A DNA stretch of 64,000 nucleotides from Halichondria panicea (lineage: Eukaryota; Porifera; Demospongiae; Suberitida; Halichondriidae). Location of the stretch: the NCBI RefSeq assembly GCF_963675165.1, contig NC_087387.1, positions 3,932,990 through 3,996,989 on the forward strand, in the 5' to 3' direction. A program made the translations under genes and the position numbers. Positions 1 to 64,000 of the stretch are shown here, piece after piece. The notes under the pieces were generated by a model that searched no databases, was not told the origin of the DNA, and saw nothing but the letters and a program-made list of their open reading frames with translations. How positions within the stretch are numbered: the first letter of the stretch is position 1; each line of letters begins with the position of its first letter.

Positions 1-510
1 ATATACAGAGAGTTAGCTCTCCTTTTTCTGTTCTTTATCACAATCGTTCAATAAGATAAAATAAACGTTCAATGAGATAAAATACGATAAAATTAATAAT
101 AAATTAATTGTCCACCCACGCGCCAAAAGTAAATACCAGGCCCACTATTGAAGGGGCTGGAGTCGAGGCTAATATTAATGTAACCAGGAGTGCACGCACT
201 CCTGCATGATGTAACGTATCAACACTAAATTGTACATGTTCATGACTATGCTCTCATTTGATTTCTTGTTACCATGCACGCTTTTTGGTGTTTTCAGCGG
301 CCAATCCTATCACATTGCAAATCCCTTTCTTTTTCAGATTTGTGTGCATACTAAGTGGATGTCAAGAAGCCAGTACAGAAGTTCAAGATTATATAGAAGA
401 CAGGACGATTATACTGTATAATGAGTTTGTGCATCAGTATTAAAGGACAGCCATTTTAAAGTGCAGTATTTCAAGAGCATGGAGGCCTATGCCTATGATA
501 TCTAGCCAGT

Positions 511-558
511 GCATAATAATATCTATGTAGCATGTATGTTACATAGATATTATTATGC
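511..558. repeat. Perfect 19-bp stem hairpin
   Basis: Positions 511-529 and 540-558 are exact reverse complements (arm begins GCATAATAATATC) around a 10-nt loop. It is AT-rich and lies in gene-free DNA. It could be a tiny fold-back repeat; no function is evident. Confidence 0.8.
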
Positions 559-834
559 CTGAAAATGCACTACACTCACGGTTTCTCAGCCACACCTATC
601 TAGTGGCCACGACACAACATATTAAATGCTGAGATGGCGAAATTGTCTAGGTAAGAGAAGTAGAGCCTGAGAGGTCATCTACCTTGTGGAAATGCTGAGG
701 AAATGCTCATGGAAACAATCGCAAATCTGAAGAAGAGCTTTGTAATCCAGATTGTAGTCGTTTGGAAACCCTGTGCAGAACGTCCTGGATATGGAGAAAA
801 TGCTGGGCAAGACTTACTTACTTAATACTTACTA

Positions 835-1229
835 CCGTATTACTAGAATGTTTGTTTTGCGAGCATCAAACATTTGCAAACTTTGTAATGTTAAACACCT
901 AGCAGCATCTGTAGAGGGGGCGCTTATTCGAAACAGGCGTTTATTGTTTTGTCTACTTCAAACTCTTGCTCATCAGCAGTTATTTATGCTCTTTTTGGCT
1001 GCTGCCACAGCTCTCAGCTTCTGAATCAATCTTAAGTCGTAGGAGTGGTGTTTCCCCCTCTGTGTCCTCTCTGCCATCATAAATAGTATCTATTTATTCT
1101 ATGCTGCCCTTATTTCAGCTGGTTCCACGTGCTAATTCAGCTCCACCCACAGTGCCACGCCCCATACACGGGCGATTATTTAAGAGGGGTGTTTATAAAC
1201 GAGATAGGCGTTTAATCAAGTAAATACGG
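835..1229 (-). mobile_element. TA-flanked MITE, ACTTGATTAAACG family, copy 1
   Basis: The right end reads CAAGTAAATACGG followed by TA, and the left end begins CCGTATTACTAG preceded by TA. The interior matches 13026-13436 in reverse orientation, including the stretch around TGCTGATGAGCAAGAG. Ends and TA flanks fit a Tc1/mariner-type non-autonomous element. The left terminus is diverged. Confidence 0.65.
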
Positions 1230-1796
1230 TACATTGCCAGAACGCAATATATAGTTAGATCGCAAAGGGTCACGGTAGTTAGTCAGACAAAGGACGAGGA
1301 AACATGCAATTTTTAAAATGACAATATTAGTTCCCATTCATGGATAATACAATGAGACATGCAAACAGAGAAAAGGCTAAACAAACTATCTGTCCAGCCA
1401 GTTTTTTGATTGGCTGCAGAGATAGAGCAGTTCAAAAATATTGGGCAAACCCACTGCCAATCCGATGTAAAACCATGCAATGTTATAGTCATGTATCATT
1501 AAAACATCATGTCAAATGAAATTAGTAACTAGCTCGCTTGACATAGGGGGCTCTTCTGTAGCTGTCTGTAAAGAATCGAATCTTGATGTATTAAACACTG
1601 TAGCCAGCCAGCAACCGAGCGTTATCAGCATATACGTGCTATTGTTGTTACGGAATGAAAACGGGTAATTTCCGTGCCGTTTTAAATTTCAATAAGCTGG
1701 CCCTTCCGCTTCTGGAAGAGTTCTACACAAACGTTTTAACAACATTTAACAGCTAGTACGGAACGTCAATTTTATATGAGGGCTGCTGTAGATCTA

Positions 1797-2119
1797 TCGT
1801 ATAGCGGGTATGCTTTTCGAGTGTCTAATTATGGATATTATTTTAAAGTATAGCAGTTTTTTTACGGGACTTACATGTATCCGTATTATTTTTGTAGGGT
1901 AAAAAAATGTGTTACTTCGTGGGCAAGCTGCATGATCTTACCAAAAATGTTACCCACAACAACGTAGGTGTGGTTACTAGAACACATGCAATGCAGTGCA
2001 CGTAACTCACAAAAATCACCACTGTTCAAATTTTTACCCCAAGAAAATTACCCGGGTACGGCATTGGTGAAATCCACAAAATCCGAAAAGATTGGGCCCT
2101 CGAAAATTACCCGCTATAA
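1797..2119. mobile_element. Degenerate MITE of the CCGTATAGCGGG family
   Basis: The left end reads TCGTATAGCGGGTA and the right end AAAATTACCCGCTATA, which are inverted copies of the ends seen at 30155-30347. Both tips are mutated, so the boundaries are approximate. Confidence 0.5.
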
Positions 2120-4232
2120 TTATGGTTCGTACAATTAAATAAATTATATCTACTTTTACGAAGCCAGATCGAGGTTTAATTCTTTTGGAGGTCAAACAAT
2201 TATGTGGAATCTATTCGCCTCGTAAAAAAGCCTACTAGAATTGAGGCTAGGCGCTAGGCAAAGTGTGGCTATAATTATATTAACGTTATCAACCCAGCTG
2301 TCACTAATTTTAGAGGTCAGACAATTAAGCTCGTATAATTATTTAGAGGGTCACTTTAGAGGTATTGGGGTATAAGCCTAGATCTATTAATAAATACGAA
2401 TTAGAAACATTCAAATTTCTTTTTTCATGCCATCTTTTCCCATTATACTGTACCTGTATGAACCTTCTCTTGTCTCTCTGTCTATAGCAATAGCAGTTTA
2501 AAGGAGTGGGGGCCTGCCAACAGCTACCTCGTGTTCAGTGACTGGAGGAGGGCACGTGTACCCAAGGCGTGTACAAACAGTGGTCATTTACACAAGATGA
2601 TGAATATTGTTGCTCTAAATTCCTGATTGCATACTTTGAATAACATTTTCCAAACAGACTAAAAATTTAGATTACAAGTTCACACAAATAAAAAACAGTC
2701 CATGGACTCCATCTTGTGCCGGGTGCTCTACAGTGTAGACTAGCTTGAGCTCACACTCTGAGCCGGCCCCCACGGCTGCATACCACTACAGGTTGTGAGA
2801 CTTGTTGAGTTGAGCATGACCAAACGGGAGAAGACACTTCTCATCCAGCTTCCTCACAGTAGGGTCAACTGAAGACAGAGAACAAGAGCGTTTATTAATG
2901 TATCAGTAAAATATGTACAGTGTTCTACGCATGCAAATACACAATGCACAGTGTACATTAGCATGTACAATACAGTGCATGTAAACACAGACTAGACAGT
3001 TGCTGTACCTTGATTCTATCATCCAGTGCTAAGAGGCACTTGCTCTGAGACCTTTATGTTAACAGAGTCACTTCTGGTGTTCTTGACCAGGAAAGTGTGA
3101 GTGTAGGTGATGGTGTTTGTCTTTGCCCCTCCCAGCATGGCAGTGCGAGTGTTGTGCACTGTGGCCACTGGTCTCACAGTGATGCAGATCGACTGGTCTA
3201 CTCCCAGGGACCTCACAAACTCATCCCTCGGATACACACCACTCATTGTCGACTGTGAAGGGGAGAAACAGACATTGATATACACAAGAGACACAAATAA
3301 TTATTGTTATAGCTATACGATCGTCGACTGTGGAGAGAAGAACAGATTACGTACATTTTAATACAGTACTATAGATGTACGTACATGGGACAAAAATAAT
3401 AAACGATAAGTTATTTACTTAACAAGGGTCACCTACTTGAAGCTGTATATGAGAGTGCTATGTTTTTCTAGCTTCTAATTAAAAACAAAAATAACTCAAA
3501 CAGTTGCTGTGAGCACATAAAAATAACTAAACAGCAAATCTACTGTACAGATTTATGTGATCTACCATTGCATGCTCACCTTAGCGATAAAATTGTTATC
3601 CAGGAAGACGTTGGCTGGTCCGGCCAGCCAGGATGGTGTATGGTGAGGAGTTGGTAGCCTTGGCTTGCAGGAAGGAGTGAGGGGAGAGTCGAGGGACAGA
3701 GCTGTACGTCAGCTCAGGGACCAGGTCAACCAGAGCTATCAGCACCTGTGTACAGTAGGTACCAATCCAGTGTTGTTGAGTGTATAGATATACATTCTCT
3801 ACTTTTAGTGTGGAAACAGAGTGTGCGGAGAAACTATTTTAGAAAGTTGCTTCTGGCCACCAATACGTCTTTATTTGACAGTACTTACTTACAATGCATA
3901 CAGCTACGATTCCAAGTGCTACACATCATACACAACCGGCCACCTTGTGCTCAGTGCTGTCAGCTGGGATGGTTGTGGCTCTGGGAATGGCATACGTGTT
4001 GCAGAACAATCCAGTAGTCATCTGTTAAGGTAAATGTTTCGAGAGTATAATATTATGTGATAGGGGCCGATTTAGAAATTGTTCCATGCAGCTGGAGACC
4101 AGGCTTCCAGATCTACTTGATCATTACTGTAGTCCTATTTGGCATGAGTCATAGTCTATTTATAATGAAGAGGGGGAATAAGCTCTTCCCTTTGGATCCA
4201 ACACTGTCTAGGTGGGGTCGAGAATAATTATA

Positions 4233-4408
4233 CTGTATAGCGGGTAATTTTCTGTGTCCAAATGTTCGCATGAACTACCAAATTTAATATTATAAAAATA
4301 TTCCTACAGCTGTGATGTGCGTACATAGAACCTACTGCGCATTAATTTTCAGATGATGCCCACAATAAGAAAATGTCCACCAAATTACACAAATAACCTG
4401 TTATACGG
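4233..4408. mobile_element. Short MITE, CCGTATAGCGGG family
   Basis: Begins CTGTATAGCGGGTAATTTTC after TA and ends CCTGTTATACGG before TA. It sits in an intron of the decayed DUF4139 gene. The inverted ends are imperfect. Confidence 0.6.
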
Positions 4409-5569
4409 TAGTCTCAGAGAAGCTCTTTTATTAGTAACATCCAGCTAGATCACAAAGCTGACTCAAATTTATCAAACTACAGTACCAAATATTCAGAACA
4501 GCTCCACAAAACCTCACTAATTAATAATCGTCAGTGTACCTCAGCTACAGCAACCTCAAGAGCTGGTGGGGGAGAAGATCGATCCTTTTCCCCTGATGAC
4601 TGTACACAGCTTGCTCTAGCCAGTGACAGAGGAGCCATAGCAGCTAACTCATCCAAACTCTTCGTCTTCCTGTACGTATGGTGGGAACACAAGTGAACTA
4701 CATGCATATAATAACAAAATAATGAACAAATCTAAACAATGAACAAATCTAAACAACTAAATACAATAAAAAGCCTTAGATTTTGAACAATGAGTCTTTT
4801 TTGTACATGTATCTATACGCAGTGTAATCATAAGACTCACATTAATTGCTCGGGAAATGTGGTATACCGTAAGCAGGTAATTTTCGTCGATGCAAATTTT
4901 TGTACGAATTACACATCGTATTTTAATTTAATTTGTGTAAGGCTCAGGATAGTGACGTTGCGGTAGAATAACTGCGTAGTTTTAATTTGCTCTTTAAACA
5001 AACATTTCCACCATACAAGCCGCTATACGGTAACACTCGGTAATGAATACAGTGACTGATGTGCGTACCACCACTCGATCAGATTGTGCAGTTACAGTTG
5101 GCCAAAATAGGACAATGATTTTGCTGATGTATAACAGCATGTCAAATTATAAAGAGTTTACACACTAAGATAATATTATGTGAAGGTAAAAGGATGAGAA
5201 GCTGGCTCAACATAGTGCACAAACAATACAGTACACCAGTCCACACCTTGATGCGTTCAAGCTCCTCTTTACTACCAGTGGTTGTTAGTTCATCATTGGA
5301 GCTCTCCTTTGACGAGTATATCACATCAGTGATCACAGCCTTGCCCTAGCTCCCTGTGGAGAAAGTGAATTTTATAATTAGTCAAACAACCTCATGCAAA
5401 TGATAGAAGCCATTTGGTGAGGTGTACTTTCATTGTAGTTTATAGCTAAGGCATGGGCCACCCGCAAAAAACTTTGCCATGCACCATACCATAGAAGTGT
5501 ATATAATTAATGACCCCCCCCCTATATATATAGGCTATAAGTAGCAAGCCAGACTCTGGATCGAGACTA

Positions 5570-5761
5570 CCGTATAAGTAATTACGCTAGTAACAGGTAG
5601 CTGTATTCAGAGGTGGAAAATTAGTTTTGAGGTTGGATGGCGTTTCTTTAGAGGGCCGCCTTCTAATTGGAGGTAAAAAAACAGCTTTTCCAACCTCCTA
5701 ATACGGTCATTTTTACCAGCGGAATTATTTTAATGTGGCGCATTAAATAGAGCTTATACGG
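5570..5761. mobile_element. MITE with CCGTATAAGTA ends
   Basis: Left end TA|CCGTATAAG, right end CTTATACGG|TA. The inside contains a second inverted pair around GAGGTTGG...CCAACCTCC. It lies between the first two exons of the DUF4139 remnant. The interior differs from the AGCGGG family although the outer ends are shared. Confidence 0.6.
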
Positions 5762-6533
5762 TACCCTGTAAGCTAATGTGTAATCAAAAACCACCCCAAC
5801 CGCTAGATTTAGACACTACACAACTCCAACTCGTTGTATAGAACACAAGACACCCACAACTAAACACCCACCTGACAGAGTTCTGGTACGTGACATGGTC
5901 GACACTAGTCTGTCAGGTCAGAGGAGCTGAACGAAGTTGAAAAATACGGCCTGGTATTGATTGTATCTGGGCGTGGTAGGAACCCATTCTCTCCAGTAGA
6001 TCTAGCAAGATGAACTGACAACCTCTCTTGACCGTCGGCACGATCTTGGTAGACCACCACAGAGTCGATGGGCGAGTCTCTCACTTTAGTCTCGATCATC
6101 TGAACACCTGAAGTATCTCTAGATCGATGCTATTTTACAAGTCCAATGGCTGATATAATATGATAACTGGTATCACAGTTTACTGAGAAGAGGTTTCACT
6201 GCCACAGGTGAGTCCTATCTTCTGTGAGTGAATCTGATTCTTTAATACGAATTTGGTAAAGATCACTCCTGACAAAATTGTCATCTTAGTCTAAGACTCT
6301 ACGCGGCTAGGCTGTAAAGACCCTGCTCTGCACATGTGCGTCAGCTGTGTAGATCTATGGAGTCAAGCTAGCCTCCTCAAGCTCAGTCAGTGGATCAGAG
6401 GTATTCCAGATGCAATTCAGTTGTGTAGACCATGCAGAATGTTTCTAAGAACATAACTTTATGGCTCTTTTAATTAAAAATGTACGTATCAAGTCCCCCA
6501 TGATCAGTTTGTGAAATTGCGTTCTTGTCGCTA

Positions 6534-6786
6534 CCGTACTTATTCGATTTAATTGAAGCCAGAGGTTGTTTCGTTTTGAGGTTGAAGAATTGTGTGAAGT
6601 CCTGGTATCGCATATTTAGAGGGTTGCATCTAGCGGCCTGGAATTGAGGCTATGGTTTGACCTCTATTTTAGGACACGACATAAAAAAATGATTGTCAAC
6701 GCAGCAGTCGCTACTTTTTAGAGTGCCTAAGATCCCCTCGAGGGTATCGCATATTTGGAGGGTCGCCTTAAATCGAATAAGTACGG
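6534..6786. mobile_element. MITE with CCGTACTTATTCGATTTAA ends
   Basis: Left end TA|CCGTACTTATTCGATTTAA and right end TTAAATCGAATAAGTACGG|TA are exact reverse complements over 19 bp and flanked by TA. Length 253 bp with no coding. Confidence 0.85.
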
Positions 6787-7016
6787 TAGCCTCTTTCCAA
6801 GGCCAAGTGTTTTCTTTATTGTTGCACTAGTGCCAGTACAAATACACGCATAATGGGAAAAATTTGGCGAATAAGCCATTTGAACCAAATTCTCTCGGGC
6901 GTAGCTACTATTTCAATTACGAATGTTCGCCGCTTAAATTTGGTGTAGAATCTGCCAAATCACTCACCAAATTTCCCCTTATACAGTAGTTGCATTTTGT
7001 GCTACGTATAATTATA

Positions 7017-7298
7017 CCATCTTTCTTCTAATTACAGCACCACTAAAATTAATTATGATTTTCCAGTGGCGTACAAATAGAACATGAAAAACTGTAATTC
7101 CAATTTGGCGCTTAGCAATAGAACGTAGAGTACTAGTAGCTGTTTCCATGAGGCTATCATAGATCAGTTGTACGTAGCACCTCGATTAAAGGCCGCGGTA
7201 TAACTAATTACCTAAGCACCAGCAAAAGTAAAAGTTACTTGGCGCTCAATTGACTTGGCACTTCTATTAGAGTGGTGCTGTAATTAGAAGAAAGACGG
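7017..7298. mobile_element. MITE with long inverted ends (CTTTCTTCTAATTACAGC)
   Basis: The inverted ends span about 28 bp (CCATCTTTCTTCTAATTACA at the left, its complement at the right with one change) and are flanked by TA. Length 282 bp, no coding. Confidence 0.85.
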
Positions 7299-8510
7299 TA
7301 CTACCGTACTCACCCGAAACTACGCCCCCCCCCCCCCTTTTTTGCAGAACTCTTATTTGGGGGGGGGCTTAACTGTTTCATAAATACGCCCCTCTTTACT
7401 GTATGCACAAAAAGACATCCAGTGCATGCAGAGAGTAGAAATATTTACAGAATGTGTAGTAGTACAGTGTAGACATTTATTCTTTTATAATTAGCAAATA
7501 GAAACTCATCTTATAAAGACTGGTTTATTGTCACCCTTTGTGAGTGAATAAAATTATGCTCGAATCATCAAATAAGTGAGTGGAGTGTGAGGTGTGTGGG
7601 GGGAGGAGAGGGGGCTGTCTATATTGTCCGAGAACGTTCGCATATCAGTAATTTTTTTATACTGTAGGTCTTAATAGTCGATCATTTCCCACTATTTTTC
7701 ACCATTATGGACGAAGATAACTAAACATTTCATTGGCTCACATAATTATATAATTACTGACTGACATTATTAAACTTACAAAATTTGCACAAAAATAATG
7801 TACTCCAGTGCATGTATTATACTAGCAGATTTTGCAACTTGAGATTTTGAACATTCAGAATAAATTTCTTTCAGGACACTAATGTAATACTATGATACAC
7901 ATCTCTTTGATGAGCATTTTGTTGCTACGTTATTCAACAGAACAGGTATTATATTACATGTAACTGAAAGACATTGTGTACCATTTCTGTCAGTTTAGTC
8001 ATTGGCAATCATTAATGTAAGTCTACTGTTATGCGATAATTTACGGAAATTTCTCATTAAAGTAGTCTAGACCTTTGGACACGTTCTTGGTTCCAGACTG
8101 GATAACTAAATAAAGTCTGGCCATGCCCTCCGAGACTAAACCAGATAATCGAAGGATCAACTATACGCCCTGATCCACCCACTTAAATAGATAAACTGCA
8201 CACGGGAGTATGCACATGCAACAGATAAACATACCTGTGTCCATAGTAACATGCAGTTGTTAATTGCTCATGCGCATTAAAGGACACGCCCCTTTCAGAG
8301 GAAATTGCCAAGCCGGATAATCGAGGTTCCAGATAATTAAACTATAATTATTGCCAAACTTATAATTATTATTTTCCATATAATAGTGCTCGTTATATAA
8401 TAAGAGTTGTCCATTTTTTCGTAGGGTAATCTTTTTTAGCATGTAGCTTGCTGAACTGTAACAAATCAGAAGTGATGCTGATTTTAAATTCACAAATTGA
8501 TATTTCTCAG

Positions 8511-9560
8511 GGTTGTTGGTGGGTTATCAACATTGTTGGGTTCTTTGAGGTGTTCTGTGATGTGGAGCCCAAGAGGAAGGCACTGGCTGCAGCTAATGCT
8601 GAGCTGGCAGCAGCACAGGAGAAACTCTCCAAGATAAAGGGAAAATAAAGGGAGACAAGTTGATCATTGACAACTACTTTAGTGTGTGCTTACTTACAAT
8701 GTATGTATAATATGTAATTATATTATAGCCACTAGAATGAATGTGGGTGTATACATTTATCCTCACTGTAGGATTTAGATGACAACCTGGCTGAGCTGAC
8801 GAAAGAGTTTGAAGAGGCAACTTCTGCAAAGCTGAGATGTCAGCAACAGGCCGAAGCCACTGCCAGCACTATCTCACTAGCTAACAGGTGCGTACATTTT
8901 TGAAAGCACTGCGGATGCCTCGGTGGATGTGTCAAAGTAATCTAAATCCCACTAAAAAGCAATGTAAAATTGTTTACTGCTCAGCTTTCCTTTGTATTAA
9001 ATTCGTTCTCTTTGTTGCTGTACATTGTTTTATAGTGTGGGCCTAAAGGTTATTGTTCCCTCCCTCTCTACAGACTGGTCGGTGGTCTTGCCTCAGAGAA
9101 AGTGCGATGAGCGGAGTCTATTGAGAAGTTTAAACAAGAGGCGATGACATTGGCTGGTGACGTGCTCCTAACGTCATCCTATCTGTCGTATGTAGGCTGT
9201 TTTGGACGCAACTATCGTACTTATCTACTGGAGACAAAATGGATGAGTGCCTCAAGACTATACAGGTACGTGTGTTGTGTGAGTGTCAGTATGGTCAAGT
9301 ATGTTCACATTGGATTGGATAGCCTACCATTCCTATGACTGAGGATCTGGATGTCCTCTTCCTGCTCACTGATGGTGCCACAATCGCTCGTTGGAACAAT
9401 GAAAAGCTGCCCAGTGATCGAATGTCTGTCGAGAATGCTACTATCCTCACAAATGCAGAGCGCTGGCCACTCATGATTGATCCCCAGCTACAAGGCATAT
9501 CAAATGGATCAAGACACGAGAGGGGGATCAATTGCAGATTGTCCGACTTGGACAGAAGGG
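8511..9560 (+). pseudogene. Dynein remnant: stalk coil 2 and start of AAA5, heavily broken
   Basis: The first exon starts after TATTTCTCAG and reads [20 protein letters not shown]; the second is DLDDNLAELTKEFEEATSAK; the third RLVGGLASEKVR then TGA. The fourth contains PMTEDLDVLFLLTDGATIAR and then loses frame: the expected KWIKTREGDQLQIVRLGQKG is readable only after removing two bases of the ATAT at 9497-9500. Four lesions in about one kilobase make this the most decayed part of the gene. Confidence 0.85.
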
Positions 9561-10559
9561 GTACGTAAGAAAGTTTTAAGATTGCTAGACTATAGTGTGA
9601 CATACCATATAAAGAGGCATTCCAATAAGTTAACTGACTTTGTTTTGTTTTCGAAATCCCACTACAACTAGAGTGAATACCCAATCAGTTGAGCTTTCTT
9701 ATGTGTATTCCTAACCAGCTACCTGGATACCATTGAGCGAGCTGTGAGCAATGGTGACTGTCTCCTACTAGAGAATATTGGTGAGTCAGTGGACCCAGTG
9801 TTGGACCCTCTACTGGGACGACTCACTATCAAGAAGGGCAAGTATATCAAGATAGGTGACAAGGAGATTGAATGTCATCCTAACTTTAGGCTCATTCTAC
9901 AAGTGAGAGCACAAGATCACTTAACAGTGTAAACTAGTTACCGTAACAAAACATGTTATCATTTCACTTTCGTACGTGCACCCGTTTGTTCGAATTTTTC
10001 TGAAGAGATTCAATGCTAGTTTTTGTATTTACGCTTCTAGTTCTAGTGTGAGAGTAAATGTGAGGATGCTGAGAATTAATGCCTTGCATGGTGTCATTGT
10101 GCGCAAGCGAGGTATAGTGTGTGTGTCTGTCTGTTTGTCTGGCTGCTCACTGACCAATGAAGTGCAAGCAAGGGCTTATAAAGAGAAGGGTCAGGGCCCT
10201 TGGTACAATTAAGAGAAGTGCTATAGGCTTTAGGAATGTTTTCTTATATCAATTTGGATTTTCAAAATATAGCTTCCTTTTCGGGTTATCCATTTGCAGT
10301 CTCTTCAGACTCGGTGCGTAGCAAAATCTGCTGGTAGCTGCAAAAGTGAGAAAAGAGCTGAAAAAAGCTGCACCTGCAGCAAGCCAGTGGATTTTGAACT
10401 CCTTTTTAGCAACTATCATGTCGATCATTTCCCATGATGCATGCAGTATAAATGTTGCAGGCAAATGTTCAGGTGGAGGCATCAGCACCGGTAATGCTTT
10501 TATTACTAGAATATTTTGAGAGTATTAAACATGCTTAAATGTGAACTTTGCGAGTGGTA

Positions 10560-10932
10560 CAGTAGATTATCGGCCCCCCCATTATCCGGAACCTCAATTA
10601 TCGGCTTGGTAATTTTTCTGAACATCTGCTATACAGTATGTGCATCAAGGGACACACGTCCCTTGATGCACATACTGTATAGCAGATTATTTTAGAGGCA
10701 CTAAATTTTCCACGGATTAATTTACCCAAACAACAACATTTCGAGGATTTTATTTTCGAGGATAGTGGTTCAAATGACACACCCCTACTGTAGAGAGGTT
10801 CCAATATCAGATGTAAACCAATTTTCGAGGCACTCACTTTTTGTTTTTCTGGGTCAATCCTCGAAAACTCGAAAATATCGTACCTCGAAAATAACCAGCT
10901 AGGCCTGTCTATGGATAATCGAGGTTTTACTG
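10560..10932. mobile_element. pogo/Tigger-like MITE in a dynein intron
   Basis: Left end TA|CAGTAGATTATCGG, right end GGATAATCGAGGTTTTACTG|TA. The ends resemble the CAGTAGAACCTCG family at 31451-31837. It contains the perfect hairpin 10624-10687. Confidence 0.65.
10624..10687. repeat. Perfect 30-bp-stem hairpin with 4-nt loop
   Basis: 10624-10653 (ATCTGCTATACAGTATGTGC...) and 10658-10687 are exact reverse complements around the loop ACAC. It lies inside the MITE at 10560-10932 in a dynein intron. The absence of any mismatch suggests a recent origin, a precursor-like RNA hairpin, or an assembly fold-back. Confidence 0.9.
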
Positions 10933-13025
10933 TAATGGCTTCGCTAATATAAGATTGTGAGATTAAGATATACTGTCAAAACATGAACTTTTTATTTGTT
11001 TCCCCACACCCAAGACCAAATTGGCCAATCCTCACTACAAGCCTGAGATGCAGGCCCAGGCCACACTTATCAATTTCACTGTGACCAAGGACGGACTGGA
11101 GGAGCAGTTACTGGCTGAGGTGGTTGCCACTGAGAGACCTGATCTCGAGAGAACTAAGTTGTGACACGTTAACATGTTGTATGTAAAATAGATTTTAGCA
11201 CGTAATAATTAAAACTACATCATGTATTATTATGCAACGATGATGGGGTCATTTTGTATGAAGCCAAGATGTACAGCTACACTCAAATTGCTTATACATT
11301 TTGTAGATCGATCAACAGCACTGTATGCCCTTTTAATCGTGAATGGCACTCTTGCGTTTAGTGGTTTGGACAGTATTTAATTCACACATCCGTTGTTTAT
11401 TTAAAAGCCCCAAACTTATTATTTACTATTTCTCTTTTGTGCCTATTATTACTGTGTGTTGCTGTTTTGTATTATATACTCAGGCGGAGTTGACAAAGCA
11501 GCAGAACGACTTTAAGATCAAGCTCAAAGAGTTAGAGGACTCTCTGCTTTCTCGTCTATCTTCTGCTGGAGGTAACTTCCTTGGTGATACGGCACTTGTG
11601 GAGAACCTGGAGACCACTAAGAGGACTGCTGCTGAAATAGAGCAAAAGGTATAGTGCTACATTCTCATACGTACTGTCGAAAGCGTAGTCTACCATGTGC
11701 ATTACAACAGATAAAAGGCTGTGGTTTATTGACTCTAATTTAGTTTATAAACTAACCTTCCTCTATTGTTTTTAAACATGGGATTGTAGCAAACGTCTTC
11801 TTGTGTGTGTGTAGGTTGCTGAAGCTAAGGTGACAGAGAAGAAGATCAACGAGGCGAGAGAGAACTACCGACCAGCTGCAGCCAGAGCCTCACTTCTTTA
11901 CTTCATACTTAATGATCTAAATAAAATCAACCCTCTCTACCAGTTCTCACTCAAGGTACTTGCACACTGGTCTTTCTAAGCAGTTGTATATACAGTATGA
12001 CACATTGTACGTGCTATGCATAGCCTAGTTCAATTTACTTTGCGCTTGTTGCTTGCAAGCTTTGTGAAGTCCTGTTCTTTTTACACCTTTCTCTACTTCC
12101 ATTACAGACATTCAGTGTGGTATTTCATAAAGCTATTGAGAGAGCTGAGGAATCTGATGATGTTAAGCAGAGAATACTGAACCTTATTGACAGTATTACG
12201 TACTCTGTGTTTGTGTACACCACCAGAGGCCTTTTTGAGAGGGACAAGCTCACCTTTACCTCTCAAATCACATTCCAGGTACAAAGATGATCATGTATTA
12301 GAGGTTTCAAGGCTAGGCTTAATATCTTATAGTATAAGCATTCCTTGTAAAGTTTACTCATGTACCTAAATATACAATCTTGTGCATAATTATTATAGCG
12401 TAAAATAATACCGTACTGTATGCAGGTGCTTTTGATGAACCATCAGATTGATCCTTTAGAGCTGGACTTCCTCCTGCGATTTCCTGCAGTCCCCAATGTG
12501 ACCAGTCCCGTTGACTTTCTCTCTAACTTCTGCTGGGGAGGAATCAAGGCTCTGTCAAACTTGGAACAGTTTAAGAACCTCGACAGGGACATTGAGGTAT
12601 GTACGCTGTCTACCTGCATGTTGTTTAATGTTGTGTGCTACGTTTATTTAGCAAAGCCAGTTTACTACAACCAGCAGCTTTATACGTATGTAGTCTTCCC
12701 CCCGGAGAAAATAATTATAAGCAGGAGGATTTGAAAGCGGCTAAGCCATCCAGGAGGGTGGAGCTGGAGGGGAATGTTCCCCCTCCGACCCCACTGGCAT
12801 AGAAGGCATAGAATTTCATATACACATTTGAATTGAGCTGCACTAAATATAAAAACATAGGCTAGCTACCAGGATTCTGTTTTGACAGTCCTTTCTGTAT
12901 GCTAAGGACCACACCTACTTTGTGTGGTAAAAGGGGACGCATTGCCCAACTTTCCTGCTTTAGGAGAAGCACTGATTTATGATTTTAAGCTCTCTACATT
13001 TCACACACAAAACTACATGTATGTA

Positions 13026-13436
13026 CCGTATTTACCATATTTACTTGATTAAACGCCCATCTCGTTTAAACACCCATGGTAAAAGCTGTCTTTCTCAATA
13101 AATGCCCCTCTTAAATAATCGCCCATGTATGGGGCGTGGAACTGTGGGTGGAGCTGAATTAGTACGTGGAACCGCTGAAACAATGGCAGCGCATAGAATA
13201 ACTGTTTATGATAGCAGAGAGGACACAGAGGGAGAAACTCCACTCTTACGACTTAAGATTGAAGCTGAGAGCTGTGGCAGCAGCCAAAAAGAGCATAATA
13301 ACTGCTGATGAGCAAGAGTTTGAAGTAGACAAAACAATAAACGCCCGTTTCGAATAAGTGCCCATCTCGTTTAAACACCCCCTCTACAGATGCTGCTAGG
13401 AAATAAACGCCCGGACGTTTAATCAAGTAAATACGG
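13026..13436 (+). mobile_element. TA-flanked MITE, ACTTGATTAAACG family, copy 2
   Basis: Left end TA|CCGTATTTACCATATTTACT (with a local duplication), right end CGTTTAATCAAGTAAATACGG|TA. It lies in the dynein intron 12597-13899. It matches 835-1229 in inverted orientation, so this family has two copies here. Confidence 0.8.
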
Positions 13437-13899
13437 TATGTAACTTTGTGTTACAGTACAGATCAGACGATAAGTTTAATGCGAGTAAACTAATTGCTCG
13501 CGAGGTCCCCGCGAACACTCTATATCTCTGAGTAAGGTGCCAGTCATCTCAACCATAGTTTTGTTTGAGGTATATTCCTCACCATTTCTTGAGTTCTTGA
13601 GGCTTCTTGTGTTAGCTTGCAGAGTGGTCAACACTATAACTATGGTTTTTCTTTCTGACTGAGTGAGTACTGCAGCCGTATACACAAAGAAGAGCTATGT
13701 CTTTGCAGTTAAGACTTCCGACTTTCACAACTTGCACAAGGGCAATATCGTGACCTCGTGAGCACACAAATTTCACTCGAGTAAACTTTCGTCTGATCTG
13801 TACTGTACACTACGAATGAGGGACATGGGGCATGTTGAACAAGTCCTGTCTGGCTTTGTGTATTGTCTACCATCTATTATATTCTCTCATTCATTTTAG

Positions 13900-16800
13900 G
13901 GTTCTGCCAAACGTTGGAAGAAGTTTGTGGATAGTGAGTGTCCAGAGAAAGATAAGTACCCTCAGGAGTGGAAGAATAGCAGAAGCTCTGTATGATGCGG
14001 GCATTAAGGCCTGACAGAATGACCTACGCTGTCACGTAAGTTTCGTTTTCTGGCAACTAAAACTTAATTATTATGCCATTATACTATGCCTGGTAGTTAG
14101 ACATGCAGTCAATGCATGTCTAAACTAGTGAGATTTGATAAGGAAGCATAGAAATTTTGGATTGGACCATAAGACATTGAGTGTTAGCCTAAAGGGTTTT
14201 AATTGAACATACAAAATACTGATTTTTAGCCCAGTTTGTTCTTCTCTGACAGCGCCAAACATTTATTTTCCACCTTCACCACAGATTGTATGTTGAGGAG
14301 CAACTTGGTCACCGGTATATTGAGAAGCGAACCATCCCATTCGAGGTGTCCTACGAAGAGACCGGGCCTGCCACACCTGTGTTCTTCGTGCTCAGTCCTG
14401 GGGTGAACCCGCTTAAAGATGTGGAGGCTGTTGGGAGGAAGCTCGGGTTCACTCTAGACAATGGCAACTTCCACAATGTCTCCCTCGGGCAGGTGAGGGG
14501 ATAATCATGAGAAGTTACATTGAGGTTGTATGGTCGGGCTATATTCGAAGCCCAATATTTGCATACTATGCATTAAAGTGATTTACAGAATCTGAGTTAC
14601 GATGGCATAGAGTTATTTCTGCACAGAAGTCTTTTTGTTACTTCGCTTACATAATTATGCCTCGGTGCGCATGTGCAAGCGAGGTATACGGTAGTGTATT
14701 TGTCTGCCTATCTGTCTGTGTAGACTGCTACAGCTGCTCAAAGACGAATCAAGTGCAAGTAAGAGTTTCTATAGGCTTCTTGGATTTCAATTCGTGGATT
14801 TGCAAAATAATACTTCGTTCTCTAGTTTTGCTTACTTGGAATGCCATTGCAGCCTTTTCAGAAGAGTGCGTAGCAAAACTTGTTCACCGAGTGTTGCTAA
14901 TCTACTCAGTCGTTAGCTCTGCACTAGAAGCTAGCTAGCAAGAGTGAGAAGAGAGCTGCATGGCTCTGCTCTGCTGATGCAGCCATTGATTTTAGTCTAG
15001 AACTTTTGGCATCGATTGTTTTTAACAACAATCATGGTCGATCATTATCCACTCTTCAGTTTCCCTGTGATTCTGGATTCTTCCTGCTTGCAGCAAAATT
15101 AATTAATGTAAAATGTGTGTGTATAAAAGCTATTAGTAGCTTTATGTTATGTAGCTTTGGCATCTCCACCGAGGCATCAGCACCAGGTGCTTTCATTATG
15201 TCAGTATTTACATGTATGTGGCCGGGAAATTCAATTAATTTTGATTTTAGGGCCAAGAGATAGTCGCTGAAAATGCTCTGGACGTAGCATCAAAGGAAGG
15301 ACACTGGGTTATCCTGCAGGTATGTTCAGATCTTTCGTTGGTTTTACAAAATATCGTTTAATGGTTGTTGCTGCTATGTGCTTAAATGGAAAATGCAAAT
15401 GGAGGAAATCTATAATTATGTTTATGCCATCTCCGTAGAACATTCATCTGGTGGCCAAATGGCTCTCTAAACTGGAGAAGAAACTAGAGACGTACAGTGA
15501 GGGGAGTCACTCTGCTTATCGTGTCTACATGTCTGCTGAACCAGCACCAACTCCAGACTCGCATATCATTCCTCAGGTATATGCCCTCACATGTACAGTT
15601 GATGTAGTGCACTTGCAACGGTTAGAGAAAATTGCTGAACAGCAAAACCATGCGCTATTACATAGATTACCATACTCATATCATGTGTCTAGCTGAAATT
15701 TCGTACGTTAGAGTTAAGTTTACTGCCAGACACCTCTGTTGCAAGTGCACTGCAATCAACTGCACACTGAAACTAGCCTTGTCACAATCGTTCAATAATA
15801 TAAAAACGGTATTACTGATTGAAATAAAGATGTATTAAGAAAGAGGAGAGCCTGGAATGGAAAGTCGCGTAACGGTAGAAGGGTGGTATGACGGGTAATT
15901 TTTGTGGTGTTAAAGTTTGTTAAACTTTAACAGTTGTGATGCACTATATTACGTGCGTTTCGGTAAACCACGCACTAGGTTTTTGTGAGGAAAATTTTCA
16001 TCGAGGCCAGCTTGCCCACACATTTTTGCACCACGAAAATAGACCTGTTCCCCTAGGTTCGATCAGCAGAGTCAAAACACCTATTTCCTCCATACAGGGT
16101 GTACTTTAGTCTTCCATCAAGATCACCAATGAGCCCCCCACTGGCATGCTGGCTAACCTCCACAAGGCTTTGGACAACTTCACTCAGGTACATAAGTGTA
16201 TTTAGGAACCACGGAAAAATCATTATGTCAGCATAGCAGCTGGTTGTGACAGCCACGCAGAATGTAGACATGCACAAATCATGTTGCTTCGGTGGAGCAT
16301 TACTGTAGTAATATTTATAGGAGACCCTAGAAATGTGCTCTCGTGAGAATGAGTTCAAGAGCCTACTCTTCTCGCTGGTATACTTTCATGCTGTACTGAT
16401 TGAGAGGAGGAAGTTTGGTCCCCAGGGCTGGAATAGACCTTACCCCTTCACTACTGGTGATCTGACCATTAGCGTCAATGTGCTGTATAACTACTTGGAA
16501 GCCAATGCTAAGGTGTGTGTGTACATGTAGTAATGGCTATGTGACCTGCATCTACAAATCATATTCTGCTCAAAACAGATGTGCATAATTATTATGGTTG
16601 TCACTATAATAGTTTCATGATGCAATTCTAGACCCAAGATTTGTGATGAAAATATTCTATAGCCTGAGTAACTTGATGTTTTGTTCATAATTGGTTGTCG
16701 TTAATTCATGATCAGGTCCCATGGACTGACCTGCGTTACTTGTTTGGTGAGATCATGTATGGTGGTCACATCACTGACGATTGGGACAGGAGACTCTGCA

Positions 16801-17777
16801 AAACATACCTTGAAGTGTTCATGAAACCTGAGCAGGTGTGCTGGTGTTAAGTATTAATTTTCTTCTGTGTATGTAAAACTGCAAGTCTTTCGCATGGGTG
16901 TAGGTAGGGTCCTTAACTGGGAGCTAATCAGTATTTAGGACGCTTGTACGTAACTCATAAACTTTTTCTCAGCTTGATGGTGAGCTTCTGCTGGCCCCTG
17001 GCTTTGCCACCCCACCCAACCTCGACTACATTGGCTACCACAAGTACATTTCTGAAAACCTTCCTCCCGAGAGCCCCTACCTCTATGGCATGCACTCCAA
17101 TGCGGAGATTGGTTTCCTCACAACCACATCTGAGAATCTTTTCCGCACTGTGTTGGAGATGCAACCTAGGGACTCATCCGGGGCTGGTGCCTCTGGTACC
17201 ACTAGAGAGGAAAAGGTGTTTTGAGGTGTACTGTGTATTTTTGTCATTCTCACAAGATGCATTTTTATTATCACTAACCAGCATTAAAAATAGTCTGTGG
17301 TGTGTCCAGCGCTAGAATCAGGGGATTTAAACCGATTTTACCGAACAATCGCTTGTTAGATTGAATTTGCAAACTGCAAACTAAATCTCTTTGTATAATT
17401 ATGTGTTTGGTGCTGATCTACACGCAGTAATAGGCGTGGCCACACTATTTAAGGGTTGTATAGCCAACATTTTTTTGCTCGCATGAGCCCCTTTTTTCTC
17501 TGAGCACCCCACTATACAGGCTTTTCTAGAAACGCCCCTGATAGTGTCTAGTCAGTTTTTCGTTTTAATGTTTTAATCTGTATGCACTATTTAGGTGAAG
17601 TCGTTACTTGACGAGTGTCTCGAGAAACTTCCTGATAGCTTCAATATGACTGACTTACATGGCAAAGCAGAGGATAAGACACCGTATGTGCTGGTGGCAC
17701 TACAAGAGTGTGAGAGAATGAACACGCTCACGAACGAGATTAGGAGAACACTCAAGGAGCTCGACCTAGGACTCAAG
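13900..17777 (+). pseudogene. Dynein remnant: AAA6 and C-terminal domain, first part
   Basis: The exon at 13900 reads [19 protein letters not shown], then changes frame near 13975 before [15 protein letters not shown]. The exons at 14285, 15251, 15439, 16321, 16716, 16973 and 17595 are open and well conserved ([36 protein letters not shown]). The exon at 16098 starts GVL and then has TAG at 16107-16109 where glutamate is usual. Splice sites are canonical throughout this part. Confidence 0.8.
14657..15201 (+). mobile_element. Interspersed repeat with GCCTCGGTG/CACCGAGGC ends
   Basis: It fills the dynein intron 14493-15250. It begins ATGCCTCGGTGCGCATG and ends CTCCACCGAGGCATCAG. Fragments of the same family occur at 8904-8945, 10090-10490, 31226-31440, 32353-32570, 32965-33215 (reverse), 38485-38640, 38980-39130, 46240-46435 (reverse) and 62688-62840. 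No transposase is seen; the class is not resolved. Confidence 0.55.
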
Positions 17778-17885
17778 GTAAACAATTGCTTTATTGTTGG
17801 ACACACGTCAATTTACTGCTGATAATTATTATACTGCTCCTATAGTAAAGGTGTATGCATCAGTCAACGTTGTTTTTTTGCTTAG

Positions 17886-18503
17886 GGTGAACTGACCATT
17901 ACAGCTGGTATGGAGAGTCTGGAGAATGCTCTTTTTTTCAACACTGTCCCCGAGAGCTGGACAAACCGAGCCTACCCTTCGATGAATGGTCTCGCTGCTT
18001 GGTACGTCGATCTCGGTCAAAGAATCCGCGAATTGGATAGTTGGGTGTCAGATTTTGGCATGCCTTCATGTATCTGGCTGGCCGGGTTCTTCAATCCTCA
18101 GTCCTTCCTCACGGCTATTGTGCAATCTATGGCTCGCAAGAACGAGTGGCCTCTAGACAAAATGTGCCTACAATGTGACGTCACAAAAAAGAATCGTGAT
18201 GATTTCAGCAGCCCCCCTCGTGAAGGCTCATATGTACATGGGCTGTTTATGGAGGGAGCTCGTTGGGACACGCAAACCAGTCTGATTCAGGAGTCAAGTT
18301 TGAAAGAGCTGACACCGAAAATGCCTGTCATCTTCATTAAAGCTATCCCAATTGATAAACAAGATGTAAAAAATTTCTACCAGTGTCCCGTATATAAGAC
18401 ACGTATGAGAGGGCCAACTTACGTATGGACGTTCAACCTCAAGACCAAGGAATCTCCATCCAAGTGGGTCATTGCTGGAGTATGTCTACTCCTGAGTATC
18501 TAA
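17886..18503 (+). CDS. Terminal dynein heavy-chain exon, intact
   Basis: A 618-bp exon (205 codons plus stop) following a TTAG acceptor. It reads [44 protein letters not shown]-type motif [30 protein letters not shown] and ends [13 protein letters not shown] before TAA. This is the globular C-terminal domain of axonemal heavy chains. The exon itself is undamaged although upstream exons are broken, so it is either recently pseudogenised or still transcribed as a 3' piece. Confidence 0.85.
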
Positions 18504-20860
18504 ACGCTCGTATCTAAACGCTCCATATAATATTATACCATACCATGCAAATATGAACTTTGGAACATATTAATACCGTAGTGACACTACGTAACTACGT
18601 ATGTAGCTACCCGATCACTTGTATTATAAGTATTGACTAAAATTATACTCTTAATTCAAAAACTGCTGAAGGTCAGTTGTGACTTCTATAACTGCACTGT
18701 GGTGCGCTAAACAACGTTATCAACCATTAAGTACCATAACTCAATGGGGATATACTTAGCAGGTATAATACTTTTATCAGGGCACACTTTTTTATTAGCA
18801 GGTATATAACATTTTTCGATTAGAAAGTACGTATAACTAGAATGTTTTGTGAGTACACGATTTTGATCCCCTTCTAAGCTCAACACGTGCAAAATGTACT
18901 TGTTCTATTCTACTACTGTATAGGGCGAAATTTTTGAGGCACTTAAATTTTGTAAATTGGCCTCTAAATCATTTCGTTGAATGAATTTCGTGGGTTGACT
19001 GCTAACTGGAAGGACTCCCAGGCCACGCCTTTAATTGTTCACATTCATGAATTAATTTTCGTATGATTACTAACCCACGATAACAGTGAAAATTAAGCCC
19101 CTCCTTCCGTGCGACGCCTGTCTACATTCCCACATGTGCTAGAATCAAGTATTATATAGCACGATTATTTGCATGCATGGAGGATTGCAAAAAAAGCTAA
19201 CGGTTTTCCGCTACATCAATTCAATGTATACACATTAATGAATGTATCTCCCCAATGAAAATTTACCCTCCTATTTAATTATACATGCACGTACATGTAG
19301 AATGCCGTTAATTTGTAACCACGTGCACAGTTATCTATCGCTATACCAGTACTTAAGCTTCAAAAACGCATTCTCTTTTATGCACTCCTGGCCTCTTAGG
19401 GCCCTGGATGCATATTCTAACACCCCCAAAATTCTTTGTTCATACCGACGGTGTAACGATTATAGTGGATCGAGAGTCTTAATTTTCGTGTGCAGTATTT
19501 CTGCATTACAAGTCAACAATTCAACAACTTTTTTTATGTACAGTCAAGTTCTTTGCACAAAAGGTATAATTATACTATAGGGGAAAACCAAAATTAGTAT
19601 TATTATAGCCAAACTAGGCTATAAATTAAAGGTTGTCCGTAGTTATGTATCGTCATTATTTTACTGTCGATAATTATAAATACTGTGATTAGTACTTGCA
19701 CGTATACTATAAGAGAGGCCGATTTCTTAAGACGACTTTTAAAGGACAATGATATAAAGAAAGACATACTACTATAGAACTCCGTAATGGTATACACTTA
19801 CAAAAAAGAAGATAAGTTTTTGGCAAGAGTGTTTGAACAAGCAGTGGTACATCGCGTATCTTCTACTTTAGTTTAGAGTGATATATAGAAGAACTTCACA
19901 CAACAATAATTATATAGAGAACAACTGACAAAACTGATCATGCATGCAGGGAGTCTGGTACTAGTTTACAACGAATAACTATAAACAAACTAATTATAAC
20001 CACGTGCACAGTAATTAAGTCTAAGTGTTCTAAAACAATAACTATAATACAAGTGACCACGCGAACGTACATGTGCATGGATAAAAAAGTGGTAAAATTA
20101 ACAGCACAACACAATAATAAAAATTCTACAATTGAAACATGTGCCCATTTTCAGCTCAACACAGCATACTGTACCCCGTCCTGCAGAAAAGAAAATTGGG
20201 ATTTGAGATAGTAAAATCTATAGCATTTCTCCTCAAATTATATTATACTACTGTAAAAGCGCGAAATTTTAAAGGAATGGTTGAATCAATTCCGTCCGTG
20301 GGTTGACTGCTTACTACTAATAACATTTTTATACAGGCAGCATCTTGAATATAATTGTGTAAACTTCGTATGTATTTTTCATGCGCAGAGTGGCTCTAAA
20401 GAGAAATAATATTATGATAGCTATAGCAAGATTTATATAAAGTTCCTTAAGCATAAAAATAATCTGACAAGAAAGAGGTTGCAATCCACTAGCTGTTATA
20501 TAGTTAGAAAAAACGAGATCTAGAGGACACATTAATTTTCCAAACTATATTATTCAATTATTATTATTCAAGCCACAAAACAGGCTTGAATAATATAATT
20601 ATTGGGAATGTGAAAGTATAATTAAGAGCAATGTCCAATGAATAGTAATCTCAGGGCTACTCCCAGGCCACGCCTTCCATCTTGTAGCTAATTAACAAAA
20701 TATTTTCGATCAGGATTGCTAACCCATGAAAACAGTGAAAATTTCACGGTATGCCACAAACAAAACCTTTTACTATAGTGAAAAGTCGGAAACGTGAGAG
20801 AGTGTACTTATCTTTGGTGTAACTAATTATAAACACTGTAGTTCTGACCATCACACTGAC
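18504..20860. other. Gene-free interval between dynein remnant and ankyrin array
   Basis: No exon with flanking splice sites and family resemblance was found. Two related repeats occur (about 18917-19106 and 20250-20757), both with CGTGGGTTGACTGCT near the left end, GGCCACGCC in the middle and AACAGTGAAAATT at the right end. The remainder is AT-rich unique DNA and could include a 3' UTR of the minus-strand ankyrin gene. Confidence 0.5.
20250..20757. mobile_element. Repeat related to 18917-19106
   Basis: Left end CTGTAAAAGCGCGAAATTTT, right end AAAATTTCACGG. Shared inner blocks with the shorter copy are GTGGGTTGACTGCTTACTA and CAGGCCACGCCTT. Probably a MITE pair of different internal length. 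Confidence 0.45.
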
Positions 20861-20957
20861 CTCATCTTTGAGATTGATCAGCTCCCTTGGAGAGGAGTAG
20901 CTCAACAATGGAGGAGTGATCGTTCATTGTAGCGTACATCAATGGAGTACCTCCAAC
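20861..20957 (-). pseudogene. Ankyrin exon, 97 bp, frameshifted
   Basis: Reads VGGTPLMYATMNDHSSIVEL and LLLSKGAD, then loses two bases relative to a 99-bp unit (the expected end is close to INLKDE). The donor GTCAGTG and acceptor TAG are present. It is the last recognisable ankyrin exon on this strand and differs from classes A, B and C. Confidence 0.65.
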
Positions 20958-23900
20958 CTAAATAATTATACATGATTGTAGCGAATGAAAACGTGTTCAC
21001 ACACTTACATTAACACGTGCAAACCTTATTTCTCAAGGCAGCCAATTTTTTTTATTTCTTTTTATTTTGAATTTAAGAAGCTACGTAGAGGCAATTGCAA
21101 ATATAACTCACATTGTCCTGACAGTTGACTTGAGCCCCTACAGAAACCAGTAGTTCTACAACACTTAGATGGCCTTCTTGAGAAGCTATCTCGAGAGGAG
21201 TGAAGCCATACTGAAAACAGATTGCAAAAAATATTCACAGACAAAATAATGTTCAATAGAAATTTGTACATCACACGTACTTAGTGTTTCCCCCACACGC
21301 TAAGTAGGCCTGTGCCAAATATTCAAATTTTTTACCTATTATTATTCGTACCTATTAATAATTAACACCTATTATTCAACATACACAGCAGCGAAATAGT
21401 ACCAAAAATGTAGTTTCAACATTGCATGATTGAACTACAATTAATTTACTGCCGTGTAAAATGTGGGCGTGTTCTGAGCTACTGCGCATGTGCAATTTAA
21501 TGAATATCATTAAACTATTTTCACAGTGCCTATTATTCAAAAGACTGCCTATTATTCAAAAAATTATTCTGGAATATTAATTTTGGCAAGGCCTAACACT
21601 AAGCCCAGCCCTATTTGAATCTGTATAAGTCTTGCGTGTGCAGTGTTGATAAGCTAATTGAATTTGGAGAAATTCCTGCATGCAATGGGCGCTGTACAGA
21701 TTCTCTCTATTGTGGTCACACAATTATTATTGTGCCACGTACTGCATGTGTTGAGGACATTGAGAAGTCAAGCTGTGTGCATGCCAAATAAATAGCCCTC
21801 TTTCGCAGGCCCTCTTTTTTCTGTTCTTTTTCTAAGGGATTAATAAAGAAAGAAGGAAGAGACAAGAAAAAGGAGAGCCTGCATGCCTTGCTAAGCCGCG
21901 TGACGGTAGACAAGTGAAGGTGGGCAGTCACTAGCTGGGCGAGGCTGGCAAGGCCAAAAGCTACAGTATGCCTATGCATATTGCAGACTTTCACATAAAG
22001 TACACTAGAATCAAGTCTGGAGACATCGTAGACGAGGGCTTAATTTCCTATTACCTACAGTAAATAATAGTTAGACACTGTTTACTTTGGGCATCTACAT
22101 CACGTAGAAACTTCCTAAACAGTGCACATAAGCATAATATTATTAGATCATAGCAACCATGAATCTCTATAGCCAATTATCTAATATTTGCTACATGATT
22201 GTCTGAGTGAAGTACCGTATAGCGGGACATTTTCGCTCAGCAGAAATTTTTTATGAGTTCTAATAATTATATTCACGTTTCTATGCCAGGAAACCACACC
22301 CACCAATAACTTTGTATGTGAAATACCGCTGCGTGGGAGTTTAATTATCGCATGCAGTTATAATTTTCGCTTCCTCTGTCTACCCTCGAAAAACGCGAAA
22401 TTTTGCACCTCACGAAAATTTCCTGCTGTACGGTACATGATTGTCAAAGTGAAGTACAGTGGAACCTCTATTAACGACCACCCCCGAAGAGCAACCACAC
22501 GCTATATAACAGCCAAGAGCTCAGGTCCGGACTAAAATGACTTCAATGTAAAGCAACCTCTCTTGGGAGCGGCCACCTCTCATACAAGCTAGCTTTGAAA
22601 AGGCTGTAGAGACAAGCAACAGCTAGGTTTTCACGATTGTGCAAAATAATGCTATATATCTCAACAATAATTTTCTGCTAATTCTGGGTGTGGCTGTCCA
22701 TTCTGGGAGGTTATTTTCCATTGCTAAAGCTGATCAGGGGACTAGAAAGCTGCTCGTTATACGGAGTAGAGAGGTGGCCGCTCCTGAAAGGTTGCTTTAC
22801 ATTGAAGTCATTGTTCAATTCGGACATGTGCTCTTGGTTATTATATAGCGTGTGGTTGCTCTTGGGAGGTGTTCGCTAATGGCACTGTGCCTTTAATTAC
22901 TCAACCAGATTTCAGGAAAAAAACTATTCTGAGTTCAGAACGGACCCCACTTGACTACAGAATAGATATTATTACAGGGTATATAGTCCACTCTATAGTC
23001 TTTCATACTCCTCTACTGACAAAGGTTTCACGAAGTCTACTTTATACTTACATCATAAAATTATGATAAATTCGCTCTAAGTACTGTGTGGGAGGAGAGT
23101 TATTGCGGTGTACTCTCGCCCGCACTCATAAAATGTTGTCTATACGTCAGTGGGGGAGTCAGTGAGGGATCACGCAACTTATTCAAGGCAAGTTCTCCTT
23201 TTTCTTTGTCGCTTCCTTCTAAATTATTTGTTCCTCCAATTTCTCCTCTTAATAACAGAAAAAGGAGGGCCTGCCAAGGAGGCTAACAATAACAAACATA
23301 GCAAGAATTTTATCTACTGCCCTCTCTCCCTAGCCATAGTCTGGCCACCCAGTTTGAACTTTACACTGGGGGAAACACTGCACGAAATCAACCCACTGTG
23401 TTTGGCAGGTCAACAATGGCTCCAGCAGTGATCAAATGGTGAGCGACATCTTTGTGTCCCTTAAAGCTGGCTGTCCAGAGAGCAGTCTCTCCGTCCTATA
23501 ATAGTATATGTATACGTTGTAATGCGATCACGTATCATCTCACTAGCACATGCAGTGTGTGACAAATATGCATTTGTTAGGCACAGCGGTAAGGTGAATT
23601 TATACTCTCAACAACAGAATTTGAATATAAAGTGGACACACTCAGATATTTTTATTAACGAGACAACATTGTGTCTAGCATATGAAATCAGAGAGGTGGC
23701 TGCTGTATATGATTATCACAAACTAAAGGACACTCCAAAGTGTCTAGAGCACTTACTTGTTCTTGTACATGAACATCTGCTCCCCTGTCAATGAGTTGTT
23801 GCACTATCTTGAGATGTCCTTTATGACTAGCCCAGTAGAGAGCAGTAGCACCTTCCTGTTAACCAGTGCAGTGTATTGGCAATTATACAGACAGAGGGAC

Positions 23901-26900
23901 AGAGTGAACGATAATTATGATTATACGCAATTAAGATGAATATGCAAATAATTATGCCAAAATACCAACACTCACATTGTCCTGACTGTTGACTTGAGCC
24001 CCCTCAAAAACCAGAGCCAACACAACACCGAGATGGCCTTCTTGAGCAGCTGCCATGAGAGGAGTGGTACCATTCTGTAAGAAAGGGGAAGCTGTTATTA
24101 TAATAGCAGTTCTTTATCTAGGACTGGAACCACTGTAGCTTTTAGCAATTTACAATTTTCACTTATATCTTTGCATGGAAAGATCTAATCTGGAAAATGA
24201 CTGCACAACTGAATTCTAATTGCTATTCTTGTGGTATGACATTTGAATGCAGGGATACAACATAGTGATTTTAAAAATTGAACTAAGCGTGACTGACTAT
24301 AAGTATAGGATATTATTAACCATGGTACTGACAGGTAGTAGAGGATATTATGGATGCACCCTCCGAGTAGGTGTGGTATATCTGGCAGCACTATAAAAGG
24401 ACCTCCCACTAGCAACAATTCAACCCACGATGCAGACTGCAAAACGAGCAAGCCAGATTTTGCAGCCATCAAAGAGCTAGTTGAGCAACACGTTTACTCC
24501 TACAGATACTCAAGAGCCTCCTTGGTCCAAGAGTTGGCCATTCGACGTCCTTTACTGGAGTTGCAAGCTCTTCTTGTGTCTAAACTACGCCCATGGACTG
24601 ACCCATGGCTTAGCCATCTTGTTGGAGAGCAGCTTCCGTGTTTCTGCTGTCGCTTTGAAGTCTTAGTACCATCAAGCATGGCTCCTTTCTCTTGCTAAAT
24701 TCCAAAAAAACAAAAAAAAAAAGCTTGAAAACTGTGCATGCCTGGGGGCTGGCTGTATGTTATTTCTCTATATACAAAATTAGCTGTTGACCAATGAGTG
24801 GTGACGTAAGTGTGGTATAATTATACGTATTAAGACTGGTAACAACAAACTATATTCTAGAGCCAACAGCGGGGAGGGAGGAGGTGTACATGGCCAACTT
24901 AATAAATAAATGTTGGGCAAATTAGTATAGTAAGTCAAGAAGTCAAGAAGTTGAAATGTGCTGTCCTGATGTGCACAAAGTAACGTGACATCCTGTCAAT
25001 TGCACGTAAGCAACTTGCAATTGATAACGTTAGCGTACTTCCAACGTATAATTATGTTTGCACTACTTGTGTTACTTTGAATGCATATATAATTATGTAC
25101 GTGTATGCATGTTAGCTAGCTTTCTGGATGTATGGGACATGTACATATTACGTAAAATGTGTAAGCTACATGAGAGAAGTCAGTGACATCAGTGACACCA
25201 TTCTGAAAAAGGGATACCAGGATAATCAGACAGTGTTCCAGTGACACTTTCTATAATTATGTCATACAGCTGATATGAACCCACCGTGTTTGGTAGGTCA
25301 ACAATGGCTCCAGCAGCGATCAAATGGTAAGCAACATCTGTCCGTCCATTGAAGCTGGCTGCCCAGAAAGCTGTCTCTCCGTCCTATTTATAGAACGTAT
25401 TATACGTAAATGATCATTACAGCATCATTTCAATGTGGTGGAACCTCCATTATAACGACCACCTCCGATAGACATGAATAATATTAGAATAACGGAACAT
25501 TATTTTTAGGAAAACACAATTATTTTGTCTCAGGTTGCTTTATTTTGAGTGCTATAATTATAGTGACGACACGTAGGATTTTAAGAACGTGTTGTAGTGA
25601 GTATAATTGTTACTTGTGTGCAGTAACAGAGCTGATTCTCATGGGGCTAACTATGCATAGATAAATGAAAGAGAGGGATAAGCAACGCCTCACGTGATGC
25701 TAGGTAAATGCAGTGTGTGGCGTCACACCCTCTGCATGGTTGGAGGCTTGTTGCACTCAAGGATGTACACACCAGCTGCTCAATTTTCTCAGAGGGGCAA
25801 TCTTTATGGATCCATTTTGAGTACACACACCCAATTTTGCTCCTTAAACGCAACTAGCCTCATCCAACGGAAGTGCTGGGCATTGCCTATTCGTTTATCT
25901 GTGGTTTTATGGAGGTTCCTTTGTACATACATACTAATAGTTAGTAGGCACTGCAGTGTTGTTTGATGGTGAGCTGGTGCCTTTTAGTCAAGAGAGTAAA
26001 TAAAGCCAATTTTGCTCCAATCGCTATACACATACAAGCCAGCCATTTATAGCATTATAGCTTGTTTTCAAGCTGTTTTGTGTTTTCCTCGGCCAATCCT
26101 AGCATATACACCGGTCAGGATCTCAGGTTCGGATTAAAACTACAAATACTTTTATCTTTTCAAGAACGGCCACCTCTCTATATACTCCGTATAACCATAG
26201 ATACACGAAAGAGAGGGATAGGCAACGCCCCAATGCTAGGTAAATGCAGTGTGTGATGTCACACCTTCTGCATAGTTGGAGACTTATTGCGCTCAAAAAA
26301 GTACACACTGCTCGATCCTTATATCTGCTTATAGTTTTCTCATACGGGGCCTAAAAGCAAAGCGATCAGGCATCATGCACATATATACACCCAACACTAT
26401 AGCTACAACTGCTATGTTAGCTTTCTTCTTTCAGCTTGATTTGTATGAAAAAACACCAAAATTGTAGGTGTACCTATCTCTGAAAGGATTTTATAACATA
26501 ATAGGTTTCACAGAATTAATTATAACTGCATGGAACAAAGCGTATTTCCCAGCTCATAATGCAGTGAAGTAGTGGCAGCAACATGGAATGTTTGTCCGAA
26601 GTCCAGTACCTCTCTTGCTCTTACTGTATATATGGTAATGTAGTTTGAAGTGCTCTAAGACACAGGTTATAGGTATTAGAAAGTGGAACACAAGTATTTT
26701 TCTCTGTCTTGTGTGATCAAAGATATGACATTTAAAGGATTGTAGAGAGCACTGACATCCCTTTTTGGTATACTACCTCTCAACAAAGACCGCTCTATAC
26801 GTAATAATACAATGCAGTGTTTATCAGTCTTTTAATGTTCATGTTTTCTGATGCTCTGATGCTCTGTATCACTTCTTCGCTCTTTGCAGTGAGGCTAAGG

Positions 26901-29900
26901 GTCAGGAGGTTGTCAATGTTCAGTTTAGCAGTCATATTTAATGTATCGAACAGGCATTAGTGTGTGGAAAGGGTCAGGAGGTTGTCAATGTTCAGTTTAG
27001 CAGTCATATTTAATGTATCGAACAGGCATTAGTGTGTGGAAAGGGTCAGGAGGTTGTCAATGTTCAGTTTAGCAGTCATAATTATTTAATGTATCGAACA
27101 GGCATTAGTGTGTGGAGTGAGTGCTTTGAGCGAAGTATTGCAAATGTATAGTATAATACACTGCACGGTGCCATATTTTAAGCATGAAGACTCTTGCATA
27201 AGTCATTTTGGCTTCAAAACGATTGTCACACTTTTTTTTCTGCTACAGCGGTGCAGACTGTCTGATACTCTTCTGATACACTAGGCAGGCCTTCATACAG
27301 AAAAAATTAACAGGGGGGGCGAACCGATTATCCATGTACGGCCGTCTAGGGGGGGTCTGGGGGCATGCCCTCCTAGGAAATTTTTGTGTTTAGACTGTCG
27401 TATATCGCATCTGGTGCATTCTTAGAAACTGTGGTGTCAGTGTTAGGATTACTATGGTTTATTAATTGTGAAATGTAATAAAAATGCAAAAATTTAATTG
27501 AACTACCTTAGTTTCAATTGCCTGCACTGAATGGTACTATGAGTTATCAGATAAAAGCCATAGCCTGAGCGACACAAGCCTTTCTAGCACACTGAATGAA
27601 AGCAGCTCTTGAATCGTCCTCTGTACTTGCAAATAGTGACTTATAGAAGAAATTGTGGACATATAGAACAGAGAGAGTAGACAAATAGCAGTTTAATTAA
27701 AGTAGCTTCGTAAAGAACTCATTATTGTAATAATTATTGTTATTATGAATATTAAGGCAGAGCTCTTTGTTTGGTTGGTGTGACACAGGCAGTGTGTCAT
27801 GGCCTATATTTTCAATACAAAATTTACGGGGGGGGGGGGGGGGGCGAGCGCCCTCTGTGCCCCCTCCCTCTATGAAGCCCTGCTAGGTATAATAAAAAGC
27901 AAGCACACGCTATTTAGCCTTCAAACGGGTTGCTGGTTGTCACCATTTTCTTGTCTGTTCCCTACAACATTTTAATTAAGCACACTTATTTTACTGGAAG
28001 TAGGCGCGTATTCCACAGAAAGTGGACGGCATTATTCGAAAAAAAATTCACAGGAGGTCGCAAAAGATGGAATGAAATGCTTAGTGAAAGTGACAAGAAG
28101 ACACAATAAAAAAAGGAAGCATCGAATTCACTTTAGCAGTCGTTTGACACTTTCTGTTGAGTTTTTCAAGGTTGAGGTTTTTATTGCCCCGGTGACTGCG
28201 CATGCAAATGATAACTTACCTCGCTGGCAATTATACTAGGAGTACGCATGCCTGCACATGGTCTGTTATGGACCTAATCGACACTTGGGGCCAAGGGAGA
28301 GTCTCCCTGATTAACCGTTGTAACTATCTTGTATTGTTCATTTATTTTATCCCTTTTTCTCTGAGAGACTAATGTGCATGTAGGTCATAATACTTTGGTC
28401 TGCTTGTTGGTGTGGTATCGCCCCATTCAGCAGCTGGTAGATCCCTTTTTCGGGAATATGCAAAGCGTGATAGAAATTACACAAATTCCCTAGTGCTTTG
28501 TGATTACCCCAAAAGTATTACTTGTTTATCAAGTGAAGGTAAGGATTATGTGTGCATGAATGTGTGTACTCTCACAAGCCGAACTTACTGAAGAAGCACC
28601 GCGGCAAGCTACACAACATAAAGCTGTTAGCTAATATTGCTAATGACACGCATGATAAACAATTTTGCATCTGGCTATTAATCACAGGGAATTTTGAAGA
28701 GTGGAGAGTGGGAAATGATCGCTCATGATTTTTAAAGATACAGCACATTCTTCATTTAAGACAAGAAAAAAAGACAAGAAAGTGACCGAGGCGCAAATGA
28801 TTTCCGAGGCCACTACCGTTTTTCCAATCCCTATATGATACAACTAACCTAGCTGATAATTAACTTGTATGGGACCAATTAGAAAGTTCACAACCTCCTA
28901 CCGGAAGTGGAAAACCTTCGTTACCAACCATGCATGCAGAGGATTTCCTTGTTGGTAACTCTAAAGTGATACGGTATACACAATAAGAGCTCTATTATAC
29001 ATCCAATTGCTCACATTGTCCTGACTGTTGACTTGAGCCCCGACAAAAACCAGTAGTTCCACAACACTGAGATGGCCTTTTTCAGAAGCTGCCATGAGAG
29101 GAGTGAAACCATTCTGTAAAAACAAGGATTATCAAATGTTGTGTCACTTCTATGACATACATCAAAGAAATTGCGAGTACTACAAATGAGTGAAGGCAGA
29201 AAAAACTCACTGAGCTGTGACCACAAGGCAATGCTTAGACTACATTACATCATATCTGATTGGCTAAAAGCAGTAGATTACATACCGTATAGCGGGTATA
29301 ATTATTTCGAGGATATAAATTCTCACGGATGGACCTCTACAAAGGATTTCGCGGAGTTTATTTTCGTGGTGGTCTGAGTTCCAGCCTTTTGGCGTATGCG
29401 CACATCAACATGCAGCTGTATACCTCCACACCGTTAGCCTCGAATCCAGGCCTAGCCTAATAGAATCAGTGAGGCAGTATGTCCTCCACCTCTAGCAGAA
29501 TGTTTGCTGTGCAGGCCATGGTCAGGGGATACCACCAGTACAAAACAATCTGGGCATAGACTTAGAGCAAGCTAGCTGGCTATACCGGCGTCCTTGTCTC
29601 TTGATTCCTTTTTTCTTTCCTCTTATTGTCGATAGGTGTGGTCAATAATACTGAACACGCCTACTATTCAATAAGATACATTTTCGTGGGTATAAATTTC
29701 GTGGTACAGGCTCAATCTGCGAACATTTATACCTTCGAAATAATTATACCCGCTATACGGTAGAAAAATAATCTACAGGAAGCGCACTTAAAGACGCAAT
29801 GAAAATGTAAATAGTTTGTTCTTTCCATGCATGCATTGCTTTTTTCCGGTTGGGCATGGGCGGGGGGGCCAGGAAGCATCGAATTTAGAGCGATTTTCAT

Positions 29901-32900
29901 TAAGCTAGATGTCGCTCAGACTTCCGTGTTTTGATGAGCTTCATCTGGGAAAAGCTTTGCTCTACCCCAATGCATTATAGCCTTTCAGGAATAAACAAAT
30001 ACTTATAGGGAATTGGAATTGACGTAGCGTAGCCTCGAGCTACTATGTGTGTACCTCAGGGCCACCGTATTTATGGCAGTCTAGCCTGCACAAATCAAAC
30101 ATAGATTACAAGATCTTGTACCAAACATGTCTGCATGGGAGAGGGAATTATATACCGTATAGCGGGTAATTTTCGTGGGGCAAAATATTCGTGGTTTTCG
30201 TGGTTAGAAGTATGACCACGAATGAAGCCCCCCATTGCCTACCTTTACCTGCAGTGCAAGCAGCTACCACGAAAATATTACGCACGAAATCTCTCAATAT
30301 TGCTGAACCACGAATATTTTGTCCCCCGAAAATTACCCGCTATACGGTACCCTGGTCATATCCTAGCAACTGCATGAAAACATTATATGTATAATTATAT
30401 CTCTCCCTTCTCTGCGGCCAGGAAATTGAGGCAAATCAAACACTCATAAGTACAATGCATGCAGCTACAGGAAACCCATGCACCCACCGTGTCTGGTAGA
30501 TAAATAATGGTTTCAGCAGTGATCAAATGGTGAGCGACATCTTTGTGTCCATTGAAGCTGGCTATCCAGAGAGCTGTCAGTCCATCCTAATAATAGTACG
30601 AATATACATAATTATAGTAACGATTCTTGCATCATTTCACAAAATTAACAAACTGACACTCAGTGTGATAAATATTTTGTATAGGCACTGCAGTTTTGCA
30701 TGTCTAATGGTGAACTTATACAGCCTCGTTTCCAACAGAAGGAAAGTCAATTTTTCTCTTCCATTCTATTAATTAAAAACGAGGCTAAACTATATACAGT
30801 AACACACCAACTGAATTTGAATAGTCACTAAATTAAAGAGGCAAACTTACACAATAATTTATTGTGTCTATATAGTTTTATAATTATAGCTGTACATCAC
30901 CGATACATTTTCTCCACGCAATTATTTTAAACTTACATGTACAATGCACAAACCAATTGCTTACTTTATTCTGACTGTTGACTTGAGCCCCCTCAGAAAC
31001 CAGTAGTTCCACAATACTGAGATGGCCTTCTTGAGCAGCTGCCATGAGAGGAGTGAAACCACCCTGAAAATGGAGTTTACCAAGATCATCACAGTTAGTA
31101 TTTGGGTGCTCATACCATTACGTATACCGTGCCTTTGCAAAAATACGCCCACCTAACTTTATATGAAGGTTTGGGGAGGGCATGGCCAACTAGCTAGAGA
31201 TAATAAACAAAAACTATCGATATGAAAGCACTGCGGGTGCTGATGCCTCGGTGGAGGTGCCGAAGCTGCTACTATACACACATTATAATAATTAGCATTA
31301 ATTAATTTTGCTGCATGCGCATGCAGGCAGAATCCAGAATCACAAGGAAACTCTAGGAGTGGGTAATGATCGACCATGATTAAAATTGTTGTTAAAAACG
31401 ATTGATGCAAAAAGTTCATTGATGACTGCATCATTCTCACAATAGCTATACAGTAGAACCTCGCTAATCCGAATAGAGCGGGACCAGACCCCATCCGAAT
31501 ACATGAAATTTCCGGATTAACTAATTGATTATGAATATCATTAACGAAGACACTTTTGTACATATATTATGATATTAGAAGGGAAGCTGCTATAGCTAGA
31601 ATAGTCTTTATCTCTCCAATACAGTCAGTCTTGTGAGCTCTCTCTTCGTTTTCTTTGCAGTGGCCATTGTCTTGAGCAGTTCATCAATAAAATTATTGCT
31701 GATTCAGCTAAGCAATTTACATCGCGCATGCGCAGTAATCCATTCTACTGACAGCCTCTCCTCTTTTTCAGTTTGCCACTTTGTCCGGATTTGCGAGGTT
31801 TCGGATTAAAGGGGTCCGGATTAGCGAGGTTCTACTGTATAGCGTTTTAGTGCAGTTCCAACAGAAGGAAAGTCAATTTTTCTCTTCCATTCTATTAATT
31901 AAAAACGAGGCTAAACTATATACAGTAACACACCAACTGAATTTGAATAGTCACTGAATTAAAGAGGCAAACTTAGACAATAATTTATCGTGTCTATATA
32001 GTTTTATAATTATAGCTGTACATCACCGATACATTTTCTCCACGCAATTATTTTAAACTACATGTACAATGCACAAACCAATTGCTTACTTTATTCTGAC
32101 TGTTGACTTGAGCCCCCTCAGAAACCAGTAGTTCCACAATACTGAGATGGCCTTCTTGAGCAGCTGCCATGAGAGGAGTGAAACCATCCTGAAAATGGAG
32201 TGTACCAAGATTATCACGGTCAGTATTCGGGTGCTCATACCATTATGTATACCGTGCCTTTGCAAAAATGCGCCCACCTAACTTTATATGAAGGTTTGGG
32301 GAGGGCATGGCCAAACTAGCTAGAGATAATAAACAAAACTATCGATATGAAAGCACTGTGGGTGCTGATGCCTCGGTGGAGGTGCCGAAGCTGCTACTAT
32401 ACACACATTATAATAATTATCATGATGCATTAATTAATTTTACTGCATGCGCATGCAGGCAGAATCCAGAATCACAAGGAAACTCTAGGAGTGGGTAATG
32501 ATCTACCATGATTAAAATTGTTGTTAAAAACGATTGATGCAAAAAGTTCATTGATAACTGCATCATTCTCACAATAGCTATACAGTAGAACCTCGCTAAT
32601 CCCGAATAGAGCGGGACCAGACCCCTCCGAATACATGAAATTTCCGGATTAACAGATGTCATTAATTGATTTGTACATGTATTATGATATTAGAAGGGAA
32701 GCTGCTATAGCTAGAATAGTCTTTATCTCTCCAATACAGTGAGTCTTGTGAGCTCTCTCTTCGTTTTCTTTGCAGTGGCCATTGTCTTGAGCAGTTCGTC
32801 AATAAAATTATTGCTGATTCAGCTAAGCAATTTACGTTGCGCATGCGCAGTAATCCATTCTACTGACAGCCTCTCCTCTTTTTCAGTTTGCCACTTTGTC

Positions 32901-35900
32901 CGGATTTGCGAGGTTTCGGATTAAAGGGGTCCGGATTAGCGAGGTTCTACTGTATAGCGTTTTAGTGCAGAGCAGTAACACTCGTTGAACAAGTTTTGCT
33001 ATACGCACTCTTCTGAAAAAGCTGCAATGGCATTCCAAGTACGCAAAACTAGGCATAACTCGAGAACGAAACATTATTTTGCAAATCTACGAATTAAATT
33101 CCATGACTAGAAGCCTATAGAAAATCTTACTTGCACTTCATTGATCCTTGAGCAGCTGTATAGCAGTCCACACAGACACACAAACACACTACTCGCTTGC
33201 GCATGCGCACCAAGGCATAAATATGGATGATTCGATCGACATTGAATGTCTGATGTCTAACTAGCTTTCAGTTACTTCCTGGTTCTTCATCAGCACTCAG
33301 ATTGGCACTAGAGCTTTAAATTCTGAATTTCATTTCTTATTATTCATAATACAAAATTCGTAATGACCAGGAACATCGTTTGGTTCAGATTCGCTTATAA
33401 TGGAGCTAGTTTTTAAGTTTATTTATCAGATTACTATCTAATACTGTGTAGCGGGTAAATTTGGCGATTAAATTTGAGCAAATCAAGGTGACGGTCGCCG
33501 AAATAAAAAATACCCTGTTTTAGCTTGATAGTCAGTGCGTCTCAGTATTACGCACGAGATCAATAATGCCATGCAGCATGCCCATGCCCGAAACATAACG
33601 AGACGTTTATTATAGCCCCAGCTAATTTAACTAGAGCACTAAAGTGCTAACCCTCGGCTGCATGACATAAATAGATGTATACAAACCATGCAGAGGAGTG
33701 TTCAGTTACACACAATAAAGAAGCAACAAACTACAATTCTACTTTTAATAGAGACCGGTAAAGGATCACCTCAGCTGCAAATGTGTAGCTCTATACCTCG
33801 AATAAAGGTCGTGTGTGCCCTGGGATTTCCCACCCCTAGCCAAAATTCCCCCCCCTGGAAATATGAAAAATTTATGATGTCATACCAAATTGTACAGCCA
33901 TTCAGATAGATCTACATGTAGCTATAATAATTATTCTACGTGTATCAGTCAAATCAGTTGAGAAAAAGCCTCTTACAAATTATATATAATTATACATACA
34001 TCGGGAGTACATACATGTACATCCAATCTAGCACATGGTATGTACCGTTCAAAAGTTCAGACAGGAGATTACATACACAAAATGCATGTATACAGTTACC
34101 CTTTGAAATTTAAACCTTACAACACTAGAGCACTAAAGTGCAAACCCTCGGCTGGTGACATGATAATAACGAAACCAGAAGAGTGATAATGCAGTGCATG
34201 TAGCATGTATATGACTAGCATACGCTAGCACAGCAACTCAAGAGCAATAAAACCATAGATTGAAAAGGAAGGGGATTGGAAACGAAAATTTTTGCGTGAA
34301 ACACTCCGCGTCATAGGGCGTGGCTAAAACTACAAAGGGATTATTTTATAATCAGCATGCTCATTACCTGTCTTGGCTGCCATACAATGTGCTGTACATA
34401 GAAATGGTGAAATTGATCACTTTTAATGTTGAATATTCTAAAAAGTAAAGAGAATATAGCTCTAAAAGGTCGACTAAGCAACGCAACCACTATCACTAAA
34501 CAGCTATAAAAGAAGGAACAGCCGTTACTATGAAGTCGTGAGAGGTCAAGGCGGCCCGTGGTGTGTCTAAAAGTATATTAAAGCAGTTTGAAGGACTATA
34601 CTGCAAACATTTATGAACAGTAAAGCTTATCCATGGCATGAAACCATTCTATATAGCACCAAGGGCGTATACAGAGAAGAGGGCATGCAACTCACTATGT
34701 ATCCTACGTACTCATCCGACTTCGTATCAGAGACCGGATATGCTAAAAATAGAATCCAGTATACGGACGTGAACAAGTGGGCGGTGTTGTTTACGGAGTT
34801 ATAATTATGGGCGTGTACATCAGAGCTGCCTAGCTAGCTAACAGTGCAGTATTATTTTAGAGAAGTGTCATGACCAGTCCTAGTCCAGCCAAGTCCAAGA
34901 CAACCCCTTCGAGCATGAAGTTACCGCAACGCTCCTTGGAGGGTGAGCCGGACCATGACTGATGACTGTTAATTATAGGATTATTATTTATTTAGGCATC
35001 CCCTCTAATTAACTAGAGGAATGCAACCTCGCTGGTTAAATAATAATTATGCATTCCTCTATATTGCTCCCCTAATTAACTACTTGGAGGTAAAGACGTG
35101 GCCTATAGCCACCAGTCATAGCCCATCGGACGAAAGTCCTACCCCCAAGGAATTGAAGCATGAACACATGTACAGATCAAGTGAGCGCTATGGAACAAAG
35201 TAAAGATTCTGGGAAGGATTGACGAATTTAATATAATAGCTAAGATGCTTTATTCATTGTAAAAAGTATGCATCCATTGTATTGTATGTATTGGATTACG
35301 GTCCACCCATAAATATACCATCATGTGAGAATGAAGTACATAAACTCTATACGTACATGCCAATGGGATATGAACTCACATTGCTCTGATTGTTGACTTG
35401 AGCCCCCATAGAAACCAGTAGTTCCACAACACTGAGATGATCTTCTTGAGCAGCTATCATGAGAGGAGTGGTACCATTCTGTGAGAAGGGGTATACCAAG
35501 ATTATCTAAACTACATTATCATAAGATTATCACAAATTCTATACGTACTTTTATTATCAGACAGTGTTAAATCTATACGTACATAAATACAGAGTAGGAT
35601 ATGAACCCACCGTGTCTGGAAGGTCAACAATGGCTCCAGCAGTGATCAAATGGTGAGCGACATCTTTGTGTCCATTGAAGCTTGCTGTCCAGAGAGCAGT
35701 CGGTCCATTCTATTAATAGTACGTAAAGTCACGTTTTAACGATCACATATCATTATTTTTGACAAAATTAATAACTGACAGACATTCAGTGTGTAACCAA
35801 TAATTTGTAGACACTGAAATGAAACAAAATTGTGTCTAGTAGCTAATGAAAGCACCGCGGGTGCTGATGCACCTCGTAGATGTATGACGAGCTATATAGG

Positions 35901-38900
35901 GGGATTAGAACTGCTCGTTATACTCAGTAGAAAGGTAATCGCCTGATAAGTTGCTTTACATTGAAGTCTCAAAGTCATTGTTTTAATATATGGTGCTACG
36001 TTAATACACATGAATTAATGCAAATGTACATGTATTTAACTGTTTACATGCAGGAGTTAGAGCAGTGATGGCTGGGCACTGGGAGTGAGAGATAGCCATT
36101 ATTGATGAAGTTCAGGGTTTCATGTGAGTTGTATTTTAACACTCTAGTATATTATAAATGCTCACATCGTAGTCTCATCTTCTGCTGTCTCGCAACATGC
36201 ATCACCATATTCGTCTGGTTGGAGATTGTTGTGATTCTTTTTTATCCACTCTTCCAGGTTCGTGCGGTTTAGGGCCTTGAGGGGATTTGGTGCAAACCCC
36301 GGGAAGCTTTTGTGCTCTCTGTTGTCAATGGCTGTTAGGATCTTGTTGACTTGCACATCTTTCACAATGGTAAGGATATCGTCCACGTCTGACCTAGTGG
36401 TGTGAGCTGTTGATTGGGGATGGATGCCAGTAACCTTGTTGAACAATTCTGCAGTGGACACCAATTATTTCCTTGAAATGCCGATTAACGTGCTCGTTAT
36501 GTAGGTCACAAGGAAGATTGCGACCAAGACCCCCGTGAGTATTCACAGTACAACCCCATGTCAGCTGGTGTACCAGGGATGGTGGCAGCGAAGCTAGGTC
36601 ACACTGCAGTCGAAGGGCCTCTAGAGCGTACTTGGTATTCCTATTTGTGTAGAAATGGAGCATCATCACCTTCCAACACCGAAGGATGCGAGGTCCGTCT
36701 CCTTCACTCCACGCGTCAGTAAATTCGAGGACAATAATTATGACACAAAACACGGGCGTAATTGTAAACACTGTCACCGGTATCTGAAAATGGTTGGCCT
36801 AGAATTGCTTCTGGCACAATGGTCCATCGATCCACTATCCTCTTAGCAACTTCAAAGACATCTACCTTTGGACGTGGGCCTCCAGGTACTGTTTGAGGTA
36901 AATCGTCCCCTGGACTGCTGATACCATTATTTGCAATGGTGCATTTATTTGCACAAACAAATTGACCCCCCCTTAGAAACGAGTAGTTCTACAACACTGA
37001 GATGGTCTTTTTTTGAGAAGCTATCATAAGAGGGTTAGTACCATTCTGAAAAAAGGACGTAAAATAATTATAGATAACTGCATAATTTTCGAGACGCTTA
37101 ATTTTTGCTGTTTTCAAGGGCTAGCAATCCTCCACGAATACTTCGCTAACGGAAGACGCTCCATTCAAATAGGGTGACATTTATTCAACGAAACGCTTTT
37201 AGAGGCACTAGTTTCAACACGCAATATTATGGTGTAGCAGTCTGTCCATACTGCGTATATATATCCCCTGAAGTAAAGACTTACTCAAGAGAGTCATTGA
37301 CAGATGGTTTTAAAACGAAACAACATTGCATGTGTCTAGTTTGAAAAGGACGGCTATAAATAATCATAACTACAGCACTGAGGTGCTAACCCTCGGCTGT
37401 TCACATGAATAATAAAAGATCTATATAGTATCCGAAAGAGTGAAATAATTGCTAAGCAGCAAGTAACAGAAGCTATAGAGACATGCGGAAACTTTAGAGA
37501 ACAGAGTTTTAGCAGTCGTGCATGGCTAGAATCACAGCAAAAAAAACCTGGAGTCTTAGAAATATGGCTCCTGTGAGGTGGGCTCATTTAATTATTAAAA
37601 AAGCAACATCACCTCAGCCAAATAAGTGTCTCAAATTAAGGCCGCGTGTTGCTTGTAAGCCCTGCAGCCAAGTTAAAGCTTCTTAGCTTTTATTTGATGC
37701 TTTAACATAAAAATGTGCAACAACAAAAACTTGCTGTGTGAAGGCTATCCATGCTGTAAACAAACCACTATGGCATCCAGGTAAGCAGACTCAGACAAAC
37801 AAACCAACGGACTACTATACTTGCTGACCGCGGCAGGGCCCATCTTCTTAAAAGGAATCTATTCCATGGAGCATACTGCCATTGATGTGTGTGTGTGTGC
37901 ATGTGTACATCTATATTATGTTTGGTACAATAATTAATTATTATTGCTGCTACAGTTGAACCTCATTACCGACCACCTCCGAAGAGTAACCACACACGAT
38001 AAAACGGCCAAGAGCTCAGGTCCGGATTGAAACTACAATGATTGCAATGACTTCAATGTAAAGCAACTTCTCAGGAGCGATCACCTTTCTACTCCGTATA
38101 ACGAGCAGTTTTATAGTCCCCCAATCATATAGCAATAATGGAAAATAACCTCCCAGAACGAACAGCCATACCCATAATTAGCAGACAATTATTGCTGAGA
38201 TGGCATTATTTAGTACAATTGTGAAAACATAGCTGTATATAACTCGTCCCTACAGCCTTTTCAAAGCTTGTATGAGCTATAGAGAAGCGGTTACAAGTTT
38301 CATTTGCAGCAAGAATTGATTCAGAGCATACCTCTGTTCCCCAATGGTGTCCGTTTTATGGAGGTTCCACTTTTATGAGCAAAATTACGTTACGAAATGA
38401 AGGCACTTCTACGAAAAATTTTAATTTCGCTATATACAATAATTATTATCCCAACAAAAAGAGACACATGCATACAATGTTGGCACCGCGGGTGCTGATG
38501 TCTCGGTGGATGTGTCAAAGCTACATAACATAACCTACTAGCTATTGCTAATACACCCAGATATCATAATGTTCTTACGGTAAATTTGCTGCATAATTAT
38601 AATCACAGGGAAACTCGAAAAGTGGAGCTATACAGCTATATTTTATTTGGTACAATAAAATAATAATTATTGTTGCTACAGTTGAACCTCATTACCGATC
38701 ACGAGTAGCCACACACGACAAAACGGTCAAGAGCTCAGGTCCGGATTAAAACAATGACTTTGAGACTTCAATGTAAAGCAACTTCTCAGCAGCGATCACC
38801 TTTCTACTGCGTATAACGAGCAGTTCTAAATCCCCCTATATAGCTCGTCCCTACAGCCTTTCAAAGAGTTAGAGAAGCGGTTAGCAAAGCTCCAATATTC

Positions 38901-41900
38901 ATTTGCAGCAGTGTGGTTCGAAATTTTACGCTATACAGATTATCATCCCGTCAAAAAGAGACACATGCATATAATGACGGCACCGCGGGTGCATGCTGAT
39001 GCCTCGGTGGATGTGTCAAAGCTACATAACATAAATCTACTAGCAATTGCTAATACACACATGCAGATATCATAATTTTCTTACGGTAATTTTGCTGCAT
39101 ATAACCACAGGGAAACTCAAAGAGTGGGATATGATTGACCATCCCCTCAGCTAAACAGCTAAGATGCTTTATTCATTGTAAAAAGAATGTGTACAAAAAG
39201 TTAAGGGAGTATGGAATTCCTTCTACAGTAACAAACGAGTTTTTGGCTGACATAATTATTATGCCTCGAGGCGTAGCCGCAAGAGGGATACGGTAAAGCT
39301 GACTGCAACGTGTGACAAATAGTTTGTACATAATTGTGTACATTAATTATAGGCACCGAAAAAATCATGTCTAGTATGAAAAAAGGATAGCTATAATTAT
39401 AAATGGTTTGTATACTTATTCAGCCCCAAAGCGATACCGTAACGATGTACACAAATACATTTAAGAGCCCTACATACATTGCACAAACCAATTGCTCACT
39501 TTATTCTGGCTGTTGACTTGAGCCCTCACAGAAACCAGTAGTTCCACAACACTGAGATGGCCTTCTATAGCAGCTGCCATGAGAGGAGTGAAACCATCCT
39601 GTGAGAAAAGAATATCACGGACAGTGTTTCACTATAATTATGGTACATGGATATTCAGTTAATAGGATATGAACCCACCACCGTCTTTGGTAGGTCAACA
39701 ATGGCTCCAGCAGTGATCAAATGGTGAGCGACATCTTTGTGTCCATTGAAGCTGGCTGCCCAGAGAGCAGTCTCTCTGTCCTATTAATAATTATAGTAAC
39801 AATCACGCATACCGTAAATGTATGAGAGAGCGAATATTTCGAGGCGCTTAATTTCTGCTATGTTCGAGGGATAGCAATCCTCCACGAAAATTAGGTCCAC
39901 GAAATACTGACAGACGCGACATCTTTGCATGACTAAAATAGCTTGAATTTACGGTTTTGGAGACACTTTCACACAAAAACCCCGGAAAAAATCGTGCTAC
40001 GTATATATGCATGGTATAATTATCATCCCCACAAAAGTAAGCAACACAGTCATGCATAATTATGCAGCGTGTGACAATAGTTGTTTGAAGGTACTGCAGT
40101 ATTGTCTAATGGTGAACATAATTATGACACATACTGAATTTGAACACAGGTATAGAGCGCTTGTTAAAGTGGACAAAGTCAAATTGTCAGATGCTCCACT
40201 GACAATGAGTTTCTATCTTGAGAAGGCCTTTACACATGGAAGTATAATAATAGGGAGCAGTAATACAACCCCTGAATAGTGGGCGTGGGCTACGTATGAC
40301 TCAGTTCTCAACTAGAGCACTGAAGTGCTAACCCTCGGCTGTTGACATGAATAAATAAAACCAGAGGAGTGTTCAGTTATAGAAGCAACAAACTACAATT
40401 CTACTTTTGATAGAGACCGTTAAAGGATTACTTCAGCTGCAAATTGTAGGTATACCTCGAATAAAGGTCGCGTGTAGAGGCAAGTTCAAGCTTCTTAGCT
40501 TTTGCTCAGCCTTGCTTTTATACGACAACGAAGCTTTAATATCGAAATCTGCCACAATTGAAACTAATGTTGTGTGGAGGCTGTAAATGCAGTGCTATGG
40601 CAGCCAGGTGAGTAGACTCACATGTCACACATAGAAACAAACCAACGGACTATACTATACCCGTGGCCGCTCACGCGCCTAGGGTAATCAATGACCAGAT
40701 TTTATAACGCTGGTATTATTAGAGAAGCCGGTATGCATGTACCTACACTCTAAATGACTCACATTGTTCTGACTGTTGACTTGAGCCCCCTCAGAAACAA
40801 GTAGTTCCACAACACTGAGATGGCCTTTTTGAGAAGCTATCATAAGAGGGTTAGTACCGTTCTGAAAAAAGGACGTAAAATATAGATAACTGCGTATATA
40901 GGAAATGAACCCACTGTGTTTGGTAGGTCAACAATGGCTCCAGCAGTGATCAAATGGTGAGCAATATCTTTCTGTCCTTCGAAACTGGAACACCAGAGAG
41001 CAGTCTTTCCATCCTAATGTTTGAGTGGGTAAGACAAATTTGCGTAGCTATAACACACAGGCAGTGCATGTTGTTGAATGAGTTTCTCATACTTATAAGT
41101 TATTGGCACATTATTATAACAGCCTACCTGTGTCTGTACATTAACACCTGCTCCACTGTCAATGAGTTGCTGCACTACCTTGAGATGTCCTTTACCACTA
41201 GCCAAGAGGAGCGCAGTACCACCTCTCTGAACCGGTGCAGTACAAACAAATGTTTAGTTGGTAATTATACGGAAAGACAGACTGAAAGACACAAAACATA
41301 AGACGAAATCGACAATAACATTATCAATTAAGCGGAGGCATGTGTATTAATCATGGTGGTCCTTTGAACATGCATGGGTGCTGACTTGCTAAAATCCATC
41401 TTTAAATTGCCCAACGGACGAAAACTTAACATTCTCTCGTTAAACTATACTATGCACAAACAAATTCCCTTCTGGCCACAATAATATCATAATACATGTA
41501 TAAAAGTGTCTTCGTTAATGATATTCATAATCAATTAATGACATCCATTAATCCGGAAATTTCATGTATTCGCCTTTATTACCATCAAAAATATTTCCCA
41601 CCCACACAACATAACCGAAGAACTGTCAACTCTCTATAGCCTAAGAAAGAGATACATATACCCCCATGCATAGCGGAACAAAACAAGGAGAGGAGGAAAA
41701 GCCAGAACACATGCACAACTGCCACACATGAAAATCAATACTGTATACAAGTCGATCATATACTGCCCATGCCCGAAACATAACAAGGCGTTTATAGAGC
41801 ACTAAAGTTCTAATCCTCGGCTGCATGACATAAATAGATGTATACAAACCATGTAGAGGAGTGTTCATACACACAATAAAGAAGCAACAAACTACAATTC

Positions 41901-44900
41901 TACTTTTACTAGAGACCGGTAAAGGATCACCTCAGCTTCAAATGTGTAGCTTTACCTCGAATAAAGGTCGCGTGTAGAGCTAATTACACGGTACTTACAC
42001 AGAAAGACAGAGTGAAAGACATTATCAAGCAGAGGCTTGGTTAAGGCCGTTTCACAAATATTAGTCATAAATGAGAGTGCATTGCTCATTGTCTATTCAT
42101 TGTCATTGTGCAATGGTTATTCGAGTCCGGATAATAATTATGTCACTAAATGAAAAAAGTGCCCCAAATATATAGGAGAGCTTTAATGCTCGTCGGCACT
42201 ATATCTTTCCTATATTATACTATGAGGCATTTTTATAATGCATGTGCATTAAACAATTTCCCCAGGTATATAATGCTCGGCACTAAATCTCTCCTATAAT
42301 AATATGGATTATGTGTAATGATTGATGGCACTAAGTCTCTCCTATGATATGCTTTATGATTGATGGCACTAAGTCTCTCCTATAATGATATGGGATACGC
42401 TTAATGCTCGGCACTAAGTCTCTCCTATAATAATATGGATAATGTGTAATGATTGAGGGCACTAAATGTCTCCTATATAATAATATGGGAGGTTCTTAAT
42501 GACTGAGGGCACTAATACTCTCCTATATTACTTTAGGAAGGACCGTAGATACCATGGCAGTGTATCAATATGTGTGGGAGTGATATACCATCATGTGGGA
42601 ATGAATTAAGTACATAAACTCTATACGTACATGTCAATGGGATATGAACTCACATTGTCCTGATTGTTGACTTGAGCCCCGACAGAAACCAGTAGTTCCA
42701 CAACACTGAGATGACCTGCTTGAGAAGCTACCATGAGAGGAGTGGAACCATTCTGTGAGAAGGGGTATACCAAGATTATCTAAACTTAAGATTATCACAA
42801 ATTCTATACGTACTTTATCAGACAGTGTTAAATATATACGTACATAAATACAGAGTAGGATATGAACCCACCGTGTCTGGAAGGTCAACAATGGCTCCAG
42901 CAGTGATCAAATGGTGAGCGACATCTTTGTGTCCATTGAAGCTCGCTATCAAGAGAGCAGTCCGTCCATTCTATTAATAGTACGTAAAGTCACGTTTTAA
43001 CGATCACATATCATTATTTTTGACAAAATTAATAACTGACAGACATTCAGTGTGTAACCAATAATTTGTAGACACTGAAATGAAACAAAATTGTGTCTAG
43101 TACCGTATAGCGGGTATATTTCGAGGGTATAAATGTTCGCGGTTTTCGCAGATTGAGCCTGTACCGCAAAAATTTATGCCCACGAAAATTTATGAATAGT
43201 AGGCGTGTTCAGTATTATGGATTCGAGGCTAACGGTGTGGAGGTACAGCTGCATGTCGATGTGCGCATGCGCCAAAAGGCTGGAACTCAGACCACGAAAA
43301 TAAAATCCGCGAAATCCTTTGTAATGGTCCATCCGCGAAAATGTATACCCTCGAAATATACCCGCTATACGGTAGCTAATGAAAGCACCGCGGGTGCTGA
43401 TGCACCTCGTAGATGCTATACATAACATAAAGCTGCTAGCTATATTGTCCACACAGGTATCTATAATCATAATGTTCTTATGGTAATTTTACTGCATGCT
43501 AATCACAGTGAAACTTGAAGAGTGGGAAATAATTGACCATGGTTGATGCTAAAAAGGATGCCAGGAGTATAAAGTCTAAAATTAATGGCTGCTGCATCAA
43601 CTGGGATAAACTCCCACGCACTGGCATGCAAGCTATTGGTGGGTGTGGTTTCCTAGCATGGAAACACGACTATTAGAAGCCACGCTAAGGATAAATAGCG
43701 AAAATGTGCACTCGCGCAAATTTTTCCGGGCAGGGCATTAGGGATCCGAGCATAACAATAGATGGCATAGGGCACAAACGCAGGGCGTATATGGTAGCGG
43801 GGCTCACATACATGTATGGTATATAGGCCATTAAAAGAAGCAAATAATTATGGCGTGCAGGGCACACAGGCAGGGCATATGGCATAAGCAATAGCAATAG
43901 CAATAACAGAGCATTATGCAGGAGCACAAGTATAATGAAGCAAATGAAAATTCATTTTGCTATGCACTCCTAGAAAGCGAACTATAGGCAACTCGAGAAC
44001 CAAGCACCATTACTGGCCGTACGTCTACTATTATAATGTTATGTATACATGTATGTATGTGCTAAACATGATGTATAGAATGATAAAGGATATGTTCACA
44101 TTTTTACTGCATTTTGGGGTAACTGTGTAAGTCTATTGTATTAAGCAAAATCTACGAAGTACCCGTAATAATTATGACCTAATCACCACTCACACTGTAA
44201 CGTTCGACACCGAAGATCAAGACAATAGTACACGAGAGAATATTATACAAACATGCAACCAGAAAACATGTGAAAAAAAAATTCATAATCTAATTCAGAG
44301 GGCACAATCTCCTACTGGAAGAGGAACGCCTCGCCTTTGTTACCATCAAAAATATTTCCCACCCACACAACATAACCGAAGAACTGTCAACTCTCTATAG
44401 CCTAAGAAAGAGATACATATACCCCCATGCATGGCGGAACAAAACAAGGAGAGGAGGAAAAGCCAGAACACATGCACAACTGCCACACATGAAAATCAAT
44501 ACTGTATACACATGGCCCAAGTCCATCATATACTGCCCATGCCCGAAACATAACAAGGCATTTATTATAGCCCCAGCTAATTTAACTAGAGCACTAAAGT
44601 GCTAACCCTCGGCTGCATGACATAAATAGATGTATACAAACCATGCAGAGGAGTGTTCAGTTACACACAATAAAGAAGCAACAAACTACAATTCTACTTT
44701 TAATAGAGACCGGTAAAGGATCACCTCAGCTGCAAATGTGTAGCTCTACCTCGAATAAAGATCGCGTGTAGAGCTAATTACAAAAAGACAGAGTAAAAGA
44801 CACACTAAATCAACAATAACATTATCAAGCGGAGGCATCCGTGCATGCGTATTAATCATGGTGGTCCTTTCAACATGCATGGGTGCTGACTTGCTAAAAT

Positions 44901-47900
44901 CCATCTTTTAAATTGCCCGAGGATTGCCCGAGGGACAAAAACTTAACATTCTCAAAATTTCTGACAATGTAATCGTTGAACTGCAATGCACGCACTAACA
45001 AATTATACTCACTTTATTTTGACTGTTGAGTTGAGCTCCCTTAGAAACAAGTAGTTTCACAACACTGAGATGGCCTTCTTGAGAAGCTATCATGAGAGGA
45101 GTGAAACCATTCTGAAAAAAGGACGTAAAATATAGATGAAAAGATTGCCAATGTCTATGATTAATTGCTGTGCATGCTCTCATGAAACAGTGCAGCCTTG
45201 CAGCTCTTTCCCCACTTTTGCAGCTAGTGTTCTAGTGCAGAGCTAACTATACGAAGCAACACTATGGACAACTTTTGCAACGCACCATTGCGCACGAGGC
45301 ATAATTTAATTTATCAGTACCAAACTTTCTGGCCGTACATCTACTATTATATTATTATGTATTATGTGCTGAACATGATGTATAGAATGATAAAGATAAT
45401 CATGTTCACATTTTAACTGCAAGTCTATTGTAGCAAAATTTACGAAGTACAGTAGAACCTCGCTAATCCGGACCCCTTTAATCCGAAACCTCGCAAATCC
45501 AGACAAAATGCAAACTGAAAAAGAGGAGGGGCTGTCAGTAGAATAGACTACTGCGCATGCGCAATATGGATTGCTTTGCTGAATCAGCAATAATTTTATT
45601 AATAAACTGCTCAAGACAATGGCCACTGCAAAGAAAACGAAGAAAGAGCTCACAAGACTCGGAGAGATAAAAGACCATTCTAGCTAGCAGCTTCCCTTCT
45701 GGCCACAGTAATATCATAATACATGTATAAAAGTGTCTTCGGTAATGATATTCATAATCAATTAATGACATCCGTTAATCCGGAAATTTCATGTATTCGG
45801 ATGGGGTCTGGTCCGGCTCTATTCGGATTAGCGAGGTTCTACTGTACCCGTAATACGACCAATCACCACTCACACTGTAACGTTTGACACCCAACTTAAA
45901 ATAAGATCAAGACAATAGTGCATGAGAGAATATACGAACATGCAACCAGAAAACATGTGGAAAATATAGAAGTTCATAATCTAATTCAGAGGGCACAATC
46001 TCCTACTGGAATTAATTATTAAAGTAATAATAACTTATTGTGTGGAGGCTATCCATGCTGTAAACGCAGTGCTATATGGCAGCCAGGTGAGCAGGCTCAT
46101 GAGCCACCAACCAACAAACCGACGGACTGCTAATATACACATGGCCAGGTAGTTTGTCATCAAAAGTTCGACACAAACTCAAACTCTGCCATGAGAAAGT
46201 CACTTCTACCTAGCTAGCTGCTACCGTAGATACCATGCATGGTAGTAGAATAGACTACTGCAAATCCACGAATTAAAATCCAAGAAAACATGACTAGAAG
46301 CCTATAGAAACTCTTACTTGCACTTTATTGATCCTTGAGCAGCTGTAGCAGTCTACACAGACAGACAGACACACATGCACACAAACACACTACCGTATAC
46401 CTCGCTTGCGCATGCGCACCGAGGCATAATAACAACACTATCCAATGACCTGATTTTATGACGCTGGTCTTATTAGAGAAGCCAGTATGCGTGTACCTAC
46501 ATGTACACTCTAAATGACTTTTGTTGCCAGCAACTTAAATCGAAGTGAAGATATGTCTCTAAAGCCGGAAGAGGAGAATCCAGACAAGAAGTAGCGGAGC
46601 CATTTACACTTGAATAACATCTACATTTCATGTGTAAAAGAAAATAGTGGGTGTGGTCAAGTCAGAGTATCACTTAAACGAGCATGCTGACTATAAAAAG
46701 GCGTGCCCAGGACAGCTCCGACCGGATGCAACGGGAAAATGGCGAAAATGAAAAAATGAATTTACTTGAGTCTTGCAAAAAGACGCCCTTGACATATAAT
46801 GCACATTCTTCACATTCTTACGGTCTTCTTTTGATACGCCTTCTTCCGCGCTCTCACGAGATAGTAGACATGACATAAACTTAAAACAAAAAATGGCTGT
46901 CAAAAGTTTATTTTCAAGAAGTGTTCTCAACCTCAGAAGAAGCCTACTGGGGTCCACAGGAGCTTTGATTCGAGACTGAAGATACTAAGCAGGTCTTTGT
47001 TGATAGAATTGACAGTGCTAAGCTTTTAATTTTCTTGCTGCCAGAGGTTCATTGGCCTTGGAAAACATGAAGATTTGCAAACTGATGTTGTTGTTGAAGA
47101 AGGTAAATAGTCTAGTCTATAGTATAAAAGTAAGTAGTGTATAGTATACAGTAATGTGACTTTATCAACCTACGAGTGCTTTTTAACATTAACATTTCAT
47201 TTTACATGGATAAAGTAACGAAGTGAAGTGTTGAAAGTCTGTAGGGCCAGGGAACACCTAGTGGGTTCGGGTATCGTCCAAGCACCTCCTGAAGAACGGA
47301 AATTGATTGTACTACTATTGTAAGTTTTAAATATCGCACGGTGTTGTGGCTGTGGTGAAGTGTGGGGGACTAGTGACAAAATGGACGGGTGTTTTTTCTG
47401 TTCAATTACTAGTGGGTCATCATGCTCATAGCCACCATGACATTTGTATAATAACCTTCATACATGGAGTCATTATTATTAATAACGTTCATCTTTTCTC
47501 AGGTCGCTTTGAAAGACTACCGTCGCTTGTTGACAGGACAGTGTTCTTGGCATCAACCTCTGTATATAGAAAATGTAAGTCTTATTACTGTATCAAGCAA
47601 TAATTATATCGTTACCTCTCTGGCCTCTTTTCTGGAGGAAGACTCACTGCTAGGGGTTGGTAGTTCTATTATTCATTCCCACATTATTCCACATCCCATG
47701 TACTCGCAACTTTCATCAGGCCTACAGATGTTTATACTACTGACTCGACTGACCTGTATTTCCAAAACCTGCCTATTATTCTCACTAATGTTCCCATGAT
47801 ACCAGCATAAATCTTCCCCAAAATTATGCCAGCACTACCAACCCCTACCCGGGAGAGCTCTCACTTGTTTGCACCCCACTCTACAACTCTAAATGATAGC

Positions 47901-50900
47901 AAACATTTGTTTGATATACTGACATTAATTAATGCTGATATAAATTCTTTTTCAGAATCAATTTCGCCAAATTTCTACAATGCACAATGGCGTAGTCTCA
48001 AGTCTCAATGCCGTCTATTTATATGCAAGAAAGCAAGGAAAACTCTTTGGAAGAGTTCACTGGAGTAATGCTCACTGTAGCTAACCTGGAGCTGTATAGA
48101 CATAGCCTTTTACTGTACCTACAGACCTACCTAAGCATTATTTATTTGTCAGCCATAATCATAAATTTTTATTTTTGTCTTTAGATTCTGGTAAAGAAGA
48201 AAACCCACCAGGAATGTATTCCCCTCCCTTCTGTGTATTTTTTTAGTATTCACGGTGTGTATGAATGGGTTCTGAGCGCTTTTGCGTAAGAGAAAAAAAC
48301 AGCTCGTTACTAAGGCTTGAATGAAATTTTCGGGGTCAAAGGTCGCGTCCTGGGCAGCTCTTTTTATACTCAAAACTCGCTCCGGGATCCGGAAGTTGCT
48401 AATCCGGTAATTAAAGCCAACATGCTCGTTTAAATGATGAATAGTTAAGTACGACACATGAGATATCTTCCTCAGCGATCTGTACAAGAAGATTTATGAA
48501 GCATATACAGTAGACTCTCGTTAATCCAGTCACTCTATAGGGACAGTGCAGTTTGGCTAGAATAGCGAGGTGGCTGTATTTCAGAAAATAGCCGCGGCTA
48601 AAAACCGACCGTACCTCGAATCTAATGACTAATTTTGCAGTTTTGTCTCGATAATAACGAATCATTCTGCTCTCTATTTAAACGTAATCCAATTTTATCT
48701 GCCAAACCACACTCAAAACGTCATAATTATCTGGCCGTAATAAACGTATAAATAAAATTACATTGTAAACCTAGTTTGGGGCAGCCAGTACTGGCCTCAG
48801 TATATAGAATAGCGAGTGGCCGTATTATTTCAGAGAACCGGAATAGCGAGAGTCTACTGTACAAGCATTGATCCACTAGACTACCTAAGAACAGTCAATG
48901 CACTGAGCTAAAGCATTATTTTTCACAGTGTAGGGCTGTTGATACATAGAGTGATTCTCATCATTATCTAGTCGTCACAGCCATTCAGAGCTTCATGATG
49001 TTCGTTAATCAAGAGCTAGAACTACAGTAATAATTATAGCACATGCAGTAATGTAATTACAAAATAGAGCTCACAAGGGTTCAAAAACAAATAAAGGACG
49101 TGTATGGAGCACTTACTTGATTTTGTCCATTAACATCTGCTCCACTGTCAATGAGTTGCTGCACTATCTTGGTATGTCCTTTATAACTAGCCCAGTAGAG
49201 AGCAGTAGCACCTTCCTATAATCAGTGCAGTGTATTACTTATAGTTGGCAATTATACAGAGGGACAGAGTGAACGATACACAATTAACATAATTATGCAA
49301 ATCGGCAAAAGAATTGGAGGTTTACGATTACATTGCAATGACATGAATAAAATCAGGAGTGTTCAGTAAAGGCCAAAATAATGTTTCTGTTCCTTTTGCG
49401 TAGTACGCTGATTAGATTGTACGCAATTTTTTTCCCCAGCAAAATCATGTAAAAGTTAGAGGGTGGGATACAAAGCTAGAACAGCCAAGAAAATATGTTA
49501 TACTTATTGTCCACTACATTAAAATTTATGGCAGTAAACCTCCGAGGACGAGGGCGAAGCCCCGAGGCTAAGGATGGTTTACGTTTGCCATAAATTCGAA
49601 TGTAGTGGACAATAAGTGTTATATACCACCCACTTGAAAGAAAAGTACTTGCATGCTACCTAAGCTACCTCACCTTGGATACAACTAGCAAACAGTCTCA
49701 AAAACTATTAAAAACGAATAAAAAGCTTGTGCGTATAGCTTGAAGCCAGTGCTAAGCTTCCAGCTCTATGCACTAACTTGTCAATGTCCAAGCAGTGAGC
49801 CCCACCCATCTGTCTTGCCCATGTCAACAAGTTTCTAGCTTCTTTTTGGCTGTGTAGATCTAGTATAAAATCAGTGCGCCCTCAACGCAAGGGGGTTTAT
49901 ATGAGGAATGTGCTCCAGGCCTGGGGTTTATGGTAGTTAAACCCCACCCAGTTGCTATGATACAGACCCCAAGTGGGGAATATAAATTATGTCTTTAATT
50001 CAGTTTTCCTGCAGGTATATAGCTATAGGAGTGGAGGCTTGCCTAAAAAGAATGTGTACAAAAAGTTAAGGGAGTATGGAATTCCTTCTACAGTAACAAA
50101 CGAGTTTTTGGCTGACATAATTATTATGCCTCGAGGCGTAGCCGCAAGAGGGATACGGTAAAGCTGACTGCAGCGTGTGACAAATAGTTTGTACATAATT
50201 GTGTACATTAATTATAGGCACCGAAAAAATCATGTCTAGTATGAAAAAAGGATAGCTATAATTATAAATGGTTTGTATACTTATTCAGCCCCAAAGCGAT
50301 ACCGTAACGATATACACAAATACATTTAAGAGCCCTACATACATTGCACAAACCAATTGCTCACTTTATTCTGGCTGTTGACTTGAGCCCTCACAGAAAC
50401 CAGTAGTTCCACAACACTGAGATGGCCTTTTTGAGCAGCTACCATGAGAGGAGTGAAACCATCCTGTGAGAAAAGAATATCACGGACAGTGTTTCACTAT
50501 AATTATGGTACATGGATATTCAGTTAATAGGATATGAACCCACCACCGTCTCTGGTAGGTCAACAATGGCTCCAGCAGTGATCAAATGGTGAGCGACATC
50601 TTTGTGTCCATTGAAGCTGGCTGCCCAGAGAGCAGTCTCTCCGTCCTATTAATAATTATAGTACTAGTTAACAATCGCGCATACCGTACATGTATAAGAG
50701 AGCGAATATTTCGAGGCGCTTAATTTCTGCTATGTTCGAGGGATAGCAATCCTCCACGAAAATTAGGTCCACGAAATACTGACAGACGCGACATCTTTGC
50801 ATGACCAAAATAGCGTGAATTTACGCTTTTGGAGACACTTTCACACAAAAACCCCGGAAAAAATCGTGCTACGTATAATTATATGCATGGTATAATTATC

Positions 50901-53900
50901 ATCCACACAAAAGTAAGCAACACAGTCATGCATAATTATGCAGCGTGTGACAATAGCTGTTTGCAGGCACTGCAGTATTGTCTAATGGTTAATAATTATA
51001 ATTATGACACCTACTGAATTTGAACACAGGTATAGAGCGCTTGTTAAAGTGGACAAAGTCGAATTGTCAGATGCTCCACTGACAATGAGTTTCTATCTTG
51101 AGAAGGCCTTTACGCATGGAAGTATAATAATAGGGAGCAATAATACAACCCCTGAATAGTGGGCGTGGGCTACCTATGACTCAGTTCTCAACTAGAGCAT
51201 TGAAGTGCTAACCCTCGGCTGTTGACACGAATAAATAAAACCAGAGGAGTGTTTAGTTATAGAAGCAACAAACTACAATTCTACTTTTTTGATAGAGAGA
51301 TCTACCTCGACAGGGTTTCATCTAGGTTTTGGGGGGGGGGGAAGTTCACCCCCCCCCCCTGCTCAAGTACCCTCGCGAAAATAAGCCCATCTTGAATAAA
51401 CTTGATTTGATTATACGCCCACCCAGAATAAAGAGTGTGCATGCGCAGTTATAATGCTAAATGCCACATGTTTAGTATATGTTCGCGGTACACGCTTAAT
51501 CCGCGAAAACCACGAACATTTATACCCTCAAAATTTACCCGCTATACGGTATACTCATGCATTCATTGTTGTTGTCAATGAAATGTCACACTAATATATA
51601 CTATACTATATATGACACTATAATTATTATATAATGTATTGAAATGAAAATACAATTTAAGGATTGTCATAGAGCTAAGTGTAAGCCTCGATTTGAAGCC
51701 GCAGGTGGGCGCATATTTGAGTGAAACTCACTGCTAGCGATTTAACGTAAGTCTAAATTTTTTGCAGAAAAGGGTGGGCGTATTTTCGCGAGGGTACGGT
51801 ATCTATACACTCTAAATGACTTACATTGTTCTGACTGTTCACTTGAGCCCCCACAGAAACCATGTGGGGATGAGCGCGCATGCGCATTGCATCCACAGGA
51901 ATAATTAAAGGGTGTGTCCAAAGAGATCAAGTTCACAATGGCTACTATAGCTAGCAGTTTTAACAGATCTTTTCTGACTCTTGTAGCTAACAAAAAGCTA
52001 GCGCTTTAATGCAAGGCTAACTCACATGTGTTGAATAGAAAGTTTGCGCAAACAGATGATGCTATGAAAGATTCTGAAGAGACTGCAACAGTCTTCAATG
52101 TGAGTCAAACTAGCCATAACTCGAGAAAGAAGCTTTAGTTTGCTCATCCACGAATCAAAATCCAAGAGAACGTGCATGACTAGAAGCCTATAGAAACTGT
52201 TAGTTTTCGTCGCATTGCAACCGTTGAGCAGTTACAGCTGGAATACACACACATACACAGACACAGACACAGTCAGCTTTACTTGTACCCTCGTGCGGCT
52301 ACGCCTCAAGGCATAATTAATTATTATTAGCCTAGTTTTTAGTTTAAACGTTGTTTTGCAGGGGGGGGTCAAATTTATTTTTGTCAATTTTGCTCAGATA
52401 AGCAGAGATAAGTCTCAATGCCCTCGAGAACAAGCTGCTCATGATATCGAGTCTAGCACAAGAGCAAGACTTTTGATTGTATCTCTGCTTTAGAGCAAAA
52501 TTGGCGAAAATATAATTTAATCCCCCCCCCTGCAAATAACGTTTTAAACTAACAGACACAAAAAACTAGGATTGAAATAGTCTGCAAGAGAGTTTAAGAA
52601 AACTTAACATTCTCTCGTTAATTATACTATGCACAAATAAATTGAGCCCCTTAGAAACAAGTAGTTTCACAACACTGAGATGGTCTTTTTGAGAAGCTAT
52701 CATAAGAGGGTTAGTGCCATTCTGAAAAAAGGACGTAAAATAATTATAGATAACTGCATAATTTTCGAGGCGCTTAATTTTTGCTGTTTTCAAGGGTTAG
52801 CAATCCTACACGAATACTTCGCTAGTCAAGAGAGTCATTGACAGATGGTTTTAAAACGAAACAACATTGCATGTGTCTAGTTTGAAATGGACGGCTATAA
52901 ATAATTATAACTACAGCACTGAGGTGCTAACCCTCGGGTGTTCACATGAATAATAAAGATCTATTAACTGAAAGAGTGTTAATTATAACTAAGCAGCAAG
53001 TAACAGGAGCTGTAGAGACATGCGGAAACTTTTGAGAACAGAGTTTTAGCAGTCATGCATGACTAGGATCACAGCAAAAAAAATCTGGAGTCTCAGAAAT
53101 ATGGCTCCTGTGAGGGAGGCTCATTTAATTATTAAAGAAGAACATCACCTCAGCCAAAAAAGCAAATTAAGGCCGCGTGTTGCTTGTAAGCCCTGCAGCC
53201 AAGTTCAAGCTTCTTAGCTTTTATGTGATGCTTTAACATCAAAATGTGCAACAACAAAAACTAGTTGTGTGAAGGCTATCCATGCTGTAAACGAACCACT
53301 ATGGCATCCAGGTAAGCAGACTCAGACAAATAATGCAACCCCGCTGGTTAAATAATAATTAGGCATTTCTAATAATTATAATTATTGCTCCCCTAATTAA
53401 GTAATTGGGGGTAAAGACGTGGCCTAGCCACCAGTCATAGCCCATCGGACGAAAGTCCTACTCCCAAGGAATTGAAGCATGAACACATCAAGTGAGCGCT
53501 ATGGCACGAAGTAAAGATGCTGGGGAGGATTGACGAATTGTCCAACCCCTGCATTAGCACGTATGGCAAGCCATGTGGTTCAAAAATAGAAAGCACAAAA
53601 CGTACTGTTATTATGCCTAAAAACGTACGTGTTTTGGCTATAAACGTACGTGTTTCATTATACCGCTACGTCTTCCTGCAACGTAAGGTGTTTTATTATA
53701 AACGTACGTGTTTCATTATAAAGGTACGTGTCAGGTTATATCTAGCCTCGAATCCAGGCCGATATTTTAATCGGCCTGGTCTCGAGGCTAGGTTATATCT
53801 GAAACACCTAGCTAGTGACAGAGTAGCCTCGATTCAAGGCCGCCTGGAATCGAGGCTAGTGACAGAGAGACTTGCACAAAAAGCTAAAATGAAACACGTA

Positions 53901-56900
53901 CGTTTATAATAAAACACTTTATGTTGCAGGAAGACGTAGCGGTATAATGAAACACGTACGTTTATAGAAAACACGTACGTTTATAGCCAAAACACGTACG
54001 TTTTTAGGCATAATAACAGTACGTTTTGTGCTTTCTATTTTTGAACCACACGGCTTGCCATAAGCACGCTGCATAATAATTATTGATTGAGGCAAACTGA
54101 AGTAATAGCAAGATCAGTGTCAGCAGAGAGTTGTACAATAGTAAGGTCCTCGACCGAGCGAATCCTGGTGCTATGACCAGCGTAATGTAAGCCCCCCAGG
54201 AAAGTGCCTTACGAAACTGTGAGGGCAAATCGAGTACAGGGCAATGTGTGCTCACTGCGTGACTCCATGTCAGAGTGGAATTCGCTACTGATGCATGTGT
54301 CGCTGTATAGAGCAGTACATTATAGAGCAGCATCAGCAGGGCAGTATATTACAGAGCAGTACATTATAGAGCAGCCTCAGCAGGGCAGTATATTACAGAG
54401 CAGTACATTATAGAGCAGCCTCAGCAGGGCAGTATATTACAGAGCAGTACATTATAGAGCAGCCTCAGCAGGGCAGTACATTATAGAGCAGAGCAGAGCA
54501 GTACATTATAGAGCGCAGTATTATTATAGAGTAGAGCAGAGCAGAGCAGTATATAGTACAAGCCGTATGGGCACTGTGCAGGGGGCAGAATATTATAGAG
54601 CGGTATATATTATAGAGCAGAGCAGTATATTATAAGCCGTATAGGCACCGGGCAGGGCAGGGCATTAGGGAGCATAACAATAGATGGCATAGGCCATGCA
54701 TTAATAGAAGCAAATAATAATGGCCTTCAGGGCACACAGGCAGGGCATATGGCATAACCAATAGCAATAGCACAGCATTATGCGGGTGCACAAGTATAAT
54801 GAAGCAAATGAAAATTCATTTGCTACACCCTCCTAGTAAGCGAACTATAGGCACAACTCATAGGCACAACTCGAGAACCACGCACCATGCCACAAACCAA
54901 AATCCTGGAAACATGACCAGGAGCCCACAGAGAATCTCCAGTTGCATTTGCATGAGCAACTGTAGCAGTATACACACAGGTGCACTACCAACTACCTCGC
55001 TGCACACCGAGGCATAATAATTAGGGCAAGGCAGGGCGTACGATAGGGAAATGGTAGGGGCATAGCAAGCTGGGGATGGTATTTAGTACTGTATCATCTA
55101 TGCTAAAATGATGTTCAAAATAATTTATACCGGGTCTGTATCATAGAAATTGGGTGTGGTTTAACTACCATAAACTCTGCATTCCTCATGAACTCCCTTG
55201 CCTTGAGAGCGTACTATACTACATCTACCCAGCCAAAAAGAAGCTAGACATGCACTTGTTGCCAAGGGCATGCATGACAGAAGGGTGGGGTACAACATGC
55301 AGCTATAGGGAATGGTGTGAATTGATCAACTGTGATTATTGCTAAAAAGATTGCCAAAATAAAAAAAAAAGTCCATAATTAACTGCTATATACGCATGCT
55401 CTCATTGAAACAGTGCAGCCTTGCAGCTCTTTTCCCACTCTTGCAGCTAGCGTAGAATCTAGTGCAGAGCTAACTATACTTGCAACAATATTAGAAAGTT
55501 TTGCAACGCACCATTGCGCATGAGAACAAGGCATAATTATCAGTCCCAAACTTTCTGGCCATACGTCTACCGTACCATCGCGAGAATATCCCCACCCTTA
55601 GAAGTTTAAGCTTATTAGGGGACTGGGCGTTTAATCGCGAACGGCGAGTTTTCATTCATATACGCCCACCCTCGGCCTCAAATCGAGGCTTACACTTTGC
55701 TCTATGATAATTCTTTATTAGTATTTTCATTTCAATACATAGTACAGTTTGAATATTTCATTGTTAATCTCAGTACTCCGAGAAACATATGCTAACCTTG
55801 CACGTACAAACTAACTACACGTACAAACTTATATCCCATTACCGCAACACTCCTTGGAGGGTGAGCCGGACCATGACTGATGACTGCGTTAGCACGTTGC
55901 ATAATAATTATTGATCGAGGCAAGTGATAACCAATATAGGAAGCAAGGATCAGTGTCAGCATGCACCTAGAGATTTTAATACGATAGTAAGGTCCTCGAC
56001 CGTGCTGATCCTAGTGCTATAACCAGCCCTCAGGAAAGCACATTACGAAATTGGGAGGTAAACCGGGGCAAATTGAGTACAGGGCAATGTGTGCTCGCAG
56101 CGTGACTCCTTGTCAGAGTGGATTGGCTACAGATATGTTTCGCTGTGTAGCCGCTCAGAGCATAATGTGAGCCAAGTTAACAGCGTTAATTTTACGAGAA
56201 CGTATGCTGTGGGATTGGGTAGTACCGGATCCTAGTAAAAAACGCGTTGCAGGGCGGCTTGAGATTTTTGGTCCAAGCAGGGGATGTCAGGGGCGGATCC
56301 AGGAATTTTGAAAAGGGGGTGCAGTTTGAAGAAAATGTTCACTAAAAAAAAGGTCAACAGATTTTTTAAAGCCCAATCAGTGTAGCTTTTCTGATCATGG
56401 ATTGATTGATGACAGTATGAGATAAGCCCCGTTTACACGACACCTAATCCGGGTCGAATCCGGGTCAGATTTTTCTGAGTAGTGGGCATAGTCGAATGAT
56501 CACTAATTTCATTTGCGCAAACATTGGACTGATAGGAAGCTACAGGCTTACTCTAGAAACACCCACGAACATGTACAACACCTCAGAATTAGCCCTTTGT
56601 GCTTACTCACAGCTAAACAGCTTCTGACACAATCTGAACCACCTCCAAAGGTGGGTTGGCTAATCCGGATTAGAACCCCGATAAGGGCCGTTTACACAAA
56701 CGCGGTTATGTTTAATCCGGATTCCAACCCGGATTAAAGGCCTCGTGTAAACGGGGCTATACATAGTAGCAGGAGATAGCAGAAATAGATGATATCATAT
56801 TGCTCTTCAAAAGTCTACAACTAGAGATCTTCTGCTATTCTGCGTTCTGCTATAATTGATTGCTGGTCCTGCTTCTCTAAGCCACAACCACTTCGTGAGC

Positions 56901-59900
56901 TAGTTTTATTCGAGCTGGTCAGAAAGGGGGGGGGGAGCACATTCCCCTTGTGCCCTGCACTGGATCCGCCACTGGATGTCCAGTGTGGAGATTGTTATAA
57001 TTATCAGGGATTAGAAACGGATAGAGCACTCTCAAAGTCGAGGCTGTGCTGTAATATAAATAAAGTTCAAACTTCCTTTTAGATAGTAAACTTTCACTCT
57101 TGGTCCACAAGCAACATCAAACCACGAATAATGACCACGCGACTTATCTAGCCACTGTCTCTATACCACGCGACTTATCTAGCCACCAGGGAACCACTAT
57201 AACACTGACCCCACGAAGGTGCACATTATGCCAGATAATTTTGCGGCAAAAATGTCCCGGTGGTTTGCCTCGAATGCACGAGGTAGTACTGTAGTAAGGG
57301 TTATCGCAGCAGCTGAGTAAGCGCTATTATGGCTAGTGAGAAGATCAAGGGTTGATGACTACTGCCGTCCACATTCGGGATGGGCCTCACTATATTGTGT
57401 GTGTCAGATTGCAGATTTTCTCTCTAAATTTATTCATAGGAAGCTGTTAAGCTCGTCTGGTTCTTTCAAGAACTCAATAGAACTTCCTACAAAATGTATG
57501 CATCAAGATCTTTCAGCCAAGCCTGTGGTCAAACTCGTTTCCCGTTTCCACTAACAGTGTATGTCGAACGTAGACTCGCTAGCCAGCCCTTCCTTGGGAT
57601 AAGGGACTGGTGGATTGCCTACATGTATCTGAGAGTTGTGCCGATGGAATTTTAATGAGTTGCATGACATTATGTATGACATCATCCTATGGTTTGTATT
57701 TTACCAATGTCTGACGTGAGTGGGTTGCAAATGGTTACAAATAAGCTCCCCTTGCTTAGTTTGTGGCAAAGAAACCTAGAAATCATGAGAACTGGTAGTA
57801 TAAGGCTACTGTCCATCCCCACATACTCTAGATTTCAAAAATAGCAATGTAAGCCGGATCAAGACAAGTGGTGCAAATCATCTACATACTAAAAGTTTTG
57901 CTAAGTTCGCCGTCACTGCTTGCTCATTTCATTTTGCACTAGCACAGTCTGCTCATCCATTATTTTGATTGATTGTCATGCATTCTACCACAAAGAAACT
58001 AATCGTGGGCGTAAGAATGTCACATGAAATTGATACTGCACTCTGATTGGTCATTACTAGATTCAGGTAACGGCAAAATTCTTAGATAGGCAATCCACCA
58101 GTCCCTTACCCCAAGGAAGGCGAGTCTATGTCAAACGGCCTAGACTTTTATGCTGTTCTTTTAGGTGTGCCATGGTGTTTGTTGGCCGAGCAGAATATGT
58201 GATCCGTGTGGCCATGGGCAATGTACTATTGGCCAGTTTGCCTTGAAATTTGCTTGTTTAATGAGATATGGCATGTGAGAAACAGCGAATGCCTATATAC
58301 TCTTGCGTTTGTGAGGGTTGTGCGGTGTTACGTATCTAATTAATTAGAGGAATGCAACCCCGCTGGTTAAATAATAATAAGACATTTCTAATAATTATAT
58401 TGCTCCCCTAATTAACTACTTGGGGGTAAAGACGTGGCCTAGCCACCAGTCATAGCCCATCGGACGAAAGTCCTACCCCCAAGGAATTGAAGCATGAACA
58501 CATCAAGTGAGCGCTATGGCACGAAGTAAAGATGCTGGGAAGGATTGACGAATTGTCCAACCCCCTGCATTAGCCTACTGCATTAGCCTGCTGCATAATA
58601 ATTATTGATTGAGGCAAAGTAATACCAATAGGGAGCAAGATCAGTGTCAGCAGAGAGTTGTACAATAGTAAGGTCCTCGACTGAGCAAATCCTGGCGCTA
58701 TGACCAGTGTAATGTAAGCCCCCCAGGAAAGTGCCTTACGAAATTGTGAGGGCAAATCGAGTACAGGGCAATGTGTGCTCACTCCATGTCAGAGTGAAAT
58801 TCGCTACTGATGCATATGTCGCTGTATAGAGCAGTACATTATAGAGCAGCCTCAGCAGGGCAGTATATAATTATGGCGTACAGGGCACACAGACAGGGCA
58901 TATGGCATAAGCAATAGCAATAGCAGAGCATAATGCGGGTGCACAAGTATAATGAAGCAAATGAAAATCATTTTGCTACACCCTCCTACATGTAGTAAGC
59001 GAACTATAGGCACAACTCAAGAACAACGCACCACGCCACAAACCAAAATCATGGAAACATGACTAGGAGCCCACAGAGAATCTCCAGTTGCACTTGCATG
59101 AGCAGCTGTAGCAGTCTACACGCAGGCGCACTACCAACTACCTCACTGCGCACCGAGGCACAGATGGGTGGGGCTCGCTAAACACCAGGAATTAAGGCTG
59201 GAAAATGGGTGGGGCTCATATTGCTTGGATAGAAGCTTAGTAATGTCTACAAGCTATACGAACAAGCTTGCCGTTCTGTTAGCTAGTTCTATCCAAGGTG
59301 AGGTATAGCTTAGGTAGCAATTGTTTTTCATTTCAGTGGGTATAATTATAACACTTATAGTCCACTACATTCGAATTTATGGCAATGTAAATCTTTGGCC
59401 TCAGAGGTTTACTGTCATAAAGTATAATTATAGTGGAAATTATACTGGACAATATTACATAAATATGGTTTGTACATGTAGGAATAAACAACGTGATGAA
59501 AATTAGGATATGTTTACATTTTTACTGCATTTTGGGGTAACTGTCTAAGTCTATTGTATTAAGCAAAATCTATGAAGTACCCGTAATAATTATGACCTAA
59601 TCACCACTCACACTGTAACGTTTGACATCCAACTTAAAATAAGATCAACACAATAGTACATGAGAGAATATACGAACATGCAACCAGAAAACATGTGAAA
59701 AAAAATTCATAATCTAATTCAGAGGGCAAAATCTCCTACTGGAAGAGGAACGCCTTTGTTACCAACAAAAATATTTCCCACCCACACAAGACAACCGAAG
59801 AACTGTCAACTCTCTATAGCCTAAGAAAGAGATACATATACCCCCATGCATGGCGGAACAAAACAAGGAGAGGAGGAAAAGCCAGAACACATGCACAACC

Positions 59901-62900
59901 TGCCACACATGAAAATCAATACTGTATACAAGTCGATCATATACTGCCCATGCCCGAAACATAACAAGGCGTTTATAGAGCACTAAAGTTCTAATCCTCG
60001 GCTGCATGACATAAATAGATGTATACAAACCATGTAGAGGAGTGTTCATACACACAATAAAGAAGCAACAAACTACAATTCTACTTTTACTAGAGACCGG
60101 TAAAGGATCACCTCAGCTTCAAATGTGTAGCTTTACCTCGAATAAAGGTCGCGTGTAGAGCTAATTACACGGTACTTACACAGAAAGACAGAGTGAAAGA
60201 CATTATCAAGCGGAGGCTTGGTTAAGGCCGTTTCATAAATATTAGTCATAAATGAGAGTGCATTGCTCATTGTCTATTCATTGTCATTGTGTAATGGTTA
60301 TTCGAGTCCGGATAATAATTATGTCACTAAATGAAAAAAGTGCCCCAAGTATATAGGAGAGCTTTAATGCTCGTCGGCACTATATCTTTCCTATATTATA
60401 CTATAATTATGAGGCATTTTTATAATGCATGTGCATTAAACAATTTCCCCAGGTATATAATGCTCGGCACTAAATCTCTCCTATAATAATATGGATCATG
60501 TGTAATGATTGATGGCACTAAGTCTCTCCTATAATAATATGGATAATGTGTAATGATTGAGGGCACTAAATCTCTCCTATAATAATATGGGAGGTTCTTA
60601 ATGACTGAGGGCACTAATACTCTCCTATATTACTTTAGGAAGGATGCAATGCCCCTTGCATTAAACCTTTCCTATTATATCAGATATGACTATAGGAATA
60701 ATATGGTGTGCCCAGCACTAAAGTTCTCCTATAATAATATGGACAATGCCTAATGTCTGGGGGCACGAAGTCTCTCCTATAATAATATGGGGTATGCTTA
60801 ATATCTGAGGGCACTAAGTCTCTCCTAAATAACTATAGGAGATAATGTATCCTGTTAGCACTAACAACAATCATTAATAATATGCTTCAAATTTGTATGG
60901 TGAAGAAGGGACAATTAAACTAAACTATCAATGTCAAAAACTAATCAAGGCATAGTTCAAGAGGACGTCTTGCTTTCTTTGTCAGGGCACATGCAGGGAA
61001 AGGTAGAAAACTTTCCTGTGTTAAGCAGCTGAATATATGTCCTCGCATCTTCTTCTGGTTAAACAGCAAACTCGAAGGATCTTCCCCATATAACAATGAC
61101 ACACAAAAGGCGATTGCAAAGCACCCACAGTCCCTGCTGCCCTTTTGGCGCTGTACATAATTATGGTCTTTCTACCAGGCATTTTCCATAGAGCGACAGC
61201 ATCTGCTCTTTTAACTTCAGGTCGAGCTCCTTTGGCAGAAGGGAATCGAAGAGGAAGACGATGCCACTGCTAAGACTTGACAGTGCCCAATGATAAAAGG
61301 GTTAGTACCATTTTGAAAAAAGGACGTAAAATAATTGTAGATAACTGCATAATATTCGAGGCGCTTAATTTTTGCTGTTTTCAAGGGTTAGCAATCCTAA
61401 ACGAATACTTTGCTAACGGAAGACGCTCCATTTGATCAAATAGGGTGACATTTATTTAACGACACGCTCTTAGAGGCACTAGTTTCATCAAAATATCGTG
61501 CTATATAATTATGGTATAGCAGTCTGTCCATACTGCGTATATATATATCTGTTAAGTAAAGACAAACTCTAGAGAGTCATTGACAGATGAAAAATTAAAA
61601 CGAAACAACATTGCATGTGTCTAGTTTGAAAAGGATGGCTATAAATAATTATAACTACAGCACTGAGGTGCTAACCCTCGGCTGTTCACATGAATAATAA
61701 AGATCTATTAACTGAAAGAGTGTTAATTATAACTAAGCAGCAAGTAACAGGAGCTGTAGAGACATGTGGAACTTTTGAGAACAGAGTTTTAGCAGTCATG
61801 CATGACTAGGATCACAGCAAAAAAAATCTGGAGTCTTAGAAATATGGCTCCTGTGAGGTAGATTCATTTAATTATTAAAGAAGCAACATCACCTCAGCCA
61901 AATAAGTGTCTCAAATTAAGGCCGTGTGTTGCTTGTAAGTCCTTCAACCAATTTCAAGCTTCTTAGCTTTTATTTGATGCTTTAACATAAAAATGTGCAA
62001 CAACAAAAACTTGTTGTGTGAAGGCTATCCATGCTGTAAACGAACCACTATGGCATCAAGGTAAGCAGACTCAGAATTACACAGACAAACAAACCAACGG
62101 ACTACTATACCTGCTGACCGCAGCAGGGCCTCAGGTATAATTATCTTCTTAAAAAGAATCTACTCCAAAAGTGCATGGAGCATACTGCCATTGAGGTGTG
62201 TGTGTGTGTACAGCTATGTTTTGTTTGTACAATAATTATTATTGCTGTTACAGCTGAACCTCCATTACCGACCACCTTCGAAGAGTAACCACACACGATA
62301 AAACGGCCAAGAGCTCAGGTCTGGATTGAAACTACAATGACTTCAATGACTTCATGTAAAGCAACTTCTCAGGAGCGATCAACTTTCTACTCCGTATAAC
62401 GAGCAGTTTTCTAATCCCCCCGTCCCTACAGCCTTTTCAAAGCTTGTATATATGAGTTAGAGAAACGGTTAGCAAAGCTCCAATATTCATATGCAGGAAT
62501 TGATTCAGAGCACACACCTCTGTTCCCCAATGGTGTTTGTTTTATGGAGGTTCCACTATATTATTTTTGTATGAGCAAAATTACGTTACGAAATTAAGGT
62601 ACTTCCACGAAAAAATTAAGTGTGGTTCGAAATTTCACGCTATACAGAATATCATCCCGACAAAAAGAGACACATGCATATAATGACGGCACCGCAGGTG
62701 CTGATACCTCGGTGGATGTGTCAAAGCTACATAACATAAATCTACTAGCGATTGCTAATACACACAGATATCATAATTTTCTTACGGTAATTTTGCTGCA
62801 TATAACCACAGGGAAACTCAAAGAGTGGGAAATGATGGACAATCCCCTCAGCTAAGATGCTTTATTAATTGTAAAAAGAATGTGTACAAAAAATTAATGG

Positions 62901-63473
62901 AGTATGGAATTCCTTCTACAGTAACAAACGAGTTTTTGGCTGACATAATTATTATGCCTCGAGGCGTAGCCGCAAGAGGGATACGGTAAAGCTGACTGCA
63001 GCGTGTGACAAATAGTTTGTACATAATTGTGTACATTAATTATAGGCACCGAAAAAATCATGTCTAGTAGGAAAAAAGGATAGCTATAATTATAAATGGT
63101 TTGTATACTTATTCAGCCCCAAAGCGATACCTTAACGATGTACACAAATACATTTAAGAGCTCTACATACATTGCACAAACCAATAATTGCTCACTTTAT
63201 TCTGGCTGTTGACTTGAGCCCTCACAGAAACCAGTAGTTCCACAACACTGAGATGGCCTTCTTGAGCAGCTACCATGAGAGGAGTGAAACCATCCTGTGA
63301 GACAAGAATATCACGGACAGTGTTTCACTATAATTATGGTACATGAATATTCAGTTAATAGGATATGAACCCACCGTCTTTGGTAGGTCAACAATGGCTC
63401 CAGCAGTGATCAAATGGTGAGCGATATCTTTGTGTCCAATGAAGCTGGCTGCCCAGAGAGCAGTCTCTCCGCC
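20861..63473 (-). CDS. Ankyrin-repeat gene (or tandem genes), one repeat per exon
   Basis: Twenty-four intact minus-strand exons are each exactly 99 bp and encode one full 33-residue ankyrin repeat, bounded by AG and GT in phase 0 on both sides. Class A (12 exons) reads like NGFTPLMAAAQEGHLSVVEL and ends QVNSQDN or QVNSQNK; class B (9) reads DGETALWAASFNGHKDVAHH and ends IVDLPNT; class C (3) reads EGATALYWASHKGHLKIVQQ and ends ADVNGQNQ-like. In transcript order the pattern is mostly B, A, with C sometimes following. Ankyrin repeats form protein-binding solenoids; no other domain, start codon or terminal exon was recognised, so partners and location are unknown. The last exon (20861-20957) has a 2-bp deletion, and four decayed A fragments lie among the intact ones. 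Whether this is one transcript or several duplicated genes cannot be decided from sequence. The array likely continues past the right edge. Confidence 0.75.
21112..21210 (-). CDS. Ankyrin exon, class A
   Basis: 99 bp, opens YGFTPLEIASQEGHLSVVEL and ends QVNCQDN before GTGAGT. It follows a TTTTCAG acceptor. It has a Cys in place of the usual Ser near the end. Confidence 0.85.
21304..21598. mobile_element. MITE with TAGGCC(T)TGCCAAA ends
   Basis: Left end TAGGCCTGTGCCAAATATTC, right end GAATATTAATTTTGGCAAGG followed by CCTAA. The interior has repeated CCTATTATTCA blocks in both halves. No coding. Confidence 0.55.
22215..22433. mobile_element. MITE, CCGTATAGCGGG family
   Basis: TA|CCGTATAGCGGGACATTTTCG at the left and CGAAAATTTCCTGCTGTACGG|TA at the right. 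Length 219 bp. Confidence 0.75.
22457..22889. mobile_element. pogo/Tigger-like element, CAGTGGAACCTCT type
   Basis: Left TA|CAGTGGAACCTCTATTAACG. The halves are inverted copies: GTAAAGCAACCTCTCTTGGG at the left against AGGTTGCTTTACATTGAAGT at the right. The right tip (GGTGTTCGCTAATGGCACTG) is diverged. Relatives at 25435-25922, 37953-38372 and 62251-62557. Confidence 0.6.
23397..23495 (-). CDS. Ankyrin exon, class B
   Basis: 99 bp, opens DGETALWTASFKGHKDVAHH and ends IVDLPNT. The donor GTGGGTT follows directly. It pairs with the class C exon 262 bp upstream in transcript order. Confidence 0.9.
23757..23855 (-). CDS. Ankyrin exon, class C
   Basis: 99 bp, opens EGATALYWASHKGHLKIVQQ and ends GADVHVQEQ before GTAAGT. 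Confidence 0.9.
23976..24074 (-). CDS. Ankyrin exon, class A
   Basis: 99 bp, opens NGTTPLMAAAQEGHLGVVLA and ends QVNSQDN. The motif VVLALVFEG is unusual compared with VVELLVSEG in other class A exons. Confidence 0.9.
24354..24722. other. Uncharacterised stretch ending in an A-rich run
   Basis: The plus strand is open for 114 codons to 24698 and is followed at 24702-24722 by an A-rich run (TCC, seven A, C, eleven A). The minus strand also has an open stretch from 24678. Neither translation resembles a family I know. A retrocopied fragment with a tail is possible; so is chance. Confidence 0.25.
25285..25383 (-). CDS. Ankyrin exon, class B
   Basis: 99 bp, opens DGETAFWAASFNGRTDVAYH and ends IVDLPNT before GTGGGTT. 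It has two substitutions unusual in class B (F for L, R for H). Confidence 0.9.
25435..25922. mobile_element. pogo/Tigger-like element, diverged
   Basis: Left GTGGAACCTCCATTATAACG, right GTGGTTTTATGGAGGTTCC. No coding was recognised inside. A nearby block (about 25665-25735) recurs at about 26195-26260 (GAAAGAGAGGGATA, GCTAGGTAAATGCAGTGTG), a local duplication. Confidence 0.45.
26899..27117 (+). repeat. Minisatellite, 72 bp x 3
   Basis: Units start at 26899, 26971 and 27043 with GGGTCAGGAGGTTGTCAATG and end ATTAGTGTGTGGA. Units 1 and 2 are identical as read; unit 3 carries an extra AATT (27078-27085 reads ATAATTAT). The identity implies very recent expansion or conversion. Confidence 0.9.
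27118..28970. other. Gene-free interval with a possible G-rich transposon
   Basis: No exon recognised. About 27290-27890 may be one element: GGCCTTCATACAG at the left and CTCTATGAAGCCCTGC at the right are roughly inverted, with G-runs near both ends (27313-27319 and about 27825-27843). The remainder shows no clear structure. Confidence 0.4.
29015..29113 (-). CDS. Ankyrin exon, class A
   Basis: 99 bp, opens NGFTPLMAASEKGHLSVVEL and ends QVNSQDN before GTGAGC. Confidence 0.9.
29285..29760. mobile_element. MITE, CCGTATAGCGGG family, long form
   Basis: TA|CCGTATAGCGGGTATAATTA at the left, TAATTATACCCGCTATACGG|TA at the right, 476 bp. Its ends match 43103-43372, but each end carries an extra AATT relative to that copy. 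Confidence 0.85.
30155..30347. mobile_element. MITE, CCGTATAGCGGG family, short form
   Basis: TA|CCGTATAGCGGGTAATTTTC at the left and GAAAATTACCCGCTATACGG|TA at the right, exact inverted ends. Almost the whole 193 bp is palindromic (ACGAAAATATT...AATATTTTG). Confidence 0.9.
30488..30586 (-). CDS. Ankyrin exon, class B
   Basis: 99 bp, opens DGLTALWIASFNGHKDVAHH and ends IIYLPDT. The segment ITAETIIYL differs from the usual ITAGAIVDL, so this exon may be drifting. Confidence 0.85.
30965..31063 (-). CDS. Ankyrin exon, class A (tandem copy 1)
   Basis: 99 bp, opens GGFTPLMAAAQEGHLSIVEL and ends QVNSQNK before GTAAGC. It is nearly identical to the exon at 32090-32188. Confidence 0.9.
31451..31837. 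mobile_element. pogo/Tigger-like MITE, CAGTAGAACCTCG family
   Basis: TA|CAGTAGAACCTCGCTAATCC at the left and GGATTAGCGAGGTTCTACTG|TA at the right, 387 bp. The inner GTGGCCATTGTCTTGAGCAG block is shared with 32583 and 45450. TA flanks and CAG ends fit the pogo/Tigger group. Confidence 0.8.
32090..32188 (-). CDS. Ankyrin exon, class A (tandem copy 2)
   Basis: 99 bp, opens DGFTPLMAAAQEGHLSIVEL and ends QVNSQNK. It adds a second A repeat in a row in transcript order (A-A without an intervening B), as expected if the duplication added one repeat to the protein. Confidence 0.9.
32583..32952. mobile_element. pogo/Tigger-like MITE, tandem copy
   Basis: Same ends as 31451-31837 and TA flanks. It is shorter because part of the centre (ATTAACGAAGACACTTTTG) is missing. 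Confidence 0.8.
32956..35317. other. Gene-free interval with interspersed repeats
   Basis: Contains a reverse fragment of the GCCTCGGTG repeat (to about 33215), two copies of the AGCACTAAAGTGCT-headed repeat (33634 and 34128) and a copy of the GCCCATCGGACGAAAGTCC repeat (34980-35215). The open frame at 34613-34804 (63 codons) matches no family I know. Confidence 0.5.
34980..35215 (+). repeat. Repeat with GGACGAAAGTCC hairpin, copy 1
   Basis: Shares ATGCAACC(T/C)CGCTGGTTAAA, CCATCGGACGAAAGTCCTAC and GAATTGAAGCATGAACACAT with 53325-53550 and 58340-58565. GGAC-GAAA-GTCC would fold as a stem capped by a GNRA-type tetraloop in RNA. The order and identity suggest a dispersed element; the class is unknown. 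Confidence 0.6.
35380..35478 (-). CDS. Ankyrin exon, class A
   Basis: 99 bp, opens NGTTPLMIAAQEDHLSVVEL and ends QVNNQSN before GTGAGT. Confidence 0.9.
35611..35709 (-). CDS. Ankyrin exon, class B
   Basis: 99 bp, opens NGPTALWTASFNGHKDVAHH and ends IVDLPDT before GTGGGTT. Confidence 0.9.
36162..36944 (-). pseudogene. Decayed DUF6589-like coding fragment
   Basis: Three minus-strand frames join to one protein-like stretch: PGGPRPKVDVFEVAKRIVDR and DSVYNYARVLCHNY (about 36944-36735), then VLEFTDAWSEGDGPRILRCW, WGCTVNTHGGLGRNLPCDLH and NEHVNRHFKEIIG (36777-36465), then FNKVTGIHPQST and NPLKALNRTNLEEWIKKNHN ending in a stop at 36162. The LEFTDA..EGDG.R.LRCWK and CDLH.EH.NR pattern resembles DUF6589 proteins, which are multicopy in many invertebrate genomes and may be transposon-associated. 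Two frame changes break it (about 36735-36770 and about 36465). No introns or start were identified. Family assignment is from memory of the pattern and is moderately sure. Confidence 0.6.
36964..37045 (-). pseudogene. Decayed class A ankyrin exon fragment
   Basis: Starts NGTNPLMIASQ, then an insertion in a T-run changes the frame (LSVVELL is readable in another frame), and the 3' end with the donor is missing. It is related to 40763, 45013, 52641 and 61289, which share the flank GAAAAAAGGACGTAAAAT. Confidence 0.75.
37953..38372. mobile_element. pogo/Tigger-like element, CAGTTGAACCTCATT type
   Basis: TA|CAGTTGAACCTCATTACCGA at the left; TTTTATGGAGGTTCCACTTT at the right. A second, less complete copy starts at 38677, and a third lies at 62251-62557. 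Confidence 0.6.
39500..39598 (-). CDS. Ankyrin exon, class A
   Basis: 99 bp, opens DGFTPLMAAAIEGHLSVVEL and ends VRAQVNSQNK before GTGAGC. Arg replaces the usual Gly in the loop (VRAQ for EGAQ), as in the exons at 50365 and 63196. Confidence 0.9.
39682..39780 (-). CDS. Ankyrin exon, class B
   Basis: 99 bp, opens DRETALWAASFNGHKDVAHH and ends IVDLPKT. The donor is GTGGTGGG; a second GTGGG three bases on would add one codon (a possible NAGNAG-like choice). Confidence 0.88.
40763..40861 (-). CDS. Ankyrin exon, class A
   Basis: 99 bp, opens NGTNPLMIASQKGHLSVVEL and ends QVNSQNN before GTGAGT. It is an intact relative of the decayed copies at 36964 and 52641. Confidence 0.9.
40915..41013 (-). 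CDS. Ankyrin exon, class B
   Basis: 99 bp, opens DGKTALWCSSFEGQKDIAHH and ends IVDLPNT before GTGGGTT. Confidence 0.9.
41128..41226 (-). CDS. Ankyrin exon, class C
   Basis: 99 bp, opens RGGTALLLASGKGHLKVVQQ and ends AGVNVQTQ before GTAGGC. B at 40915 follows directly, giving a compact C-B-A run in transcript order. Confidence 0.9.
41570..42545. repeat. Segmental duplicate of 59754-60650 (partly 44336-44800)
   Basis: Parallel over nearly 1 kb: CATCAAAAATATTTCCCACC, the AGCACTAAAGTTCT head at about 41798, and the CTCTCCTATAATAATATGG minisatellite. The 44336 copy stops before the minisatellite. Confidence 0.85.
42161..42540. repeat. Minisatellite, about 48-51 bp units, copy 1
   Basis: Repeated GGCACTAA(A/G)TCTCTCCTATAATAATATGG blocks separated by variable TAATG(A/C)TTGA(T/G)GG spacers. 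About six units. The block CCTATA...TATGG is partly palindromic. Confidence 0.8.
42654..42752 (-). CDS. Ankyrin exon, class A
   Basis: 99 bp, opens NGSTPLMVASQAGHLSVVEL and ends QVNNQDN before GTGAGT. It is the duplicate partner of 35380. Confidence 0.9.
42872..42970 (-). CDS. Ankyrin exon, class B
   Basis: 99 bp, opens NGRTALLIASFNGHKDVAHH and ends IVDLPDT before GTGGGTT. It is the duplicate partner of 35611. Confidence 0.9.
43103..43372. mobile_element. MITE, CCGTATAGCGGG family, with known empty site
   Basis: TCTAG-TA|CCGTATAGCGGGTATATTTC at the left and GAAATATACCCGCTATACGG|TA-GCTAATG at the right. The paralogous segment at 35840-35841 reads TCTAG-TA-GCTAATG, so the insertion duplicated exactly TA, as Tc1/mariner-type elements do. 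270 bp, no coding. Confidence 0.92.
45013..45111 (-). CDS. Ankyrin exon, class A
   Basis: 99 bp, opens NGFTPLMIASQEGHLSVVKL and ends QLNSQNK before GTGAGT. Confidence 0.9.
45450..45844. mobile_element. pogo/Tigger-like MITE, CAGTAGAACCTCG family, inverted copy
   Basis: TA|CAGTAGAACCTCGCTAATCC at the left and GGATTAGCGAGGTTCTACTG|TA at the right. The interior matches 31451-31837 on the opposite strand. Confidence 0.85.
46440..48507. other. Unassigned interval with an inverted pair at its edges
   Basis: ACTTAAACGAGCATGCTGAC at about 46673 and the complement of CATTTAAACGAGCATGTTGG at about 48440 face each other, followed inward by TATAAAAAG and GCCCAGGAC on both sides. This could be a 1.8-kb element or two opposed copies of one sequence. 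Open frames inside (for example 46892 onward, MAVKSLFSRSVLNLRRSLLG) have no recognised family and stop early. No gene is claimed. Confidence 0.35.
48508..48859. mobile_element. pogo/Tigger-like MITE, CAGTAGACTCTCG type
   Basis: TA|CAGTAGACTCTCGTTAATCC at the left and GGAATAGCGAGAGTCTACTG|TA at the right. It is related to the CAGTAGAACCTCG family but with a different interior. Confidence 0.75.
49117..49215 (-). CDS. Ankyrin exon, class C
   Basis: 99 bp, opens EGATALYWASYKGHTKIVQQ and ends ADVNGQNQ before GTAAGT. Confidence 0.9.
49495..49625. mobile_element. Small fold-back element
   Basis: TTATTGTCCACTACATT at the left pairs with AATGTAGTGGACAATAA at the right, continued inward by TTTATGGCA/TGCCATAAA and GTAAACC/GGTTTAC. 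A degraded relative lies at about 59350-59455. Confidence 0.7.
50365..50463 (-). CDS. Ankyrin exon, class A
   Basis: 99 bp, opens DGFTPLMVAAQKGHLSVVEL and ends VRAQVNSQNK before GTGAGC. Confidence 0.9.
50547..50645 (-). CDS. Ankyrin exon, class B
   Basis: 99 bp, opens DGETALWAASFNGHKDVAHH and ends IVDLPET. Same GTGGTGGG donor as 39682. Confidence 0.88.
51370..51799. mobile_element. MITE with CCCTCGCGAAAAT ends, containing another half-element
   Basis: Left TACCCTCGCGAAAATAAG, right GTATTTTCGCGAGGGTA-CGG|TA. A right end of the CCGTATAGCGGG family (TTTACCCGCTATACGG at 51533-51548) lies inside, so an older element was probably interrupted. The outer left tip is uncertain. Confidence 0.6.
51824..51861 (-). 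pseudogene. Class A ankyrin exon, 3' fragment
   Basis: Only VSVGAQVNSQNN and the donor GTAAGT remain; homology stops abruptly at about 51862 in CATGTGGGGATGAGC. The upstream part of the exon is lost. Confidence 0.7.
52339..52552. mobile_element. MITE with AGTTTAAACGTT...GCAGGGGGGG ends
   Basis: TTAGTTTAAACGTTGTTTTG then CAGGGGGGGG at the left; CCCCCCCCCTGCAAATAACG then TTTTAAACTAA at the right. The inner AGCAAAATTG/CAATTTTGCT pair continues the inverted repeat. Confidence 0.75.
52641..52721 (-). pseudogene. Class A ankyrin exon lacking its 3' end
   Basis: Reads NGTNPLMIASQKDHLSVVKL then VSKGLNLF; the sequence for GAQVNSQ and the donor is deleted. Flanks match 36964 and 40763. Confidence 0.75.
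53325..53550 (+). repeat. Repeat with GGACGAAAGTCC hairpin, copy 2
   Basis: Parallel with 58340-58565 and 34980-35215. It runs directly into the segment interrupted by the fold-back element 53562-54062. Confidence 0.65.
53562..54062. mobile_element. 501-bp fold-back element with 6-bp target duplication
   Basis: The arms are about 160 bp, begin TATGGCAAGCC and contain several AACGTACGTGTTT blocks; the right arm is the near-exact reverse complement. AGCACG flanks both sides (53556-53561 and 54063-54068). Related segments at 58560-58610 and 55885-55920 read through the site without the insert. No transposase is seen. Confidence 0.9.
54309..54480 (+). repeat. Minisatellite, 44 bp x about 4, with degenerate tail
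   Basis: Unit AGAGCAGTACATTATAGAGC plus AGC(A/C)TCAGCAGGGCAGTATATTAC. It continues irregularly to about 54650 with GAGCAGAGCAG runs. A single unit is present at 58826-58866. Confidence 0.85.
54650..56280. other. Gene-free interval of interspersed repeats
   Basis: The blocks GCATAACAATAGATGGCATA and GAAGCAAATGAAAAT are shared with 43740-43980 and 58880-58990. A block at 55850-56120 parallels 54060-54260 and 58575-58790. Parts of a CATCGCGAGAAT-ended element occur near 55573-55690. No exon recognised. Confidence 0.5.
56288..56974. mobile_element. hAT-like element with CAGGGGCGGATCCAGG ends
   Basis: Left CAGGGGCGGATCCAG, right CTGGATCCGCCACTG, with GATGT repeated on both sides (56283-56287 and 56975-56979). 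The ends look like those of hAT elements, although hAT normally makes 8-bp duplications. It contains the nested element 56425-56758. Confidence 0.65.
56425..56758. mobile_element. Nested MITE with AGCCCCGTTTACACGA ends
   Basis: AGCCCCGTTTACACGA at the left and TCGTGTAAACGGGGCT at the right, exact over 16 bp, with ATA on both outer sides. Inner AATCCGG(G/A)T blocks are repeated. It interrupts the hAT-like element, so it is younger. Confidence 0.8.
57571..58128. mobile_element. MULE-like element with 9-bp flanking repeats
   Basis: Ends TAGACTCGC...GCGAGTCTA extend inward through CCTTCCTTGGG, AAGGGACTGGTGGATTGCCT and complements. TGTCGAACG (57562-57570) and TGTCAAACG (58129-58137) flank it, eight of nine matching. 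A 9-bp duplication is typical of Mutator-like elements. No transposase. Confidence 0.8.
58340..58565 (+). repeat. Repeat with GGACGAAAGTCC hairpin, copy 3
   Basis: Nearly identical to 53325-53550. It is followed by CATTAGCCTACTGCATTAGC and the AATAATTATTGATTGAGGCA block, an uninterrupted relative of the fold-back insertion site. Confidence 0.65.
59754..60650. repeat. Segmental duplicate of 41570-42545
   Basis: Long parallel identity, including the repeat head at about 59978 and the minisatellite. At 60412-60419 it carries an extra six bases around ATAATTAT compared with 42230. Confidence 0.85.
60340..60860. repeat. Minisatellite, about 48-51 bp units, copy 2
   Basis: About nine GGCACTAAGTCTCTCCTATA units, three more than the paralogue at 42161-42540. 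The first units match one to one; the extra units follow 60650. Confidence 0.8.
60861..61288. other. Short unassigned stretch
   Basis: No repeat pairing or exon was recognised in this interval. Confidence 0.4.
61289..61313 (-). pseudogene. Tiny 5' remnant of a class A ankyrin exon
   Basis: About 25 bp remain (NGTNPL-like), and the acceptor AG has become AA. The GAAAAAAGGACGTAAAAT flank identifies it as a relative of 36964 and 52641. Confidence 0.6.
62251..62557. mobile_element. pogo/Tigger-like element, CAGCTGAACCTCCATT type
   Basis: TA|CAGCTGAACCTCCATTACCG at the left, TTTATGGAGGTTCCAC-TATA at the right. It is a shorter relative of 37953-38372. Confidence 0.6.
63196..63294 (-). CDS. Ankyrin exon, class A
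   Basis: 99 bp, opens DGFTPLMVAAQEGHLSVVEL and ends VRAQVNSQNK before GTGAGC. Confidence 0.9.
63375..63473 (-). CDS. Ankyrin exon, class B
   Basis: 99 bp, opens GGETALWAASFIGHKDIAHH and ends IVDLPKT before GTGGGTT. It is the first ankyrin exon in transcript order inside this window. Confidence 0.9.
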
Positions 63474-64000
63474 CTATTAATAATTATAGTACTAGTTAAT
63501 AATCACACATACCGTACATGTATGAGAGAGCGAATATTTCGAGGCGCTTAATTTCTGCTATGTTCGAGGGATAGCAATCCTCCACGAAAATTAGGTCCAC
63601 AAAATACTGACAGACGCGACATCTTTGCATGACCAAAATAGCGTGAATTTACGCTTTTGGAGACACTTTCACACAAAAACCCCGGAAAAAATCGTGCTAC
63701 GTATATATGCATGGTATAATTATCATCCACACAAAAGTAAGCAACACAGTCATATGCATAATTATGCAGCGTGTGACAATAGTTGTTTGCAGGTACTGCA
63801 GTGTTGTCTAATGGTGAACATAATTATGACACCTACTGAATTTGAACACAGGTATAGAGCGCTTGTTAAAGTGGACAAAGTCAAATTGTCAGATGCTCCA
63901 CTGACAATGAGTTTCTATCTTGAGAAGGCCTTTACACATGGAAGTATAATAATAGGGAGCAGTAATACAACCCCTGAATAGTGGGCGTGGGCTACGTGTG

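Follow-up and report, generated by a model that had tools for sequence, protein, structure and literature searches.

Recurrent gain of AATT at ATAT sites in the genome of Halichondria panicea: a possible transposon excision scar

Related copies of duplicated DNA in the genome of Halichondria panicea differ recurrently by the gain of AATT at ATAT sites, which turns ATAT into ATAATTAT; the pattern is real and genome-wide, and the mechanism behind it is unproven. Comparison of aligned copies indicates that the change is mostly an insertion. The reading that we favor, with a probability of about 0.45, is that ATAATTAT marks the place from which a TA-inserting cut-and-paste element of the Tc1/mariner/IS630 type has been excised.

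Results

The window, by which we mean the whole 64-kb stretch of DNA analyzed, contains 99 copies of ATAATTAT (spanning 2116..63827, no strand assigned), against a mean of 3.33 and a maximum of 9 in 100 dinucleotide-preserving shuffles, an enrichment of approximately 30-fold. In the 131-Mb genome the count is 100,191, against 5,899 for the reversed-word control TATTAATA (17-fold), and the earlier impression, from the letters of the window, that the motif is abundant is borne out at both scales. TAATTA as such occurs 193,188 times, and 100,191 of these copies are flanked by A..T; the roughly 93,000 copies outside this context are close in number to the reversed control (89,007), so that the surplus is limited to A..T flanks. 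Beyond a scarcity of G at -1 and of C at +1, the flanks of the sites in the window share no common motif. The informative controls for abundance are the order-1 expectation, the shuffle and the reversed word, rather than a maximal-order Markov test, where ATAATTAT falls outside the top 15 8-mers and its own sub-words carry the excess. One-mismatch neighbors of ATAATTAT are mildly enriched (transitions 1.8-fold, transversions 2.3-fold), where ten control words range from 0.75 to 1.58 and from 0.65 to 2.05, respectively; the background is uncertain, and no date is drawn from this enrichment. Consumption of ATAT by conversion was considered and dropped: the window holds 782 ATAT against 917 expected, but a larger set holds 4404 against 4386, and depletion is therefore not claimed.

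Individual cases in the window were read directly in the sequence, and the gaps between ATAT and ATAATTAT at these places were also recovered by self-BLAST; every case listed by the sequence-only reading proved real. They are as follows (positions in the window, no strand assigned).

27078..27085: ATAATTAT in the third unit of a minisatellite (72-bp units, array 26897-27116), with ATAT in units 1 and 2
29298..29305: ATAATTAT in MITE 29283-29762, which is flanked by TA, within its left inverted repeat
29740..29747: ATAATTAT at the symmetrical position in the right inverted repeat of MITE 29283-29762
43116..43119: ATAT at the left end of the MITE copy 43101-43374, homologous to 29298..29305
43356..43359: ATAT at the right end of the MITE copy 43101-43374, homologous to 29740..29747
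37064..37071: ATAATTAT, with ATAT at 40880-40883 in the paralog
52740..52747: ATAATTAT, with ATAT at 40880-40883 in the paralog
40880..40883: ATAT allele without the insertion, counterpart of 37064..37071 and 52740..52747
38593..38600: ATAATTAT, with ATAT at 39099-39102 in the paralog
39099..39102: ATAT allele without the insertion, counterpart of 38593..38600
50875..50882: ATAATTAT in one of ten matched copies, ATAT in the other nine
40003..40006: ATAT allele without the insertion, counterpart of 50875..50882
53372..53385: the doublet ATAATTATAATTAT (second unit 53378-53385), paralogous to 58391-58400, which has one ATAATTAT merging into ATAT at 58397-58400

Between pairs of at least 80% identity in the window, 10 of 33 4-bp gaps set ATAT against ATAATTAT, a count in which shared ancestry is uncollapsed. 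In 234 kb of duplicated DNA on chromosome C11, compared in pairs of at least 88% identity, the same is true of 13 of 61 distinct 4-bp indel contexts, and two transposon copies on C6 and C17 provide an independent pair differing in this way. The claim that the same change is seen wherever duplicates can be compared goes too far, since other palindromic 4-bp insertions are jointly commoner (30 versus 13). A ATAATTAT allele is found in a paralog for 13 of 406 comparable ATAT sites (3.2%), beside a point mismatch of 3.4% per base between pairs, two measures that are not strictly comparable. Nineteen of the 25 alleles four bases longer at ATAT carry AATT (13 exactly, six in a shifted register); the remainder are one tandem duplication of ATAT (ATATATAT) and five single other forms. 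The variants ATACGTAT, ATAACCAT and ATAAATTAT occur once each at ATAT sites, and no ATAATAT allele is present at the 406 comparable sites. The insertions recur at differing positions in very similar copies.

The polarity of the change can be judged from the frequencies of the two states. In an alignment of 22 MITE copies the insertion is the minority state, present in three copies of one lineage, and among the 13 variable sites ATAT is the majority allele at six, the minority at two and tied at five; 3 of 22 MITE copies, and six of the eight sites having a majority, are thus read as an intact target that later gained the insertion. These counts disfavor recurrent deletion between AT repeats, one of three causes offered earlier. 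The inserted AATT is no copy of the neighboring ATAT unit.

Written as A-TA-AT-TA-T, the insertion doubles the TA around a self-complementary pair, although in other registers the four inserted bases read AATT or ATTA. Among the 16 words of the form TAxyTA, clear enrichment is limited to the four whose xy is self-complementary (TAATTA 3.85-fold, TACGTA 2.98-fold, TATATA 2.08-fold, TAGCTA 1.86-fold), the other twelve lying between 0.60 and 1.15. All 22 of the 4-bp insertions on C11 that can be read as TA becoming TAxyTA have a self-complementary xy (AT 13, TA 7, GC 1, CG 1), a tally in which slippage may account for some TA cases and a CTAG duplication overlaps the single GC case. For the 48 palindromic hexamers that do not fit the form XYxyXY the median enrichment is 1.02, and several palindromes besides the TAxyTA words match or exceed TACGTA: CCGCGG (5.57), TCCGGA (2.94), CGTACG (2.90) and GCATGC (2.53).

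The genome was searched for a donor with the transposase profiles PF03184 (pogo-type), PF13358 (Tc1/IS630-type) and PF01359 (mariner), the last of which gave no match, as did its control, so that this blank does not speak for the absence of mariner elements. Tc1/IS630-type DDE_3 transposases are numerous, many with open frames. Inverted repeats whose TA boundary could be used were present at 16 of 28 transposase loci, which represent part of the families in the genome; these repeats start with CA (12), CT (3) or TT (1), and none of the 16 begins with A or AT. Loci L055 and L058, whose repeats have no clean TA duplication, stand outside this count; at L058 the outermost matched base is an A (AGGCCACTCC, starting AGGCC), in a position not at ATAT. 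Weak repeat matches (13 matching bases in 18) were rejected too; two of these begin AT, that at L051 being a CA-rich simple repeat and that at L058 starting within the transposase frame. The inverted repeat 7029-7286, seemingly TA-ATTACAG, was dropped since it extends beyond this apparent end.

A scan of approximately 300 kb for elements of the form ATA[A..T]TAT or ATAT[..]ATAT gave no convincing case, at a sensitivity that would miss a low-copy element; the 26 and 8 candidates, respectively, were repeats overrunning the ATA or ATAT ends, portions of MITEs already known, or nested repeats. Likewise, a survey of 1,656 ATAT or ATAATTAT sites (approximately 300-340 kb) yielded no element-like insertion of 30-8000 bp, where again a low-copy element would escape: 257 of the 306 rows in this size range were automatically explained as local flank repeat, and the other 49, inspected by eye, are a 45-50-bp minisatellite or local repeats.

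Discussion

On the reading that we favor, a Tc1/mariner/IS630-type element would insert at the TA within the palindrome A-TA-T, doubling the TA, and on its excision an AT would stay behind, enclosed by the two TAs. Given a 2-nt stagger and an inverted repeat starting with AT, the 5'-AT 3' overhangs would pair mutually, so that simple ligation would always give TA-AT-TA; if the stagger were 1 nt and the terminal bases A...T, fill-in would yield the identical product. The cut would be made by the transposase, the central AT would be supplied by the ends of the element, and the element itself would by now be low-copy or lost.

The data show a change that is mostly insertion, a readable duplication of TA, a surplus at ATAT only and recurrence across the genome. 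Of the three causes first offered for the pattern, the footprint of a TA-targeting transposon fits best, on account of the TA duplication, the self-complementary dinucleotide, the palindromic target and the enrichment of the four self-complementary TAxyTA words; the search of 28 transposase loci found no donor for it. The derived state in the MITE copies, the independent pair on C6 and C17, the ISY100 precedent, the strict ATAT target, the numerous DDE_3 transposases, one TACATGTA event and the decay of the site at about the pace of its surroundings speak in favor of an excision scar. Counting against it are the failure to find a donor in 28 loci or an occupied site among the 1,656 surveyed, the rarity of variant scars, the 4-bp palindromic insertions at CA, AA, AG and GG, which TA-targeting elements do not explain, and the enrichment of CCGCGG, TCCGGA, CGTACG and GCATGC to the level of TACGTA or beyond.

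The closest known systems include the footprints of excised Tc1/mariner/IS630 elements, above all that of ISY100 (IS630 family), whose 5' ends are cleaved 2 nt within the element and whose donor backbone ligates to itself, giving TATATA (PMC2170065). Its likeness to the reading favored here lies in the TA target and its duplication, the 2-nt stagger of the 5' cleavage and the direct closure of the emptied donor to TA-xy-TA (PMC2170065). Here, by contrast, xy is AT, the target is limited to ATAT, there are about 100,000 scars and a donor was not found. The sequence TACATGTA, the footprint of Tc1, similarly doubles TA around a palindrome and has 48,206 copies in this genome; it differs in being a 6-bp rather than a 4-bp insertion, in that one canonical event from TA to TACATGTA was caught as against 13 of ours, and in that its reversed control ATGTACAT is also common (21,338). 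Among the titles and abstract beginnings listed for the motif, footprints and palindromic insertions, none describes the pattern. The sole listed paper with ATAATTAT is a grapevine gene-family study.

A wider statement, which we put forward tentatively and as somewhat less probable than an excision scar, is that an undescribed germline process cuts at short self-complementary steps and seals them with a self-complementary 4-bp insert. Conversion of ATAT to ATAATTAT would then proceed at a rate that may approach per-base point substitution, other steps would gain CATG, TGCA, TATA, AGCT or ACGT, and about 100,000 identical scars would have arisen with no resident mobile element.

An unlikely, though not negligible, alternative without an element is that A^TA^T is broken with a 2-nt stagger by a sequence-specific nuclease, such as a domesticated transposase or an enzyme of meiotic or topoisomerase-like activity, and that fill-in, one untemplated A on each side and joining give ATA-A-T-TAT. 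With no donor at all, this would account for the strictness of the target, the doubled TA, the A.T at the center and the unoccupied ATAT sites, but it predicts XY-AT-XY at other staggered breaks; beyond TA, there are only six cases of GC-AT-GC and four of AT-AT-AT, which are also readable as CATG insertions and as slippage, respectively.

More doubtful is a general repair habit in which self-complementary tetramers are put into staggered breaks, by hairpin opening or two-base copy-back, with AATT the commonest as ATAT breaks often. The observation behind it was unexpected: of 59 insertions of 4 bp, 43 form a palindrome in at least one register, where random inserts would do so in 9.9% of cases, and 30 of 46 are palindromic tetramers when the ATAATTAT class is excluded, against approximately 10% expected; outside C11 the fraction is 7 of 13. 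P-nucleotide and template-switch insertions yield short self-complementary additions, which resemble the XY-rc(XY)-XY insertions found here at CA/TG, TA, AA, AG, GG and TC. Template-switch repair, another of the causes suggested earlier, is possible for that class, but TA-AT-TA does not match it, the rule giving TATATA at TA. Moreover, ATAATTAT requires a 4-bp target and is enriched about 30-fold in the window, against 2.4-fold for CATGCA.

Improbable, by comparison, is the proposal that short germline-limited elements are cut from somatic cells during development, leaving the scars alone in the assembly. The internal eliminated sequences of Paramecium, whose boundaries are TA, offer the model. 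They too are genome-wide, at tens of thousands of sites, and are removed by domesticated transposases (PMC6143343). Such elimination would explain abundant scars with zero occupied sites, but in Paramecium it goes with nuclear dimorphism and is described as precise, leaving no 4-bp remnant, whereas the remnant here shifts frames; nor is there any specific pointer towards such a process.

Three further explanations have very little probability. Selection for, or turnover of, binding sites has in its favor that TAATTA is a familiar homeodomain core, but the excess is confined to ATAATTAT rather than TAATTA elsewhere, and the sites, which originate within transposons and a minisatellite by the gain of exactly 4 bp, are not clearly conserved. 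An uncollapsed pairwise count did suggest conservation (0.9% in the motif versus 1.7-4.0% in the flanks), but counting per site family erased most of the difference, and conservation is hence not claimed: the motif varies in 14 of 59 families (23 substituted columns), ten flanking offsets in 14-24 of 61-68 families (21-38 columns), and a ATAATTAT site decays roughly like its surroundings. An error of assembly or base calling, or a chance effect of AT-rich sequence, might be entertained for a short, AT-only word read from an assembly, but it is at odds with the 17-fold excess over the reversed control in the whole genome, with alleles common to related duplicates and with the finding of both alleles between identical 11-bp flanks, so that nearby sequence context does not dictate the base call. 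Slippage at short AT repeats, or deletion between them, has in its favor that 2-bp length variants of ATAT are common (AT in 44 alleles, ATATAT in 12), but its products are AT or ATATAT rather than AATT, its 4-bp product ATATATAT is seen in one allele against 13 of ATAATTAT, and the polarity at six of eight sites and in the MITE family is that of insertion.

If the ATAATTAT sites are excision scars, one unrecognized element family would have left as many as about 100,000 marks on this genome, and these marks, far outnumbering the visible copies of the element, would allow its past transposition to be counted. If there is no element, a sequence-specific break-and-fill process in the germline would constitute a new kind of indel signature. 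Under either reading, indels between ATAT and ATAATTAT are a ready marker, directly testable with sequencing reads.

Abundance of ATAATTAT in the window and the genome

The sequence-only reading had described a recurrent AATT indel that turns ATAT into the eight-letter word ATAATTAT between related copies, and direct reading of the sequence verified the difference at all eight of the duplicated places it listed; the ATAT/AATT gaps were also recovered by self-comparison of the window. Its impression that the word is abundant was borne out by counting: the 64 kb contain ATAATTAT 99 times, whereas 100 dinucleotide-preserving shuffles gave a mean of 3.33 and a maximum of 9. Under an order-1 model (the 99 sites are 198 on two strands, versus 6.6 expected) no other 8-mer of the window has a larger standardised excess. 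Across the genome (131,455,214 bases in 39 contigs) there are 100,191 copies of ATAATTAT versus 5,899 of the backward word TATTAATA. For TAATTA the genome count is 193,188, against 89,007 for the reversed word; since about 93,000 copies of TAATTA remain genome-wide once ATAATTAT is subtracted, the surplus lies almost wholly in A..T flanks. The density of ATAATTAT per kb is 1.55 in the window, 1.53 in other pieces of C11, the contig that carries the window, and 0.43 in the sampled transposase loci. Chance, a local effect and AT content are all ruled out as the source of the pattern, and the observation that AATT enters ATAT is confirmed and extended genome-wide. Among the papers listed by word searches of a literature library, none described the change from ATAT to ATAATTAT.

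The window also holds a coding feature whose best matches with a solved structure are DNAH17 and DNAH9; these are animal chains, and the organism is accordingly taken to be an animal:
17886-18503: open frame, C-terminal domain of an axonemal dynein heavy chain

The indel among duplicated copies

The 26-64 kb part of the window lies within a duplication cluster (G000:C11:3857391-4331545, about 470 kb) in which duplications are local and mostly in the same orientation; the longest copies of a 1.5-kb query in the cluster, among the best candidates listed, are 94-97% identical. With 17 further 10-kb pieces of this cluster added, we compared copies sharing 88% identity or more and listed every gap no longer than 12 bp that had ten identical columns to its left and right. 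The 466 distinct contexts included 61 of 4 bp, and 13 of these 61 were ATAT versus ATAATTAT. ATAT sites comparable by their 11-bp flanks numbered 406, with the insertion present in another copy at 13. Among 25 alleles four bases longer at ATAT, 19 carried AATT and only one a tandem duplication of ATAT. Insertions of 6 bp placed TATAAT before TAT in 5 of 18 cases (one G run dropped), and these five look like compound forms of the AATT event. Outside C11, two copies of a Tc1-like element, on contigs C6 and C17, are 95% identical and have a TA target duplication and the repeat CAGGGTTTTGCAG; they differ by 13 gaps, one of them exactly AATT at ATAT.

Direction, age and decay

Copies of a TA-flanked MITE (TA target duplication, repeat CCGTATAGCGGGTATATTTCGAGG, at least 67 genome-wide matches) were aligned, namely 29283-29762 and 43101-43374 of the window and 20 from the genome. 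AATT is present in three of the 22, all in the C11 duplications and of one lineage, at both element ends in symmetrical positions; the remainder mostly have ATAT, and a few are altered there in some other small way. Of the 13 variable ATAT sites, six have ATAT as the commoner allele and two as the rarer, and at five the alleles are tied. From the MITE alignment and these allele counts, the change is mainly an insertion. One of three otherwise nearly identical minisatellite units carries AATT, which suggests that this insertion is recent. Once formed, ATAATTAT varies in 14 of 59 site families, with 23 substituted columns versus 21-38 in ten flanking blocks; substitution being about equal to that of the surroundings, there is no visible conservation. 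In three MITE copies (L011, L014 and L016), TAGC, TATA or AGCT is inserted close together in the same stretch of different copies, and this stretch is a small hot spot.

Anatomy of the insertion

When ATAT gains four bases to become ATAATTAT, the insert may be read in three registers, AATT, TAAT or ATTA; in the TAAT register the product reads A-TA-AT-TA-T, with TA doubled around the self-complementary pair AT. The 99 window sites share no flank motif, apart from a shortage of G at -1 and, by symmetry, of C at +1 (6.7% at ATAATTAT versus 16.5% at ATAT, in contexts that are not fully independent).

Scars of a TA element joined by pairing of 2-nt overhangs would have the form TA-xy-TA with self-complementary xy. 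In the sampled DNA, four of the 16 TAxyTA words stand clearly above order-1 expectation, and they are precisely those with a self-complementary xy (TAATTA 3.85, TACGTA 2.98, TATATA 2.08, TAGCTA 1.86); the other twelve range from 0.60 to 1.15, and the median is 1.02 for the 48 palindromic hexamers that lack the form XYxyXY. This enrichment may support a footprint, in a test that is suggestive and not clean because some of those 48 are high (CCGCGG 5.57, TCCGGA 2.94), as are CGTACG (2.90) and GCATGC (2.53). CCGCGG, at 5.6 times order-1 expectation, is the most enriched palindromic hexamer in the sampled DNA. All 22 C11 insertions readable as TA to TAxyTA have a self-complementary xy (13 AT, 7 TA, one GC, one CG). 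The canonical Tc1 scar, TACATGTA, has 48,206 occurrences genome-wide, and the reverse of this palindrome, itself palindromic, has 21,338; a single insertion turning TA into TACATGTA was observed between copies.

A precedent for TA-xy-TA scars is found in the chemistry of ISY100, an IS630/Tc1-type element. On plasmids its 3' ends are cut exactly, while the cut at its 5' ends nearly always falls 2 nt inside the element, and the purified emptied donor ligates to the predicted TATATA (PMC2170065). The ISY100 product is TATATA, whereas the insertions here give TAATTA; by analogy, an element with a repeat beginning AT would leave TAATTA.

A second class of palindromic insertions

Palindromic tetramers, in at least one register, make up 43 of the 59 C11 insertions of 4 bp (two C runs dropped), versus 9.9% for random inserts in the same contexts, the comparison being with random inserts rather than another genome; excluding the ATAATTAT class the count is 30 of 46. 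Nearly all of these 30 follow XY to XY-rc(XY)-XY, most commonly CATGCA from CA, with AATTAA from AA, AGCTAG, GGCCGG, TCGATC and TATATA. Outside C11 (56 loci, pairs of at least 80% identity), 7 of 13 insertions of 4 bp are palindromic, including CATG, AATT, ACGT and a TAAT case; among longer C11 insertions none of 31 of 8 bp and none of 22 of 10 bp was. A common origin with TA-AT-TA is a rival reading, but TA-AT-TA breaks the rule, and a strict 4-bp target together with a thirty-fold surplus is found for no other insertion; we therefore treat it as a separate process.

Search for a donor element

The genome has 96 matches to DDE_3 (Tc1/IS630) transposases, in many of which the frame is open over 300-390 residues, and 63 to pogo-type DDE_1. 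Inverted repeats whose TA boundary was usable came from 16 of the 28 transposase loci examined; they begin CA (12), CT (3) or TT (1), and none of these 16 begins with A or AT. Repeats at two further loci have no clean TA duplication; that of L058 begins AGGCC and is not at ATAT. Within the C11 pieces and the transposase loci, none of 1,656 ATAT/ATAATTAT sites held an element-like insertion of 30-8000 bp: of 306 rows of occupied-site candidates, 257 were local repeats of the flank and 49, judged by eye, were minisatellite or local repeats. A direct scan for elements at ATAT gave none that was convincing. Three duplicated copies (L041 6209-6539, L042 6256-6626, L043 4101-4413) carry an inverted repeat, GGCATGTTGC...GCAACATGCC, flanked by ATAT at each end; this ATAT is probably no target duplication, because the match continues past it. 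Some short elements of the window have ends, TA-CAGTAGAACCTCGC or TA-CAGTAGACTCTCG, that are similar to the repeats at L021 and L023, two pogo-type loci:
31447-31841: short element
32579-32956: short element
45448-45846: short element
48506-48861: short element

Origin of the insertion

Of the TA-targeting transposon footprint, one of the causes proposed from the sequence, the doubled TA and self-complementary centre stood up, but the 28 transposase loci gave no donor, and excision from such an element is a candidate step. Finding none in some 300 kb does not refute the scar model, because a rare element (tens of copies per 131 Mb) would be expected there zero times. An element-free staggered break at ATAT, followed by fill-in and an added A, ranks next, as a less likely source. 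The mechanism we find most economical is one in which a Tc1/IS630-like element, with ends of A or AT and ATAT as its strict target, leaves these scars on excision, and we give it a probability of roughly 0.45.
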